In this document: positions 1 through 64,000 of the stretch, in pieces
Layout of the letters: each line of letters starts with the position of its first letter
Position numbering within the stretch: the stretch's first letter is position 1
From: Fragum whitleyi
Lineage: Eukaryota > Mollusca > Bivalvia > Cardiida > Cardiidae
Assembly (NCBI GenBank): GCA_948146395.1
Contig: OX411555.1
Location: forward strand, 59,272,187-59,336,186
Length of the DNA stretch: 64,000 nt
Direction of reading: 5' to 3'
The notes under the pieces: generated by a model
Databases searched by the model: none
Seen by the model: only the letters and a program-made list of their open reading frames with translations
Told to the model about the DNA's origin: nothing
Made by a program: the position numbers and the translations under genes

Positions 1-28
1 ATCGCAATTCTGCTAGAGGATCTCATTA

Positions 29-1130
29 ACTAATCTGTCTTTCATGTCTCAAAAAAATGGACAGTGTGGAGTGACTGGTCGACTTGCAGTATAACATGTG
101 GGGCCGGACAGAAACTCCGATCTCGAACATGTACAGGGAATAAGTAAACTAATCTGTGTTTTATCCCTCAGATATATGGACAATGTGGAGTGACTGGTCG
201 ACTTGCAGTATAACATGTGGGGCCGGACAGAAACTCCGATCTCGAACATGTACAAGGAATTAGTAAACTAATCTATGTTTTATCCCTCAGATATATGGAC
301 AGCATGGAATGACTGGTCGACTTGCAGTATACATGTAAAATGTGGGGCCGGACAGAAACTACGACCACGAACATGTACAGGGAATTAGTAAACTAATCTA
401 TGTTTTATCCCTCAAATGTATGGACAGTGTGGAATGACTGGTCGACTTGCAGTATAACATGTGGGGCCGGACAGAAACTCCGATCTCGAATATGTACAGG
501 GAATTAGTAAACTAATCTGTGTTTTATCCCTCAGATATATGGACAATGTGGAGTGACTGGTCGACTTGCAGTATAACATGTGGGGCCGGACAGAAACTCC
601 GATCTCGAACATGTACAGGGAATTAGTAAACTAATCTATCTTTTATCCCTCAGATATATGGACAGTGTGGAATGACTGGTCGACTTGCAGTATAACATGT
701 GGGGCCGGACAGAAACTCCGATCTCGAACATGTACAGGGAATTAGTAAACTAATCTGTGTTTTATCCCTCAGATATATGGACAATGTGGAGTGACTGGTC
801 GACTTGCAGTATAACATGTGGGGCCGGACAGAAACTTCGATCTCGAACATGTACAAGGAATTAGTAAACTAATCTATGTTTTATCCCTCAGATATATGGA
901 CAGCATGGAATGACTGGTCGACTTGCAGTATAACATGTGGGGCCGGACAGAAACTCCGATCTCGAACATGTAAAGGGAATTAGTAAACTAATCTATGTTT
1001 TATCCCTCAAATAAATGGACAGTGTGGAGTGACTGGTCGACTTGCAGTATAACATGTGGGGCCGGACAGAAACTCCGATCTAGAACATGTACCAGGGAAT
1101 AAGTAAACTAATCTGTGTTTTATCCCTCAG
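29..1130 (+). repeat. Tandem array of nine truncated TSR exon copies
   Basis: Nine head-to-tail units of about 119-120 bp. Most contain a branch-like 'ctaat', a pyrimidine tract ending 'tatccctcag', and the first two thirds of a thrombospondin type-1 exon (frame [19 protein letters not shown] ... R-T-C-T-G-N). Most units then run into an in-frame TAG or TAA where the intact exon at 1131 continues with Y-C-G-G. The exon's last 50 or so bases and its good donor are missing from every unit; the only GT is a weak 'gtaaac' after the stop. The first, fourth and ninth units have lost the acceptor AG (for example 'ctcaaatg'), and the third has a small insertion. Units are roughly 93% or more alike by eye, so expansion is recent. 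The spacing between the possible donor and the next acceptor (about 28 nt) is too short for a normal intron. I read this as non-productive exon amplification. Confidence 0.9.
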
Positions 1131-1274
1131 ATATATGGACAGTTTGGAGTGATTGGTCGGCTTGCAGTACAACATGTGGGGCCGGACAGAAGCTCCGATC
1201 TCGGGCATGTACAGGGAACTATTGTGGAGGGATTCATACACAGACTGAAGTGTGCTCCAATCCTCCATGTAAAG
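1131..1274 (+). CDS. TSR exon 1 (intact parent of the upstream array)
   Basis: This 144-nt exon lies between 'ttttatccctcag' and the donor 'aaag|gtaagc', and begins and ends in phase 1, so it can be duplicated without changing frame. It encodes one thrombospondin type-1 repeat: I-W-T-V-W-S-D-W with overlapping W-x-x-W C-mannosylation motifs, then C-S-T-T-C-G, R-S-R-A-C, N-Y-C and a C-terminal V-C-S-N-P-P-C. All six cysteines of the fold are present. Secreted and membrane TSRs act outside the cell in matrix binding, guidance and immune recognition; nothing here says which. The exon is about 93% identical to the truncated copies upstream, which were evidently amplified from its 5' part. The parent gene probably starts left of the window. 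Confidence 0.9.
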
Positions 1275-1524
1275 GTAAGCCTTTTTCTTTAATGCTTTTG
1301 ATGGTTTATCGAGAAATGACTTGATAATCTCGTCGCAAAAGCAGTGAAATTATCAAAAACTTATACCCTGCTTTTGTGTATTTCATCCTATCTGACGTCA
1401 TCTATGCGGGGCGAAATTAGTGACGTCACAATAACATTGCGTATCAATCACGTGCAAAATGACGCGCTTTACAAAAATTTGTCCTAGAAATTTCACATTT
1501 TGTCTCATTTTTGCAATAAAGAAA

Positions 1525-1690
1525 TAGAGTAATCGTTTGTTTTTCGAGTAAGATCGATTAATATTTCATTGAGTGAAAACAAAAGCTATATTTCATTTGT
1601 GGCTCCACCACTCGTGAAAATATAGCTTTTGTTGTTCACTCAATGAAATAAATTCCTATCTTACACTGAAACAAACGATTATCCTCTATA
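1525..1690. repeat. Foldback hairpin repeat
   Basis: The left arm (from 'tagagtaatcgtttg', through 'gagtaagat' to 'aacaaaagctatat') is the reverse complement of the right arm ('aatatagcttttgttgttc' to 'aaacaaacgattatcctcta'), with a short loop near 1600. Arms are about 60-70 nt with small mismatches. It lies in the intron after TSR exon 1 and is probably a non-autonomous foldback transposon. Confidence 0.7.
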
Positions 1691-2854
1691 TCATCACATC
1701 CATTATACTCTATAGTCTCTACTTGTACAGATCCAACTCATGTTTTTAGACAAATGAAATACTTTTTGCAGATTGATAGACCAAATGTCCAATGGGCAAC
1801 TGTTAAACAATAAGGGCCAAAAGCTCTATGCAGAGAAGGGGCATTTAAAATTGATCGCGGGGAGCGCAACAAAAGAGAATGAATCTGAAATCTACAGAAA
1901 CTATTTTGAAAGAAGTCGCTACCATTCTTTATTCATGTACATGATGTAGATATATCTAACTTTGACCGTGACAAAAAATGATTAATGGAATAAAATAAGA
2001 ACCAAAAACAATATGCCATGTTCTTTGAAGAAGAGATTTTTGTTAATTATACTTTTAAAGAAATTAGTTCACACTTTTGGAGGAATCGAGTTACGTTAAA
2101 CGATAAGGGATCATAAGGGAAATGAATGACACAAAGGATATATTATTTAACAGATGTCAACCAAATAATGTGATTCGAAATGTTTATGTATAGAAGGGTA
2201 GAATTGCCCCTTTTGATTCAGAAAAAATGCTGCTAGAGAATAAAACTGGCGTTGTCAACATGTAGCCCATGAAGTTAGTACAGAGTGTTTAGGTTACAAA
2301 TTAATCGCTCATCCAAACTGTTCCCTTTAAGAGTGACGAATCAAAACATTAGAGTCTGTTCGTGACAATTTCAAACATTTTCTAATGTGTGCGAAGTAAA
2401 GCTTCTGGCGAGCCTGTGCAGCCGCACAGTATTACCAGAGTCTTCACAATGCACTATATAGATAGACAAGGTCTTAATAGCCCATCAGGCGGTCAACATA
2501 TTTTCTTATTCCATTTTGTCGTTATTTAATCTGCTGAAAATCATGGAGATCATCTAATTTTCGAAGTCCTGTATGCGTCGCCCATAATTTCTTTACAATA
2601 GACATCTCCTTAAATAGTGCATCAATTACGATTACATTTGAGCAAAAGAGTATGTAAAATGGCCCAATATTAGTACTTGAAATAGACCTTGCTACCGGTA
2701 CGTAAAAGGGGAAATCAGAAAATAGTGAAAACAAGTTTTCTCTAGAACGATAAGGCCAGTTGCTTTGAAACTAGAATGCAAAGGATCATGTAATTTCAAC
2801 ATAGAAACTAAGACGGAATTATTTATACAAAATTCTAATCCTCTTGTCTTACAG
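1691..2854. other. Intron, no supported feature
   Basis: AT-rich intronic sequence between TSR exons 1 and 2. The short frames here have no splice context or recognisable motif. Confidence 0.6.
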
Positions 2855-2998
2855 ACTTGTGGTCTGAATGGGGTGATTGGACAGCGTGCAGCACCACGTG
2901 TGGTGCGGGAAATAGGTATCGAACACGGACCTGTAGCGGCGATTATTGCGGGGAAGTATACAGTGAGAGGGAAGCATGTTCCAACCATCCGTGTAAAG
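2855..2998 (+). CDS. TSR exon 2
   Basis: The acceptor 'cttgtcttacag' and donor 'aaag|gtattg' bound a 144-nt phase 1-1 exon. It encodes L-W-S-E-W-G-D-W-T-A-C-S-T-T-C-G-A-G-N-R, then Y-R-T-R-T-C, G-D-Y-C and A-C-S-N-H-P-C: a complete six-cysteine TSR with two W-x-x-W motifs. An open frame over the same bases in another register (2765-3013) is only a shadow. It is closest to TSR exon 1, sharing the T-T-C-G-A-G core and the S-N-x-P-C-K end, which suggests the two arose by exon duplication. Confidence 0.93.
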
Positions 2999-3164
2999 GT
3001 ATTGCTATTTTAGATCTGTAATATCATATTTTTTACGTAATGTTTTTGAGTACGCTTAACGAGAAGTTTTCTCTGTTAAAGTGGAAATAGATATTTTGTG
3101 TTCTTCATTTGGTAATTAAGTTTTGAGATTGCAATGCTACAAATCATTTTTTAAACAGAATTAT

Positions 3165-3199
3165 TGTGTGTGTGTGTGGGTGGGGGGTGGGGGGGGGTT
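3165..3199 (+). repeat. GT/G-rich simple repeat
   Basis: A run of tgtgtgtg passes into a G tract ('ggtggggggtggggggggg'), a low-complexity tract in the intron between TSR exons 2 and 3. Confidence 0.9.
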
Positions 3200-3369
3200 T
3201 CAGGTCATCTGCTAAACAACACAGCTGATTTGATTTTCAGACTGAGTTTATTTCAATCTTATAAGTAAATTGTGAATCTACATCAAGGCCAAACCATCAA
3301 TTCAAAAAGAAAACTATAATGGATTAGTTATTCGAAATTAAATGCTTCAATATGCTTGTAATTAATCAG

Positions 3370-3513
3370 ATCCATGGGGCGAGTGGACAGATTGGGGGCC
3401 TTGTAGTGTCACGTGCGGTAATGGAATGAGGTCACGGGTTCGAACCTGTAATGGAAGTCATTGTATGGGCAAGGCCGAGGAAACAGAATTGTGTTACAAA
3501 CCAGCTTGTGAAG
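3370..3513 (+). CDS. TSR exon 3
   Basis: A 144-nt phase 1-1 exon after 'attaatcag', ending at 'gaag|gtagga'. It encodes P-W-G-E-W-T-D-W-G-P-C-S-V-T-C-G-N-G-M-R, S-R-V-R-T-C, S-H-C and E-L-C-Y-K-P-A-C. All six cysteines, the tryptophan ladder (W-G-E-W, W-T-D-W) and the R-S-R-V-R strand are intact. The ending C-Y-K-P-A-C-E is shared with TSR exon 4, so exons 3 and 4 form a second sub-type distinct from exons 1 and 2. The acceptor's pyrimidine tract is weak, but frame and symmetry are exact. Confidence 0.92.
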
Positions 3514-4124
3514 GTAGGAATTATTAAACCTACGAATCACTTCATGTAGCCCGTCTACTGCAAATCTCGGACAAAAGGTGTTGGTCTGACATACCTTACT
3601 TGGATGGCTTTACCTAAGGGCTGAGAACTTTTCAGTGTGAGTGTATGAGCGCGGTTTTATTGTCCAGAATCTGACTCCTGCTATTTAGATGAATAAAAAT
3701 CTAATTATTCCTACGCTTATTCTTAGGATTGAATAAAAGACGGTAAAAATGTGATTCATTCTTGGATTTAAGTGACTCCAGGTCAGAAATCTTCTGGAGA
3801 AAGTAACTGGTAATGAATTTTCTATGGTCTATTAGATAAACAAACTGACCCTCAAATCATCCCCAGGAGACCTGTTATTTCTTCATGGTATGTTTAATGA
3901 TAAGCCCTATGTGTAATTTGAGACACCCACATAATGTGGCATTTTTCTAGTGAATCAACTTTGAATTTTATCAGATGAACTATTTGTTTTATAAAATTGG
4001 TTATTTTGCAATATACACATAAAAAGATATAAGCAAATCTGTATTAAACCGTTTCCGATCAAAACTTGTTTTGCAAATCCATTTCTAGTTATCAGAAAAA
4101 TATCTTTTAACATAGAGATTTTTT
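3514..4124. other. Intron, no supported feature
   Basis: AT-rich intronic DNA after TSR exon 3. No coding, RNA or repeat signal I can support. Confidence 0.5.
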
Positions 4125-5145
4125 AGCTCACCTGAGGACATTGTGCTCAAGGTGACCTTTTGTGATCATTGAATGTCTGTCGTCCGTCGTCATGCGTCAA
4201 CAATTTAAGTGTTTACACTCTAGAGGCAACAAATATCATCCAATCTTCATGAAACTTGGTCAGAATGTTGGTCAGGTCGCAAGGATGAATCCTATCGAAA
4301 ATGGGAAGGATCCATGCCAAATCACGGGAAAAGGGGCCTTATGACCAATTTTCTTGTTTACACTCTAGAGACCAGAAATATGGTCCAATCTTCATGTAAC
4401 TTGGTCTGAATGTTGGCCAGGTCACAAGGATGAAGCCTTTTGAAAATGGGAAGGATCCATGCTATATCAAGCGAAAGGGAGCCTTATTGACAATTTTCTT
4501 GTTTACACACTATAGGCCACAAATTTGGCCCAATCTTCATGAAACTTGGTCAGAATGTTGGCCAAGTCACCAAATGGAAATGATCCATGCTATATCAAGG
4601 GAAAAGGGGCCTTAATGATAATTTTCTTGTAAATGCTCTAGCAGCCACAAATATGGTCCAATCTTCATGAAACTTGGTCATAATTTTTGAACAGGTCAAA
4701 GGGATAAAACCTATTGAAAATGGGAAGGATCCATGCCATATCATGGGAAAAGGGGCCTTAATGACAATTTTATTGTTTACTTGCTAGAGGCCACAAATAT
4801 GGCCCAATCTTCATGAAACTTGGTCAGAATGTTGGTCAGATCATAAGGATGAACCCTATTGAAAATGGGAAAGATCCATGTTATATCACAGGAAAAGGGG
4901 TCTTTATGATAATTTTCTTGTTGTAACTCTAGAGGCCACAAATTTGGTCTAAACTTCATGAAACTTGGATTTTTGTAGAAATTATCTCCTGTATGACATC
5001 TGCCTATTTGATGAGACGTCCCAGGGGTCAAAGAGACTCAGGGGAGGGATCTAGGACCATCTTGGTCCTCTTGTTACTTGATGTGATGTTCTAGTGATCA
5101 AAGAGACTCGGGTGAGCGATCTAGGACCATCATGGTCCTCTTATT
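4125..5145 (+). repeat. Long bivalve interspersed repeat with internal ~145-bp tandem units
   Basis: It starts with an inverted motif ('agctcacctgagg...gctcaaggtgacc') and a 'gtcgtccgtcgtc' tract. About six diverged units follow, starting near 4208, 4356, 4500, 4628, 4772 and 4918, each with 'ctctagaggccacaaatat', 'cttcatgaaacttggtcag' and 'gaaaatgggaaggatccat'. It ends with 'gtgagcgatctaggaccat' and 'catggtcctctt'. This family is common in bivalve genomes; I know no encoded product. Open frames inside it are not genes. Confidence 0.85.
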
Positions 5146-6190
5146 TTATTTATTTATTATTTTTTAATTATTATTATTTTTTTTGGGGGGGGGGGGCGTA
5201 AACAATTATTCCTGATAAAAAAGAAAAAGTCTAGTAAATAGTAAATAGATGTTGTAGATTTGTAGATTTCAATAGATCATTAAAAGACGCCACTTGGTAC
5301 TTTCAGCTGTCTTAACCCAGATTACACAAAATGCACAATTCTTCAATCATCCGAATTCAATGATTTTCAAGAGTAAATTCAGTTTGTGTTCAAATTGAAA
5401 AAAAATTGCAAAATGTTGCAGAAAACAGAGAAAGAGAGAAATTGATTGAGACAATAATTTCTGGTTTTTTTTCCTTAATGTTTTCCTACTTTATTACCTT
5501 CAGTGCTATGTTTACAATCTAGATACAGAAAAAGGTACACAGCGTTTAATACTTTTGAGAAATATGATATTTTTTCTTGTTTTATAAATAAGAAATATAT
5601 CATTTTTTTAGAAATGTAAATTAAGTCTATTGTCAGTTTTATGGTCAATAAGGCAGGTTTTCCTGGATAATGGGCAGTATGCTTTATATTATGTGTTACA
5701 TAACTAATGTAATTTTGATATACTAAAAATCTAAAGATTAAGGCGTAAGCTCCATTTAACTCTTGTTTTTGTTTTTTACAAAATTGTTTTAAAAGACGAA
5801 GATTTTTTTTTATTCATGATTATGTATGAAACTGAAACATAATAACACTGAGGTATGAATTAATTGAAAATCAAACCCAACCCGTATTCATATAGTGTGA
5901 TTAGGTTTAGAGTTTCATACCTCTATAAATTGAAAATAATATGTGTTCGTAAAACACTTATTCCCACGAAATGATTCTGTAGAAGATTGAGCTTGATAAT
6001 TGACCTTGGCATTGATGGATGACCTTGACCTCGAGACTGATATATATTAGATTATTGACCTTTACAAAAATTATTGACCTTGAACTAAGATCTTTGGTCA
6101 AGTGCTGTTTGTGACAAGCAGCTACGTTGTCCGCTGACAACTCTTGTTATAGTTTCCACTTATGATATATAAATATATGACCTCCACCCA
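5146..6190. other. Intron, no gene; A/T-rich tracts and a G run
   Basis: Contains a T/A-rich tract followed by about ten Gs near 5185-5197. No coding signal is visible. Confidence 0.5.
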
Positions 6191-7265
6191 ATAAGGGCGT
6201 GATATTTTAACAGCCTGATAAAGGATCACCTAAGGATCGTACTTAAAAAATTAAGGTTGACATTCATCAATTAGTTTCTGATAAAATAGTTTTCAAAGGT
6301 TTCAAAGCCGTAATACTCTTCTAATTGAGATTCATTGAAGTAATCAGACAGAGGGAAATCCAAGGATTGATTTACATTCCTGTAAATTTTGGATGAAATC
6401 CATTAAGTAGCATGTGAAATTTTCTTAAAGTATTATTTCACTGATTTTGAAAGATCCCAAATAAATGATAAGTAAACTCGCCAAATTACAATGTATATCA
6501 TGGCTAAGCCCCTCCAAGCCTGGTGATTAATAACGCAGAATACCTTTGTAAATTAAATGAAAATAAAAGATTTAAAATTCTAGCATGTATGGTTGACTCA
6601 ACTTTTAAACTAGAGCTGCTTGAACACCTGAACTGCTCCACAGGCCCGATCTTCTGATATGATTAGATGAGAATTTAATTGATTGAATGAATGAATGTTT
6701 ATTTAAGTATTTAAGTAAATAAGTGTTTTTGAGAGTCACATGCTGAGATATTCTCGCAAAGAAAGATCGATGAATAACATATTTTTTTTCAAATCACAAT
6801 ACATTTTTCTCGGAATATTCCAAAGAAATTTAGTTGATATCAATCAATTAGGTTCTGAGAAAATGATTTTCAAAGTGTCCATTATGTAACATATTGAGAA
6901 ATGACCTCAGCTCATAAAAAGACATATTTTCATATGACACAAATATTTTTTTGTAGACTGATAAACGCTTGCTAAAGAATCATTCCAGTATAATTTTGTT
7001 GATATCTTTTTTCTTAGATTTTGAGAAATACCACATATTTCCATAAATGGAAATTAGCCATGACCATAAAGCCTTTACTTGTTTTTCATTGGATAGAAAA
7101 ATTATAGACCAACTTTGAAAGAGGGCCACAATAGGATCAATCCTGTGAAGTTTGGTTAAAATTCATTCAATAGTTTTGTGAGAAGATTTCTAAAGAAAAA
7201 GTTTCGACTGGATGCACAAGAGACACCTTGATATGACAATAGCTCTTGCCATTGGAGCTAAAAAC
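6190..7265. repeat. Degenerate long interspersed repeat
   Basis: Repeated phrases ('tgtgaagtttggttaaaat', 'gatgaaatccattaag', 'cattcaatagttttgtgag') and an ending 'gacaatagctcttgccatt' match the general form of a bivalve repeat also seen near 35,040-36,240 here. Heavily decayed and non-coding. Confidence 0.5.
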
Positions 7266-7338
7266 TACTGCTAACTCCTTAAAAGAAGATGATTAGCAAT
7301 TATATGTATTTATATGCAACAGTACAAACCTCTTTACG

Positions 7339-7615
7339 GCCGCCACCATAGCGCAGTTGGTTAGGCATAAGACTTCCAATCTGGAAGTCGTGGGTTCGAT
7401 CCCCGGTGGCGGCATATATCCTTTCCGACGATTGTCTCTCACCAATGGGTAGATAATCGTAAACCTATTTGGGATAGCATTCGGAGGCTAGGAAATGGTG
7501 TTATGGTAGTACAGGTGAAAGAAATACCAGGAATCCATTGTTAGGTGCTCCGGCCATCGCGATATAACTGCAAAATTGTTGAAAGCGACGTAAAACCCAT
7601 TCAAACAAAATCAAA
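7339..7615 (+). mobile_element. tRNA-derived SINE, near full length (V-SINE/RUDI-like)
   Basis: The head folds like a tRNA: acceptor stem GCCGCCA/TGGCGGC, A box 'tagcgcagttggttaggc' and B box 'gggttcgatccccgg'. The anticodon arm does not fit a standard seven-base loop, so this is a SINE rather than a tRNA gene. The body ('gggtagataatcgtaaacct', 'gggatagcattcggaggc') and the tail 'gttgaaagcgacgtaaaac' with an A/C-rich 3' end recur in other copies here. The V-SINE/RUDI assignment is from memory of mollusc SINEs. Confidence 0.85.
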
Positions 7616-8420
7616 AAAACCTATTTACTCAAAGTAAAGAGAAGGGTCTAGGGTAATGCCAATTGAAAATGACCTTTTTTTTTCAATTTTTATCTATGTT
7701 GTTGGAACCCATTTAAATGGTCCTAATCAGACAATTTTAATGAATATACATAATACACATCTTTATTGCAATATAATCAGAGTATTTAAATATGAAAATT
7801 TATCTGTGGCTCTAATTGTTGCAAACATAAAATCAGTAGAATTTCAACACTGATAAGAACACATGGTTGATTTCCTGTTATCAGTTTTACTGATCTATAG
7901 TAGCCAGAATGTTTATACTGCCCTCATGCTGTTAAACTCTCCAAGAATGCCAAAATGACCGTTACGGTGATTAGGAGAACAGATTTTATCTCGGTGCTGC
8001 AAAAGCACCATTCTGACCACTTAAATGTATGACTGGATTATTATTTTGTTATATGATAAAATATGCCAGTAATTATTTATTTTAGCTTTTTTCCCACAGA
8101 GGTCATATTCGTGTCAAATAAATCAAGGTATAGAGTTAGTTGATTGTGTTGTTTGATAAGGACCAAAACTTTTGATCTTTTCATATGTTATGTTCGAAGT
8201 AAAGAATTTTTTATTTCTTATTTTTCTTCCGTTTATCAAAACGTGAAGCCTCAAGGACTTACCCTTCATCTAATTACAATGTAACGTCTGGTAAAGCCTT
8301 ACTGTTAAACTAATTGGTCCCGTTAGGGGTAAATATTATTAGGTCTCGGGTTCAATACTCGGTAGCGGAACACAGGCTGGAAAAGAATGTCGTAGTGATA
8401 CTTATAAGAGAAACACCAGT
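7616..8420. other. Intron, no gene; possible SINE-head fragment
   Basis: Mostly featureless. A short piece near 8340-8360 ('gtctcgggttcaatactcgg') resembles a decayed B box but is too short to call. Confidence 0.4.
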
Positions 8421-8550
8421 CCAGCGTTCAGGATCACAAAACGGTGCAAAAAGTTATCCAATTATACCCCACTTTGCTTGTGCGCTTTCGTGCAAAGCGG
8501 GGCATAATTGGATAACTGTTTGCACCGTTTTGTGATCCTGAACGCAGGGC
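8421..8550. repeat. Palindromic hairpin MITE, family M2
   Basis: Near-perfect foldback: 'gcgttcaggatcacaaaacg' on the left pairs with 'cgttttgtgatcctgaacgc' on the right, and 'ccaattataccccactttgc' with 'gcaaagcggggcataattgg', leaving a small loop near 8487. The same termini occur at 12841-12975 and in a half copy near 41,762-41,818. Frames called across it on both strands are artefacts of the palindrome. Confidence 0.9.
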
Positions 8551-8878
8551 TGTTTTCCATGATGAGGGGATCTGTTTACCGCATAGCCTGGCTCCCGGGC
8601 TGCCAGTTAGTGTTAAATAAGGTAAACCACTCATGTTTTACTATTTCAAATTACCTCTCATATTCTCAAAACCTGACACTGATCGGCCAGTCAGGGAAAT
8701 ATAAGCTGATAAGAAATTATACTTTTTCTAGGTGAATTGCTCATTTCACAAAACTTCAGATCAGTGGGACGGGAGCCAGTCTATTTACCGCAGTATGACT
8801 GAAAAAATGTTATAAACGACACTTTACACAATTCAATACAACCCGGCTGGACAGATGTCAATACTTTTCACTTTACAG

Positions 8879-9022
8879 ATGTTTGGGGAGAGTGGGCTGA
8901 CTGGGGATCGTGCAGTGTGTCTTGTGGTACAGGGATGAGGTCACGAGTTCGAGTCTGTAATGGGACCGATTGTAGAGGAGATGGCGTGGAGAGGGAACTT
9001 TGTTATAAACCGGCTTGCGAAG
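8879..9022 (+). CDS. TSR exon 4
   Basis: A 144-nt phase 1-1 exon between 'tcactttacag' and 'gaag|gtaaaa'. It encodes V-W-G-E-W-A-D-W-G-S-C-S-V-S-C-G-T-G-M-R, S-R-V-R-V-C, T-D-C-R-G-D-G-V-E-R and E-L-C-Y-K-P-A-C. The six TSR cysteines and two W-x-x-W motifs are intact. It pairs with TSR exon 3 by sub-type (identical C-Y-K-P-A-C-E end), so these two descend from one exon although about 5.4 kb of repeat-filled intron now separates them. Confidence 0.93.
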
Positions 9023-9384
9023 GTAAAAATAGATGATTAGATGATAATCATTAGTTTAAACGTGGCAAATATGTCGATGGCCCAGTGCGAAACAGTTTTA
9101 ACCGCCTATAACCATAATTATAGGCAGTTATGACCGTTTCCGCTTAGCCATCGTTACGAGCTTGTGTGTGATATTGCAAAGAAATTTAAATTAGCACAAC
9201 GTGGACTTTGATAAACTTTGAATATTCAGTCTGATCGGGATCTTAACAAAGCGTTCAATAGAAAGCCACTAATTTTTCATATTCGCAGGATAATTTTAAT
9301 GCCCTTTGTGAATGAACATACAGCGAAATACTTGTCCATTCCCCATACATACAATTCTTTCCAAGGTCATTCACTGTAAACACC

Positions 9385-9838
9385 GGTTACAGTTAACAAC
9401 AGCGGTTATAGTTAGCAACAGCGTGAAATTGACATTCATCTCAACCAAAACCATTCTAAATCGCTCACTCAGCGCTCCAATCATTCATTCCAAAAACTCA
9501 CTTAAACGATTAAAAAAACGCTCAAAAAGGACTACAACAGCTTAGATCAACAAATAAATTAAAATATATATATATAGCTTAAAAAATCACAATTTCACTT
9601 ACATATTTGAAATTGCAAGCATATGCTTGGTCCTTAAAGAAACAGGGAGCTACCAATAGAACTTGGATATTTTAGTAAAGGGAGGTAATAAATATCTCTA
9701 ACTTTGTTCATCCTGACTAATAATAGCGATATTGGATATTTCCTGTAATTTCACTCAAAACCCACTCACCACGCTCATTTAATTTCACTCATAAATATCC
9801 AAATCATTACTTTGTCAATTACACGAAGCTGTTATCTT
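9385..9838. mobile_element. MITE family M1 copy
   Basis: Termini resemble 'cagttaacaacagcg...gtgaaattgacat' and 'ttgtcaattacacgaagctg'. Internal landmarks of the family are present: 'cgctcactcagcgctcc', 'tttgttcatcctgac' and 'tttcactcaaaacccactc'. The first 20-30 bp are duplicated at the left end. Non-coding. Confidence 0.75.
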
Positions 9839-10164
9839 TATATATATTGAACGGGCTTTATACTTTGTATCGATATACCCGAATGTCGTTTTTACCTGTC
9901 TCTTTTCTTAAAAAACCTTAATGGATATGTAAAATCAACTTTGTGGAGAAGTATAAAGCTATGTCATTATTAGCGGACTAAAATGTACTTTCAACAAAAA
10001 AATTATAGATTTTAACTTCTGCGTCAATTATTGCTTCGGTAACAAAAAAATTACTATACCCGTGTGCATCCCATTTTATGTAGTATTTAACAAAGACGGA
10101 AAACGTCAATAATTATCCTCTCAGAGCAATGGCATTAGGTACAAATTATTTACCAATCCGACAG

Positions 10165-10550
10165 ATATTAAGATCGTGAAATTGACATCCAATTCCATCA
10201 CATCCAATCTACAATCAGCCTTTCATTGAAATCGATCAAATAATTACACGATGTTTTGGCTGGTGAGGGTTTTAAAATGTGTGATTAGTACGTGAAGACA
10301 TAAACATTGGAAAGAACTGAGATATCTTTAAAAAAGGGAGGGGGGGTAAACATTGAAAAGAACTGAGATGTCTTTAAAGGGGGGGTGAAGGGGGGGGGGT
10401 TTGAATTATCGCTAATTTTGCTATTTTTGGAAGACTTTAGCGAAAATATTTTATTTCCCTTTAATTTTGTTCAAAGCTCGACCCTCAAAACCAATCAATA
10501 TCATTCCGAAAACCATACAATTTGTCAATTTCACCATGTGACTTACTAAT
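10165..10550. mobile_element. MITE family M1 copy, diverged
   Basis: Begins 'gatcgtgaaattgacatcc' and ends 'tttgtcaatttcaccatgtg', with the G-rich and 'gaattatcgctaattttg' core of the family. A partial internal duplication ('gaactgaga.....tttaaa') surrounds two G runs. Confidence 0.65.
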
Positions 10551-10620
10551 CATGTGAGGTCTCCGGGATGAAAGAGACTTAGGTGAGCGATATAGGACCG
10601 TTATGTTCGTGTTGTTTTCT
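10551..10620 (+). repeat. Tail fragment of the long bivalve repeat
   Basis: The stretch 'agacttaggtgagcgatata' followed by 'ggaccgttatgttcgtg' matches the 3' end of the element at 4125-5145. Only the end is present. Confidence 0.6.
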
Positions 10621-11063
10621 TCTTTTTTATAGCTTACTTACTGCCTTTTATTAAATAAAAAGTATGCATGAATTAGCATGCAAAAATGCCAAAAGGAAAA
10701 AAATCCTTGCGGGACAGACTGCTTTTGTTCCGCAAGCTGTTCGGCATGGATATGTATCTCTTTTTCTAGTTGATCTTTTTACGAAACAGGGTCCGTTTTA
10801 ATAAACTTCTTACGAAAAAAATAATCATAAGTCAAATCACAATTCGTACCTCGTGTTTTCATAGATTGTTAGATTCTTCGATCCCTATAATATCTCATTG
10901 GAATTCCAATGAGATGATGCATGCATGGTGGAATTCAATATTTAGCTACCACTGTGGAAGCAACTTTAATTTTTGACTTACGCAAAAAATGATCGTAAGA
11001 TGCTTAGTAACCCACATCCACAAGGCTTGTGTAAGAAGCAATTTTTAGCATGACTGGCATAAA

Positions 11064-11766
11064 TGTTACCCGTCACGAGAGAGGAACCATCAGGGCAGTA
11101 CATACAGTTAATAAGATCCACAAATTAACACTCATTCCGATCGAAATCAGTTTAAATCATTCTCTCAGCGCTCCATTTCTTCATCCCAAAACACTCACTC
11201 AAATCGATTAAAAACGCTCAAAAATCATAAAAAAATCATTTTGAAATCGTTTGAAAGATGATCACAATTAAACTCAAATCGAGAGTTGTTCTACGATTTT
11301 ATTGGGTGGTGATTTTAAAGTGTCTGATTTGTCCACGAAGACGCACAAACAGAAAAGTATGTATATTCTACTAAAGGGGGAGGGGGTAATAAATATCGCT
11401 AATTTTGTTCATCTTGAACAAAATTAGCGCTATTGGATTACCTCCTATGAATTTCATCCAAAACTCGATCCATTCACTCATTCAATTTCAAACCAAAATC
11501 ATTCCAAAATCATTCAACTTGTCAATTCCCCGATGTTGTTTATTATAAAGTGTCGAGCCCAGTTAGTCAATGAGGACTGCGCAGACTGTCAAGTGTCGAA
11601 ACTATTAGCACTTTATTTTTTTTCTTATCCTAGAATGATCAGCTAATCTCTGTGTGAAAGAAATTTTGAAATGTTTCCTCTGGTTGACCTGTACCAAAAC
11701 CGATCTCCTTTTCGAATATCTATTTTAGGAATTCAAATATGTCCTTTTTCCACTTGACAGGTTACA
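11064..11766. mobile_element. TIR element M6 split by a nested M1 MITE
   Basis: The left end 'tgttacccgtcacgagag' and the right part ('aagtgtcgagccc' to 'ttgacaggttacata') correspond to one element whose uninterrupted relative is at 29386-29648. The M1 copy at about 11105-11545 ('cagttaataagatcc' to 'ccgatgttgtttat') sits between them, flanked by TA, so M1 inserted into an already resident M6 copy. Confidence 0.75.
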
Positions 11767-12244
11767 TAATATCTAACATCTATTTTCTCCGCATACGTAA
11801 TCTTAAAAAGGTTCACTTGACTTATCTCGGATTACTCATTTTCGGATTTCCAACTTTCCATTTAATGTCTGCGAATGATTAATCGAAAAGCCAATATTTG
11901 CATAATTTTTCTGATTAAAAATTTCACGACATAATATTAAAATCCTAAAAAAAGAAGAATATATATCTCGTTTCTTCTTATACGCATATGTATATAATTG
12001 ATCTATAAACGTCATGCATGTATACATATAAAAATAGACATGATTTACAAAATTTATCCTTTTGTATGTAAACATAGCCTACTCGAAATACTTCTTTGTT
12101 TTCTTAGAGCTGATAAATTAAAGATATATAAACTTTCAAAATAGCAATATTTTTAGTTGAACAAAAATGTTTTATTTATAATGGAATCAATGGATTTAAC
12201 ATAAAAGGGATGAAATGTTGAATGTAGATTGATAAAAGTATAGT

Positions 12245-12520
12245 TTTCATATGCGTAACTAGGATTTTGAATTTTTAACGCACCCAGGAGGCGACCAACA
12301 TGGAATATATAAAAGCGATATGTGGACTGTGACAAAAGATGAAAACATGTCCTCAGTCCGCTCCCCTTTTCTATGATTTGAGCTTTGGTGAATAATCAAA
12401 ACAACGTAACTACAGCTTGAATAAGCTGTAGTTTCGATGTTATGTTCATTCATCAACGATATTTTCCAACAGATTATTATTTTTTTACGCACTTGCGTAA
12501 ATTGCGTAAACGCCCTTGAG
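12245..12520 (-). repeat. Interspersed repeat ending in 'gcgtaa' motifs
   Basis: Reverse-complement match to 43450-43720: 'atgatttgagctttggtgaa', 'tacagcttgaataagctgta' and 'cacttgcgtaaattgcg' all recur there in the opposite orientation. It contains a short palindrome (acagcttgaataagctgt). It stops about 30 bp before the membrane exon at 12548. Type unknown. Confidence 0.65.
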
Positions 12521-12547
12521 TGACTTTGACAAAATGATCAATGGACT

Positions 12548-12761
12548 ATGGAAGATGTTAACAGACCATCACATATAGATGGCGAGTATTTGCGACCTAT
12601 CTGGATCTCAAGACATCAAATAATAAAATGGATCAAGATTGGTTTACTCCTTATAATGGTTGTATTTATAAGTGCAGGAACGTCGCTTTTTGTGTCTTTT
12701 ACCTTTTATAAACATGGAGATACGCATTATAAGAGCTACATAGCAGAGAAATTACAAAAAG
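12548..12761 (+). CDS. Candidate first exon: cytosolic N-terminus plus membrane anchor
   Basis: From ATG 12548 a 71-codon frame reaches 'caaaaag|gttagc', a plausible donor in phase 1, the same phase as the TSR exons downstream. It encodes about 30 hydrophilic residues (M-E-D-V-N-R-P-S-H-I-D-G ... R-H-Q-I-I-K-W-I-K), a single helix of about 22 hydrophobic residues (G-L-L-L-I-M-V-V-F-I-S-A-G-T-S-L-F-V-S-F), then a K/Y-rich stalk. Basic residues before the helix predict the N-terminus inside, a type II signal anchor. Joined to TSR exon 5 the codon is GGT, giving a membrane protein with extracellular TSRs. The frame would otherwise end two codons later. The donor is only moderate and no promoter is evident, so the link to the TSRs is inference. 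Confidence 0.5.
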
Positions 12762-12840
12762 GTTAGCTATGGTTTAATCATCATATAAATAACTGGCACG
12801 CCCTAATTGCTTTTTTTTAAATTCATGGATACTAAAAAAC

Positions 12841-12975
12841 CTGCACTGTGTTCAGGATGTAAAAACGTTTTGCGAGCGCTTTGAGATAATACCCCGCTTT
12901 GCACGTGCACATACGTGCAAAGCGAGGTATCATTTCGAAAACGCTTCGCTTACGCTTTCATCCTGAACGCAGGGC
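12841..12975. repeat. Palindromic hairpin MITE, family M2
   Basis: Termini 'tgttcaggatg' and 'catcctgaacgcagggc' match the element at 8421-8550. The centre 'ataccccgctttgcacgtgc' folds against 'gtgcaaagcgaggtat'. It lies within 100 bp after the candidate membrane exon. Confidence 0.85.
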
Positions 12976-13380
12976 TTATCACGCTGTATGATTTCGAAGC
13001 GGATTTATATACTGTGATAAGGCTCATTTCATACATTTTATACTTATATCAATATAAAAAAAATCTTTTCGTTTCTCATATTTAATAACACCTAGTTGAA
13101 ATTTTTAATCAATACACTTATGAAATAGATTTAATTCGGAAATAAATCGTGTGTTAGCTTACAATGGAGCACTGCGTTTAAAAAGCTGTTTATAGGGAAG
13201 AATTGATCGTTATCTTTCTGGACTATATTAGAATACAGGACGGTTACATTATCAGACAGAGTTGAAATGTATGATTATAGTTTTCCTTTATTTGCTTTAA
13301 TATTTCTAAATGACCCTTAATTTATGGTATACCATTTTAGCTACATTCTTCTTCTTATCAACCAGTTTATCAAAAATCAC

Positions 13381-14403
13381 TAAGAGCCTGTTTCTTATTT
13401 GCAGATGACAGATTAATTAGTGAGGTCAAATATCGTAGAACAAGTGTTTATGTAAACCCCAGTAACGTAAACATAAACCGACTATTTTAACCAAAAATGA
13501 CATTTTCTTTAGTAATTCCTTTTTCAGTCTGGCATCGTTTTTTATCAGCATTTTTGGGAAAACAAGATTACTTGATAAAGAAAGAAAAAATATATACAGA
13601 CACTTTGGTCACAAAATGAGGAGAAGGAAGATGATGATAAGAAATGGTCTTTTGAAACCGATAATCATAATTAAACATAAATCAGATTTATTACTGTATG
13701 TCATGAGAGAAAAGGGAGATCGCCAATTTAAAAACAGCAATGAACTTTCATGGGAAACTTTAAAGAGTGCAAACTCTATGATAAAGTCATATTTGTCAAT
13801 ACCTTGGTATATGGAATAAGAATCGTTATAAAATCAAATGTAGCTAAGTAGGTAAGAGGCTGTCGCCTCTTACCTATACCAAGAGCCTGTTTCTTATTTG
13901 CAGATGACTGATTAATTAGTAAGGTCAAATAACGTAGAACAATTGTTTATGTAAACCCCAGTAACGTAAACATACACCGATTATTTGAACCCAAAAATGA
14001 CATGTTTTTTAGTAAATCTTTTTTTAGTCTGGCGTCATTTCTGATCAGCATTTTTGGGAAAATAAGCTTAATTGATAATGAAGTAAAAATATAAACAAAC
14101 AGTTTGTTCACAAAATGAAGTGGAAGGAAGATGATGATAAGAAACAGTTTGTTCACAAAATGAAGTCGAAGGAAGATGATGATAAGAAATAGTTTTCTGT
14201 CAAAGATAATCAAAATAAAATACATTTCAAATTGATTATTGTATGTCATGAGAGAAAAGGGAATTCCACAATTTATACACACCGAACTTTCATGGGGAAC
14301 TTCAAAGAGTGCATACTCTATGATAGGGTCACATTTCGTCAACACCTTGGCATATGGAATAAGAAACATTATAAAATCAAATGTAGCTAAGTAGGTAAGA
14401 GGC
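13381..14403. repeat. Tandem duplication (~0.5 kb x 2) with a hairpin at the junction
   Basis: Two copies (about 13381-13861 and 13880-14403) start 'aagagcctgtttcttatttg' and end 'tagctaagtaggtaagaggc'. Between them is a 12-bp perfect stem, 'taggtaagaggc' with 'gcctcttaccta'. Copy 2 has a further duplication of about 48 bp around 14101-14190 ('cagtttgttcacaaaatgaa' twice). The minus-strand frame at 13947-14462, one of the longest here, lies inside copy 2, is low-complexity (F/L/I-rich) and is not conserved in copy 1, so I do not treat it as a gene. Confidence 0.8.
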
Positions 14404-15672
14404 TTTCCTTTACTTATCGTAACACGTGGAATGGGAAAAACAAACTTCATGTAAATGTGCACTTTGTATTTAATTCTACAGCTACGTAATCAATGATATT
14501 GTGGCAAATTGTTAAAAATTACCGAAGTTCACATGCGGGTCTCTCGAAATTCTTAATATCATTTTTATACTTCTCCAAAGATAGTCCGTGGACTTCTGTC
14601 AATCATATAAGGCGTATATCTTTAATCCAATAGCACTTAGGTGAACCATATATGACAGCCAAATCCGTCTATCCGTTGTGCTATATGCATGTATACTAAT
14701 TGTCCATTCATTAGACCATACTAATACAGGAATTTAGCCCGACTTTATCAAAACGGGGTGCAAAGGACTAAATAATTAAAATCTGAGGGACCCTTTCTTA
14801 AAATTTTGAAGTCTCTGTTCGAAATTATATTTATAGACTATTACTTTTCAGTTCTGAACTTGCTATATGGATTTAGAGTATTCCCTAGTTGAAGTTTAAG
14901 ATAGTGTTAGATATGTTTTGCCGATTACGAGTGTCAGCCTCGGAAAAGAATTGAAGACTGTCTTTAACAGTCTCCAATTCCATTCTGATGCTGGTCCCCA
15001 GAGGGAGTCTTGGGCTCACATCAGAAGGTAATGAGGGTCCAGGCTATTTTTCGGGAGTCTCAGATTAGCAAAACCTGTGTCCATTTAAACCCTGCTTATA
15101 ATATATAAGTGGGAGCATATTGACATGAACCTGGCCTTTGTGATTTAAATAAATTAAATACCGGTCGTTTCTCCTTTTGCAAAACACGACTTACCTGCGG
15201 GATTTAAACGTAAAGTTGGAGTGCACGTGTTAGCTGTGTTAACCCGGTATCGCACATGCTGTTCACTGAAACGGCGATATTTGATCACCCTCATGAACTA
15301 GTGAATCAATATATAAATTGAGTTTCTTATTTGAAAAATCTTTAGATGCGGTTGAGAAAAATACAAATTTTCAAATTTCTTTAAATGCATTTTTTGTGTT
15401 TTGGATGGAAATGAAATGATATCCCCTTTCTCAGTCGCAATAATTGTTTTTGAAATCGAATCGTGTGCTACATGACTAGGCGCCCCGTATAAAGGTAAAC
15501 TACTAACTCCACGCATACCTATAATTTGTGCAGTATAACGGAATGTACATGCTTGATCGTCACGTGCCGAAGTATCTTCGGAATTTATTCATGTGCCTTA
15601 TTATTTATTCTGCATAAAGGTCAGGTTCAAGTTAATATGCGCCCGCTTATATGTATCGTTTCTATATTATAG
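14404..15672. other. Intron or intergenic, no gene
   Basis: AT-rich sequence upstream of TSR exon 5 with no supported features. Confidence 0.5.
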
Positions 15673-15819
15673 GTGACTGGTCTAGCTGGAGTGACTTTGG
15701 TCCCTGTTCTGTAACATGTGGTAACGGGATTAAACAAAGAAACAGAACATGCTTGTCTGACTATCCATGTAAAGGAAATGACGCAAGTTATAAGAGTTGT
15801 GTAGAGACACCGTGTTTAG
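15673..15819 (+). CDS. TSR exon 5
   Basis: A 147-nt phase 1-1 exon after 'ttctatattatag', ending at 'ttag|gtaagt', the best donor of the set. It encodes D-W-S-S-W-S-D-F-G-P-C-S-V-T-C-G-N-G-I-K, R-N-R-T-C, Y-P-C-K-G-N-D-A-S-Y and S-C-V-E-T-P-C. Six TSR cysteines are present. The third ladder tryptophan is replaced by phenylalanine, leaving one W-x-x-W motif (W-S-S-W). It is the first TSR downstream of the candidate membrane-anchor exon and diverges from exons 1-4. Confidence 0.92.
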
Positions 15820-16780
15820 GTAAGTAGGCTTCTAGACCAAAATGTTCATCGTTTAATCCAAACTTCTTTGAGGTCCAGTGCATGAACATTGCTGATATAG
15901 CAAGGTAATTTCTAAATAGGTGGTCTTGAATAACGAATTAATTAACCGAGTCATCTTTAAACAGATAAAAACGAGGCTCCGCCAAGGTCAACTAGTTAAT
16001 TTAAAGCACAAATTTGATTTGATTTGATATTTATAATGGGACCTGAATTTTCAAGATAAACGAGGAAGTTCGAGATATTTATGGTAAAAAGTCAGTCGGC
16101 CAAACATATAACTCCGTTTTCGAATTGACGTCATTCAATACGTTATGACATTATTTTCTTAACAAAAAAATATGACGCTGCCATACTATAGAACTGATAA
16201 AACTAATAGACAGGTGGACGAATATATCACAAAACTGTGTATGATGTTGAGAAAACAATAGGTCTATAGACTAAAGGAATTTCAATTTGATTCTGATACT
16301 CACAGCTTACAAATGCCCGTCATTCATAGCCTATATGCCATAATTATTGAATTTTACACCCTTTTGCACCCAATGACCTTTGACCTCATTTATTGACCTT
16401 AATAATGATTTTTCAGTTGGGCAACAGGCAGATTCTGAAAGAACAGATGTTACTCTCCAACTTAAGCCCTGTTGCCCTTCATGCCGCGAAAGTGCCCACA
16501 AACTCGATTTCTAGCGCACTTATTCCCATATGGCCGCCTGACTATACGTTCTTAGTCCATTTGCAGTTATTCCACTATTGTTTTAACATAGACATAGACA
16601 TTTTAATAAAGTAACTTAAACTTTACAAAGTTTCTCGTTACATACAAAAGCAAATAGATTTCAACAAATCTATAAGGTCATAAGCACAACCAATGACAAA
16701 AAATACATACATACATGTATAGATATTTCCAACAATAACGTGAATTTTCTATAGATGGTTGATTTTTTTTGCACAGAACA
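15820..16780. other. Intron, no supported feature
   Basis: AT-rich intron after TSR exon 5; no coding or clear repeat signal. Confidence 0.4.
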
Positions 16781-17165
16781 TTATTTTAGATTTTTGATTA
16801 AAAAAGGTGAATTATCTACTTTTAGTCCAGTCAAAATAGCGAAATATGGCCTCAACCCAAAACAAATTGCAACAAAAACGTTCTTGGCTTGACAAAATCG
16901 AAAGATACGTATTTTGATTTTTCCATACATTTTGACACCCACTAGTAATGCCCGTAATACAGCCAATTTAATGAAAATATTGTGTGATATACATGGAATA
17001 AAACTGTTTTGTGCGAGTCAAACTAATCAAATATCATTTGAATTACGTCTAGAAATTAAACCACAACTTTTGTTAATGGTTTGAGTAAAATGTGTGACAT
17101 TTTAAACATAAATAGATAAATTCAAATTAATCTTACCCCACCCACTTCATTTAACATTAGAATTG
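16780..17165 (-). repeat. Interspersed repeat, inverted partner of 20255-20600
   Basis: The reverse complement of 'caaaatcgaaagatacgtat', 'aacaaattgcaacaaaaacg' and 'cttaccccacccacttc' occurs in the + strand at 20255-20600 in matching order. Two inverted copies of one repeat therefore lie within one intron, about 3 kb apart. No coding content. Confidence 0.65.
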
Positions 17166-18190
17166 ATAGAAAAATAGCTTCTTGTATTGAAACTTTTTCA
17201 TCTATACCCTTGTCAACAAATTCAAAACAATATCGTTTTATTGGATTGATCTATTTGTATGTCTGCCTATCCCACAGGCAATTATTTCATGACAAAAGAC
17301 CATGTATCCAACATTTGCTCATGTAAACTCTCCCATAAGTCACTTAATTTAAATTTTGTTGATTCCTAAGTCTAATCATATTTTGACAACATTGTTATCA
17401 GCAGATTTTTTCTTGATAATCTTCCTTTTCATTGTTACCAGATTGTGTAAAATTTGCTAGAAATGGTGAGCGTTGGTGAGGTACAGGACTAGCTTGACAC
17501 CTTGTCTTATATACACAATGTAAATACGCACATTTGTGTATTTGACGAAAACTGGAAAATGAAATGCCTGTGATCTGTCTGTCTGAGAATAATTTTCTGA
17601 AACTTCAATTCCAAACAATTCAAAATGAAGGTATACATATGTCACTTATCTATACTACATTTCGGTTTTAATTCAGTATATCAATGACACATAGAAACTT
17701 TAAAAATTCTTAAATTACCTTTCCCAAAACTTTAGAAGAGGCTTGGCAAAAGTAAGTTAAGACACTAAAACCGTGGTCATTTGATGACCTTTAAGGGGGT
17801 TACCACAACTGCATTAAGATCAAATTTAATAGAAAATTTTGTTGTAATTTCAGATACATTAAAAATCAAAAGTTTTCGGTTGTACAAACTTGTCTAATCT
17901 TCGTATTAATAATTATGTCTTAAGTTAAACGTTAACCCATTAAAGCTTAAAAAAGATACTAAATTATGTGTCTTGGATGGCATTCTAATAACGATTAACC
18001 CAAATTGATCTCCAGGTTCTCTAATTAAATAATTTTTGGTTAAAATTTTCATAATTATCCTTCTTTTTTTCTTACATTAATCAAAATCAAAGAATAATAT
18101 AGTAGAAATTGGAAATGGTTTCTAACAATACCTAATTAACATTATTCACATCAAGATAAGTTATTTCAAGTTTCGTTTGTTTGAATGGGG
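17166..18190. other. Intron, no supported feature
   Basis: AT-rich; nothing supported. Confidence 0.4.
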
Positions 18191-18194
18191 GGGG

Positions 18195-18352
18195 GTGGTT
18201 ATGCCGTTTTCAACAATTTTTCATGTATATCGCGGCGGAAGCAGCACCTTATAATGGATTCCTGGTATTCTCATACCAGTACCACCATTACATCCTTTTC
18301 CTAGTCTACAGCTGCATTTCCACATCAGTCTACGATTATCAAGCCATTAGGT
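18195..18352 (-). mobile_element. SINE fragment (tail and body)
   Basis: Reverse-strand SINE: 'tatatcgcggcggaagcagc', 'taatggattcctggtattct', and 'tctacgattatcaagccatt' follow the order of the complete copy at 28803-29096. The tRNA-like head is missing. Confidence 0.8.
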
Positions 18353-18354
18353 AT

Positions 18355-19282
18355 TTCAAGAACATAATATGAAATTGATACAACTTTATGAACAAAACTG
18401 TTAGATAATCAAGAACTGTTAAGGTTAGGGTCCTTGATATTTTTCAAAATTAAAAAAAAAATCTTCTTTTTATCTCGTGGAAACATACTACGCAAAATTG
18501 CTTGGGGTCAAAATCACAAACCTATTGAATTATTTCTTGATTGATGTTTAACACGTTTAATTCATAAGCCGGTGATCAAGTCAACTAATTTAAAACTAAG
18601 ATTGGGATTTCCTGAACTTTTTTCCCCTCGCGATATAGGGGGCGTTTGTAATCGATCTGCATAGTGTATCAGGAGAGATTCGTTAGACGACTTCATTCCA
18701 AATTAATATTTATGCTTTACATAGTCTGTCATTTTAATAATTTCGATATGAAAATTGTTTGTGAACATTCACTAGGCGAAAAGTTTTGAAGCATAAGCTT
18801 GTTATCATTTGTTCTTCATTCATTTTAAAACGAAATGTTGGCATAACATTCTCACAAGGTTTTTAATCATTTTCCATTTTCACTACTAGTAAAGCATGAT
18901 CCCTTCGTATAAGTGTCTAAATTAATTACGAATACATATCCACATCAAAATTAGTTTATTGGGTCTTGTTTTAAATAAAAATCAAACATTCCAATGAATT
19001 GGCAATCAGGGCACTTTATTTCCAATTTATTCCTATGTCATTCTTCAATTTAACACGTTATGTTTAGAGAAATCTGCCAAATGACAAACAAAACCTGTTT
19101 CCTAAGTCATTGATGTGATGCACCTGTTTGAAAATTTTCAATATAAACTTTCTTAACACCTAATATGAAAATCTCAAAATCTAAAGACATTTACAGTTTA
19201 CCTTAGTTTGTCAATAAACTTTTAAAATAAGCATTTGAATGGGGCCAACATAACATTGCATTCGAGAGAACCAGTACCAGAC
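18355..19282. other. Intron, no supported feature
   Basis: AT-rich; nothing supported. Confidence 0.4.
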
Positions 19283-19425
19283 AATTCCACTGTCGTCACA
19301 ACGCAGATAATTGTGCGCTGGGATTCCAATTACAGGTTTCAAGGTTCAATCTCTGACAGCAGCACACCCTGTCTGACACTTGTCTCCAACCAACGGGTAG
19401 ATTATCGGCTTTGAATTCAAAAAAA
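19283..19425 (+). mobile_element. Decayed SINE head
   Basis: A weak match to the tRNA-like head ('cactgtcgtcacaacgcag', 'caggtttcaaggttcaatct') and the following 'caacgggtagattatcggc'. The rest of the element is absent. Confidence 0.55.
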
Positions 19426-20254
19426 TATTAAATTTGTGCGAATCTTATCCTTTTGAAAATATTAAATAGCTTCAAGGTTAAAATTTGTGAAAAGAACTTA
19501 TATTATTCTAAAAAAAAAAACAAAAATCTAGTCCAAAACATTCAGCCCTAAAGTTTCAGCATATCAAATCTAACAATAGTTTATAAACATTAGGTCTAAC
19601 TAGTGTGTTCTTGCAATATGTTTTCATATAATACTAGTATCATCCCTACCAGGCTATTTTTGGTGTGAAAAATGGGATTTTTTTGTCATACATTTACTCC
19701 CCCCCCCCTCCAAACTTCTTATACATGAATGTCTTTGTGCTTTGTGTAGTACTAGGTGTAGCTCCAATTCCATAATAGTATGAGGCAATAAGACAAATCC
19801 ATGGCTCTTGGTAAGATACAAATAAGCCAACGGGCTATGTAAAACTTTTCTTAGAGAGAATTGATCTATTTTCAAAATGCAATTAAACTCTTATGTACAA
19901 CAGACGGACAACCCATGAAATACGTCATTCTTGTCATTTCTTAATATATTCTTAAGAACATGTCAACCCAAGACCATATATCTGATGGTTTAGATAAATC
20001 AAATCTAATTTTTGGAAAGATTTTTTTTATGTCCTAAATAAAACTTGTGAATATTTATGTACAACTATTCTTAGTTACCCTTGCTTACCTAAACTTTTTT
20101 CATGGGGGAGGGAGATGGGGTGTTAAAAGGTTCAAATCGACTTTGACTTGGACATTGAAAAGACTTTGGACTGTTAAAAAAGATTCAGAGCTATTTCATG
20201 AAGCCAATGCTCCTTTTTTGCCAAAGCGACCATTTTCTACTAATTTGCAATGTT

Positions 20255-20600
20255 AAAGTGAGTGGGTGGGGTAAGATGTTTTACAAATTATCTCTAAAAC
20301 CGACCAAATAACGAAGAATATCCTATTTTCAATTAGCGAATAACTTATTACAACCCACTACTTGGCTTTTGGTATATCGACAACTTCTACTTTAGATTTA
20401 AACATGTTTTCTGTTAAAAAGTCTTTACAGGTTTAGTTGGGAAAAATCTATGATAAAAATCGCGAAAAAAATCAAAATACGTATCTTCCGATTTTGTCCT
20501 ACTTTATATATGTTAAATGGGCATATCTATGGATGTCAAAAAAACACAACATTGTTTTTGTTGCAATTTGTTTTGGGTCCTACCATAATTTGACTGGACT
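20255..20600 (+). repeat. Interspersed repeat, inverted partner of 16780-17165
   Basis: Contains 'gagtgggtggggtaagatg', 'aaaatacgtatcttccgatt' and 'tgttgcaatttgttttgggt', matching the complement of the repeat near 17 kb. The pair could form a large stem in an unspliced transcript. Confidence 0.65.
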
Positions 20601-20936
20601 ATTTCGAGAGATTTTCTTCGTTTAGAGGCGTCTTCAAGAAATTTGGCTAAAATTAACAGTATAGATTTATTTAGAAGTTTTAAAGTTCCACGAGTGACAT
20701 GCTTGTGTGGTTTCTATAATAACGGAGTCCAATTTTACAATCACCAAGAAAAGTTTGATAAATATACTTAATCAGAATATTTTGCGATGATAAAATTTTA
20801 CACCAATACATGTATTTAATGATTTAATAACACCCCTGTATTACATGTATTAAAGATATTGAACGTTTTTTTTCACTGCCACAACGTAGGTCATATTATA
20901 AACCCATTTGATTTTGGTGTCGTGCTATTATTTTAG

Positions 20937-21062
20937 GTACTTGGAACTACTGGGGATCCTGGGGAGCTTGCCATGATGGTACTAGGTCGCGGGTTCGATC
21001 ATGTAACGATGGATTTTGTGGCTACGATTTCAAACAAGATGCAATATGTCAAGAAAAGACAG
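20937..21062 (+). CDS. TSR exon 6, divergent, four cysteines
   Basis: A 126-nt phase 1-1 exon between 'attattttag' and 'acag|gtaagc'. It encodes T-W-N-Y-W-G-S-W-G-A-C-H-D-G-T-R-S-R-V-R, then S-C-N-D-G-F-C-G-Y-D-F-K-Q and A-I-C-Q-E-K-T. The tryptophan ladder and the R-S-R-V-R strand are classic TSR. The usual C-S-x-x-C core has a deletion of about five residues that removes the second cysteine, and the sixth is replaced (Q-E-K-T end). In TSRs of the thrombospondin type cysteines 2 and 6 pair, so one disulfide is missing as a unit. Frame and splice sites are intact, so this looks like a working exon. The 3' end of the gene was not found. Confidence 0.85.
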
Positions 21063-21231
21063 GTAAGCGATGACTTATATGTAAATTCTTTCAAATGAAA
21101 GAACGTTTTACAATGAAATTATTAATTAAAATAGTTAAATATTTTGTTACATTCATGGAAGCCTTCTTTATTATATAGTGCTTAAAATGATTAAATCGAC
21201 GATTAAAGGCAGAGACCGACAGAAAATATTT

Positions 21232-21664
21232 CAGTTAACAACAGGATGAATGCTTTTGGAATGATTTGGAATATAAATGAATAAATGAGTCTTTGGTGCG
21301 AGATTTGATTGAATTTAACGGGAGATAATCAAATATCACAAATTTTGTTAAGGGTGAACAAAATCAGATATGTTTATTACCCCCCCCCCCCCCCCTTGAC
21401 CTGTTATGTACATACAAGTTCTTCAAATAGCTTCCTATTTCTTCAAAAACCTATTGGACGCTTACAATTTCAATTATACCAGTGGGATCGCTATTTTTCT
21501 CTCTCTTTTTTTGTGAATGACGTAGTTGATTCTATCTTTTCCCTGGCTTTGGAGCGATTTTAAGTGGCTTGAGTGAGTGTGTGGAATGAATGAGTGGAAC
21601 GCTGAGCGAGTCATTTGGAAAGATTTTGATGGAGATGATTGTCAATTCCAGGCTGTTGTTAACT
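21232..21664. mobile_element. MITE family M1 copy
   Basis: Left end 'cagttaacaacaggatgaat' and right end 'ttccaggctgttgttaac' are inverted copies. The core has 'gggagataatcaaatatc', 'gaacaaaatcagatat', a run of about 17 Cs and 'gaatgaatgagtggaacgc'. The frame across it is not a gene. Confidence 0.8.
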
Positions 21665-21888
21665 TTATTCATCCGTTATCCAGGAAAAATTGATATATAC
21701 ATTAACTTGATGTTAAAACACGTTTTTTGATAAAACACCATTTTGGAATAAAATATTTCAAAGTTGCTTTTAGTTTTTTACCAATCAAAACTCAAATAAC
21801 TTCAACCATGAATTTAACGTTAGTTTGAATTGAAAAGAGACTTAAAAAGATTACAAAATTTGATAATGTGATAAATTACTTTCAACAA

Positions 21889-22140
21889 GGCCGCTGTCAT
21901 AGCGCAGTGGTAGCGCATCGGGCTATCATTCAAAATGACTCGAGTTCGTTCTCCGACCGCGGCACTCATTCCTTTTTCTCTCACCGATGGGTAGATAATT
22001 GTAAACCTATATGGGATAGCAGCTGGAGGCTGAATGGGATGTGACGAGTGCACTGTTTAAGAAATTGTTAGGTGGTTCAGCCACCGCCATATAACTGAAA
22101 GATGGTAGGAAGCGGTGTTAAACCCATACAAACCAACTAA
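21889..22140 (+). mobile_element. tRNA-derived SINE, near full length
   Basis: The head 'ggccgctgtcatagcgcagt' has an A box, then a degraded B box ('cgagttcgttctccgacc'), the body 'tgggtagataattgtaaacc' and the tail 'ggaagcggtgttaaacccat'. Same family as 7339-7615. Confidence 0.85.
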
Positions 22141-22925
22141 AAGACCCATGCTTTTAACAAGCGAATTATTTTTCCTTTATTTTCCATCAATACTACCGTC
22201 ATCGCACATACTATTAGGTTTTCAGAAATTTGTACAAAACTTTAAATTCTTTTGGGGTTAAACATATTTTTTTCTTTTCCTACGAAAAAGACTGATATAA
22301 TTTTTTTAAATCGAGCTTTCGCCTATTTGCAATTTAAGTCATTTAAGCAGGGTTTCCTTGGTAAAAGAGCAAATTTCTATGACACATCAAACCGGCGATG
22401 GATGAATTAGACATTTTCAAAATTATGTAATATTCTTTTGATGACAATAACGATTCACTCTTAACCTAAATATAAAAAGCTTTTCAAATTTCAAAGCCTA
22501 CTTAGAAATTCGTGTATGAGTCGACAAAAGACAAAACTATTTATAAACGTTCTTTTGCTGTAACTCAACCGCTACTATTCGACGAAACTTCAGATAGTAG
22601 CAATTCCGATTGCAGCCGACAACTTTTAGTCGATGATATGTTAAAAATCTTTGTCTATTGAATAAGAAAACATTTTGGAAAAAGAAGAAATCCCCTATTT
22701 CAAAATGTTCTCTGAATAATGTTTCTTCTGAGATGTCAGAAAGGGATTTTGTAGCAAATTTTTCGCACACAGTGATTTTATACAAATAGACAGTTTATTT
22801 CTTATTTGCGATCTACCACCCAACCCTGGAACACCCTCTGGAATTCCGTAAAATGCATGTATTAAGAAAAAAAATAGAAACAATTTACTAGAGGTCGCTT
22901 TGCGTAATCAAACAAAAAGAATGAT

Positions 22926-23078
22926 TAAGGTAGTGGAACCGTAATAGTTCCGCAACATTTCAGACCATATGTTCCTTCTCAGTGTTAATCGAGGTTTCCT
23001 AATGAAAATCATTAGGAAACCTCGGTTAACACTATTAAAGTTCATTACTCCCGAAACGTTGCAGAGCTACTACCTTAA
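22926..23078. mobile_element. TTAA-bounded hairpin MITE, family M3
   Basis: A foldback from 'ttaaggtagtggaacc' to 'gctactaccttaa'. The inner arms 'gttaatcgaggtttcctaat' and 'attaggaaacctcggttaac' pair around a tiny loop. TTAA at both outer ends suggests a piggyBac-like target. A second copy lies at about 61168-61332. Confidence 0.8.
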
Positions 23079-23318
23079 GTTTTCTTGACCCAGAAAGGTG
23101 TAAAGAAAAAAGTACTTATTTTTTACCAGTCTGTGCAGGTTGCGCAGACTGACGAGGATTGATACTTGTCTCGCTTCAAAAATGTCTATGACGCTTAACA
23201 TATCATATTTGTTCTTATCTTTTACAGATATTTCCAGTTCGTCTTCGGCTATCATCAATTCGACCATCTTTTTGAGAGCCTTCTTGCTGATGTTTTCAAT
23301 CTTCTGGAAGTACAGTCA
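23070..23318 (-). pseudogene. Possible minus-strand exon or gene fragment, unidentified
   Basis: On the minus strand 'tacttccag' is followed by a frame that starts K-I-E-N-I-S-K-K-A-L-K-K-M-V-E-L-M-I-A-E and continues with D-E-L-E-I-S-V-K-D-K-N-K, ending after about 79 codons. The amphipathic K/E-rich helix-like start is more protein-like than the surrounding shadows, and an acceptor-like site precedes it. However, part of the downstream frame overlaps sequence resembling the interior of repeat M6 ('gcgcagactgac'), and an M1 MITE abuts its 5' side. It could be a captured or decayed gene piece. No family recognised. Confidence 0.25.
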
Positions 23319-23319
23319 A

Positions 23320-23732
23320 TAACATCGCGAAATTGACATTCACCTCGATCCAAACCATTCTTATTCACCCAGTCACCTATCCATGCATTCTCTCAAATCG
23401 AGCAAATAAGCTACGAAATCATTTGAAAATAATTCGAAATCGTTCAGGACAATCACCTGTTAATTGATCAAATTATTCTACGATTTTATCGGCTGGTTAA
23501 GATTTGAAACTGTCTGATTGGTCAATGAAGACACACAAATAGAAAATTACGTATATTTTATGAAAGGGAGGTGAAATATCGATGATTTCGTTCAATTTTG
23601 ACGAGTTTGGCGATATTCGACCCCCCCCCCCCTTGAATTCCACTCTTAAAACGCTCCACACTCTCGTTCAATATCAATCCATAATCATTCCAATACCATA
23701 TAACTTCTCAATTTCATTATGCTGTTAACTGT
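23320..23732. mobile_element. MITE family M1 copy
   Basis: Left 'cagtcaataacatcgcgaaa' and right 'aatttcattatgctgttaac' are the family ends. The core 'gaaagggaggtgaaatatcg' plus a C run is present. Confidence 0.8.
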
Positions 23733-25500
23733 TTCATATCTCGTGTAAGTAATACAAAAATGCGTGCTTAAGGAACGAACTCCTATGATATTAAGCCAAA
23801 AAAGTCATTTTTTTACAAGTGTTTTTTAAAAAAATGTCGTTCATAAGATTTGTTGCATGAATCTTCATTTGTAAGTCTAAACATGTAAACTTTTGTAAGA
23901 AATACCATTATTATTTATATTTATATCCAACTCATTGTATGAGTTTTTACAAACGATCATTTACGTGTTATACAATTAACGTTCTCGGTAAATCTATGCC
24001 AACTTGTTTGTATATTAAAAGATCGCCGACGACAAACAAAGACTGATTGACGCTCATTTATAATCAGATGCCTGTTGATCTCCGATATTTTGTTTAAATC
24101 ATTTTCATTGAGGGGCGGCTTAAACGTTGTGTCTTATCAGTTATAAGATATTATTTAATTAAATAATATTTAAATAGCTAAGGTATGTGTCATGACAGAG
24201 ATGAAGGGGCGGGGATTGTGATCCCCGGATTATGCTTTTTATCTAATTTTAAGTGAAGATTTACTAATTATCCGGAAATTCCGGTACATACAAAAATATT
24301 CACGTGATATGTGACGAAAACGGCACAATTAAAGTGATAAGAAATCTAGCAAACAAAGCAAGCCCAGTCGGTAGACCGAACCTTATATCAGGATTTTCAT
24401 TTCAGAACATACTTATTTGTCGCTGTATTAGCTAACCCCAATACGGCGGATAATCGTTAATTCATATGGTGTGTGGTAGATATACACAAATGAAACTGGT
24501 TAATGATTTCTAAATTAATCGGCGATATTTTCGAAAAGTTATGTATTTCTGGCGGCATAATTGATCGAGTGACTTCATGAATTCGAGAGAAATGGCCACC
24601 AATGTGACTTTCAGCAAAAGGGGTGTTAACATTAAATCTTATGTCAAATCCAGTACAAATTAGACAGACTACTTAAGTAGTAACCTTGGTTTTCTGACTA
24701 CATGTGACTACATGAAATATGTCATCCGAGAATGACGGCACTTCTTTTCTTTTTTAATCGCTTCACATCAAACGGATTATTTAATTATTTGATTAATTGG
24801 GTGGTATAAAAGGCCATAGTGTAAGCTATTTTTGTAAAAGAAAAGTAGCAATTTGTTTTATCATTACAGCATTTTAATACTGTTCGTATTTTCATAGATA
24901 AATGATGAATACAAGATTCTCCGTTTTGATTAATTCATTTATCTGCTCATCTGAACACGAAGTTATAAAGGTGAGCTATCAAGATATGTTAATCATGCAA
25001 CGTCCATCTATCTGGAAAGTCTTCTCTCAAGCTAGCCACCAGACTTCATCTATATGACATATGATTGAATATTAGGCTGAGCACTTTCGAAATACTTCAC
25101 AGAAAGAGGATCTTAAAAATGGCAAAGTTGAAATCATTGATATTTAGGTCTATATATCTAGCTTAAATCACTTAATGGTCTTCTATAAGAAAACTTCAAA
25201 TTATTGATTCTAATTGAAAAATAGTCGTTTGTTGTGATTTGCCGGCTTTACATAGAAATAAATAAGGAATTCTTTAAAAAAAACTTCTACGTTCAAACTT
25301 GATATTTCGAATGTGATATCAAAAACAACCACCAACAAATTGTACATCAATATATGGCTCCATCTTATACTAATGCTGAGTTCAATCACACTATGCATTG
25401 GTAACCCTTAACAATCATTTGAAATAAATGAATCTCATTCATTCAGCCGCCGTCTTTTCATACACAGCTATCTAAAGCTGAAATTTTGTCTTTTTTTTTT
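23733..25500. other. Intergenic or intron, no gene
   Basis: No coding, RNA or clear repeat feature. Slightly GC-rich patches near 24,190-24,240 have no structure I can name. Confidence 0.4.
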
Positions 25501-26840
25501 AGATATCATTTATTCTCGCTGGTGGATCTAGCTATAAAGATCTACCAGTTTGTCTATGTAGGTATAAATGTTTTGTTATTAAATGTAATTCGAGGTTTGT
25601 TATTATCTCTTTTCATATTGATCGTGCAACATGTTCATGACCACTATCCATTCAATAGATACAACACTTTTTTTTTCAGATGGCCTATATGAACTACTAT
25701 TTTTCTCTTCCCTGTTACAATGGTCTCGAATAATTGTACTTGAATGAAGATGGCGAGGGCGCAAATTGGGCTGTACAAACTCAAGTTTGCACGGTGTAAC
25801 CTGTGCCCACACTCTCTTCAACTCATCTAAACAATGCTAAAAAAAGGATCATATCGTCCCTTCAGCATGTGAAATCAATTACCTTGCATGGCTTGGACTG
25901 TTCAATGATGGCATAATACAGGAGGTGATATGGGACAAAGCACCTGTCAGTGCACTACCCCAAGTCCCCAACTGGGTTAAAACATTCATGTTTGGTTTTC
26001 CCGAAAAAGAAGTCTTTCATCTACAACTACTGACTGCCTAATGACTAAACTTTCAAATTCAATGAAATGATCCTTATAAAGATTTGACTAATCATGTGTC
26101 CTTAAACACGTAATATTAGCATTTGAATATTGTTAAAGCTTACTTATGGATACTTTTCTCATGTTGTACAATAATGTACCAAGAGTGAATAAAGGATTTT
26201 GTATTGTATTGTTTTGAATTAAATATATGTTCTACGTTTTACAATATCAGATAAAACTTAGAAATTATAGAAGGAATCCTTGAAATTCTTCTTCCAATGT
26301 ATGAGGCCAAGAAATATTGTCATGTTACATTTCCTTAAGCCATTTTATTAAATAAAAGAACTGTATAGCCCTAAACTAAAAATTATATGTCCCATGTTGT
26401 GTAATTCCGTATCAATGTGAAGAACAGAAGCGCCAACACTCTTTTCTTTCCTGAAAGCAAAGTCCAAAGCTTTCAGATTCCTATCCGTATGACTCCTGTT
26501 AAAACACAAACTTGTTTAAAGTGGCCAGATGTATACAAAATAACCGTTGGTCAAATTCTAACCTACAGTTATTTACAGCCGATCATGATCCCATTAAAAC
26601 AACAACTCTGAATGGTTGCATATACTTTCCGAACTAAATTTCATCAATTGTTAACTTTTTAACAACCAGGACAGATCCAAATTAGCCCTTTAATGATCTC
26701 ATTGTAATAATTTGGACCTTAATTATAGTTTTGTATCATTTATTCATTTACGATACCGATTTAAAATTATTTATATTCTTACATTGGAATTATAGTCCTT
26801 TGCTGTGGGTTCTAGTAAATATCATTAAGAAAAAAACAAG
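25501..26840. other. Intergenic or intron, no gene
   Basis: A stretch near 25740-25990 is less AT-rich ('gaagatggcgagggcgcaaa') and may be a decayed repeat; I cannot assign it. The rest is featureless. Confidence 0.35.
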
Positions 26841-26844
26841 GGGG

Positions 26845-26895
26845 TCTTAGACCTAGGTGAGCAATGTAGAACCACCATGGTAATCTTGTTTATGT
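26845..26895 (+). repeat. Tail fragment of the long bivalve repeat
   Basis: The stretch 'cctaggtgagcaatgtagaa' and 'ccaccatggtaatcttg' matches the terminal motif of the element at 4125-5145. Confidence 0.6.
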
Positions 26896-27315
26896 ATTGA
26901 TTTTCTTGAGTTTTTTCTAAAGTAGGACTTGTTTGATCATGTTTAATAAAAAAGCGAAAACATTGAGGTTTGGACCCATTATGCATCCTGGCTCACCGTA
27001 AAAAAACATTTTCAAAATGGAAATTACACGATGAGTTATTGAAAGAAATTCGTACACCTGGCTGGTAACTTTTTTTTATGTCTTATTCAGTATGCATTAT
27101 TTGGGATATTGTAATTCGGAAACTTAAAAGTGAACGAAAGTTACCTTTTTCAGAATTTTTTACGTGATTATAAATTTTGTTACCATAGTTGCATAAGTAT
27201 ACTCAGGGGGGAGTTAAAAAATACTAAAAAGGTAAGCGAAATAATGATTCCAGTGTTTATTCCCGCCCGGAGATAGGGGCCATGTTTTAGTCTCCATTCC
27301 GAATTTCCCAAAATT

Positions 27316-28675
27316 GTTGCACCAATTTCACACCATAGAACCGGTTGTATTGGACACTGTCCGGTTGTACCGAACACAATTGAGTTATTGTCGCTTAGTG
27401 GCAGCGGGTACAGTTTACAACATCGTGAAATTGACAAGATGAATGATTTTGGAATGATTTTGGAACGAGGTTGAATGAATGTGTCGAGCGACTTTTGAGT
27501 GAATTTAATGGGAGGTAATCCAGTATTGCAAATTTTGTTCAGGATGAACAAAATTAGCAATATTGATTACCTCCCTTTAATAAAATATGCATAAAAGTTC
27601 TGTAAACTACTTCCTATTTTTTCAAGAACCTATCAGACGCTAACTATTTCAATTATGGCAGTGAAATCACGATTTTTTCCCATTTGTTTTTATTTTGAAT
27701 GTAGCTGTTGGTTGTATACTTTTTAGTCATTTGGAGCGTTTTTGATCGATTTGAATGAATGTTTGGAATGAATGAATGGAGCGATGAGTGAGCGATTTAG
27801 AATGGTTTTGATTGAGTTAAATGTCAATTTCACGATGTAATTAACTGTATCTATTGACATTTATTTACCAGTCTTAGAGTATTCCTTTCCAAACCACCTC
27901 GAAGATGTTGGTAAAAGTAATAATAAACTTGGTTCAGATGCAATTTTCAAACGAGACACGATTGCTTTTCTCCAGAAAACGCCTCGTAGTTGCATTTTAG
28001 CGGTAACTTCACTTTCTAGGAACAATATCTACTTTTCTTTGCAATTCTGAGGAAAGGGAAATACACTATTTTATTTTACATGTACTATCCTACCATTGTG
28101 TGAAATTTCATGCGATAAAACGCTTCAACAGAAACACTATTAAAGTTAAAAGTCGTCTAGCGAGAAAGAAATAGTGTATTCGAACACCTTTACGTTAGTA
28201 ACGGTGTCCCGAGTCAACCACCTTCCGAACGTAACGGTGTTCGAATACACTACTTTTTTCTCACTTGACGACTTTAAACATTGAAACTTTTTATGTTTGG
28301 GGGATTTAGTTAATAAAATATCACATAGAGGTGGGGTAGTGAACGGAGAATAAAATCGTTTGCTTCATTTTACCCTGAACTGCATAGAAAAGTAGTTATT
28401 GTTCCGAGAAAATGAAATTACCGCTAAAGTGCACCTACGAGGCGTTTTCTGGAGAAAGGCAAACGTGAGGGGCCTTTAAAACTTCATATGAATATAGTTT
28501 ATTATGCCATTTACCAACATCTTCGAGATGGTTTGGAAAGGAACACCCTAAGACCGGTAAATAACTGTCAATAAATACCCAATGTCAGTCTGCGGCAATA
28601 ACTCAATTGTGTTCGTTACAACCGGACGGTGTCCGGTACAACCGGTCCTTTGGTGTGAATATTGCATCCAATGCC
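27316..28675. mobile_element. Large foldback element with nested M1 MITE and central hairpin
   Basis: The outer arms are inverted copies: 'gttgtaccgaacacaattga' on the left mirrors 'tcaattgtgttcgttacaac' on the right; 'cctcgaagatgttggtaaa' mirrors 'ttaccaacatcttcgagatg'; 'ccagaaaacgcctcgtag' mirrors 'ctacgaggcgttttctgg'. The centre (28145-28275) is a tight hairpin, 'gtgtattcgaacacc' with 'ggtgttcgaatacac'. The left arm is interrupted at 27411-27854 by a complete M1 MITE that has no counterpart in the right arm, so M1 arrived later. Frames here are not genes. Confidence 0.85.
27411..27854. mobile_element. MITE family M1 copy, complete, nested
   Basis: The ends 'cagtttacaacatcgtgaaa' and 'tttcacgatgtaattaactg' are flanked by TA on both sides. 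An internal short palindrome ('attttgttcaggatgaacaa') and mirrored 'gggaggtaat...attacctccc' are diagnostic. This is the best-preserved copy of the family. Confidence 0.85.
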
Positions 28676-28802
28676 TGAGATATTTTTGTTTTGATAGGCA
28701 ACCGTAAATAAGTTTTATTAACACATTGTACGAATTTGTGGATCAAACCCCGTACACAGCAGTTGTCAACCAGAGGTTGCGGCCCGAAAAGCACTCCACA
28801 TA

Positions 28803-29098
28803 TAATATAGTGATTTTTGATTGATTGATTGAATGAAGTTTTACGCCGCTTTCAAGATTTTTTCAGTTATATCGCGGCGGCTGGAGCACCTAACAATGGA
28901 TTCCTGGTATTTCTCTCACCAGTACAACCACCACATCCTTTCCTAGCCTCCAGCTGCTATCTCAAAAAGGTCTACGATTATCAAACCATTGGTGAGAGAC
29001 ACTTGTCGGAAAGAATGAGTGCCGCCGTCGGGGAATGAACCCGGGACCTCTAGATTGACAGTCCTACGCGCTACCAACTGCGCTATGACGGCGGCCCA
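28803..29098 (-). mobile_element. tRNA-derived SINE, full length
   Basis: Read on the minus strand: head 'ccgccgtcatagcgcagttg', B box 'ggttcattccccgacg', body and a tail 'gaaagcggcgtaaaacttca' ending in ATTG/TTGA-rich repeats near 28805-28830. It is the most complete copy in the window. Confidence 0.88.
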
Positions 29099-29385
29099 TA
29101 TAATATAGTAAAAGGAAGATCGATTTTTATAAATTCGGTTAATTTCTTCAGCGTAAAAGTTTCAATCATGTGTGCGCAGCCTGACCACGTTCGGATCTTT
29201 TTACGCTTCAGGTGTCTTTTTTCGTATCTTGTCATAGAGACATGGTAAATTGACATGCATGTGACGATCCTGGAAGTCCGCAAATTAATCATTTACAAAA
29301 GAGATTGGTTCCTCCTCCATGGGTGTTCAATCACTTGCCAAACTTCGGAAACTCTTATGCAAGAAGGTAAAATTATAATTGTATA

Positions 29386-29648
29386 TGTGACCCGTCACGC
29401 GAAAAAGGACCATCTCGGTAGTGCGTAAAGTGTCGACCCTAGTAAGACTGCGCGGACTGCGCAAACTGACTAGGGTCGAAACTTTTTGCGCCGAGATTAT
29501 TTTCTGAATCTAGAATGATCAATCTACCTTCCAAATAAAGAATTTTTGAAATGTGACTTCTGATTGACCTTTGCTGGATCAAATCTCTTTTTGATTAATG
29601 CATCGTACAGATTTCCCGGTTGGTCCCTTTTTTGCGTGACGGGTCACA
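29386..29648. mobile_element. TIR element, family M6, complete
   Basis: Inverted termini 'tgtgacccgtcacgcgaaaa' and 'tttgcgtgacgggtcaca' bound 263 bp. An inner imperfect hairpin ('gtcgaccctagtaagac' with 'gactagggtcgaaac') lies at 29430-29480. Other copies: 11064-11766 (split) and 51499-51650 (partial). No open frame. Confidence 0.85.
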
Positions 29649-30790
29649 TTTATTAAAAATATCAGCCAAGTGCTTGAAATATAGAAACATCTCATGATGG
29701 ACAATCTGCTATTCTGACAAGGATCGATACTTCACGCACCAAAAGATTGCCCATTTTCGTCCGAAGGGACACTTATGTATTAAATTGTCATTTTCGTCGG
29801 AACTACGCAGCTCTATACCGACACTTTTGTCTGAAGTCACAGACAAAACCCCTGTATATTCCGCCGATGACTTAGCCGTCCAATTATCTAATTTTCTTTA
29901 TGTCCTCAGTTACAAAACAAATGGCCGAGCCGAATCAGGTAAAGCAAGCAATTATTGACAAATCACCGACGCTGATTTTTGTGTGACATTTGCCAAGAAG
30001 AGGAAATATTTATTTTGAAGTCACACTTAATCGACAACGAGTCATTCCCTTATGTTTTGTCTAGCTATGAAGCACCAAATTATATAATCGAATAATCAAA
30101 GCCACCTGACGATACACCTGCGAGAAGTCGCCGATATCTTATGTTCAGTTAACACATTTCTGGCCCGTCAAATGATCGGTCAGACTGCCGGCAAAAAGTC
30201 GCGGATGGAATCAAATCCAAAGACGTAGGTCATCTTTTCTGTATACTTTAACAGTTGAAAATCACAAAACTCGCTACTGAACCTGAAGTCTGTCCATCAA
30301 ACTTAAATGGTTTAAATCATCATTATATAAGCTACTGATTGTGAGCAATACTCTTTATAGAGAAGCCTCACCCAAAAGTTAATCATTACTTTTGTTTGAT
30401 GTAATTGTAGAAGTCAGCTATTTCGTTTTACGGCATACTTTGGATGAAATCAGGAGGTAAAATAAATTTTATTTGGAGGTAATTAATATAAAGATTTTAC
30501 TTCGGTTTTCATCTTTATTAAAATATTTTTTTTTTGAAAAACTTGATTTCATATATATCTATCATCATGGCGTATATGTACGTAAATGGCATGATTTTAA
30601 TTGATAAAAACTACAAGAACAGTTACTTCTTTCGCTATATTTTGCCATCGAATTGATTTAGCATGATGACTTATATCCTAGGCACATCTGTAAGAATAAA
30701 TGTAAGAAAAAAAAAGGTTCTATTTACAGTCGTTCTAGCAAGGATAATGTTTACTTTTAAACATAAACACATTTTTACATATAATATTCA
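29649..30790. other. No firm gene; CpG-richer block at 29,870-30,240
   Basis: A block with more CG dinucleotides than its surroundings holds 'tttatgtcctcag' followed 29 nt later by 'aatcag|gtaaag', the shape of a tiny exon, and short frames starting M-A-E-P-N-Q and M-I-G-Q-T-A-G-K-K-S-R. None can be tied to a known family or to neighbouring exons. Confidence 0.25.
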
Positions 30791-31200
30791 TTTAAATGCT
30801 TTTCTTCTGTATTAAGGTCCACTGGCCGAAGGCAAGCGAACTATTTACATGGCTGTGTGTCCATCATTTGTCCTTCTGGCCGTGCGTTAATGCGACCGTC
30901 CTTCCGTACGTTAACCTTTTCTTTAGACAAGCGCACCGCCTACGGATGCCTACGATCGGCTGTTGGTTCCTGGGTGGTGGGTTAAAATCAAAGTGGAAAA
31001 AGGGGGTCAAGTTGTTCTTAATGTATCTAGAGTTGTTCCCTTGATAGTATAAACTACTTCTTATGGTGAACATGTGTGCCAAGTTTCAAGTGAATGCATT
31101 TAAAAGGACCACAGATATCACAGTGTCAGAGCTTTTTTTACGACGACAAAAACAAAGACAACAACAACGACGACCACGCGAAAGCTAAAGCAAATTCCCG
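30790..31200. repeat. Decayed bivalve interspersed repeat
   Basis: Motifs such as 'gtgtgccaagtttcaagtga' and a 3' 'acgacgacaaaaacaaagac' tract resemble the widespread repeat type described at 4125. It is followed by an A run at 31321-31339. Confidence 0.4.
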
Positions 31201-32005
31201 GGTCATTGATTGCCGGCTTTTCGTGACTTTTGTTCATTCATAAATCTTTAATGATACTCTAAAACTAAAACATTGGGCAAATTTCAATAAACTTCGGAAT
31301 TAATGTTCCCTTGGTGAACTAAAAAAAAAAAAAAAAAACCTGTCCCCCAAATATGAGCGTGACAGGGCAGGGCTTTTCTCACTTTAAGATATATAAAAAT
31401 CTTCTCCTTCCAAACCCGTGAACCAATTTCAATAAAACCTAGAGCACATGTTCGTTCGAACCTCTACTTATTTGGTTCAAGATATTTGATTGAACCCCAA
31501 ATAAGGATATATAATATATATACTGAACAACAAAGAATCGCATCACCTAAATAAGGTCACGAGAAAAATATACTTATAGGTATTGTTTAAAATGGTTGTA
31601 AAAATAACAACTTTCTTCAATTTGTAACATCTTTATGCTTTCAAATTTTGACAAGGGACATTCACCGAACTAAATTATTGGAATACGTTTATGTACCCCC
31701 CAATTTAATTTATTTCACAATCAGTATCTATTATGTCCCAATATGACCGCTATACAGGCAACACATAGGTTCCTCAATGAGTTAATTATTCTTCTTGTAA
31801 GATTTGCAGAGATATTCCTCCATTCTGAAATAGGAGCTTGATGTAATTCCTGCGCCCGAGCTCGTCTCAAACATGCTCGATCGGTGCAAGATCAGGTGAC
31901 AGTGCTGGCCATGGTAGGACATGTACAATTTGATTATTAAGAAATGTTCAAACGATCCTTGCTCTGTGTGCACGTACATTATCCTGCTGCAAAACGTTGA
32001 CCTTA

Positions 32006-32145
32006 TTAGTTATACGGTTTCTTGCCAGGGTATATGACGATTTATTCCCGGCTGGAAAAATGATGTCACCCGAGCCGTAAGCGAGGGTTGACATCATTTT
32101 TACTGCTGGGAATAAATCGTCATATACCCAGGCAAGAAACCGTAT
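32006..32145. repeat. Hairpin MITE inserted in the Tc1 pseudogene
   Basis: The left arm 'tatacggtttcttgccaggg' to 'aaaaatgatgtca' pairs with the right arm 'tgacatcatttttactgctg' to 'caggcaagaaaccgtatta'. Arms are about 60 nt, nearly perfect. It sits inside the transposase reading frame, so it landed after that element. Confidence 0.85.
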
Positions 32146-32699
32146 TACGAATTTATTATACTTCAAAGTTTTAGGGCCAAATATCTGCCTTTTGCCTATT
32201 TTAAGCGTTCGTATAAACCGATTTCTTTTTATCCACCAATATCCCTTGATGCGCCCCTATGTAAAGTAAACATGTACAAAGTGACGTCATGTATAGTTGT
32301 GACGTCACACTACTACACTCTGTGCTATTGTGATATGTAAGCGTTTGTTGGCTGAAACTGCGAGAAACTTGGCACTTTAAATGGACAGATTTGTACAAAT
32401 TTAAGGTATTTATTGACATCTATATCATTTTTTATTTGCACATTATTAACTGACATCCTTTTCAACTGTATCGTAGTGTTTATATTCGGGTCGTGTTATC
32501 AGCGAAGCGAGAGAAACATGGCTGCCATTACCGTTTCGATTTTTTGTCTATGTTAACGTCGAGGCGCCTTAAGGAAACATTAGAGGTAATACCGGAGCGG
32601 CCGTAGCTATCAATGTTTGTCAGGTCAGCATTAACCAATGAGAATGCTAGAATTTTCTTTGCAGTATAATAAAAGGGTTAGTCTGGAGAAAGGGTAAAC
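32146..32699. other. Insertion within the Tc1 pseudogene, no gene
   Basis: Unrelated DNA between the two halves of the transposase. It contains two TGACGTCA-like sites at 32282-32310 ('gtgacgtcatgtatagttgt', 'gtgacgtcac'). Origin unknown. Confidence 0.4.
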
Positions 32700-33319
32700 C
32701 ATATGCTCTATGACCTCGTCACGATATGTAACCGTATTTACGGGCAAAATGAAGAAATGCAGCTCTGTTTTTTTCCATTGAGACTAATCCCGCCCAAAAC
32801 AATTAAACTTCCAACACCAACCTATTGGCCTCAGCAACGCAACATCGAGCATAGCGTCCCCCTTGACGATGCCAAACACGCCGTCTGCCATCAGCCATGC
32901 TAAGACGGGAACGGGATTCATCCGTAAACAGAACGGACCTTCACATTCCCCTATTCCCTCCTTGATGTGTTCTTGTCCATTGGAGGCGCAAGCGCCTATG
33001 TCGGTCTGTCAGAATTGGTCCGACGTACGGTCTACTACCATTTATAAAAGATTTTCGGAGTCTACGTCGGACGGTTTGAGATGATATTTGAGGTGCACGA
33101 CGACCTGGAATCAATCTGATTGTGGCAGTTGCAGGTAGGAATCTTTCTCTTAGATGTGCCAGCCTTATTTGCCAACAATCTAAGACATTTCTCGATTTGC
33201 AAACAAAAAGATAATGATTCATTTAATCAAAAACTGATGAAATTGTATTCAAAGACATTCTTAAAAATTCAAACAACAATAAGTAAAGATCGACCTCGTT
33301 GTGACACCTTTCAATAGAA

Positions 33320-34577
33320 ATCAAAAGATCAAATCATTTCACCAAATGCCATATGATGAAAATACATTTACCAATTCTAGCGTACAAAAACCTTAATGCA
33401 AAAACGTGCATGGTCGTGGCTGTTAACTTTGTACACAGTTTCATCAATAGAGAAAAAACGAGATTTGAATCTGTAATAAATTTGACTCACAGATCTTGCA
33501 TATAATTTGTCACCCTTGGCCCTCCTCGTCCCTGAATATCTTGCACCGAACATGTTTGCCTAAATTTCTGCCTAAATTTCTGACCATATCTCTTAAAGTA
33601 TGATAGCGCTCATCATGAAAATTTATAAGTAGATAGATCTCATCAACAGGAAGTGGAGTGCAAAAGAACCATAACTCTACCTGGCTTATCTTTAAGTCAA
33701 CTTTTCGGCACTAATACATAAGACGTGTAACTGTTACTTTACACTCACTTGAGCATGTCAATCTTCTTTTAAAATTTGATTTTTGTGGCATTCCGACTTA
33801 TGCGACGACAGAAAAAAGCATAAAAGACAATTTACTAGTGGATATTCTAGATGTCACAATTTAGGCCCTATCTTTTTCATGCCTGCTCAGAATAATGGTC
33901 TAATTATAGCTAATGCACATTGTGATTTTGTTTGCATTACGACTTGTAACGGGATAATGAGCCTTATAATCAAATTTCAGTTGTATCCAAGGGGAAATAA
34001 TTTGGGTTCAATCTTTCCCAAACTTGATGAAAACTTGCTTTCCGGTAATAAGAAGATCCCTGTCGACTTTGTTTGTATTCTTAGGTACGTCATTGGAAAT
34101 GGTTGTTGATGATAATTTCCTTTTTACTACTTCAGAGGTCATGCATTTAGTTAATTCATTTTCAAACAATCCAAAGATTGTTTTTATCTTGTCATGAACA
34201 ATATCCTTATTGATATTTGACATTGTCCCAACTCATGTCTTATGAAGAGGAGCCATACTTATAATTTCCTTAGAATCATTAGACTATATGTATACATCTG
34301 TAAATATTAGTTAACAAAAAGTTAACATCATTATTAAAAGTGAAAAAAAATGTTCATAATTTTAAAGTCTGTTAGGGGGCCTTTAACTTTGATTGAATGA
34401 TCTTTTAAGACAAATCAAACTGCTAAGACAGTAGCCAAGGAGACGTAGGTAAGGTGAATCGTCTAAATAAATCGTCTCTGTTGTTCCTAACCCACTAAGT
34501 CACCCGTTCTTTTTCTGTCAATGTTAAAGACTATCGATCTTCTTAAGCAATACTGCTTATCATTTGTTTCAACACAG
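33320..34577. other. Upstream of peptide gene 1; no firm feature
   Basis: The frame at 33783-34109 has no splice context or recognisable domain and looks repeat-derived ('ttcccaaacttgatgaaaac'). A possible 5' untranslated exon of gene 1 could end at 'gacgtag|gtaagg' near 34453, but it has no similarity to the 5' exons of genes 2 and 3, so it is not called. Confidence 0.35.
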
Positions 34578-34586
34578 ATATATGAG

Positions 34587-34756
34587 ATGGACTTTGGACA
34601 TTTATTGATGCTACTAACGTTGTCTTCAATGTTCATCACACCAGAAGCATGTTGGTATAAATTAGATGATTGTATCGAGGAACAGATATGTGGTGGACAG
34701 ATGTGCTTTTTTGGGCGTCGGGTAGGCACATGTCAAAGGAGAGGAATCCTTTGCAG
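34587..34756 (+). CDS. Cys-rich secreted peptide gene 1, core exon
   Basis: The exon starts at an acceptor ('tttcaacacag', exon from 34578); the start is ATG 34587, because translation there gives a clean signal peptide (M-D-F-G-H-L-L-M-L-L-T-L-S-S-M-F-I-T-P-E-A) where an upstream in-frame ATG-like start would not. It is followed by C-W-Y-K-L-D-D-C-I-E-E-Q-I-C-G-G-Q-M-C, then G-T-C-Q-R-R-G-I-L-C, and the exon ends two bases into a codon at 'tgcag|gtacac'. The exon at 39740 supplies R-C-Y-I-R and a tail. Seven cysteines; core spacing C-x5-C-x4-C-x8-C-x6-C-x-C. The mature part is arginine-rich, secreted and small, like bivalve antimicrobial peptides, but CX4C in place of CX3C does not fit the cysteine-stabilised alpha-beta defensins. 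Function is inferred, not shown. Confidence 0.82.
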
Positions 34757-35039
34757 GTACACGATAGATGCTCAATTAAAGTCCCGACAACCCGCCAAAT
34801 TTAAGAAATCTGTGTAACTCATACATACAATGCACACAAAAAAGTATCACAAAACTTAAATCAAGGACCAATAAAAATTCTTTCAGTAAAGAAAGGATAT
34901 GAAGTTCATCAGGCATTTGCAAGTTTCTTTTGGTCGCCAAGTGGATGCTCTGAAGCCTCCTTTTCAATTCTGATACTGGCGTAATATGTGAGAATTAACA
35001 TTTATTCAAATTACAATTAATGAAATTTCAGGCACTTTG

Positions 35040-36240
35040 TAAAGAGAAAATTACAAGAGGACCATGGTGGTCATATATCTGAGCTCCAATTTTTTTTTCA
35101 ATTTCCTTCGAGTTTTAGTCATATACAGGAACAACACAGAGCTCTAACTTCCAATATAAGAATGAAAGGTACTGTAAATTGTTTTGCAAAGTCAATGAGA
35201 AACAAAACTACAAACATGAAAACGTCTATTGACTAAGACCCTCTATCACATTTATTTAAATATGATCCTACGGCATGGGGATTATTTCGATTTAAGGATA
35301 ATTTTTCAATCATTTATTTTAAGAAATTGAATCAATGCTAAAACAAAACCTAGAAAGACTATCAGGCCTGAATGTAATAAAGGAAAGATTTCTTTATATT
35401 AATATCTGTTTAAAGAAAGGAATCCCAACAACAAAGGCTAAGTTTTGATCTGAAAGCAATTGACAGTGTTATGTAATGGGCAATATGGCAATTCTCTAGG
35501 TAAAATTTGAAGGATTCATCCCCTGCTGTTTAGAAGGAGAATATATTGGCACTTCTTTCTGTTTTATTCTTATGAAAATTAGGGACCCAATATAACAGGG
35601 CTTTTTATCAAGTCGGCACACTTATTTAACCTATTCTTGCTTAATAGTCCTCAAACGAAAGGTAATGCCAATTATCAGAGTTATAAGTAAACTTGTTTAG
35701 AAGTTGAAAATTTTGTTCTATATCTTTCATAGGGGAGTCCAAAACAAAGTGCTTATTATAATGTAAGAGCATTTTTTGTTAAAGGGTGTAACGTAAATGT
35801 GTCATGCCAAATAAATCAGTTTTGTACAATTTTGGTTTGGAAGTAGGAGATTTTAAAATATTTTGAAGTGCTTTATTTCTTTTTAAAAGCTGGGATCCTA
35901 CAACAAGGGACCAATTTTTAAGATAGAGTTATCCTATACAGTATTTAAGTAGACAAGCATTGGGTAATGCTCAATACCAAATATGAAAGATCTAGCCCAT
36001 ACGGTTTCGGAGAATTTTTTAAAAGTTTTTTAATAAGTTGAAATTGCAACAAAGTCCTTGATGGATTCCATTTTCGTGAAGTATTCTGAAAGCCTCTGCC
36101 TTAAAGGATTATTTCTGTGAAGTTTGGTTGAAATCTGCTCGATAGTTTGGGAGGAGAAGACTTTTTTAAAATCGTGGTCAGACGGACGGACGCCGGACTT
36201 TGATCGATCACAATAGCTCACATTGTGCTTTAATTTACTT
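35040..36240 (-). repeat. Long degenerate interspersed repeat
   Basis: Bounded by 'acaagaggaccatggtggtc' and 'cgatcacaatagctcacatt', with the internal 'tgtgaagtttggttgaaat' and 'tcagacggacggacgccgga' motifs typical of this bivalve repeat type. It lies in the gene 1 intron. No coding content. Confidence 0.6.
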
Positions 36241-36432
36241 TAATTCACTTTGGCATCAATCGCTTACTCTATTACCTGTTTTTTTCTTACTTATCCATTC
36301 GATTTCAAGACAGAACGTTCCTTACAACCATTGAATAATCAAGTGTTATCAAACTAGTCGAGGAAATCAGTTGGCGTTTGTTGGCGCTAACGCATAACAA
36401 GATTACATTGCAAACCCATAAAACTCACTTTC

Positions 36433-37088
36433 ATGTTTCCCGGTCAATTCGATAAAAGTAACCTTCCTCATGAAGTTACTCACCCTAAAAAGTTTCAAGA
36501 GAATGACTGTGGACCTTCAGCCTATGTTGTTGGGAGAATTTCTTATGTACAAACGTCAAGACGGATTAAAAAAAAAGATCATTGCAAACAAATAGGTCTG
36601 ATACTTTACTTTTCTGCTTTATTTACATGTGTATTGGTATGGTTCTCCAAAATTGGTTGAAATTAAGAAAGAATATAACTGTCAAATGACAAAATTTCAT
36701 CAAACATGGATGTTTTTTTGTTACTCTATGTAAGCATAAAATTTTCAACTGGGATAATGAAAACAATATTTTTGAAAACTCGTCCAAAAATGTCCACGTG
36801 CACTGCCGACAGATTGAATCTTCGTCCCTTATTTTTCATGAAAATGAGGTAAAATCGACCCCACATTATTTCCTCTCAATTTTGTATGTAAATTTAGATG
36901 AGATTGTGGGTATTCCACTGCCTTTCTCGAGTGAGTGTTTGTGTGTTATGTTTGTGAAAACCAGAAAAACGCACAATTATGGTAAATCGATGTCCAAAGC
37001 TATTTTATCAAATACTTTAAACGATTTGATACCAAATTTTGTTCCTATGCCAAGGAGAGGTCAATTTCTGTCAGATAAAAATATATAA
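36433..37088 (+). pseudogene. Possible decayed type II membrane protein gene, unidentified
   Basis: A frame from ATG 36433 has a hydrophilic start, a basic cluster (R-R-I-K-K-K-D-H-C-K) and a helix (I-G-L-I-L-Y-F-S-A-L-F-T-C-V-L-V-W-F), ending in a stop at 36658-36660. About 130 bp on, a second frame (roughly 36790-37088) runs C-R-Q-I-E-S-S-S-L-I-F-H-E-N-E and ends R-R-G-Q-F-L-S-D-K-N-I-stop. Together they look like the ends of one short membrane protein broken by a frameshift, or two exons without convincing splice sites. No family recognised. It lies in the gene 1 intron on the same strand. Confidence 0.3.
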
Positions 37089-39739
37089 GTATTTATTCAG
37101 CTAAATAATGAAATTAGCGATTTCATACTTGTGTAAGGTGTGTAAAATCGTGTGTCCAGTTTCAGGGTAGTAAGTTTTACCTGATTCTTAAAGGGGTTTC
37201 TTTTTTGTTTTTTGCTGTTCACAAATTGATCAAATTGGCCTTAAAATGTCATATTTTAAGCTGCAATCCAATTAAGAAACCTAGGTACTTAAGTTATTCT
37301 TAGACAGTTTTTTAAATAATGTCACAAAAAGAACAGTGAATTTCGTTACCGTTTTGAGGATGATATAGAAACGGTTTCGAACAACCATAAGGAAGTGATA
37401 ATATGCTAAAAAGCTCCTCATATGATACAAATTTATTTTAGCTCTCTATATGGTTGTCCGAATTTCCTAAAGAAATTGTCTTCCCCACTCTAAAGTAGAC
37501 TTTCCTTTTTCAAGAAATAGAAGTGAACTACGTTATCGTACATATCTGCTTTAAGAAGTAAATGAATTTAATCCTGACTTTTGCCAGTCAAGGTTTGAAT
37601 TGTACCTTTCAGCATAAGTTTGTAATCATACGGTTGTATCTAAAGCACACATTCATAGACTACAATAAATCAGTTTTAGTGAACTATGTCATTGTTAACT
37701 TCGTTACTAAATTAAACAGTAAATTGCACTTTGCATCGCATTTTGCATAAAAAATACTCTTGAAACTGTTTCAGCCATCAGTGTAACACACAAGGTGTTC
37801 AACCTAAACAAGAATTACAATGAGATTATTAGGCTAGTACTTAAAACTAATCAAGAGATGCCGCAATTAATACAAGGTCGAATGAAGCTTGAAAATTGGT
37901 ATGGAGATATGTTGTTGAAAACACATGTATGCCTTTAATGCTAGCTTGGATCACTCCTATAAACATAAGATAGACCTGTATGGTGAATCTTTTGATTAAA
38001 CAACAATGAATCACAGTGCTATCTGGTGACGTAGATCACACCTCAGGTAACGTAGTTCAATGGTAGAAATATGTTTTTGATATTGTTAGTAGAAGAAATT
38101 CTGTAGTCTAAATATTTAAATACTACATACATAAATTATAAAACCAAACAAAAATCCGTAATTTACAAATGACTTTTATCTTAGCGAGGATAATAAAATA
38201 GGTATGTGGAAAAAAAGCATACATTTTGTTAAACTATGGGGATTCATTCAAGAACTTATATATACACACATATATATATATTTTTTTCAATTCTATGTTG
38301 TAAAACTATTCAAATAATATTTTTTACATGAACAGAAACTTTTTGCTTGGTGTTTGACAAAATTTAGGGCGTAAAAGACATTATAAAGCATATAAATTTT
38401 GTTTTCAACTTGGCGTCCCCTTCCACTTTACTACTTGGCTTTTGTAAAATTGCAATGTAAGAAAAAAACAAGGTTGAATTTGACTGATTATCTAGCAGCC
38501 AAGGAAATAAAATTTGATTCAAGGCTGAAATCCTTATTATGATAAAAAAAAAAATATTTTCATATAAAACCTGAGTTTTGATAATTTTTCATGAAATAAT
38601 TTCAGAATCTCAGTTAAAGGGAAACCATATACTTCAATTGTGTTTAAAAACAGGTTAGAAAATGATTTGGAGCATATAACATATGGTAAGAATAACATAA
38701 TCATAAAAATAATTCATTTGAATCGAAAAAAAAGTTAGTAAAAACTCAAACAAAATACATATATTATTACATAAGTGGTAAACTACGTTACGGGACATTT
38801 TCTGTAAGAATCAGTGTTTTTTGGATTAATACTCTTTTTCAAAATCGCCAAATAAACTTTTTTACATTCAAAAAAATTTGCTAAGTGTAATAACAACAGA
38901 AGTTTAAATTCTTGTAAACAAGATAATGTTTTGTTTACTGTTTCATTGATTGCAAAAAATCTGACAAATCTGCATCGTTAATACTGTTTTGAATTGCAAT
39001 ATTGAAAAAAACATGAAGTGTGTATGACAGTTATTCAGTGTTGTATGTATAAAGAATATAGTTCACTGAAAATTAATCAAGAGAAAGTGGTTCTGGCTAC
39101 TTTTCTTCATTGTAAAATAGTCACTAGAATGTATGACTTAGTTGAATAACGTAATACACTGTTAAGATTTACCCCTGTCCTTCAAATTCGGATTAAGTAC
39201 ATTTTGGAAGGTCCAGAATATTTTTCAAAGATAAATTCTAGAAAATGAATATATAAGATTGAAAAGAGACAAAAAAAAATGAAAATCTAAAACAAAAAAT
39301 CTCTGTGACTCTTGATTGTGCGTTTTTCAGTTTTTTTAGTGTTAGGTGTATTAATTGTTTAAATAATGTTCTATGAATCATATGTGGTAACAATATGTGA
39401 TGATGATTTTATATTTGTTACGTCACGTGAAAAATCAACCGAATGCTATAGTGCCAGCTTTCATCGTACTGGATTTTTGAGCTAGTAGGATTGTGTCCGT
39501 ATCTCCCCTTAAGGCTTACTACCATACTATAAAAGTGTCAAATTTAGCAGGTACACCTAATCAATCTAAACGTAATATTATTTTCTTGGTCTTTTTTTTT
39601 TGCATAGGAAGTCTTTGTAACTCTTTGTTGTATTAATGTTATATGTTATCTCTGATTTTTCTACTTTAATGAATTCTCGAAACAAAATAACAATAAACCA
39701 TTGTTGCCAAAACTAATTTGGTACTTCTTTTAATTTCAG
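37089..39739. other. Gene 1 intron, no supported feature
   Basis: Strongly AT-rich. Homopolymer and TATA runs (for example near 38260-38285) but no coding or mobile signature. The intron ends in the acceptor 'tttaatttcag'. Confidence 0.5.
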
Positions 39740-39860
39740 GTGTTATATAAGGGGCTTAAGAAGATCTTTCACAGATTCTATTAGAAAGCAAGGGGAAATA
39801 ATCTTCACGATTCACAACATAAACAGCAGAGAAATAACAGCACCGATAAATAGAAAATGA
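39740..39860 (+). CDS. Cys-rich secreted peptide gene 1, last exon
   Basis: After 'cttttaatttcag' the exon's first base completes an arginine codon and is followed by C-Y-I-R-G-L-R-R-S-F-T-D-S and a tail ending A-P-I-N-R-K, then TGA at 39858. This supplies the last core cysteine and a 38-residue C-terminal extension, for a 96-residue precursor. Exon-3 counterparts at 46778 and 56651 start in the same phase with C-Y-I-R or C-F-I-T, which supports this pairing across a 5-kb intron. C-terminal extensions also occur in myticin and mytilin precursors of mussels; whether this one is cleaved is unknown. Confidence 0.78.
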
Positions 39861-40069
39861 TGTTGTAAACAATATTCGTTTATTGCAACATCAAGGATAT
39901 GTTCATAATAACTCAGAAAAATGAATTTTGTAATCGGTAATATCATCAATTATGACCTGGTATATACATCGTCGACAATTGCTAAACAGTGTTTCCGACA
40001 TAACATAATGAAGAAGAATGAAATCGGCTTGATTTTGGAAAGCTTCGAAAGATATCGTTATATTTTATT

Positions 40070-40725
40070 AACTCACCTCAGCACGAAGTGCTCAAGGTGA
40101 GCTTTTGTGGTCGAGTGATGTCCGTCGTGCGTAGTGTGTCGTGTGTCGTCAACATTTACCTTGTAGACTCTCTAGAGGCCACATTTTTTGTGGTCAAAAT
40201 TTGGTCAGAATGATTGTCTTGATGAAATCTCGGACAAGTTTGAAAGTGGGTTAAGTGGGGTCAAAGATGAGGTCACGTGGTCAAATCTTGTAGACGCTCT
40301 CAAACCCGTATTTTTTGCTCAATTAACCTGAAATTTTGTCAAAATGATCGTCTTGATGAAATCTAGGTCAAGTCCGAAATTGGATCCAGTGGGGTCAAAA
40401 ACGAGGTCACTAAGTCAAATTAAAGTAAAACCCTGTAGACACTCTGGAAGCCATATTTTTTGCTCAATTAATCTGAAAATTGGTCAGAATGGTCATCTTG
40501 ATAAAATCTAGGTCAAGTTTTAAATTTGGTCAAGTGGGGTCAAAAACAAGGTCACGGGATCAAATTTTAGAAAAACCTTGTAAGCAGTGTAGAGGCATCA
40601 TTTTTTGCCCAATCAACCTGAAATTTGGTCAGAATTCCTCTTCCTTTCCAAGTCTACTTTAAACAATTTTTGACAGTTCACTCAGGTCAGCGATTTAGGG
40701 CCACTATGGCCCTCTTGTCATGCAA
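40070..40725 (+). repeat. Long bivalve interspersed repeat
   Basis: Same architecture as 4125-5145: the 'gcacgaagtgctcaaggtga' start, a 'gtgtgtcgtgtgtcgtcaac' tract, about four internal units with 'ttggtcagaatg' and 'ggtcaagtggggtcaaa', and the end 'agggccactatggccctctt'. The internal unit differs from the 4-kb copy, so this is a different subfamily. Confidence 0.85.
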
Positions 40726-41760
40726 TGAAGTCTGTATTGACATGATATTACCTGTCTGATAACAATACATGATATCAGGCAGTCCATTTAGAAACAATTT
40801 GTTTGCACTTTCGCCCTAGTTTCTTTGATTGTAAAGGGTTTATCATAATTAAGCGCTGAAAAATGATTGCATGTAAATAGAAAAACGCGCAAGTGTCTTG
40901 AAATACCAATGCTAACTGGTCTCGGCTGCAAGAAATTATCATGACGAGGCTTTGAAAGATTCTCCCAACCTCGACCAGATAACATTGATATTTTAAGATG
41001 CTGACATGCTATTCTCTATTTAGCGTTGAAGCATTACGTCAATGATGTAATATTACTACTATGCCGTGCATCTAAGTGTCTTTATTTTGCACTAACGACT
41101 TTTAAGTACTACAATGACGTAATCAATGTCGCAATTTCTATTCATTACTTTCCGATAGCAGGTTAAATAGAAACGACATCATCCGAGAAAACACGAGTTT
41201 TGCCGACCTCAAAAATTATAACGGATGGACTATTTGCAACGCGTAACACTATTTTTGAAAAGGATTTGTGCATTTCTAAGGATTGTTAAGAAACTTCCGA
41301 CGATCTTAGCGGAGCGTTAGTGAAATGATATATTATTAGTTAAAATTACGAGACAACAAAAAATAATAAAACGCAGTATAAGACCGGAACTGTTCAGTTT
41401 TCTAATTAGAGTTGTTGCTTGCGGTTGAATCCAATGTAAGTTTGGTCGCTTGAATCAAAGTCGATGTTTACATGGCGACCCAAGGTAGCATTACTGAATT
41501 TTTTTAATTTTAGTTTTGATTTTTCATTGGAAAGCCGACATGTTGAAAACATGAGATTGTTCAAGATGCACCGGTATACGAATAAGTTCCCCCAAAACTT
41601 GATGCTCTTACTAGATTTTCCAAGTAAAGTGTTATCACCAAAATCGTGGAATATTCATTTAACGTCTGCTTCCATTTGTTGCGCTAGTTGCACAGTGAGT
41701 GCAGGAAAGTTTATACGCTTCTCTCAAACAGCGGACTACCACTTATGTTGAGCACGAGCT
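40726..41760. other. Intergenic, no gene
   Basis: No supported feature. A frame at 41464-41751 has no domain or splice context. Confidence 0.45.
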
Positions 41761-41761
41761 A

Positions 41762-41818
41762 AACGGGGTATAATTGGAAATGTTTTTGTACCGTTTTTTG
41801 ATCCAGAACGCAGGGCAG
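41762..41818. repeat. Half copy of hairpin MITE M2
   Basis: The stretch 'aacggggtataattggaaat' and 'gatccagaacgcagggc' matches the right half of the M2 elements; the left arm is absent or deleted. Confidence 0.65.
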
Positions 41819-42770
41819 GTATGTCGGATATCTGCTACCTGTTTTATGACTTAAGTATATTTTGGGACTTAAAATAAGACATTCAGGTCGCATTTTGTAG
41901 TATCACATGGAGGTACAGTACTATGTTTGCCGAATTCAGATCCGTCTGATATCTACTTGCAGTTTTACAACGAAATATATTTTCTTGATTGTACTTGATC
42001 TTGTACAATCATTTTTTTTTTTTTTCATTTTCTTTTTGTTGCACTTTTCTCTAAAACTGTGAATCTCAGCACATGTAATTTGAAACCTTTAAAAGGCATC
42101 AGACGTTCTATACGTCGCTTTCTGAATACAGGACCGTTAGATTTATTTTCCTGTTTACTATATTCTATGGCTTAACATACTTTAACAAGACACATATAAA
42201 ATGTTGGTATTTCAAATATTTTTAGCTTAAAAGAAACGTTTCAGTAGTTTTTGGACGTCCAGTTATCATGAAGTAACTCGTGAAGGAGATTAATCCACTT
42301 AAGTTTCAAAGAACCATCGTGAATTATTTTTATACAACACGTCGCGTAAAATGTTACAATCTGGGAATAGCTTAAATACGTAAAACTTTTAGAAACAAAT
42401 CGAATATGAGGTCAGTCAGTGTATTTTTCAAAACAAATACATAAAAACGTACTAAGTAGACGAGAGTAAAGACCACTTGGTAGAACGCAAGTGATAAAAC
42501 ATATATATGTGTATAGGCGTTGAGTTTCAGACCTAAATGAATTCGTAAAATAAAACAAAACAATAACAAACAAAAACACAAAAAAAACAAAAAAAACCCA
42601 ACAACAACAACAAAAAAACCCCCCAAAAAAACCCCATCCTCCATGTTTTAAAAGAATGAGCCATTCCGGCTCACGACAACATTCAAACTCTGGTTAGCCT
42701 CGATTGAAAAAAAAAGAAAAAAAAACCAACTTTTTTTTAGATAAGGAGTCTCAATTTAGACAGACTGGTT
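41819..42770. other. Region upstream of peptide gene 2
   Basis: Contains an A/C-rich low-complexity stretch at 42547-42640 that creates a spurious minus-strand frame. No TATA box as clear as gene 3's: the equivalent position reads 'ggttcaaaagag'. Confidence 0.45.
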
Positions 42771-42847
42771 CAAAAGAGAAGTGTTTTATCATTTACAAGA
42801 TTCGTTGAAAAGCGCGTAGAAGTACACAATTGGTGAAGAACTAACTG
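42771..42847 (+). other. Gene 2 putative 5' untranslated exon
   Basis: The block 'aaaagagaagtgttttatca' to 'gaactaactg|gtaagt' aligns with 52389-52469 upstream of gene 3: shared 'aaaagagaagtg', 'agtacaca', and the donor followed by 'tttattttraa'. It contains no coding frame. With an acceptor just before each start codon, this indicates a non-coding first exon spliced to the signal-peptide exon at 45369. The exact transcription start is not determinable. Confidence 0.6.
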
Positions 42848-42894
42848 GTAAGTCATTTTATTTTGAATCATTTATAACATTTTACACGAGTAGG

Positions 42895-43170
42895 TCGTAT
42901 TTTAGCGGTATCATATCTGTTTGTCTATCCGTCCGTCTTTTCGTCCGCCCAACTGTTCCTCCATTTTTGTCAAAACATCCCCTCCTCCAATTATTGATGG
43001 ACTTGCATAAAACCGCCATAGATTGTCATCACGGGGGATATATCGCCACCGTAAATAGCTCAAAATCGAAGTACGTAAACACAATATGTCACCGAGGGTA
43101 TCTAATGAAGTTCAGTGATAAGATCAAAGCTGAAATGCTTGGAAAAATCTATACTCTGTGATTTCTATCG
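42895..43170 (+). repeat. Interspersed repeat with 'gtccgtc' tract
   Basis: Motifs 'tttgtctatccgtccgtctt' and 'aaacatcccctcctccaatt' recur near 43,970-44,060 and 61,010-61,140. This is a widespread non-coding bivalve repeat type; here it lies in the first intron of gene 2. Confidence 0.55.
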
Positions 43171-43449
43171 ACGGATATCCTTGGCTTAAGTTATTGGCAA
43201 TATTATTTTCATACAGTAGAGAAAACGATGCGTACCAGCATGAAATATGCTACCGGTTACCAGCAAAAGGTGGGTAGATATTATTCTTATTCTTGGTCGT
43301 TTCATCTATACTTGAAGTGAATTTCCTCGTGTTTGTTGTGATTTCTAGCGTAAAACAAAGCATCATTTAAACATATAATCTTCGTAAAATGTTCGACTTT
43401 AAGATGTAAATATTGAAATAATTGTGAGGTATACTGAAAATAGAAGTTG

Positions 43450-43725
43450 GGGTAGGGCAAGGGCGTAACTCCCATTCCGCAAATCACGCAAGTGCGTAAA
43501 AGAAATAATTATCAGCTGTAAAACGTCGATGATGAATGATCAGAACATCGAAACTAAAGCTTATTCAAGCTGTATTTACGATGTTTTGTTTATTCACTAA
43601 CGCTCAAATCATAAAAAAGGAGCGGATGGAGGGCATTCATGTTTGTCACATTCCACATATCGCCTTTATCCTATATATTCCTTGTTTGTCGGTTGAGTGC
43701 GAATAAATTTTGAAGTCCTAGATAC
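43450..43725 (+). repeat. Interspersed repeat, partner of 12245-12520
   Basis: Contains 'cacgcaagtgcgtaaaag', 'aagcttattcaagctgtat' and 'cactaacgctcaaatcat', the reverse complement order of the copy at 12.3 kb. No coding content. Confidence 0.65.
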
Positions 43726-44878
43726 GCCTATGGTAGGAACATACATTTATAAAAGTGAGATTATGTGTACGGAAAATAGCAAACATTTCATTCATACTCT
43801 TTGCTTGGTACTTTAACAGGATTGAATGGATTTTCACTTATTGTACAAGTTGTTGTCCCAGCTACTTTTGTTCGGACCTTACTTGGTCCTTTGCATGACA
43901 GAAATATATGATGGCTCACATATGTAAGCTTCACATATAACTGCATTTAATAAGCCCGGAAGGTCGTATGGCCCCGGTCGACCGTCCGTCTGTCTGTCTC
44001 TACGTCTGTCCGTCAGTTAGTTTTTTTTTGTGTACACAACTCCTCCTAAACTATCAATGGGAATGAGCTGTCACTTGGCACAATTACTTCCTGTGATGTC
44101 TAGTTGTGTACAGGATCTTTGAAATTCAAATCGCTCCCGTCATTCTTGAGTAATTTTGAATTGAACGGATAACAAAATTTCTTGTTACCCAAAGCTCTAA
44201 CTGTCTTTGTAGATTTTGGTTCAATATTTATTTTTTGTAAAGTGTAAAAAAGTGCCCGAGGAAATTCATCCCAGCTGTCTATAGACAAAGATCAAATACA
44301 CGATGGAGTGTTTTTGACATACTTGTCCTCCTTTACCTAAATAGAATTATCAAAAGGGGATGCAAATGAATTAAACAATGACATGAAAGCAACCAATTGA
44401 AGATGAGGGGAAATGTGGCTTATTTTTTTAATTGAGTCCAACACTAAGGTAGTTCAACAATAAATATTGATAAAAAGATGAATAGATAGTACAAAATGTG
44501 TTGCCCATGTAAAGATTACGACACAATCACAAGAGGTTACTTTTTTGGGCAAAAATAGATCTAATATAATTTTCATGTATTCAAGGGATATTTCCAAAGT
44601 CCAGAAGCACTCCTCAATTCGTCTAGAATTAATGCACTTGCGTATATCCTACATCGTTCTGTTGTTCCCACAAAGGAAATAAATCTATAATCTATAAGGC
44701 GCAAGCAGCCGATTCTAGTTTCCTTACATACGTGTAACTGAGGCTAGAACTAACTAAACACGTTATAAAACGTGTACTTTCTGTGCTTCTTATTTGCTAC
44801 ATAGTGTGGAATCTTAAACATAAGTTCATTACTAAGAAATACAGTCGATTAAAGGCTCCTGTCCCTCAGAATTCTTTT

Positions 44879-44917
<39 letters not shown>

Positions 44918-45368
44918 CCTCCCCTTAAGAATAGTATGTCTTGCTAAGAATTGGTCATTTTTTTAAATTTTTCAATGATTATTTCGTTGTTTAATTCAAT
45001 AACCGACAATTTACTTGGTTTATGACTTCAATTCCTAAATTGCACCACTATATGTCACAACTTACTATTACAGGCGTTCTGCCAAAATATCCAATGATAA
45101 CCGTCCCCCCTTCTCATGTATCTTCCCCAAAATTTTAGGTATAAGTTTAAAAGATCATGGGTTCAAAAATCGCTGCGTCACTTTTACGGGTCAACTACCT
45201 TAAGGGCCACAAGCCCCTCTCGCCAACAAAGGCCCTGTTGAAGTAGCTTCGCAATCACATTGTTTATAGTAAGGAATACAGCCAAATTTTCAGCAAAGCA
45301 TAACAACAACAACAACAACAACAAAATATAAACAATTATTAATTTATGATGACTTTGGTTTTTATTAG
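43726..45368. other. First intron of gene 2, repeats and poly-A tract
   Basis: Holds a fragment of the 'gtccgtctgtctgtc' repeat at 43,970-44,060, about 33 consecutive As at 44883-44915, and an 'aac' microsatellite at 45301-45322. It ends in the acceptor 'ggtttttattag' two bases before the gene 2 start codon. Confidence 0.5.
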
Positions 45369-45370
45369 AG

Positions 45371-45546
45371 ATGGACCAGCATGCCCGTTTCTTGTTGCTA
45401 CTGATATTGACCATAATTTTCATCGCCTCAGTAGAATCTTGGTCGTGGTATAAACTAGATGAGTGTAATGAGGAGCAGATGTGTGGAGGACAGATATGTT
45501 TTAATAGGCGATTCGGGACATGTCGAAGGATAGGCGGCATCTGCAG
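45371..45546 (+). CDS. Cys-rich secreted peptide gene 2, core exon
   Basis: The exon begins at 45369 after 'tttttattag'; ATG 45371 opens a signal peptide (M-D-Q-H-A-R-F-L-L-L-L-I-L-T-I-I-F-I-A-S), then S-W-S-W-Y-K-L-D-E-C-N-E-E-Q-M-C-G-G-Q-I-C, F-N-R-R-F-G-T-C and G-G-I-C. It ends at 'tgcag|gtatgc' two bases into a codon. The W-Y-K-L-D-x-C, E-E-Q-x-C-G-G-Q and R-x-G-T-C motifs are shared with gene 1, about 10 kb upstream. Six core cysteines; spacing C-x5-C-x4-C-x7-C-x6-C-x-C once exon 3 adds S-C-Y-I-R-V. The donor lies at the edge of an M1 MITE inserted at the TA of GTA. Probable secreted host-defence-like peptide; activity is inference. Confidence 0.85.
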
Positions 45547-45548
45547 GT

Positions 45549-45992
45549 ATGCAGTTAATAACATCGTGAAATTGACAAGGTGAATGATTTTGGATTGATT
45601 TAGGAATGAAATTGAATGTGTATGTTGAGAGAGTTTTGAGTGAATTTAATGGGAAGTAATCCTATATCGCAAATTTTGTTCAGGATGAACAAAATTAGCT
45701 ATTTTAATTACCTCTCTTTAATCAAATATACGTACTTTTCTCTTTGTACATCTTCATGGACCAATCTGTCGCTTGAAAATCCACACCATCTAATAAAATC
45801 GTAGAATGAATAGATTGATTTGAGTTACTGATGAAAGTCTTGAATGATTTTTGAATGTTTTCTATTGATTTCGGAGCGTTTTTGATCGATTTGAGTGAGT
45901 GTTTTGAATAATTGAAAGAAGTGCTGAGTGAATGATTAAGAATGATTTTGATCGGAATGATAGTCAATTTCACGATGTTTTTAACTGTACTA
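45549..45992. mobile_element. MITE family M1 copy at the gene 2 splice donor
   Basis: It starts three bases into the intron ('gtatg|cagttaataacatcgtg') and ends 'tttcacgatgtttttaactg' followed by TA. All internal landmarks are intact. A decayed copy occupies the same place in gene 3, so the insertion predates that duplication. It supplies most of the intron's first 440 bases while leaving the donor GT usable. Confidence 0.85.
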
Positions 45993-46039
45993 GGGCTTTT
46001 CAACAAACACCAAAACCAAACCAATAAAATGTGATGCTT

Positions 46040-46490
46040 GATTACAATTAAAAACATCGTGACATTGTTATGTGAATGATTATGGAATTACATAGGATAA
46101 AATTGAATGAGTGTGACGAGTGAGTATTTAATGAAATTAAAGGAGGGCAATCAAGTATCGCTAATTTTATTCGAGATGAACAAATACGGGTTATTTACTA
46201 CATCCCTTTAGTAAAATATGTATGCAATACTATAAATAGCTTTCTATGTATTCACAAACAAATCAGACGCTTACACAATAAAATAAGATCAATGACATCT
46301 TAGAGGGTTTTTTATCGATTTTAAATATGTGAGTAGTCGTTTATCACCCCCTTCATTAGTGATTTTGGAGTATTTTTAATGGTTTGAGTGAGTGTCCGGA
46401 ATGAATAATATGAGCGCCGAACAAGTGTTATAAATGGTTTTGATCTTTTTGAATGTCAGTTTCACGATGGGATGAACCGTATCTAAAAAT
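46040..46490. mobile_element. MITE family M1 copy, second in the gene 2 intron
   Basis: Left 'caattaaaaacatcgtgaca' and right 'gtcagtttcacgatgggatg' ends, with 'gatgaacaaatacggg' and 'gaatgaataatatgagcgcc' inside. More diverged than its neighbour. Confidence 0.7.
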
Positions 46491-46777
46491 TTAGGCAATT
46501 ACTTTTTTTTCAAGACCTCGAATAAGGGTTAGTTTTTACCAGAATTGTTTTAAATATAAATTTGTTTTATATATAAATTAACGAAAACATCAACAACAAC
46601 AACAAAAAAAAAATAGTAAATTTGGTAAAAAAAAGAAAAGAAAAAACAGTTGGTCAAATAATTGAATATTTTACACATGCTCAAGGTGTGACAGATAAAC
46701 ACGAGAGTTCCTTTGAATACTGCTACTAATCTTAAATGCTTTAAGTATTTCTACCCATTTGTTCTGTATCATTACAG

Positions 46778-46796
46778 TTGTTACATAAGAGTTTGA
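46778..46796 (+). CDS. Cys-rich secreted peptide gene 2, last coding exon (short)
   Basis: After 'tatcattacag' the first base completes a serine codon; C-Y-I-R-V and TGA follow, giving a 64-residue precursor. The final core cysteine is retained but the tail found in genes 1 and 3 is absent. Read one base out of register, 46795-46986 is open for 63 codons and begins E-V-I-D-S-G-K-E-V-I-I-N-V-D, similar in spacing to G-E-I-I-F-T-I-H-N-I-N of gene 1. The tail was therefore probably lost by a small indel near 46791-46796. The peptide core should be unaffected. Confidence 0.72.
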
Positions 46797-47229
46797 AGTA
46801 ATTGATAGTGGAAAAGAAGTCATTATCAACGTTGATATAACGGACATCAACAGACAGTCTCATCAAAAACAATTGGCATCAAAACAGCAACATCAACAAT
46901 ATTATGCTAGTGTGTTTATTAAATTATGTCTCATAAATTGTATTGACAATCATGTTAAAAAAGACAGAGTTATGTACTTGTTATAGTTTGAAATTTTTGA
47001 CCAGGTAAGGCGCGACTAAACGACTAAACAGACGGTTCTATCGGCCAGAACGTTTGTATGAATGTTCAAAAGACCCACTTCCCTCATACCCTCTACCGAT
47101 TAACAGATTTGTTATGTGTACATATTTAGCTAATTAATATTGATGTGAATCCTAGAGGCCAGTCTTTTTACAAAGCCACAAAGTTTAAGCAGATTTTTGA
47201 AAGATAATTGAATAATTATGAGAATGGTA
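46797..47229. other. Gene 2 3' region
   Basis: Contains the out-of-frame remnant of the tail to 46986, then AT-rich DNA. No clean AATAAA directly after the remnant. Confidence 0.4.
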
Positions 47230-47640
47230 TCGATTGGTCACGAAGTGCTCAAGGTGAGCTTTTGTAATCGTCCAATGTCCATAGTGCGTCGTCATTCGTG
47301 CATCGTCCGTCGTCCATCATTCTTGAAACATCTTCTCCCTCTAAACTGGTTGGTCAATCTGGATGAAACTTGGCAGGGATTTTCCTTGGGTCAAGTTCTA
47401 TCAAAGCTGTCAATATAAATGCAATCCATCCTTAACTCTCCCTTAACCCGTAACAAAAAGGGTGAAAATAGAAAATCTTCAAAATTTTCTTCTTTGAAAT
47501 CAGACAGATTTTATATTTGGTTTGTAGTATCATCTAATAGGCCTCTACTAAGTTTGTTCATATCAAGACCTTGGATCATATTTGGGTTCCACCCAAAATC
47601 TAAAACCAGAGGGCAGGCAATACCTGGACTCATCGGTGAA
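47230..47640 (+). repeat. Long bivalve interspersed repeat, partial
   Basis: 'cacgaagtgctcaaggtgag', then 'gtgcatcgtccgtcgtccat' and 'atgaaacttggcagggattt'. Same class as the copies at 4 kb and 40 kb. Its 3' part runs into a Tc1 transposase fragment. Confidence 0.7.
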
Positions 47641-47880
47641 TAGCATGGGGCGCCAGCGTCTTATACGCTAGTCAGCGTGGTCCAATACCAATGTTTACCG
47701 ACGCCGACAATGAAGTCGGGACCGCGGAATTCGAATACGTGGTCTTCTTCACACCGGGTTATGTTCTTGCAGCCCTGTTCGTATGGTTTCAGTCGAAACT
47801 CGCACTCCCGAGGCGTTTTGAAGGTCGGAACGTAGCTGCGTTGCCGTAGCAAACATGTTCCTTCATGACTTAGTGATGGC
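47612..47880 (-). pseudogene. Tc1-like transposase fragment
   Basis: On the minus strand: Q-L-R-S-D-L-Q-N-A-S-G-V-R-V-S-T-E-T-I-R, an HTH-type segment, then R-R-P-R-I-R-I-P, and after stops P-M-L-F-T-D-E-S-R-Y containing the first catalytic aspartate. In-frame stops (after N-P-V and R-R-R) mark it as dead. It differs from the element at 32-33 kb. Confidence 0.8.
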
Positions 47881-48999
47881 TATAGTGTCGCTATGAAACG
47901 ATACAGAATGGAAATGTTATTATTACATGAAACTAAAATGCAATATCCATCGTCTTATGGGAGGTTTACCTCCGGATGTAAATAAGGGTTTTATTGGTGG
48001 TCAAAGGACAAACGGGCCGATTTCAAAAATAACAGAAATGAAAGACAGTGTATTGGTGATGTTTTTGGTATCATTCCTCGAAGTCTTCATACTTAAAGTC
48101 GTTCCAAAACCATGAGTGAATAACGTCTGAACTTAACACCCATAATTGTTTTGAAGTTATCCTTACTTTGATGAAATTAAAGAATAAATATTCGATGGTA
48201 ACAACGCCTCTCCATGACGTCACAAGGGGCCTCTCGAGCGACACCTCTAGTGGAAGCAAATCAATTTAATATGGGATAAACGTTGCTTTCAGTAGTTTTA
48301 CATGTGAAGTTCTTGTTGTTTCTAAGGGCACAGCTAGGACATTTCATCTTAACCACCAGTCGCCCTTCTAAGTTAGGCGTGGGAGACAAATAACACTTAT
48401 CACAATGACATTTGTCAAATATGGGATGAAATATGGCAGAGCCGGAGATCTAACCCACGACCACATGATTTAGCGACTGTCCTTACCGGGCTTGGCAGGT
48501 CTAAACCAAGATGTTAAAAAGTGAATTGCTTGTCCCGAGTTTCCAAACTTAAGAGTGGCCTTAAACATACAAGCAAGCTCTATGCTTACTCGTAGTCCTA
48601 TTTCTGCCTTTCTTCATTTTCTGTGGCATACCCGTTTCAATACAAATGTGCAAACATTTTTGTCTTTTCGTGCCGATGCTACGGAATGAGTGTGACTGAA
48701 TAGCAAAAAGCACCCAAAATGAATTTTGGGAAGCTCAACACGAGTATGTGAACAAAACCTGAAGTGAAAACGCATTAGCCCGGGCTCGCTTCAAGCGCAC
48801 AAAATCTTGCGTCTATGTAGTTTTTGTCGTTAGCCAGACTAGCACATGTCAATCAAGTTGGCGAAAAGTCACTGTAAGTCAGCGGAAACAGACCAAGAAG
48901 TATGTAAATTTTCTGTTTTCCTAAGTATATTTCGTTAATTTTGTTTAACCCAACATCACCATGATGAATGTGAATACATGCACCCGTGTTGATACCAAA
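47881..48999. other. Intergenic, no gene; possible decayed SINE
   Basis: Around 48330-48500 a stretch ('gccggagatctaacccacga') could be a reversed, decayed B box, but the element cannot be delimited. Confidence 0.35.
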
Positions 49000-49200
49000 T
49001 CCGAAACATTGATCGGACATTCGAGTGAAATTATAGGGGAGGTAATCCAACATCACTAATTTAGTCCAGGATGAACAAAATAATCGATATTTATTACACC
49101 CCTTACGTACAAGTTCTATAAATGACTTCATATCTCTTCAAGGACTATCAGACGCCTATGATTTGATAATGTTAGTGAAATTACTGTTATATCTAGGTTT
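49000..49200. mobile_element. MITE family M1 fragment
   Basis: Central portion only: 'gggaggtaatccaacatcac', 'gatgaacaaaataatcgat' and 'gactatcagacgcctatga'. Both termini are missing. Confidence 0.65.
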
Positions 49201-50490
49201 ATTAATTTGGGGACGTTTCTACGTCACCCAGTGTTAGTACTACGCGAGAACAATCCTGTCAGTTGTAAATAGCTTTTCAAAAAAGGAGTATCGGCTTTGA
49301 TTCAATTTTCTATTTTACAAGACTAACCTCCGCTTGACAACTGTGCATGTTGAAAATGGCACAGTTGTTCAAGAATTCTATACAATTAGAATATTAATCA
49401 AAGACATCTATTAAATGCGAAATCATCTGTTAATTCTAGACCACTCGAATTTTTGTTTCGCGCAAGAATTCTGATTATAGACAAGGCTTTGATTCGCCTT
49501 TTGGGTTTTCCCGTGGTGTAAAGGGGATAAAAACTAGATGGCTGGACAAGTATCCCGCATTTACATACTCGGATTTTAGGAAGATCTCACACTAATGCAG
49601 AACTTCTTGGGTCTAGGTCACCTCGGTCACCTCAGGAATTTTGCTGATTTTAGGGATTGTGATAAGAAGGTCGTAAATCGCTTGTATTACTATAGCGAGT
49701 TAGGACACTCTGATCTCGAACACATAAAAGTCAACTTTTGACAATCTCCTATGTTTAAACACTTTTACTACGAAAGGAGCCTAAAATATAAGTCATTTAC
49801 TATCAGTTGATGGGTCTTTCAATAACAAATTGGACATTTTAATATCTTTCTAGAATTAATTAAAATACGACAATGTACATGTATACATATATAACTGGAA
49901 GCCTACTCCGCTTTACTCGAATTACCCTTTAACCAGTGTTTCCGCGTAAGGGGGACATTGGCTCTTTCAAAGTTTTTTTGGGGGGAGAAACGCTCAACGG
50001 AGGCACAAGTGCAATGTTTTCTACGCGTATCATCTCCAGTGATCAATCCTGTACACTTTTCAGAAATTTTGCGTTTGTTCGGGTTGTAGCTTCAATGTCG
50101 TAACTCAGATAAAGCTATACGGGGAATTAGGACATTTTTATCACAAACATCTAAAATCGATTATTAACTCAGTCCGCGGTGTTTTCTTAAAAATAACTTA
50201 AGGAAAGCTTAAATTGAAGTCTTCAGGTCCACATTGAGATGTTCTCCGCTTTTATTTCGGGTAGACAATATGTGTTTTTTGTTAACTTATATATCTTTAC
50301 GTCGTCTAATACAGACAATCGCCTTATCGTATATTTAGGCAACTCAAATTCCACTGGGTCAAGGCATACTTCCGCCGATTAAAATTCCGTTGCGGGGGCT
50401 GCGAGGAACATTAATTCGCACGACGCGCGGTCTACGTTTCGCATCTTTCTGTTATTTACACTTCGGTTTGTTTTCTTCTTTCTTTTATTG
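49201..50490. other. Intergenic, no gene
   Basis: Nothing supported; one G run near 49978-49985. Confidence 0.4.
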
Positions 50491-50492
50491 CA

Positions 50493-50722
50493 TGGGCAGA
50501 CTTCACGAAATAGCCATATTTTTTACCGGACAGTGGGTCTGTCAAACTTTAGATTTTTACCAGACCGAACAAAATTCCTTCAGACATAATGATGGGACGC
50601 ATTGTGTTTGTGGCTGGATTTTACCAGTCAGTCGGTTCTGTATTCATGTGCAACTTACCAGACCGGCATGATTTTTACCAGACATGTCAGTGGGACCGGC
50701 GGTATTTCGTGAAGTCTGCATG
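50493..50722. mobile_element. Short TIR element with repeated TTTTACCAGAC motifs
   Basis: Inverted ends 'gcagacttcacgaaatag' and 'gtatttcgtgaagtctgc' bound 230 bp; ATGG lies on both outer sides as a probable target duplication. Inside, 'ttttacc(a/g)ga(c)' recurs about five times (near 50521, 50555, 50618, 50656 and 50671). The frame over it (50390-50671) is not a gene. Confidence 0.75.
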
Positions 50723-51498
50723 GGTAACGGAAAATGATTGCATTCGCAAAGAAGTCTCCTGACGTGGATATTAAAGAGCAATTCCTTCCGAGATGGTTCA
50801 CCCAAAAGGGGAAATACTCAGTGCCTTTCTCGGGAGGATTTTCGCTTTACCGAGCCCGGAGATCAAATGACGTCAATTACCGTACGTGATGTACGGAGTT
50901 ACGACATTGATTCTCCGGACAACTTCAAACAATAAAGAGCCATTTTTGGACATGCATACATTGTCTACATCTAAAAATGTGATGTATTTTCCATTGAATT
51001 AGACCTGACTATAGCGGTCCCGCGAAAAGCGTATTTCTAATCAACCGTTCAACCCAATTTTAAGATATTTAGAACAAGGGCGCAAGAACAATGCATATTA
51101 ACCCTTTATTTTTTTGACAATCTCTAGGCCTTTTATTTATTTTTTGTTCGAGAAAAAATATGAGACGAATCGGAACAAGCAAAACAGTGTCTTGCAATTC
51201 ATGTTTTATCGAATACACTACATTTACATAAAGAATTGTAGGCCCTATGTGTTTTGAGACATAGAATTTCAATGATATCATTAACCATGAAGCCGCAGCT
51301 GCATTTGCGAGATTTCATTTGTTCCTTATTAATATAGTTGTTTGGTGCAATTTGTGATTATTTACATTAAAGTTACTAATCTATCACGAATTCTCATTAG
51401 CACACTTTAAGTTACTTTTAAACTTAGAGTAAATCTTATATAAAATGTGAAGCAAACAGCTCATGCGGATTGAAGAGGGTCGGATGCCCCTGATTATT
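50723..51498. other. Intergenic, no gene
   Basis: No supported feature. Confidence 0.4.
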
Positions 51499-51650
51499 AT
51501 TTGACCCGCCATTCAAAAAGGAACGATCTGGGTATTGCTCAAAATAATTATTTGAAAATGCGACCTCTGGTTGACCGCTATTGGAACCGATCTATTTTTT
51601 TTTCAATTTTTTTCGGGTGCTCCTTTTTTTGCGTGACGGCTCGCACATAT
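51499..51650. mobile_element. TIR element M6, partial
   Basis: 'ttgacccgccattcaaaaag', 'gcgacctctggttgaccgct' and the end 'tttgcgtgacggctcgcac' follow 29386-29648, with an internal deletion. Confidence 0.65.
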
Positions 51651-51899
51651 TTCATAAATCAAATAAACCTAAGATGTTAATGTCCTATTCCATTCGTATT
51701 TTGAACCGTAAACATAGGCTTAACAAAAAGAAGTAAAAAAAAGTTTGCATTAACATTGAAACTTGTCGATTTTGGGTCGAAACATTTTACATTTATCACA
51801 TTTTACGTGGATAATTTCTTTTCGTCTCGTTTTATTTTCACCACAATGCCACCAGAAACGTCCACTTCCAGTGCTTTAAGTTCTTTGGTTATAAAGATG

Positions 51900-52062
51900 T
51901 TGCTGATCTTATCATTTTACTGACTTTCGAGTGATTTTGAATGATTTTGAGTGAGTGTTTGGAATGAATGAATGTAGCGCTGAGTCAGCGATTAAGAATT
52001 GTTTTCATTGAGATGAATGGCAATGTCACAATGTATTTACTGTAAGCGTTTACGATGTAGAT
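51900..52062. mobile_element. MITE family M1, right-end fragment
   Basis: 'gtgtttggaatgaatgaatg', 'agcgctgagtcagcgattaa' and 'ggcaatgtcacaatgtattt' match the right third of the complete copies. Confidence 0.7.
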
Positions 52063-52384
52063 AACTGTAGATATCTTATTGATGTTCATCCCATTTGGTG
52101 TACCTCTTGTACCTCAGGGTAAGAGATCAATGTCATTTAAAACTTGTATAGTGATTGGTCGATACATTACTGATGGATTTCAAAACCATTTGATAACATA
52201 TTCTTCATTTTGATTTTATGTCCTATGTTAAATAATTTTACATTTTTTTCAAAGTTTAAGGCCAAAGGGGAAATTCTCAGTTTGAGCTTGTACACAACTG
52301 GATGGTTTCAAAAAGGTTTGGTACAATTATTCTCCGGAATGAGAAGAATTTACATTTAAATGGCTAGGTCCTTTATATGACACG

Positions 52385-52392
52385 TATTTAAA
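52385..52392 (+). promoter_or_regulatory. TATA-like box of peptide gene 3
   Basis: TATTTAAA immediately precedes the conserved 'agagaagtg' block that begins the paralogous 5' exon. Gene 2 has the degenerate 'ttcaaaag' at the aligned position. Confidence 0.45.
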
Positions 52393-52469
52393 AGAGAAGT
52401 GTTGTTTTATATTGAAGATTTTTTAGAAACCGAGTTCAAGTACACAGTTCATGTAAAGAGATGTCAAAG
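52393..52469 (+). other. Gene 3 putative 5' untranslated exon
   Basis: Aligns with 42771-42847 of gene 2 ('aagagaagtg', 'aagtacacag', then a donor and 'tttattttaaa'). Here the donor reads 'tcaaag|gttagg', weaker than gene 2's 'gtaagt'. It contains ATGTAA, a minimal upstream start-stop. Splicing to the exon at 53283 is inferred. Confidence 0.55.
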
Positions 52470-52552
52470 GTTAGGTACTTTATTTTAAAACGTGTTTGCC
52501 ATGTGCTTTTATTAATCTAGGGATGGACTTTCGTACTTAACTATCGAACAGT

Positions 52553-52928
52553 TTTTAACATCGTTAAATTGACTCTTTTCTCCGATCAAACCTTTTTTTA
52601 AATCACCAAAATCAGCGCTACATACATTGATTCCAATCACTTATTCTGTTGACTCAAAAACTCTCCAGGCTCGATAAAAAAGCTAGAAAATTGTTCATGA
52701 CGATCAACATTTCATCAAAATCAATCATTTTTTATCGGATGTAGATTTCAAAGCGTCCGATTAGCCCGGAAAATACAGAATCAGGGAATGCGTTGATTTG
52801 GACGAAATTATCATACTGTATTGTCTCTTCTTAATTTTATTCAAAAACTCACCCCCAACCCATTCAATTTCATTCCAAAAACATTCCAAAACCATTCAAC
52901 TTGTCAATTTCAAGTTGTTACCTGTTAC
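52553..52928. mobile_element. MITE family M1 copy in the gene 3 first intron
   Basis: Left 'ttttaacatcgttaaattga' and right 'cttgtcaatttcaagttgtt' ends, with degenerate family landmarks inside. The frame from 52821 is a by-product. Confidence 0.65.
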
Positions 52929-53297
52929 ATGACTTATGTTTTAACATATTTCTTCCTCAAATGCATGTCTCAATCAAGGATTAAATACAATGCCTTACAA
53001 CTGCGTCAGGGAAGGTCTGTTTTGCCCTCGATCAACATTCCACAAATTAGACGAGGGTACTGGTGATTTTTCCAGGAAACGGAATTGAGAGAGATTAATC
53101 TAAGTTGTTAGAACTTGTTTTCCAATCGATGGAAAGTAAATAGGTTTAAACCAAAGAGAATGTATTCTTTTTCATTTTTGCCCTGTTTAGTTTAACCAAT
53201 TAAATTCCTACGATTAAAAGCTAATCTAATTTAAGTGCTGTGGAATTATTTAAAGACAGTCTAATGTTAATCTTCATTACAGTAATTCGGTTAAGAT

Positions 53298-53464
53298 ATG
53301 AGACATATATGTATTGTGTGCTTATGGATTGTTTCTTTGTTAGTCTTCGTACAGACAGCCTGGCATAAACTAGACCCATGTATGGAACAAACTATGTGTT
53401 TCAGAGCGGGATGTCGTATTGGTAATAGATACGGGAGATGTCGCATTATTTGTAATGTGTGCAG
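53298..53464 (+). CDS. Cys-rich secreted peptide gene 3, core exon
   Basis: The acceptor 'cttcattacag' lies 15 bases before ATG 53298. The frame gives a signal peptide (M-R-H-I-C-I-V-C-L-W-I-V-S-L-L-V-F-V-Q-T), then A-W-H-K-L-D-P-C-M-E-Q-T-M-C-F-R-A-G-C, R-I-G-N-R-Y-G-R-C and R-I-I-C-N-V-C, ending at 'tgcag|gtaaat' in the same phase as genes 1 and 2. The W-x-K-L-D-x-C start, C-x5-C-x4-C-x8-C spacing and R-x-G-x-C are shared, but the fifth gap is split by an extra cysteine (C-x3-C-x2-C-x-C), giving seven in the core. It is the most diverged and most arginine-rich member. Secreted; function unknown. Confidence 0.83.
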
Positions 53465-53780
53465 GTAAATATAATAAAACTATGAAATTGAAAATATGAA
53501 TGATCATGAATGAGTGTATGGAGCGAGTTTTGAATGAAATTTAAGGGAGATAATACACTATCAATAATTTGTCCGAAATGGACGAAACTAACGGTATTGA
53601 CTACCTCCCTTTGGAAAAAGTTACGTACTTTTATATAAAAAATATACCTTCTAGTCTTCTCGAACTAATCAGTTGCTTACAAAAACAAGAAAAATAGTGA
53701 ATTTCGTAGATTTTTTTAGCGATTTAAATTTAGGTGTTGAATTATTTAATTGAGTCTGGAGCGTTTTGGAAAGGTACATC
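53465..53780. mobile_element. Decayed M1 MITE at the gene 3 splice donor
   Basis: The intron opens 'gtaaatataataaaactatg' then 'gaaattgaaaatatgaatga', followed by 'gggagataatacactatc' and 'gactacctccctttgg', the family's order. The start coincides with that in gene 2. The right end is eroded. Confidence 0.7.
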
Positions 53781-53833
53781 TTACTATAACACTGGATGAA
53801 TCTTAACACCTCCTCGCAAAATACTAGTACTTA

Positions 53834-54730
53834 CACAGGGTATAACGTGCCACGCCGACACCAGAAGGTTCGTGGACACCTGATCGATTTTTTCGATACG
53901 GAACTAACGGTGAAGCAACTTTTTGACTGATTTATAAACCGAAATAATCATTTTCATTTCAATTTTAGTATCACTGTCGAGATAAATGGTTCGTCTTTAG
54001 GAAATAAAAGTAGAGGGTGAAAACTAAGCCAAATGAGCGAGTTCTAGCCCTAGGAGTGAGTGACTTTGCTCGTTTTTTTCAGGTTTGTCATTATTTTTTT
54101 GTCAAACAACCTGACAATTCTTAATTGCTTGTGATTGTCTAAAAGTATTTATGTGTCCTCTACACGCATACCAAATTTCTCGGCGAAAGATTCACATAAA
54201 GCGAAGATATTCGTACTTCTATTGGCCTGGGTAGCGGAAAATATGATAACAAGACACCTCCTATCACAAATTCTGGTGTCGATTTCCAATCGAAAGAAAT
54301 TCAGGGGGTGTCTAGTTACCATATTTTTCGCTATCCAGGCCAATAAAAGTACGAATATCTTCGCTTTATGTGGATCTTTTGCCGAGAAATTTGGAATGTG
54401 TGTAGAGGATACATAAATGCTCTTAGACAAACACAAACAATGAAGAATAGTCAGGTTGTTTGACAAAAAATTAGCTATAAACCTAAAAAACGAGCAAAGT
54501 CACTCACTCCTAGGGCTAGAACTCGCTCATTTTGCTTAGTTGTTACCCTCCCCTTTCATTTCCTAAAGACGAACCATTTATCTCGACAGTGGTACTAAAA
54601 ATTGAAATGAAAATGATTATTTCAGTTTACAAATCAGTCAAAAACTTGCCCCACCGTTAGTTCCGTATCGAAAAAATCGATCAGGTGTCCATGAACCTTC
54701 TGGTGTCGGCGTGGCACGTTATACCCTGTG
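53834..54730. mobile_element. 897-bp foldback element with CACAGGG ends and 5-bp target duplication
   Basis: The left arm from 'cacagggtataacgtgcc' is mirrored by the right arm ending 'ggcacgttataccctgtg'; arms of about 440 bp are roughly 90% or more identical around a centre near 54280. ACTTA flanks both sides directly. The opposing frames at 54135-54416 and 54149-54466 encode the same peptide because of the palindrome and are not genes. Transib/RAG-like and hAT5 transposons make 5-bp duplications, so the class is open. Confidence 0.85.
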
Positions 54731-54964
54731 ACTTATCAAGGCGAACAACTGTGCAAAGTTATCGTAAAATATATCCATAAATCAAAAGTTATAAAAGAAT
54801 GAGACATGTGATTCCACGAAACACCTAGCAATGCATACACACACGGATTTAGGTAACTCTATATGTCCAGGTACTTCCAAGGCGAGGCGGCATATAACAA
54901 AAGGACCACGAATGTCCTATATCGCTCACCTTCGTCCCATAAAAATTTTGAATACCTAAAGCAG

Positions 54965-56208
54965 ATGTAATGGCCATTAAAATTAAACGAGTTGAATGAG
55001 CTAGTTTTGGATGATATTATTGTGAAGGAAATACAACATCGCCCATTTCGTTCATGTGAACGAAATAAGCTATTTTATACCCTCCCTTTAATAAAATTTT
55101 TATTACTTTTTGATAAATCTATACTCTTCAAAAAAGTTCTTTGACACTGATTAAGCATACGATTTTTCTTAGTTCATGTAAAAACTTCGATAAAATTGGT
55201 TGATTTGTGAATAGTAATTAGAATGTAAGAATTTCGCATGTAATTGCGATAAATTACTCGCTAACGTTTCTCGACAGAGACGCCAACGTCAAATAACGTA
55301 AAATCTGAATTCTCATTCAGCACGTGCTGTTCCAGATTAACTGAATAGTCCTGATAGCTCTCAATTGTGTTGTGGATGATATGCCCTTGCTTGATTGCTT
55401 TTGCAATTGAACGTCTAGGTACACACCGGTAATGAAAACAAGTCAAGCGAACGGAGGAACAACGCCATAAAGTTTTTCGTCGCCACAAAGCAAGCTCTAT
55501 AAGACAAGCCGTTGCAATTGACTTTGTTGTTTCCGGACGGACTATCTCGTACCTCTGGCACCGATAAAACATGCTCCACAGCGTTATGTATAGAGCCTGA
55601 TCAGTCTGACGCTGGATTACAACTTTCGTCCAGGACGTCGAATGACGTAACGATATTTGGGATTTTTCAATCTAACTACTACGTCAAAAAATACTTAGGT
55701 CCCCTGTCTAAGTAGGATCTCTGGTGAGAAAGTGTGAAACCAGATAAGAGAGGTCAATTTTGCCACTATAAGACACGTACGACGTAACGTCTTTAATTAA
55801 CGTCTCTTTTACAAATCTTTTACAAAAAAAGTAATTTTGTTTTAATACAGTGTGTAGGTGCTTTGACCTCACCTTCATTGATTGACTTTGCTCGTACATA
55901 TGGATATTTATGTCAAAATTAAAATCTGCATATAGATCAAATGTCAAAGAACTTTTTTTGAAGAGTATATTTGTATCTCCTCATCAATTGGACGCTTTCG
56001 AATCAATACCAGATAATTAAAACAATGAATGATTCGAAATATTTGAATAAGTTTTTTGACCATTTGAACCGTCCTGGGCGATTTCGAATGATATTGGAAA
56101 GTTTTTGAACGATTTGTCTTAGTCGTTGAAAATCCAGAACTGATTGCTGAGTGCGATTTAGAATGGTTTTGATTGGGGCGAGTGACAACCTCACGATGTT
56201 TATTCATT
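54965..56208. mobile_element. MITE family M1 split by a younger Tc1-type element
   Basis: The left half (to about 55121: 'ataccctccctttaataaaa') and the right half (from 55969: 'caattggacgctttcgaatc' to 'caacctcacgatgtttattc') are consecutive pieces of M1. The inserted element is annotated separately. Confidence 0.7.
55122..55968. mobile_element. 847-bp element with Tc1/mariner-type inverted ends
   Basis: The ends 'tactcttcaaaaaagttctt' and 'aagaactttttttgaagagt' are near-perfect inverted repeats with TA on both sides, as expected for Tc1/mariner insertion. It is too short for an intact transposase. The internal minus-strand frame (55572-55261, 103 codons, W-R-R-K-T-L-W-R-C-S and R-C-V-P-R-R-S-I-A-K-A) shows no DDE motif I can recognise and may be filler. 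Confidence 0.75.
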
Positions 56209-56372
56209 CGGAACATCGCTCGGACTTTTCCGTAAAATGGAAAGTACCTCGGACGTAAGTGTAGTAATTTTGGTCAATTTTAAGGCAATTCGGCTCCTGG
56301 TGGTACTTTGGTTAATACGCTTGAAGAAAAGCAAATTCCTTTAATGCTCTCAGTTCGTCTATGGAGATCATT

Positions 56373-56441
56373 TTGGCGTATTATAATTTGAAACCAAAAC
56401 GCAGTAAAACACTGCGTTTTGTTTTCAAATCATAATATGCC
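56373..56441. repeat. Short perfect hairpin
   Basis: The left arm 'gcgtattataatttgaaacc' plus 'aaaacgcagt' pairs with 'actgcgttttgttttcaaat' plus 'cataatatgc' around a 'aaaac' loop, about 200 bp before the last exon of gene 3. Confidence 0.75.
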
Positions 56442-56650
56442 CAATTTTTACCTTACGTTGATTTTGCTTTTCGCAGCGCCATCCCCAGTTGTGTTTGTGA
56501 CGTCACATAAACCCACGTGCGAAATGACGCGCTTTCATTGCAGCGCTCGTATTATTTCCGAGGTCTATTCAGTAGAATCGCCGAGGGTTCCCGATTGGAT
56601 GTTAATTGTTATATCTTGGGTTCATTCATGTTGAAATTTTGTCTTTGCAG

Positions 56651-56771
56651 ATGTTTTATAACGCGTCCAAATGATCGACTACGGCTTTTGGTAGAAAACG
56701 AAGAAACTACCAACACAAATATAAAGGCCATTTACAGACAAGGAAACGAAAGAACCATTGTTTTAAAATAA
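56651..56771 (+). CDS. Cys-rich secreted peptide gene 3, last exon
   Basis: After 'ttttgtctttgcag' the first base completes an arginine codon, then C-F-I-T-R-P-N-D-R-L-R-L-L-V-E-N-E-E-T-T and an end R-T-I-V-L-K before TAA at 56769. This gives a 95-residue precursor whose 38-residue tail has the same length as gene 1's. The tail starts basic and turns acidic (V-E-N-E-E), as in the C-terminal propieces of mussel myticin and mytilin precursors. An AATAAA overlaps the stop region (taaaataaaac), the only plausible polyadenylation signal seen in the cluster. Confidence 0.8.
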
Positions 56772-56892
56772 AACAAAAGCGCCTGATGAATAATGAATAA
56801 TCAATTGTGTTAAAACAACGTTAATATGTGGATTAAGTAATTCTATTATGCGTTGTTATTCACCTGCCAGTGCGTGCCTTAGCCCTGACGCA

Positions 56893-57486
56893 ATTTTGCG
56901 TGTTTACTTTTCAATATTAGATTCTACCCTGAGCTTTTCGGCATTTATGGCCAATGCGTTAATAACACTATACCTTTGTCGGCGTCGTAGTGCAATCTAG
57001 ATGTTCAGGGTTCGATCCCCGACGACGACACTCATTCTTTCCGACTATTCGTCTCCAAACAATTGGTTGATAATCGTAGAGCTATGAGTGATAGCAGCTG
57101 GAGGCTAGGCCAAGGTTGAAATACTAATGCTAGCGCGAGAAATATCAGCAAGTAGAACAACACATTACCTTTTATCTGGCAAAAAAAGTTTTTTGCGTGT
57201 TAACTTTTTAATATTAGATTCTAACCTGGGCTTTTCGGCATTTATGGCCATTGCGTTCATAAAGCTATACCTTTGTCGCCGTCGTAGTGCAATCTAGATG
57301 TTCCGGGTTCGATCCCCGATGGCGACACTCATTCTTTCCGACTATTCGTCTACAAACAATTGGTTGATAATCGTAGAGGTATGTGTGATAACAGCTGGAG
57401 GCTAGACCAAGGTTGTAATATTAATACTAGTGCGAGAAATATCAGGAAGTAGAACAAAACATTACTTTTTATCTGGCAAAAAAAGT
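56893..57486 (+). repeat. Direct duplication (~297 bp x 2), each with a SINE
   Basis: Copies at about 56893-57188 and 57191-57486 share 'tattagattcta', 'cttttcggcatttatggcca', a SINE head with B box ('gggttcgatccccga'), 'caattggttgataatcgtag' and the end 'tatctggcaaaaaaag'. They differ by scattered substitutions. The SINE was present before the duplication. The heads are truncated in the A box, so they are not tRNA genes. Confidence 0.85.
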
Positions 57487-57489
57487 TTT

Positions 57490-58010
57490 ACTTTTTACTT
57501 TAGTCTTTAAACACTTTTAATTAATCCAGTTTTTATCTCAGCGCATTTTTAACTTTCCAAATTTCTGACTGCACTACAACCTTTCTTACATTTTTAAACT
57601 GCTCACCTTTTTACTTTTAACTGTCAACTCATACTGCTCAGCCAATGCTCCCCTCTATATACTCACTGGATGCTCCTTTTGACAACGTACATAAATCTCA
57701 CATGAAAGTCATGCATGCTATCCTCAGTACACACAGGAGCACTAGATTAGTACATGTTTTATTAACATGATTTACCAAATTACCTGCATACCTCAGTGTA
57801 AATCATACACCAGAAGCATGCACGTAGTACAATCCTTCAATTAGACCCATTTTAATCCCTTACAAATTTGATATAAGGCGACATGGTGGGAACGAGTATC
57901 ACATGCTCAGCGTAATGCAAACGCTAATCATCCAAGAATGTACCAACTTTTATAGATTCGAAAATTAACTTGCATCTCTAATTGAGACAATGAAATAGAT
58001 ATCGTAGAAT
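57490..58010. other. Intergenic, no gene
   Basis: No supported feature. Confidence 0.4.
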
Positions 58011-58945
58011 TCACGACAATGTCTTCCGAGAAAGGCGTTCATGTGAAACCCAACTACTGCAACAGACCGACCATCTTGCCAGAAACATTACTGAAAGAAA
58101 ACAAACTGATCTAGTTTTGTTAGACTTCAGTAAGACTTTTGATAAAGTGAGCCACTCAAAACCTTTGTATAAATTGCACGAACATGAAGTAACAGTGCTC
58201 CCCCAATGTGGATTAAATCTTTTCTTATAGGCATAACACAAAAAGTATTCTAAGAAGGTGGATGCTCATCCGAAGTACCAGTCACATCTGGTGTACCACA
58301 GGGATTGGTGCTTGGCCCTCTTCTGTTTCTTTTGTATATAAATGACCTTCACCTCCCATGTCCGTTTGTTTGCAAATGCATTGTCCTAAATATAACTTGA
58401 AAGAAGAAAAAGATTTCCTTTGATTACAGGCTACACAGAAGGTGCTATAGACTTTAGACAATGCCAAAACAGCGTACAAAACTTTGGTAAGACCCCAGGT
58501 AGAATACGCATCAACTGTATGGAGCCCTTACTCAACAACCTACAACAACAAAGTAGAAAAAGTACAACGTAGAGCAGCAAGATTGGTCCAAAATTATATC
58601 TCTTATGAAAGTGTCACCTGCATGCAGAAGGAGCTTGGTTGGCAAACTCTTCAATATAGACGAGATGTTACCAGAGTCACCATGTTTTATAAAATTGTTA
58701 AAATAGTGCCCATACCAACTGATCTTGAAATACCAGTTAGGATCACTCATATGCACACAGCATCGTTTAGACAAATCCACACACATACTTCCTACTTTAA
58801 ATATTCTTTATTCCCTGCACCACCCGGGTTAACCCGATGCAGAGAACTCGGGGGGGATACCAGAATTTGGAGATATACAAAGAAAGACAGATGCAGCACA
58901 GGTCTCTATTTTTCTCTAATCATTATTAAAAATCAAAATAATTAG
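58011..58945 (+). pseudogene. Non-LTR retrotransposon reverse transcriptase fragment
   Basis: Pieces in order: C-E-T-Q-L-L-Q-Q-T-D-H-L-A-R-N, then T-D-L-V-L-L-D-F-S-K-T-F-D-K-V-S-H (RT block with the LDFSKAFD motif), [16 protein letters not shown] and L-F-L-L-Y-I-N-D-L, then from 58484 V-R-P-Q-V-E-Y-A-S-T-V-W-S-P-Y with V-Q-R-R-A-A-R-L-V, E-L-G-W-Q-T-L-Q-Y-R-R and Y-K-Y/F-K-Y-S-L-F-P. These are the palm and C-terminal parts of a Jockey/CR1/L2-type LINE pol. Frameshifts, a stop (F-L-stop near 58229) and loss of the YADD region leave it dead. Confidence 0.88.
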
Positions 58946-59370
58946 GATGCTGCAAAGTTTCAAACATTGAGTCAAGTATTCTAACGATATAATTATGATA
59001 AAGATGAAAGATTTCAGTTATATTTAAATGAGGAAATTGAATTTGATCTAGAGATTCGTGCTAAATTTAATTAAAACTACACAATATGCTCAGTATCTTT
59101 TACAAATCATGCATAAATTTCAAAGAATTCAACTGCACAAAAATATAGGGTATATTCTAAAAGAAAAATGGGATTTCATATGTAAAATATGTAAAAATGT
59201 AAATGTTTGGAGTAGATTAAAATTTGAAGTGTCACATTTTATGATACGGGATACTCTAAGGCAGGATGTTGGGAGTTAAGAGTAAGACGATTTAATGATA
59301 CTGGTGAACTAAGACGATAAATGTACCAAAGTCATTTTTTATCTTTCATCTTTTAAGCTAGTTGAGTTAG
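58946..59370. other. Intergenic, no gene
   Basis: AT-rich sequence after the retrotransposon fragment. No feature. Confidence 0.4.
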
Positions 59371-59371
59371 T

Positions 59372-60235
59372 TACATGGTAAAATTGATCTCAATCAAAAC
59401 CATTCGAAATCGCTCACTCAGCGCTCCCTTCATTAATTCCAAATAATCACCCAAAACCATTCAAAAACTGTCCAAATCAATAACAAAAGGGCCAGTTCGT
59501 CTGAATTTTATTTACCAAGTGGATCTCACCCAAGTAATTTTCTGGCAAAGTTTTATTCTCACTTGCCTAGTTGTTTGAGAGGAGATATTATTACAAGAAT
59601 TATAAGTGGAGAACGTCATATATGCACCCCGCTACGCCATGTTTATGGCCAAAATCATAATGTCACAACAAGTTTTTGAAAAGGATCACAGGAGAAACAT
59701 TTTGGCAATGTTTGATTTAAAAAAAAAGTCTTAGGTTATGGTCGTGATTATGTTCACAGTTTCTATAAAGGTCCCCCAAGGCACATTCCTTCCAAATCTG
59801 GTTGAAATTGTTCCCAGTAGTTACTTAGCAGAAGGTGTTCAAATATTTTGGTTTCGAAATAAGCCCCGCCCTGCCACGCCCATATTTATGGGCAATCAAA
59901 ATTTGGCGAACAATTTTTGAAGCTTAAAAGATAAGATCAACAACTTTATTCCAAATAAATAAAGCTTGAGAAAAAATGCTATTTCACTGACAGAATTGAA
60001 ATTATATGCGTTTAGTTGCTTCTTCAAGAAATTGGATGCTACTTATAAAACTTGTATGCATGTTTTACTGAAGAAAGGTAATAAGTTTCGCTTCCTTTGT
60101 TCATCCTGAACAAAATTAACGATATTGGATTACATTCCTTATATTTCACTCAAAAGCCATTCATCTTACTCATTCAATTTCATTCAAAAATCATCCACCT
60201 TGTCTGTTTGGCGATGCTGTTAACTGTTCGACTTG
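59372..60235. mobile_element. MITE family M1 in two halves
   Basis: 'ggtaaaattgatctcaatca' to 'ctgtccaaatcaataac' (59372-59480) and 'gttcatcctgaacaaaatta' to 'ggcgatgctgttaactg' (60060-60235) are the two ends of one M1 copy. About 580 bp of unrelated DNA between them is an unclassified insertion. Confidence 0.6.
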
Positions 60236-60239
60236 GTTT

Positions 60240-60700
60240 TAAAGATATTTTGTAGTAATACTAGCGTTTACAAATTCAACGCATTAAAAAGAGGTACAAG
60301 GAATTCACCTTTGCATCAGAAAGCATTCAACAAAACAAAGGGGGAAACAGCATTGAAACAGTTCTGACAACAATATCGAATGCCTGATCTGGACTATGTT
60401 GCGAAAATTTCCTTTGTAAAACATATACATGTATTGGTTCGAGTGAATCAAAACGGAAGAGGCTATTTTTGCATATTCTTGATATATATATTAGCTTTAT
60501 TATGGATTACAGAACAAGCTTAAGTTTAGATACAGCCCATTGATTTTTGGTAAGGTACGGATATAGGGCTAATGTAACTTGTTATGCGGCTGGTAAGGAA
60601 CTTTGTGTTGCCAGAGAAGAGTGTAAAGCAACAATACACCACAAAGTAATTGACAGTAAATTTAATCAAATTATTGACCAATGTTTAATGTCGTCAATTA
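60240..60700. other. Intergenic, no firm gene
   Basis: A short frame near 60557-60718 has four cysteines but no start, signal peptide or convincing splice sites (see rejected items). Confidence 0.4.
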
Positions 60701-60702
60701 AC

Positions 60703-60862
60703 CATAGACCTATGTGAGATAGCAGTTGGTGGCTAGGAAAGGATGTGGTGGTTGTACCTGTGAGAGAAATACCAGGAATCTATTGTTAGGTGCTCCAGCC
60801 GCGATATAAGTGAAGAAATGTTGAAAGCGGCGTAAATCTCCATTCAATCAATAAATTAATGT
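60703..60862 (+). mobile_element. SINE fragment, 3' half
   Basis: 'gacctatgtgagatagcagt', 'gaaataccaggaatctattg' and 'tgttgaaagcggcgtaaatc' with an ATCA-rich end. The tRNA-like head is missing. Confidence 0.8.
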
Positions 60863-61009
60863 CGTCAATACATGATCAATTGTATTGTCGATTCGACAGT
60901 ATTATTGTAAATAAACTTTATTTAAGACTTATTCAAAATTATTGTCGATAATATTGCCAAATTAAATTAATCGTTTAATGGCATCTTAAAATCCTTATTA
61001 CTATCCGCC

Positions 61010-61140
61010 ACTTAAGGTATCCGTATATTGGTATCACTTTTCGTCGGTCCGTCTATTCATTTTAAAACATCCCCTATCATTTATGTATGGATTTTCATCA
61101 TGTTTTCACAGACTGCTTCTGATATGTGACGTCAGACATA
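61010..61140 (+). repeat. Interspersed 'gtccgtc' repeat, partial
   Basis: 'cgtcggtccgtctattcatt' and 'aaacatcccctatcatttat' match the repeat at 42,895. Confidence 0.5.
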
Positions 61141-61167
61141 ACCGTTAAAGTTCAAATGTAATATTTA

Positions 61168-61332
61168 AGGAAATGGACCCGTAATAGTTCCGCACGTCTC
61201 GGAAGTTATGAATTTTAACAGTGTTAACCGAGGTTTCCTAATGATTTTCATTAGTAAGCCTCAGTCAACATTGTGAAAGATCATTTGTCCCGAAATGTTG
61301 CGGGCCTATTTCAGTTCTACTACCTTAGTTCG
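61168..61332. mobile_element. Hairpin MITE, family M3
   Basis: 'gacccgtaatagttccgca' to 'tgttgcgggcctatttcag', with the inner palindrome 'accgaggtttcctaatg' and 'cattagtaagcctcagt'. Second copy of the element at 22926-23078, slightly more diverged. Confidence 0.8.
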
Positions 61333-64000
61333 TGATAGTTGAACACATGTTGTCATTAGACAATCTTCCGGTATTTAAAGCGCTACCTTAGTATTATATG
61401 TAACACCATGCAATATTTCATTAGTTCATGCTCGCCAGAATCAACACTTTATTAGCCAAGTTAATTACAGTTAATATTCAATCATATTGAAGACTAATCC
61501 ATTGAAGTTCAGAAGATGCAAGATCTACTTTTCTTTTCAATCTAAAGATAAAGAGTAGTTATCCAGCTTCAAAAAAAAAATGTTTATCCTTCATTCAGAA
61601 GTAATACCGGTGTTGACCACATGGACTGGAACATGAAGCGTTATATCTATTGATAATTGAACAATGCAAGCTAAGTAGAACACCGCTCCTATATTTTTTC
61701 AGAGCACTTTCATTCCTTTTTGTTCATTAACATTATAAGGTCTATAAAGACAGTTAAGGAAACGTTCATAAGACACAAGGCGCGGATTATCTTTGATAAC
61801 AAACCAGAAGTGATGGACTTCGAGGCTTGACCAATCTTGAGACCTCGAGATCTCCGATGCGATTTCTAACAATACTTCGCCTTACTACTTGTACATATTC
61901 GCCAATAACAATGTTCCCAGACATCTGACATACCAATTACGTCATTGATGTTTTCCGATGAAGTTTCCGTGTCGTACAGGCGTCACAAGCGGCCAACCTT
62001 GGTCTTACCTACCGAATTACCTCTTGCTAGCGTTTCTAAGATGCAATAATTTAAGAAGTGTTGGGCACAATCCATTTTCATGTTAAAAACGTTTTTTTTT
62101 CCGGGATCGACCCCATTTCAAGAGGTGGTGACAATAATCGGTATGTCAACTTTGCAACAATACATGTCGGAATTTTTAAACCACCTTGTGTGAAAAACTT
62201 TCATATCGAATGTTCAAGACACATGTGTAATTAAGTTTCGAAAAAAAAAATGTTTGGAAGACGCACGGGTTGCTCTGAAACCTAGTGACCCCTGATAATA
62301 TTAATGCATTGGAAATTCACGTAATCGAAATATTTTCATTTAGAATAGAGCCTATATTTATCATGGTGTAAATGTCTACCAGAAAAGAAATTCCAATTTT
62401 TCACGGAGGCGTTTCTTTCTTGGCGTCAGTATAGTACAAAATAAAACATGTAAAAAAGCGCATCCTATAACTTTTTTTACTGTAATTCGTTAAATACGAA
62501 AATAAGCAATGCAATATGAAACGCTATATAAGTATTTAGATCATGTGTGACATGCCTTTAACATGTATAAGTAGATACTGTGCGTTAAATAAAATAAAGA
62601 ACGGCGAATGTAATATAACGAATGAATGAATTGAGGAATAAAAGTAACCTAATGTAATTTTATTAGACTGAGGCGCACGGGTTACGAAAATAATTAGTAA
62701 TTAATCAATAAATTTATCAATTAATTTATATTATTATTTTGGTATTATCATTACAATCTCTCTTATGATTTTATTGACGAACAATCTTATACATTTTTAA
62801 AGATGCGTGCATGTGAAGCAATAGAAACATTTCTCTTTTTGAATGTACATACACAACGAGAAATTAGTCGGCACATCATAGTTCGGCCAAAATATCAAAG
62901 CCGCTAGTTTTTAGCTTCACCTTCGGTATTTTTTTTTAAAAAAAAACTAGCCACTTATCTCATTTGATTGCACTTATTGAAAAGAAATATTACTTTATTT
63001 ACCCAAAACCAGGATCAGTTAAAAGATTTTGTTTTAAGTGATAGAAATAAATGTTATTCAATTATTCTTACCCAATGCACGTTTAAAGATACTTCATACC
63101 TTTATTACATCGTCATCTGCCCCTTCTTCAACCCAATCAGCAAACCAAATTTATGAAATATTCTAATTCCCAGTATCATTCCTCTAAACTCCAAGTATCA
63201 TTTTTTAAAGTTACTCTCAATTCCCAATATCCAAAAGAAATCATCCCTCGAGACGGTTTTCACACAAAAACAAGTAATACTTTCACACACCAGTGAAAAG
63301 GGACAGCGCGTAATGACGAAAAATGACCAAATTTTATAATCTATCTGTCGGTGTATTAGAAATGTTCCAAAGTTTGGCAAAACTTGACTGAAAACTGACA
63401 TTGCCATGCTAGAAAAACGGAATTTCAACTTTTAAGATATGACACACTGTTTATTCGCTGAAGAACAACTAGAAATTGATCACATACTGTTTCTATCTAT
63501 CTATCTATCTCTCTATGTTGAAATTGTCTTGCAAAAATGGTATACCACCGCCTAGCAATTTTTTATGTGCACACTCACTCAATGGCAGTAGTTTTAAGTT
63601 CAAGGTCACGCTGAAAGGTCAAATGTCAAAAATAGAGTACGATAGTCAAGGCATATTTCAAATCGCGATTTCGATAACGTTTGAGACCATTTATCCCTTA
63701 AGAAGGTGCAAAAATGTATAATGAAAAAATCAAGCGTTCATTCCCCGTCTAAATGAAACTATCTCCGTGAAAATCGATCCATTTTCGGGAAAAATTTTCA
63801 TATACTTATTTAGGCGGGTTGATAAAGGATCTGCCGTCAACTAAACGTGTCTCAACCTCCGTCAATGTTCTCATTTTAAAGATAAATCGTAGCCATTATT
63901 TTGAGATTTTAAGATAAAACGTTTTTACATTACGCGGGGCAGATTAATTACAAGTGTAAAAGACAGGAGTCAAAGAGACGAAGTCGAACGATAAAAAACA
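61333..64000. other. No supported gene; a short tetranucleotide repeat
   Basis: AT-rich sequence with no convincing exon. A (tcta)n microsatellite lies at 63493-63518. Frames at 62968, 63198 and 63476 have no signal or domain. Confidence 0.45.

Follow-up and report, generated by a model that had tools for sequence, protein, structure and literature searches.

Three consecutive genes on the + strand of a 64,000-nucleotide stretch of DNA from the bivalve Fragum whitleyi (hereafter the window) share a gene plan and encode homologous cores with conserved cysteines and other conserved residues, for which our searches returned no relative. The best reading is that they encode defensin-like peptides of host defence, a divergent family restricted to its lineage. 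In the full form of this reading, to which we give about an even chance, the genes are linked duplicates encoding small secreted peptides, each with a leader and a disulfide-folded six-cysteine core of a helix and a beta-hairpin that would bind microbial envelopes. They have the appearance of an offshoot, not described before, of the defensin-type immune peptides; this is plausible and involves no new kind of biology.

The exons and splice-like sites proposed for the three genes in the initial annotation were confirmed, as follows.

34587-39860, + strand: gene 1, predicted precursor of 96 aa
34587..34756, + strand: gene 1 coding exon (leader and cysteine core), donor CAG/GTACAC; core homologous to those of genes 2 and 3
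39740..39860, + strand: gene 1 last exon (tail beginning RCYI), acceptor TTTTAATTTCAG, stop at 39858-39860; placed by its motif
45371-46796, + strand: gene 2, predicted precursor of 64 aa
45371..45546, + strand: gene 2 coding exon (leader and cysteine core), donor CAG/GTATGC; identified by core homology
46778..46796, + strand: gene 2 last exon to the stop (SCYIRV); DNA after the motif is similar to the last exon of gene 3, read in a different frame
53298-56771, + strand: gene 3, predicted precursor of 95 aa
53298..53464, + strand: gene 3 coding exon (leader and cysteine core), donor CAG/GTAAAT; identified by core homology
56651..56771, + strand: gene 3 last exon (tail beginning RCFI); placed by its motif and the exon translation

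Acceptor-like sites lie 9, 2 and 15 nt upstream of the ATGs of genes 1, 2 and 3 (34587, 45371 and 53298), and each leader-and-core exon ends at a donor common to the three genes, TGCAG/GTA. The predicted introns measure 4983, 1231 and 3186 nt, and each last exon is entered in phase 2, its first residues being (R/S)-C-(Y/F)-I in all three translations. The common plan that had been claimed, with an acceptor 2-15 nt before the ATG, a leader-and-core exon and a phase-2 last exon opening on this motif, is thus borne out. Signal peptides were assigned by eye and a hydropathy threshold. Short split genes like these are easily overlooked by gene finders. The statement that none is visible as a long open reading frame fails for the gene 1 exon, which lies inside a 108-aa stop-to-stop frame (34491-34817). 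A reading in which the donor stays unspliced and each core exon is translated on its own is exceedingly unlikely. Genes 1 and 3 would then each have six cysteines, an even number, but gene 2 five; TGCAG is followed by GTA in all three genes while the codons after it differ, and in gene 3 an immediate stop results; and a matching last-exon start lies behind every core.

The relationship of the three genes is evident from tblastn searches of the window with the three precursors, which gave E values of 2.8e-16 and 3.5e-15 for genes 1 and 2, 3.0e-8 and 2.6e-7 for genes 1 and 3, and 1.5e-7 and 1.0e-7 for genes 2 and 3; own exons aside, the best further match in the window was at 0.62. The profile search suggested by the initial annotation, run within the window against 3007 six-frame stop-free pieces, recovered the three cores at 1e-22 to 1.7e-22 with nothing else near (next, 0.027), and revealed no fourth copy there. 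A scan for an ATG, a hydrophobic start and at least five cysteines in 40 aa found exactly genes 1-3 within the window; the same scan of 30 Markov-resampled windows gave one match in total, 29 of the 30 having none.

Comparison with random substitution points to constraint on the cores. Genes 1 and 2 are identical at 23 of 33 core codons, a value reached in none of 2000 trials; the observed identity was reached in 15 trials for genes 1 and 3 and in 9 for genes 2 and 3. For the whole exon, the corresponding counts per 2000 were 4 (genes 1/2), 80 (genes 1/3) and 0 (genes 2/3). Cysteines in the exon core were retained at 5/5, 5/6 and 5/6 positions in the same order of pairs, which 42, 0 and 9 of 2000 substitution trials equalled. 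The values of dN/dS were 0.25/1.16 for the gene 1/gene 2 core, 0.58/3.57 for genes 1 and 3 and 0.51/1.13 for genes 2 and 3; the comparisons involving gene 3 are near saturation and are not relied on. Judged from the tblastn and substitution comparisons, the three cores are homologous, with residues kept beyond the mutation null.

The six cysteines common to the core alignment of genes 1-3 form the array C-x5-C-x4-C-x7/8-C-x6-C-x-C. The motif reported earlier, C-x5-C-x4-C-x7/8-C...C-x-C, therefore stands and can be refined, since the gap between the fourth and fifth cysteines is x6 in all three; that between the third and fourth is 8, 7 and 8 residues in genes 1, 2 and 3. A seventh cysteine is present in both gene 1 and gene 3, but not at the same place. 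Invariant residues are W-x-K-L-D-x-C-x-E-x3-C-x4-C, R-x-G-x-C and C-x-C-x-I; G-x-C and C-x-C-(Y/F) are present in every core. The first half of the core is acidic (LDDCIEEQ, LDECNEEQ) and the second half basic, with net charges of +3, +2 and +6.

When both strands of the window were scanned, AGNTGYTWYATH matched three times, always at a predicted last-exon start and once behind each core. This motif was derived from its own three sites, and 16 of 100 shuffles contained at least three matches, so only its placement is informative. Within 6 kb of the donor there are 30, 59 and 53 acceptor-like sites for genes 1-3, of which 2, 2 and 4 have a cysteine next; the chosen acceptors are good, though not unique. 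Behind the motif, the last-exon DNA of genes 2 and 3 is alike at a score equalled by 15 of 4000 random pieces, and the proteins match in another gene 2 frame (13 of 4000 as high). Because the DNA resembles the gene 3 last exon while the protein match lies in a shifted frame, gene 2, whose tail is SCYIRV only, seems to have lost its tail through a frame change and kept its core. The gene 1 tail showed no significant homology to the others. As DNA, its score with gene 2 was matched by 243 of 4000 random pieces and that with gene 3 by 1264 of 4000; as protein, the counts were 1570 of 3867 with gene 3 and 1457 of 4000 with gene 2 in the shifted frame. The backgrounds for these last-exon comparisons omit every piece that overlaps a last-exon region of genes 1-3. 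Tail pairs in non-coding frames also pass a shuffle test, which alone is therefore weak. Tail charge is +4 in gene 1 and +1 in gene 3, gene 2 being practically without a tail, and none is acidic.

The window is AT-rich and repeat-rich. Repeats occur in the introns, among them an inverted repeat of 0.9 kb in gene 3, and outside the exons the DNA of the genes has no matches between them except repeats and the last exons of genes 2 and 3. An apparent homology between the introns of genes 2 and 3 was rejected, the similar stretches after the donors being repeats that occur elsewhere in the window, and the likeness of 40082-40150, downstream of gene 1, to 47239-47307, downstream of gene 2, was taken as a dispersed repeat. 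Within 600 nt of the stops, genes 1 and 2 each have one ATTAAA polyadenylation signal and gene 3 none, a pattern that lends no support. The three could be relics, duplicated gene fragments whose expression has ceased. The intron repeats, with the inverted repeat of gene 3, might indicate this, as might the likeness between the last exons of genes 2 and 3, which holds only in a shifted frame. All three cores are open, however, their ATGs, donors and acceptors are intact and constraint is evident, and we regard this explanation as very unlikely.

The earlier description of the family as unrecognised holds within the sources searched, namely Pfam, PDB sequences, a protein database, a mytilin profile and motif words in the literature. 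Pfam, the one family library scanned, gave one sub-threshold DUF match (0.11) for gene 2 and none for genes 1 and 3. A PDB sequence search with gene 2 alone gave no match, and searches with profiles gave weak matches (best 0.29; 0.86-2.9 in a second set) that included no solved defensin. In the protein database, none of 30 candidates matched at E up to 10, and a further search had no candidates; a control of reach, a reverse-transcriptase-like frame, gave 49 matches among 71 candidates with no organism named, so the negative is a weak one where molluscs are concerned. Hhalign produced no alignment with a profile of 11 of the 30 mytilin-type peptides in Table 1 of PMC7168163; in a control search of the PDB this profile recovered mytilin B (7.4e-13). 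Six core motif words had no occurrence in the literature searched, and the core array is not named in the portions of it that were available. Membership of a family that already has a name is possible though unlikely. The chief such rival, compared here by description only, is the myticofensin group of Mytilus coruscus: PMC10138031 cites three defensin-like families of this name that carry a CS-alpha-beta motif, and the review table in PMC12055553, where the family is described as novel and defensin-like, lists one helix and two strands for myticofensin B.

AlphaFold2 models of two exon-only cores, lacking the sixth cysteine, had low pLDDT (59.8 and 57.9); both contain a short helix over the first and second cysteines and short paired stretches near the end, and Foldseek with the first of these low-pLDDT models returned no match. 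From the sequence we infer splicing and secretion of a precursor with a hydrophobic leader of ~20-24 residues, a core of ~40 residues with the six common cysteines and a variable, losable C-terminal tail, from genes that would be linked duplicates. The core would most likely fold as a short helix on a beta-hairpin (G-x-C ... C-x-C, the gamma-core) with three disulfides, and the peptide may act by binding to microbial envelopes. The defensin-like reading is favoured by the homologous, constrained cores, which are the sole such frames in the window, by the gamma-core residues, the cysteine order of MGD-1 and the net positive charge of the cores, and, within low-pLDDT models, by the helix and paired stretches. 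Against it stand the C2-x4-C3 spacing, the modest charge, the non-acidic tails, the odd total of seven cysteines in each of genes 1 and 3, the lack of a PDB defensin or hhalign mytilin match, the low pLDDT and the empty Foldseek search with the first model.

The modest charge, the acidic first half of the core and the absence of an acidic tail would also suit lineage-specific secreted peptides with a signalling or regulatory rather than an antimicrobial role, for which the mussel CRP-I peptides, as described in PMC10138031, offer the precedent of a cysteine-rich family with no assigned function. The defensin-like cysteine order, the gamma-core and the basic second half of the core argue against such a role, and we consider it decidedly unlikely. 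The defensin-like reading is preferred in what follows.

Mussels are known for many fast-changing secreted cysteine-rich peptides, and a family whose cysteine spacing is shifted and whose tail can be dispensed with offers a further scaffold on which to test antimicrobial activity. Among the known families, CRP-I of Mytilus resembles the present one in being a multigene family of secreted six-cysteine peptides; its array, C(x3-6)C(x1-7)CC(x3-4)C(x3-5)C, has adjacent cysteines (C-C-CC-C-C) absent from our cores, and it is described with a dibasic propeptide site and the mature peptide in the last exon (PMC10138031). Myticins are described with four intramolecular disulfides and a coding region in three exons (PMC5484132, PMC3164099), as against six common cysteines and two coding exons here, and on this description the reported absence of a myticin match is upheld. 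The same applies to mytilins. Like them and the pseudomytilins, our precursors have a small secreted cysteine-rich core and a C-terminal extension, and the truncated extension of a M. californianus pseudomytilin is a precedent for tail loss (PMC7168163). Mytilins, however, have the eight-cysteine array C-x3-C-x3-C-x4-C-x11-C-x-C-x-C-x2-C, absent here, and four-exon genes, and their extensions are anionic in Mytilus and Trichomya and only weakly so in pseudomytilins, according to the same source. The likeness to antimicrobial precursors noted earlier is accordingly weak for the tail (+4, +1 or none against anionic extensions); the core charge is low relative to Mytilus mytilins but within the range of Perna mytilins (PMC7168163).

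The closest comparison is with the cis-defensins MGD-1 and MGD-2, which have the CS-alpha-beta fold, a helix and then two antiparallel strands, with two parallel disulfides tying the helix to the last strand. As given in PMC5484132, the MGD precursor consists of a signal of 21, a core of 39 and an extension of 21 residues with eight cysteines, and the canonical cysteines of MGD-1 (Cys4, 10, 14, 25, 33 and 35) are separated by x5, x3, x10, x7 and x1. Our precursors share the leader-core-extension plan, the order of the six canonical cysteines, C1-x5-C2 and the terminal C5-x-C6, this last preceded by G-x-C; G-x-C and C-x-C are elements of the gamma-core as described in PMC5116183, and with the cysteine order they are CS-alpha-beta features found in all three genes (PMC5484132, PMC5116183). 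Unlike MGD-1 and MGD-2, they have C2-x4-C3 rather than x3, shorter loops, no fourth disulfide pair and no significant sequence match. The assertion that neither the CX4C spacing nor the cysteine order matches defensins was thus overstated, because the spacing differs by one residue and the order is that of MGD-1. The helix spacing C-x3-C, as in MGD-1, is known as a general feature of CS-alpha-beta defensins, and all three cores have C-x4-C instead; since this gap bears the two helix cysteines, the cores are not strictly members of the class on this point, yet the peptides may have a similar mode of action.

Vertebrate beta-defensins have C-x4-C and G-x-C-x6-C, as in these cores, and end in adjacent cysteines, unlike the C-x-C here. 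Big defensins and the beta-defensin-like peptides derived from them share the six cysteines and, in most genes, a 5' non-coding exon with two coding exons; they differ in a hydrophobic N-terminal domain, where our core directly follows the leader, and in a phase 1 intron, as against a phase 2 intron between the last two cysteines (PMC7203481). It is rather unlikely that the genes represent an undescribed scaffold joining the trans-type C-x4-C and G-x-C-x6-C to a cis-type terminal C-x-C and interrupted by a phase-2 intron after the fifth of the six cysteines. A mixed array of this kind, if true, would be a natural test of the divide separating the two defensin superfamilies. The disulfides, if solved, would tell what degree of drift the defensin array tolerates, or whether these peptides stand between the cis class, represented by MGD-1, and the trans class, for which the pairing C1-C5, C2-C4, C3-C6 is described (PMC7203481).

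Repetitive sequence is present in and around the introns of genes 2 and 3, two of the three linked plus-strand genes predicted to encode small secreted Cys-rich peptides, and a tandem repeat lies downstream of them.

45559-46469 and 51915-56201, dispersed, mutually similar repeats, located within and near the introns of genes 2 and 3
53834-54730, nested inverted repeat of ~0.9 kb inside the gene 3 intron
56894-57489, 297-bp unit in two tandem copies

Part of the dispersed repeats is in inverted orientation. The arms of the nested repeat are complementary over 133 nt (95%), 116 nt (94%), and 188 nt (88%), and the structure looks like a foldback element. The 297-bp unit contains a GTTCGATCCCC box, which we take to suggest a tRNA-derived short element.

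Two tRNA genes are also predicted in the window, by both ARAGORN and Rfam, which give almost identical ends for each.

7342-7414, plus strand, tRNA-Gly(TCC)
29019-29092, minus strand, tRNA-Asp(GTC)

There are two further features.

58451-58945, plus strand, reverse-transcriptase-like frame of 164 aa
28-1218, plus strand, tandem array of ~10 copies of a 119-bp unit

The former has 49 relatives in a protein database, with identities of at most 81%; a Pfam scan of the frame itself gave no match at E ≤0.1, and PF00078 (reverse transcriptase) is present in three of these relatives. The 119-bp unit carries an acceptor-like site followed by coding sequence that we take to be thrombospondin type 1 (TSP1)-like, a name not based on a Pfam match. 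The motif W-S-x-W-S-x-C is matched by six copies, and in the final copy (1145 onward) the frame continues into a Cys-rich end and then GTAAGC. The array looks like an amplified TSP1 exon.
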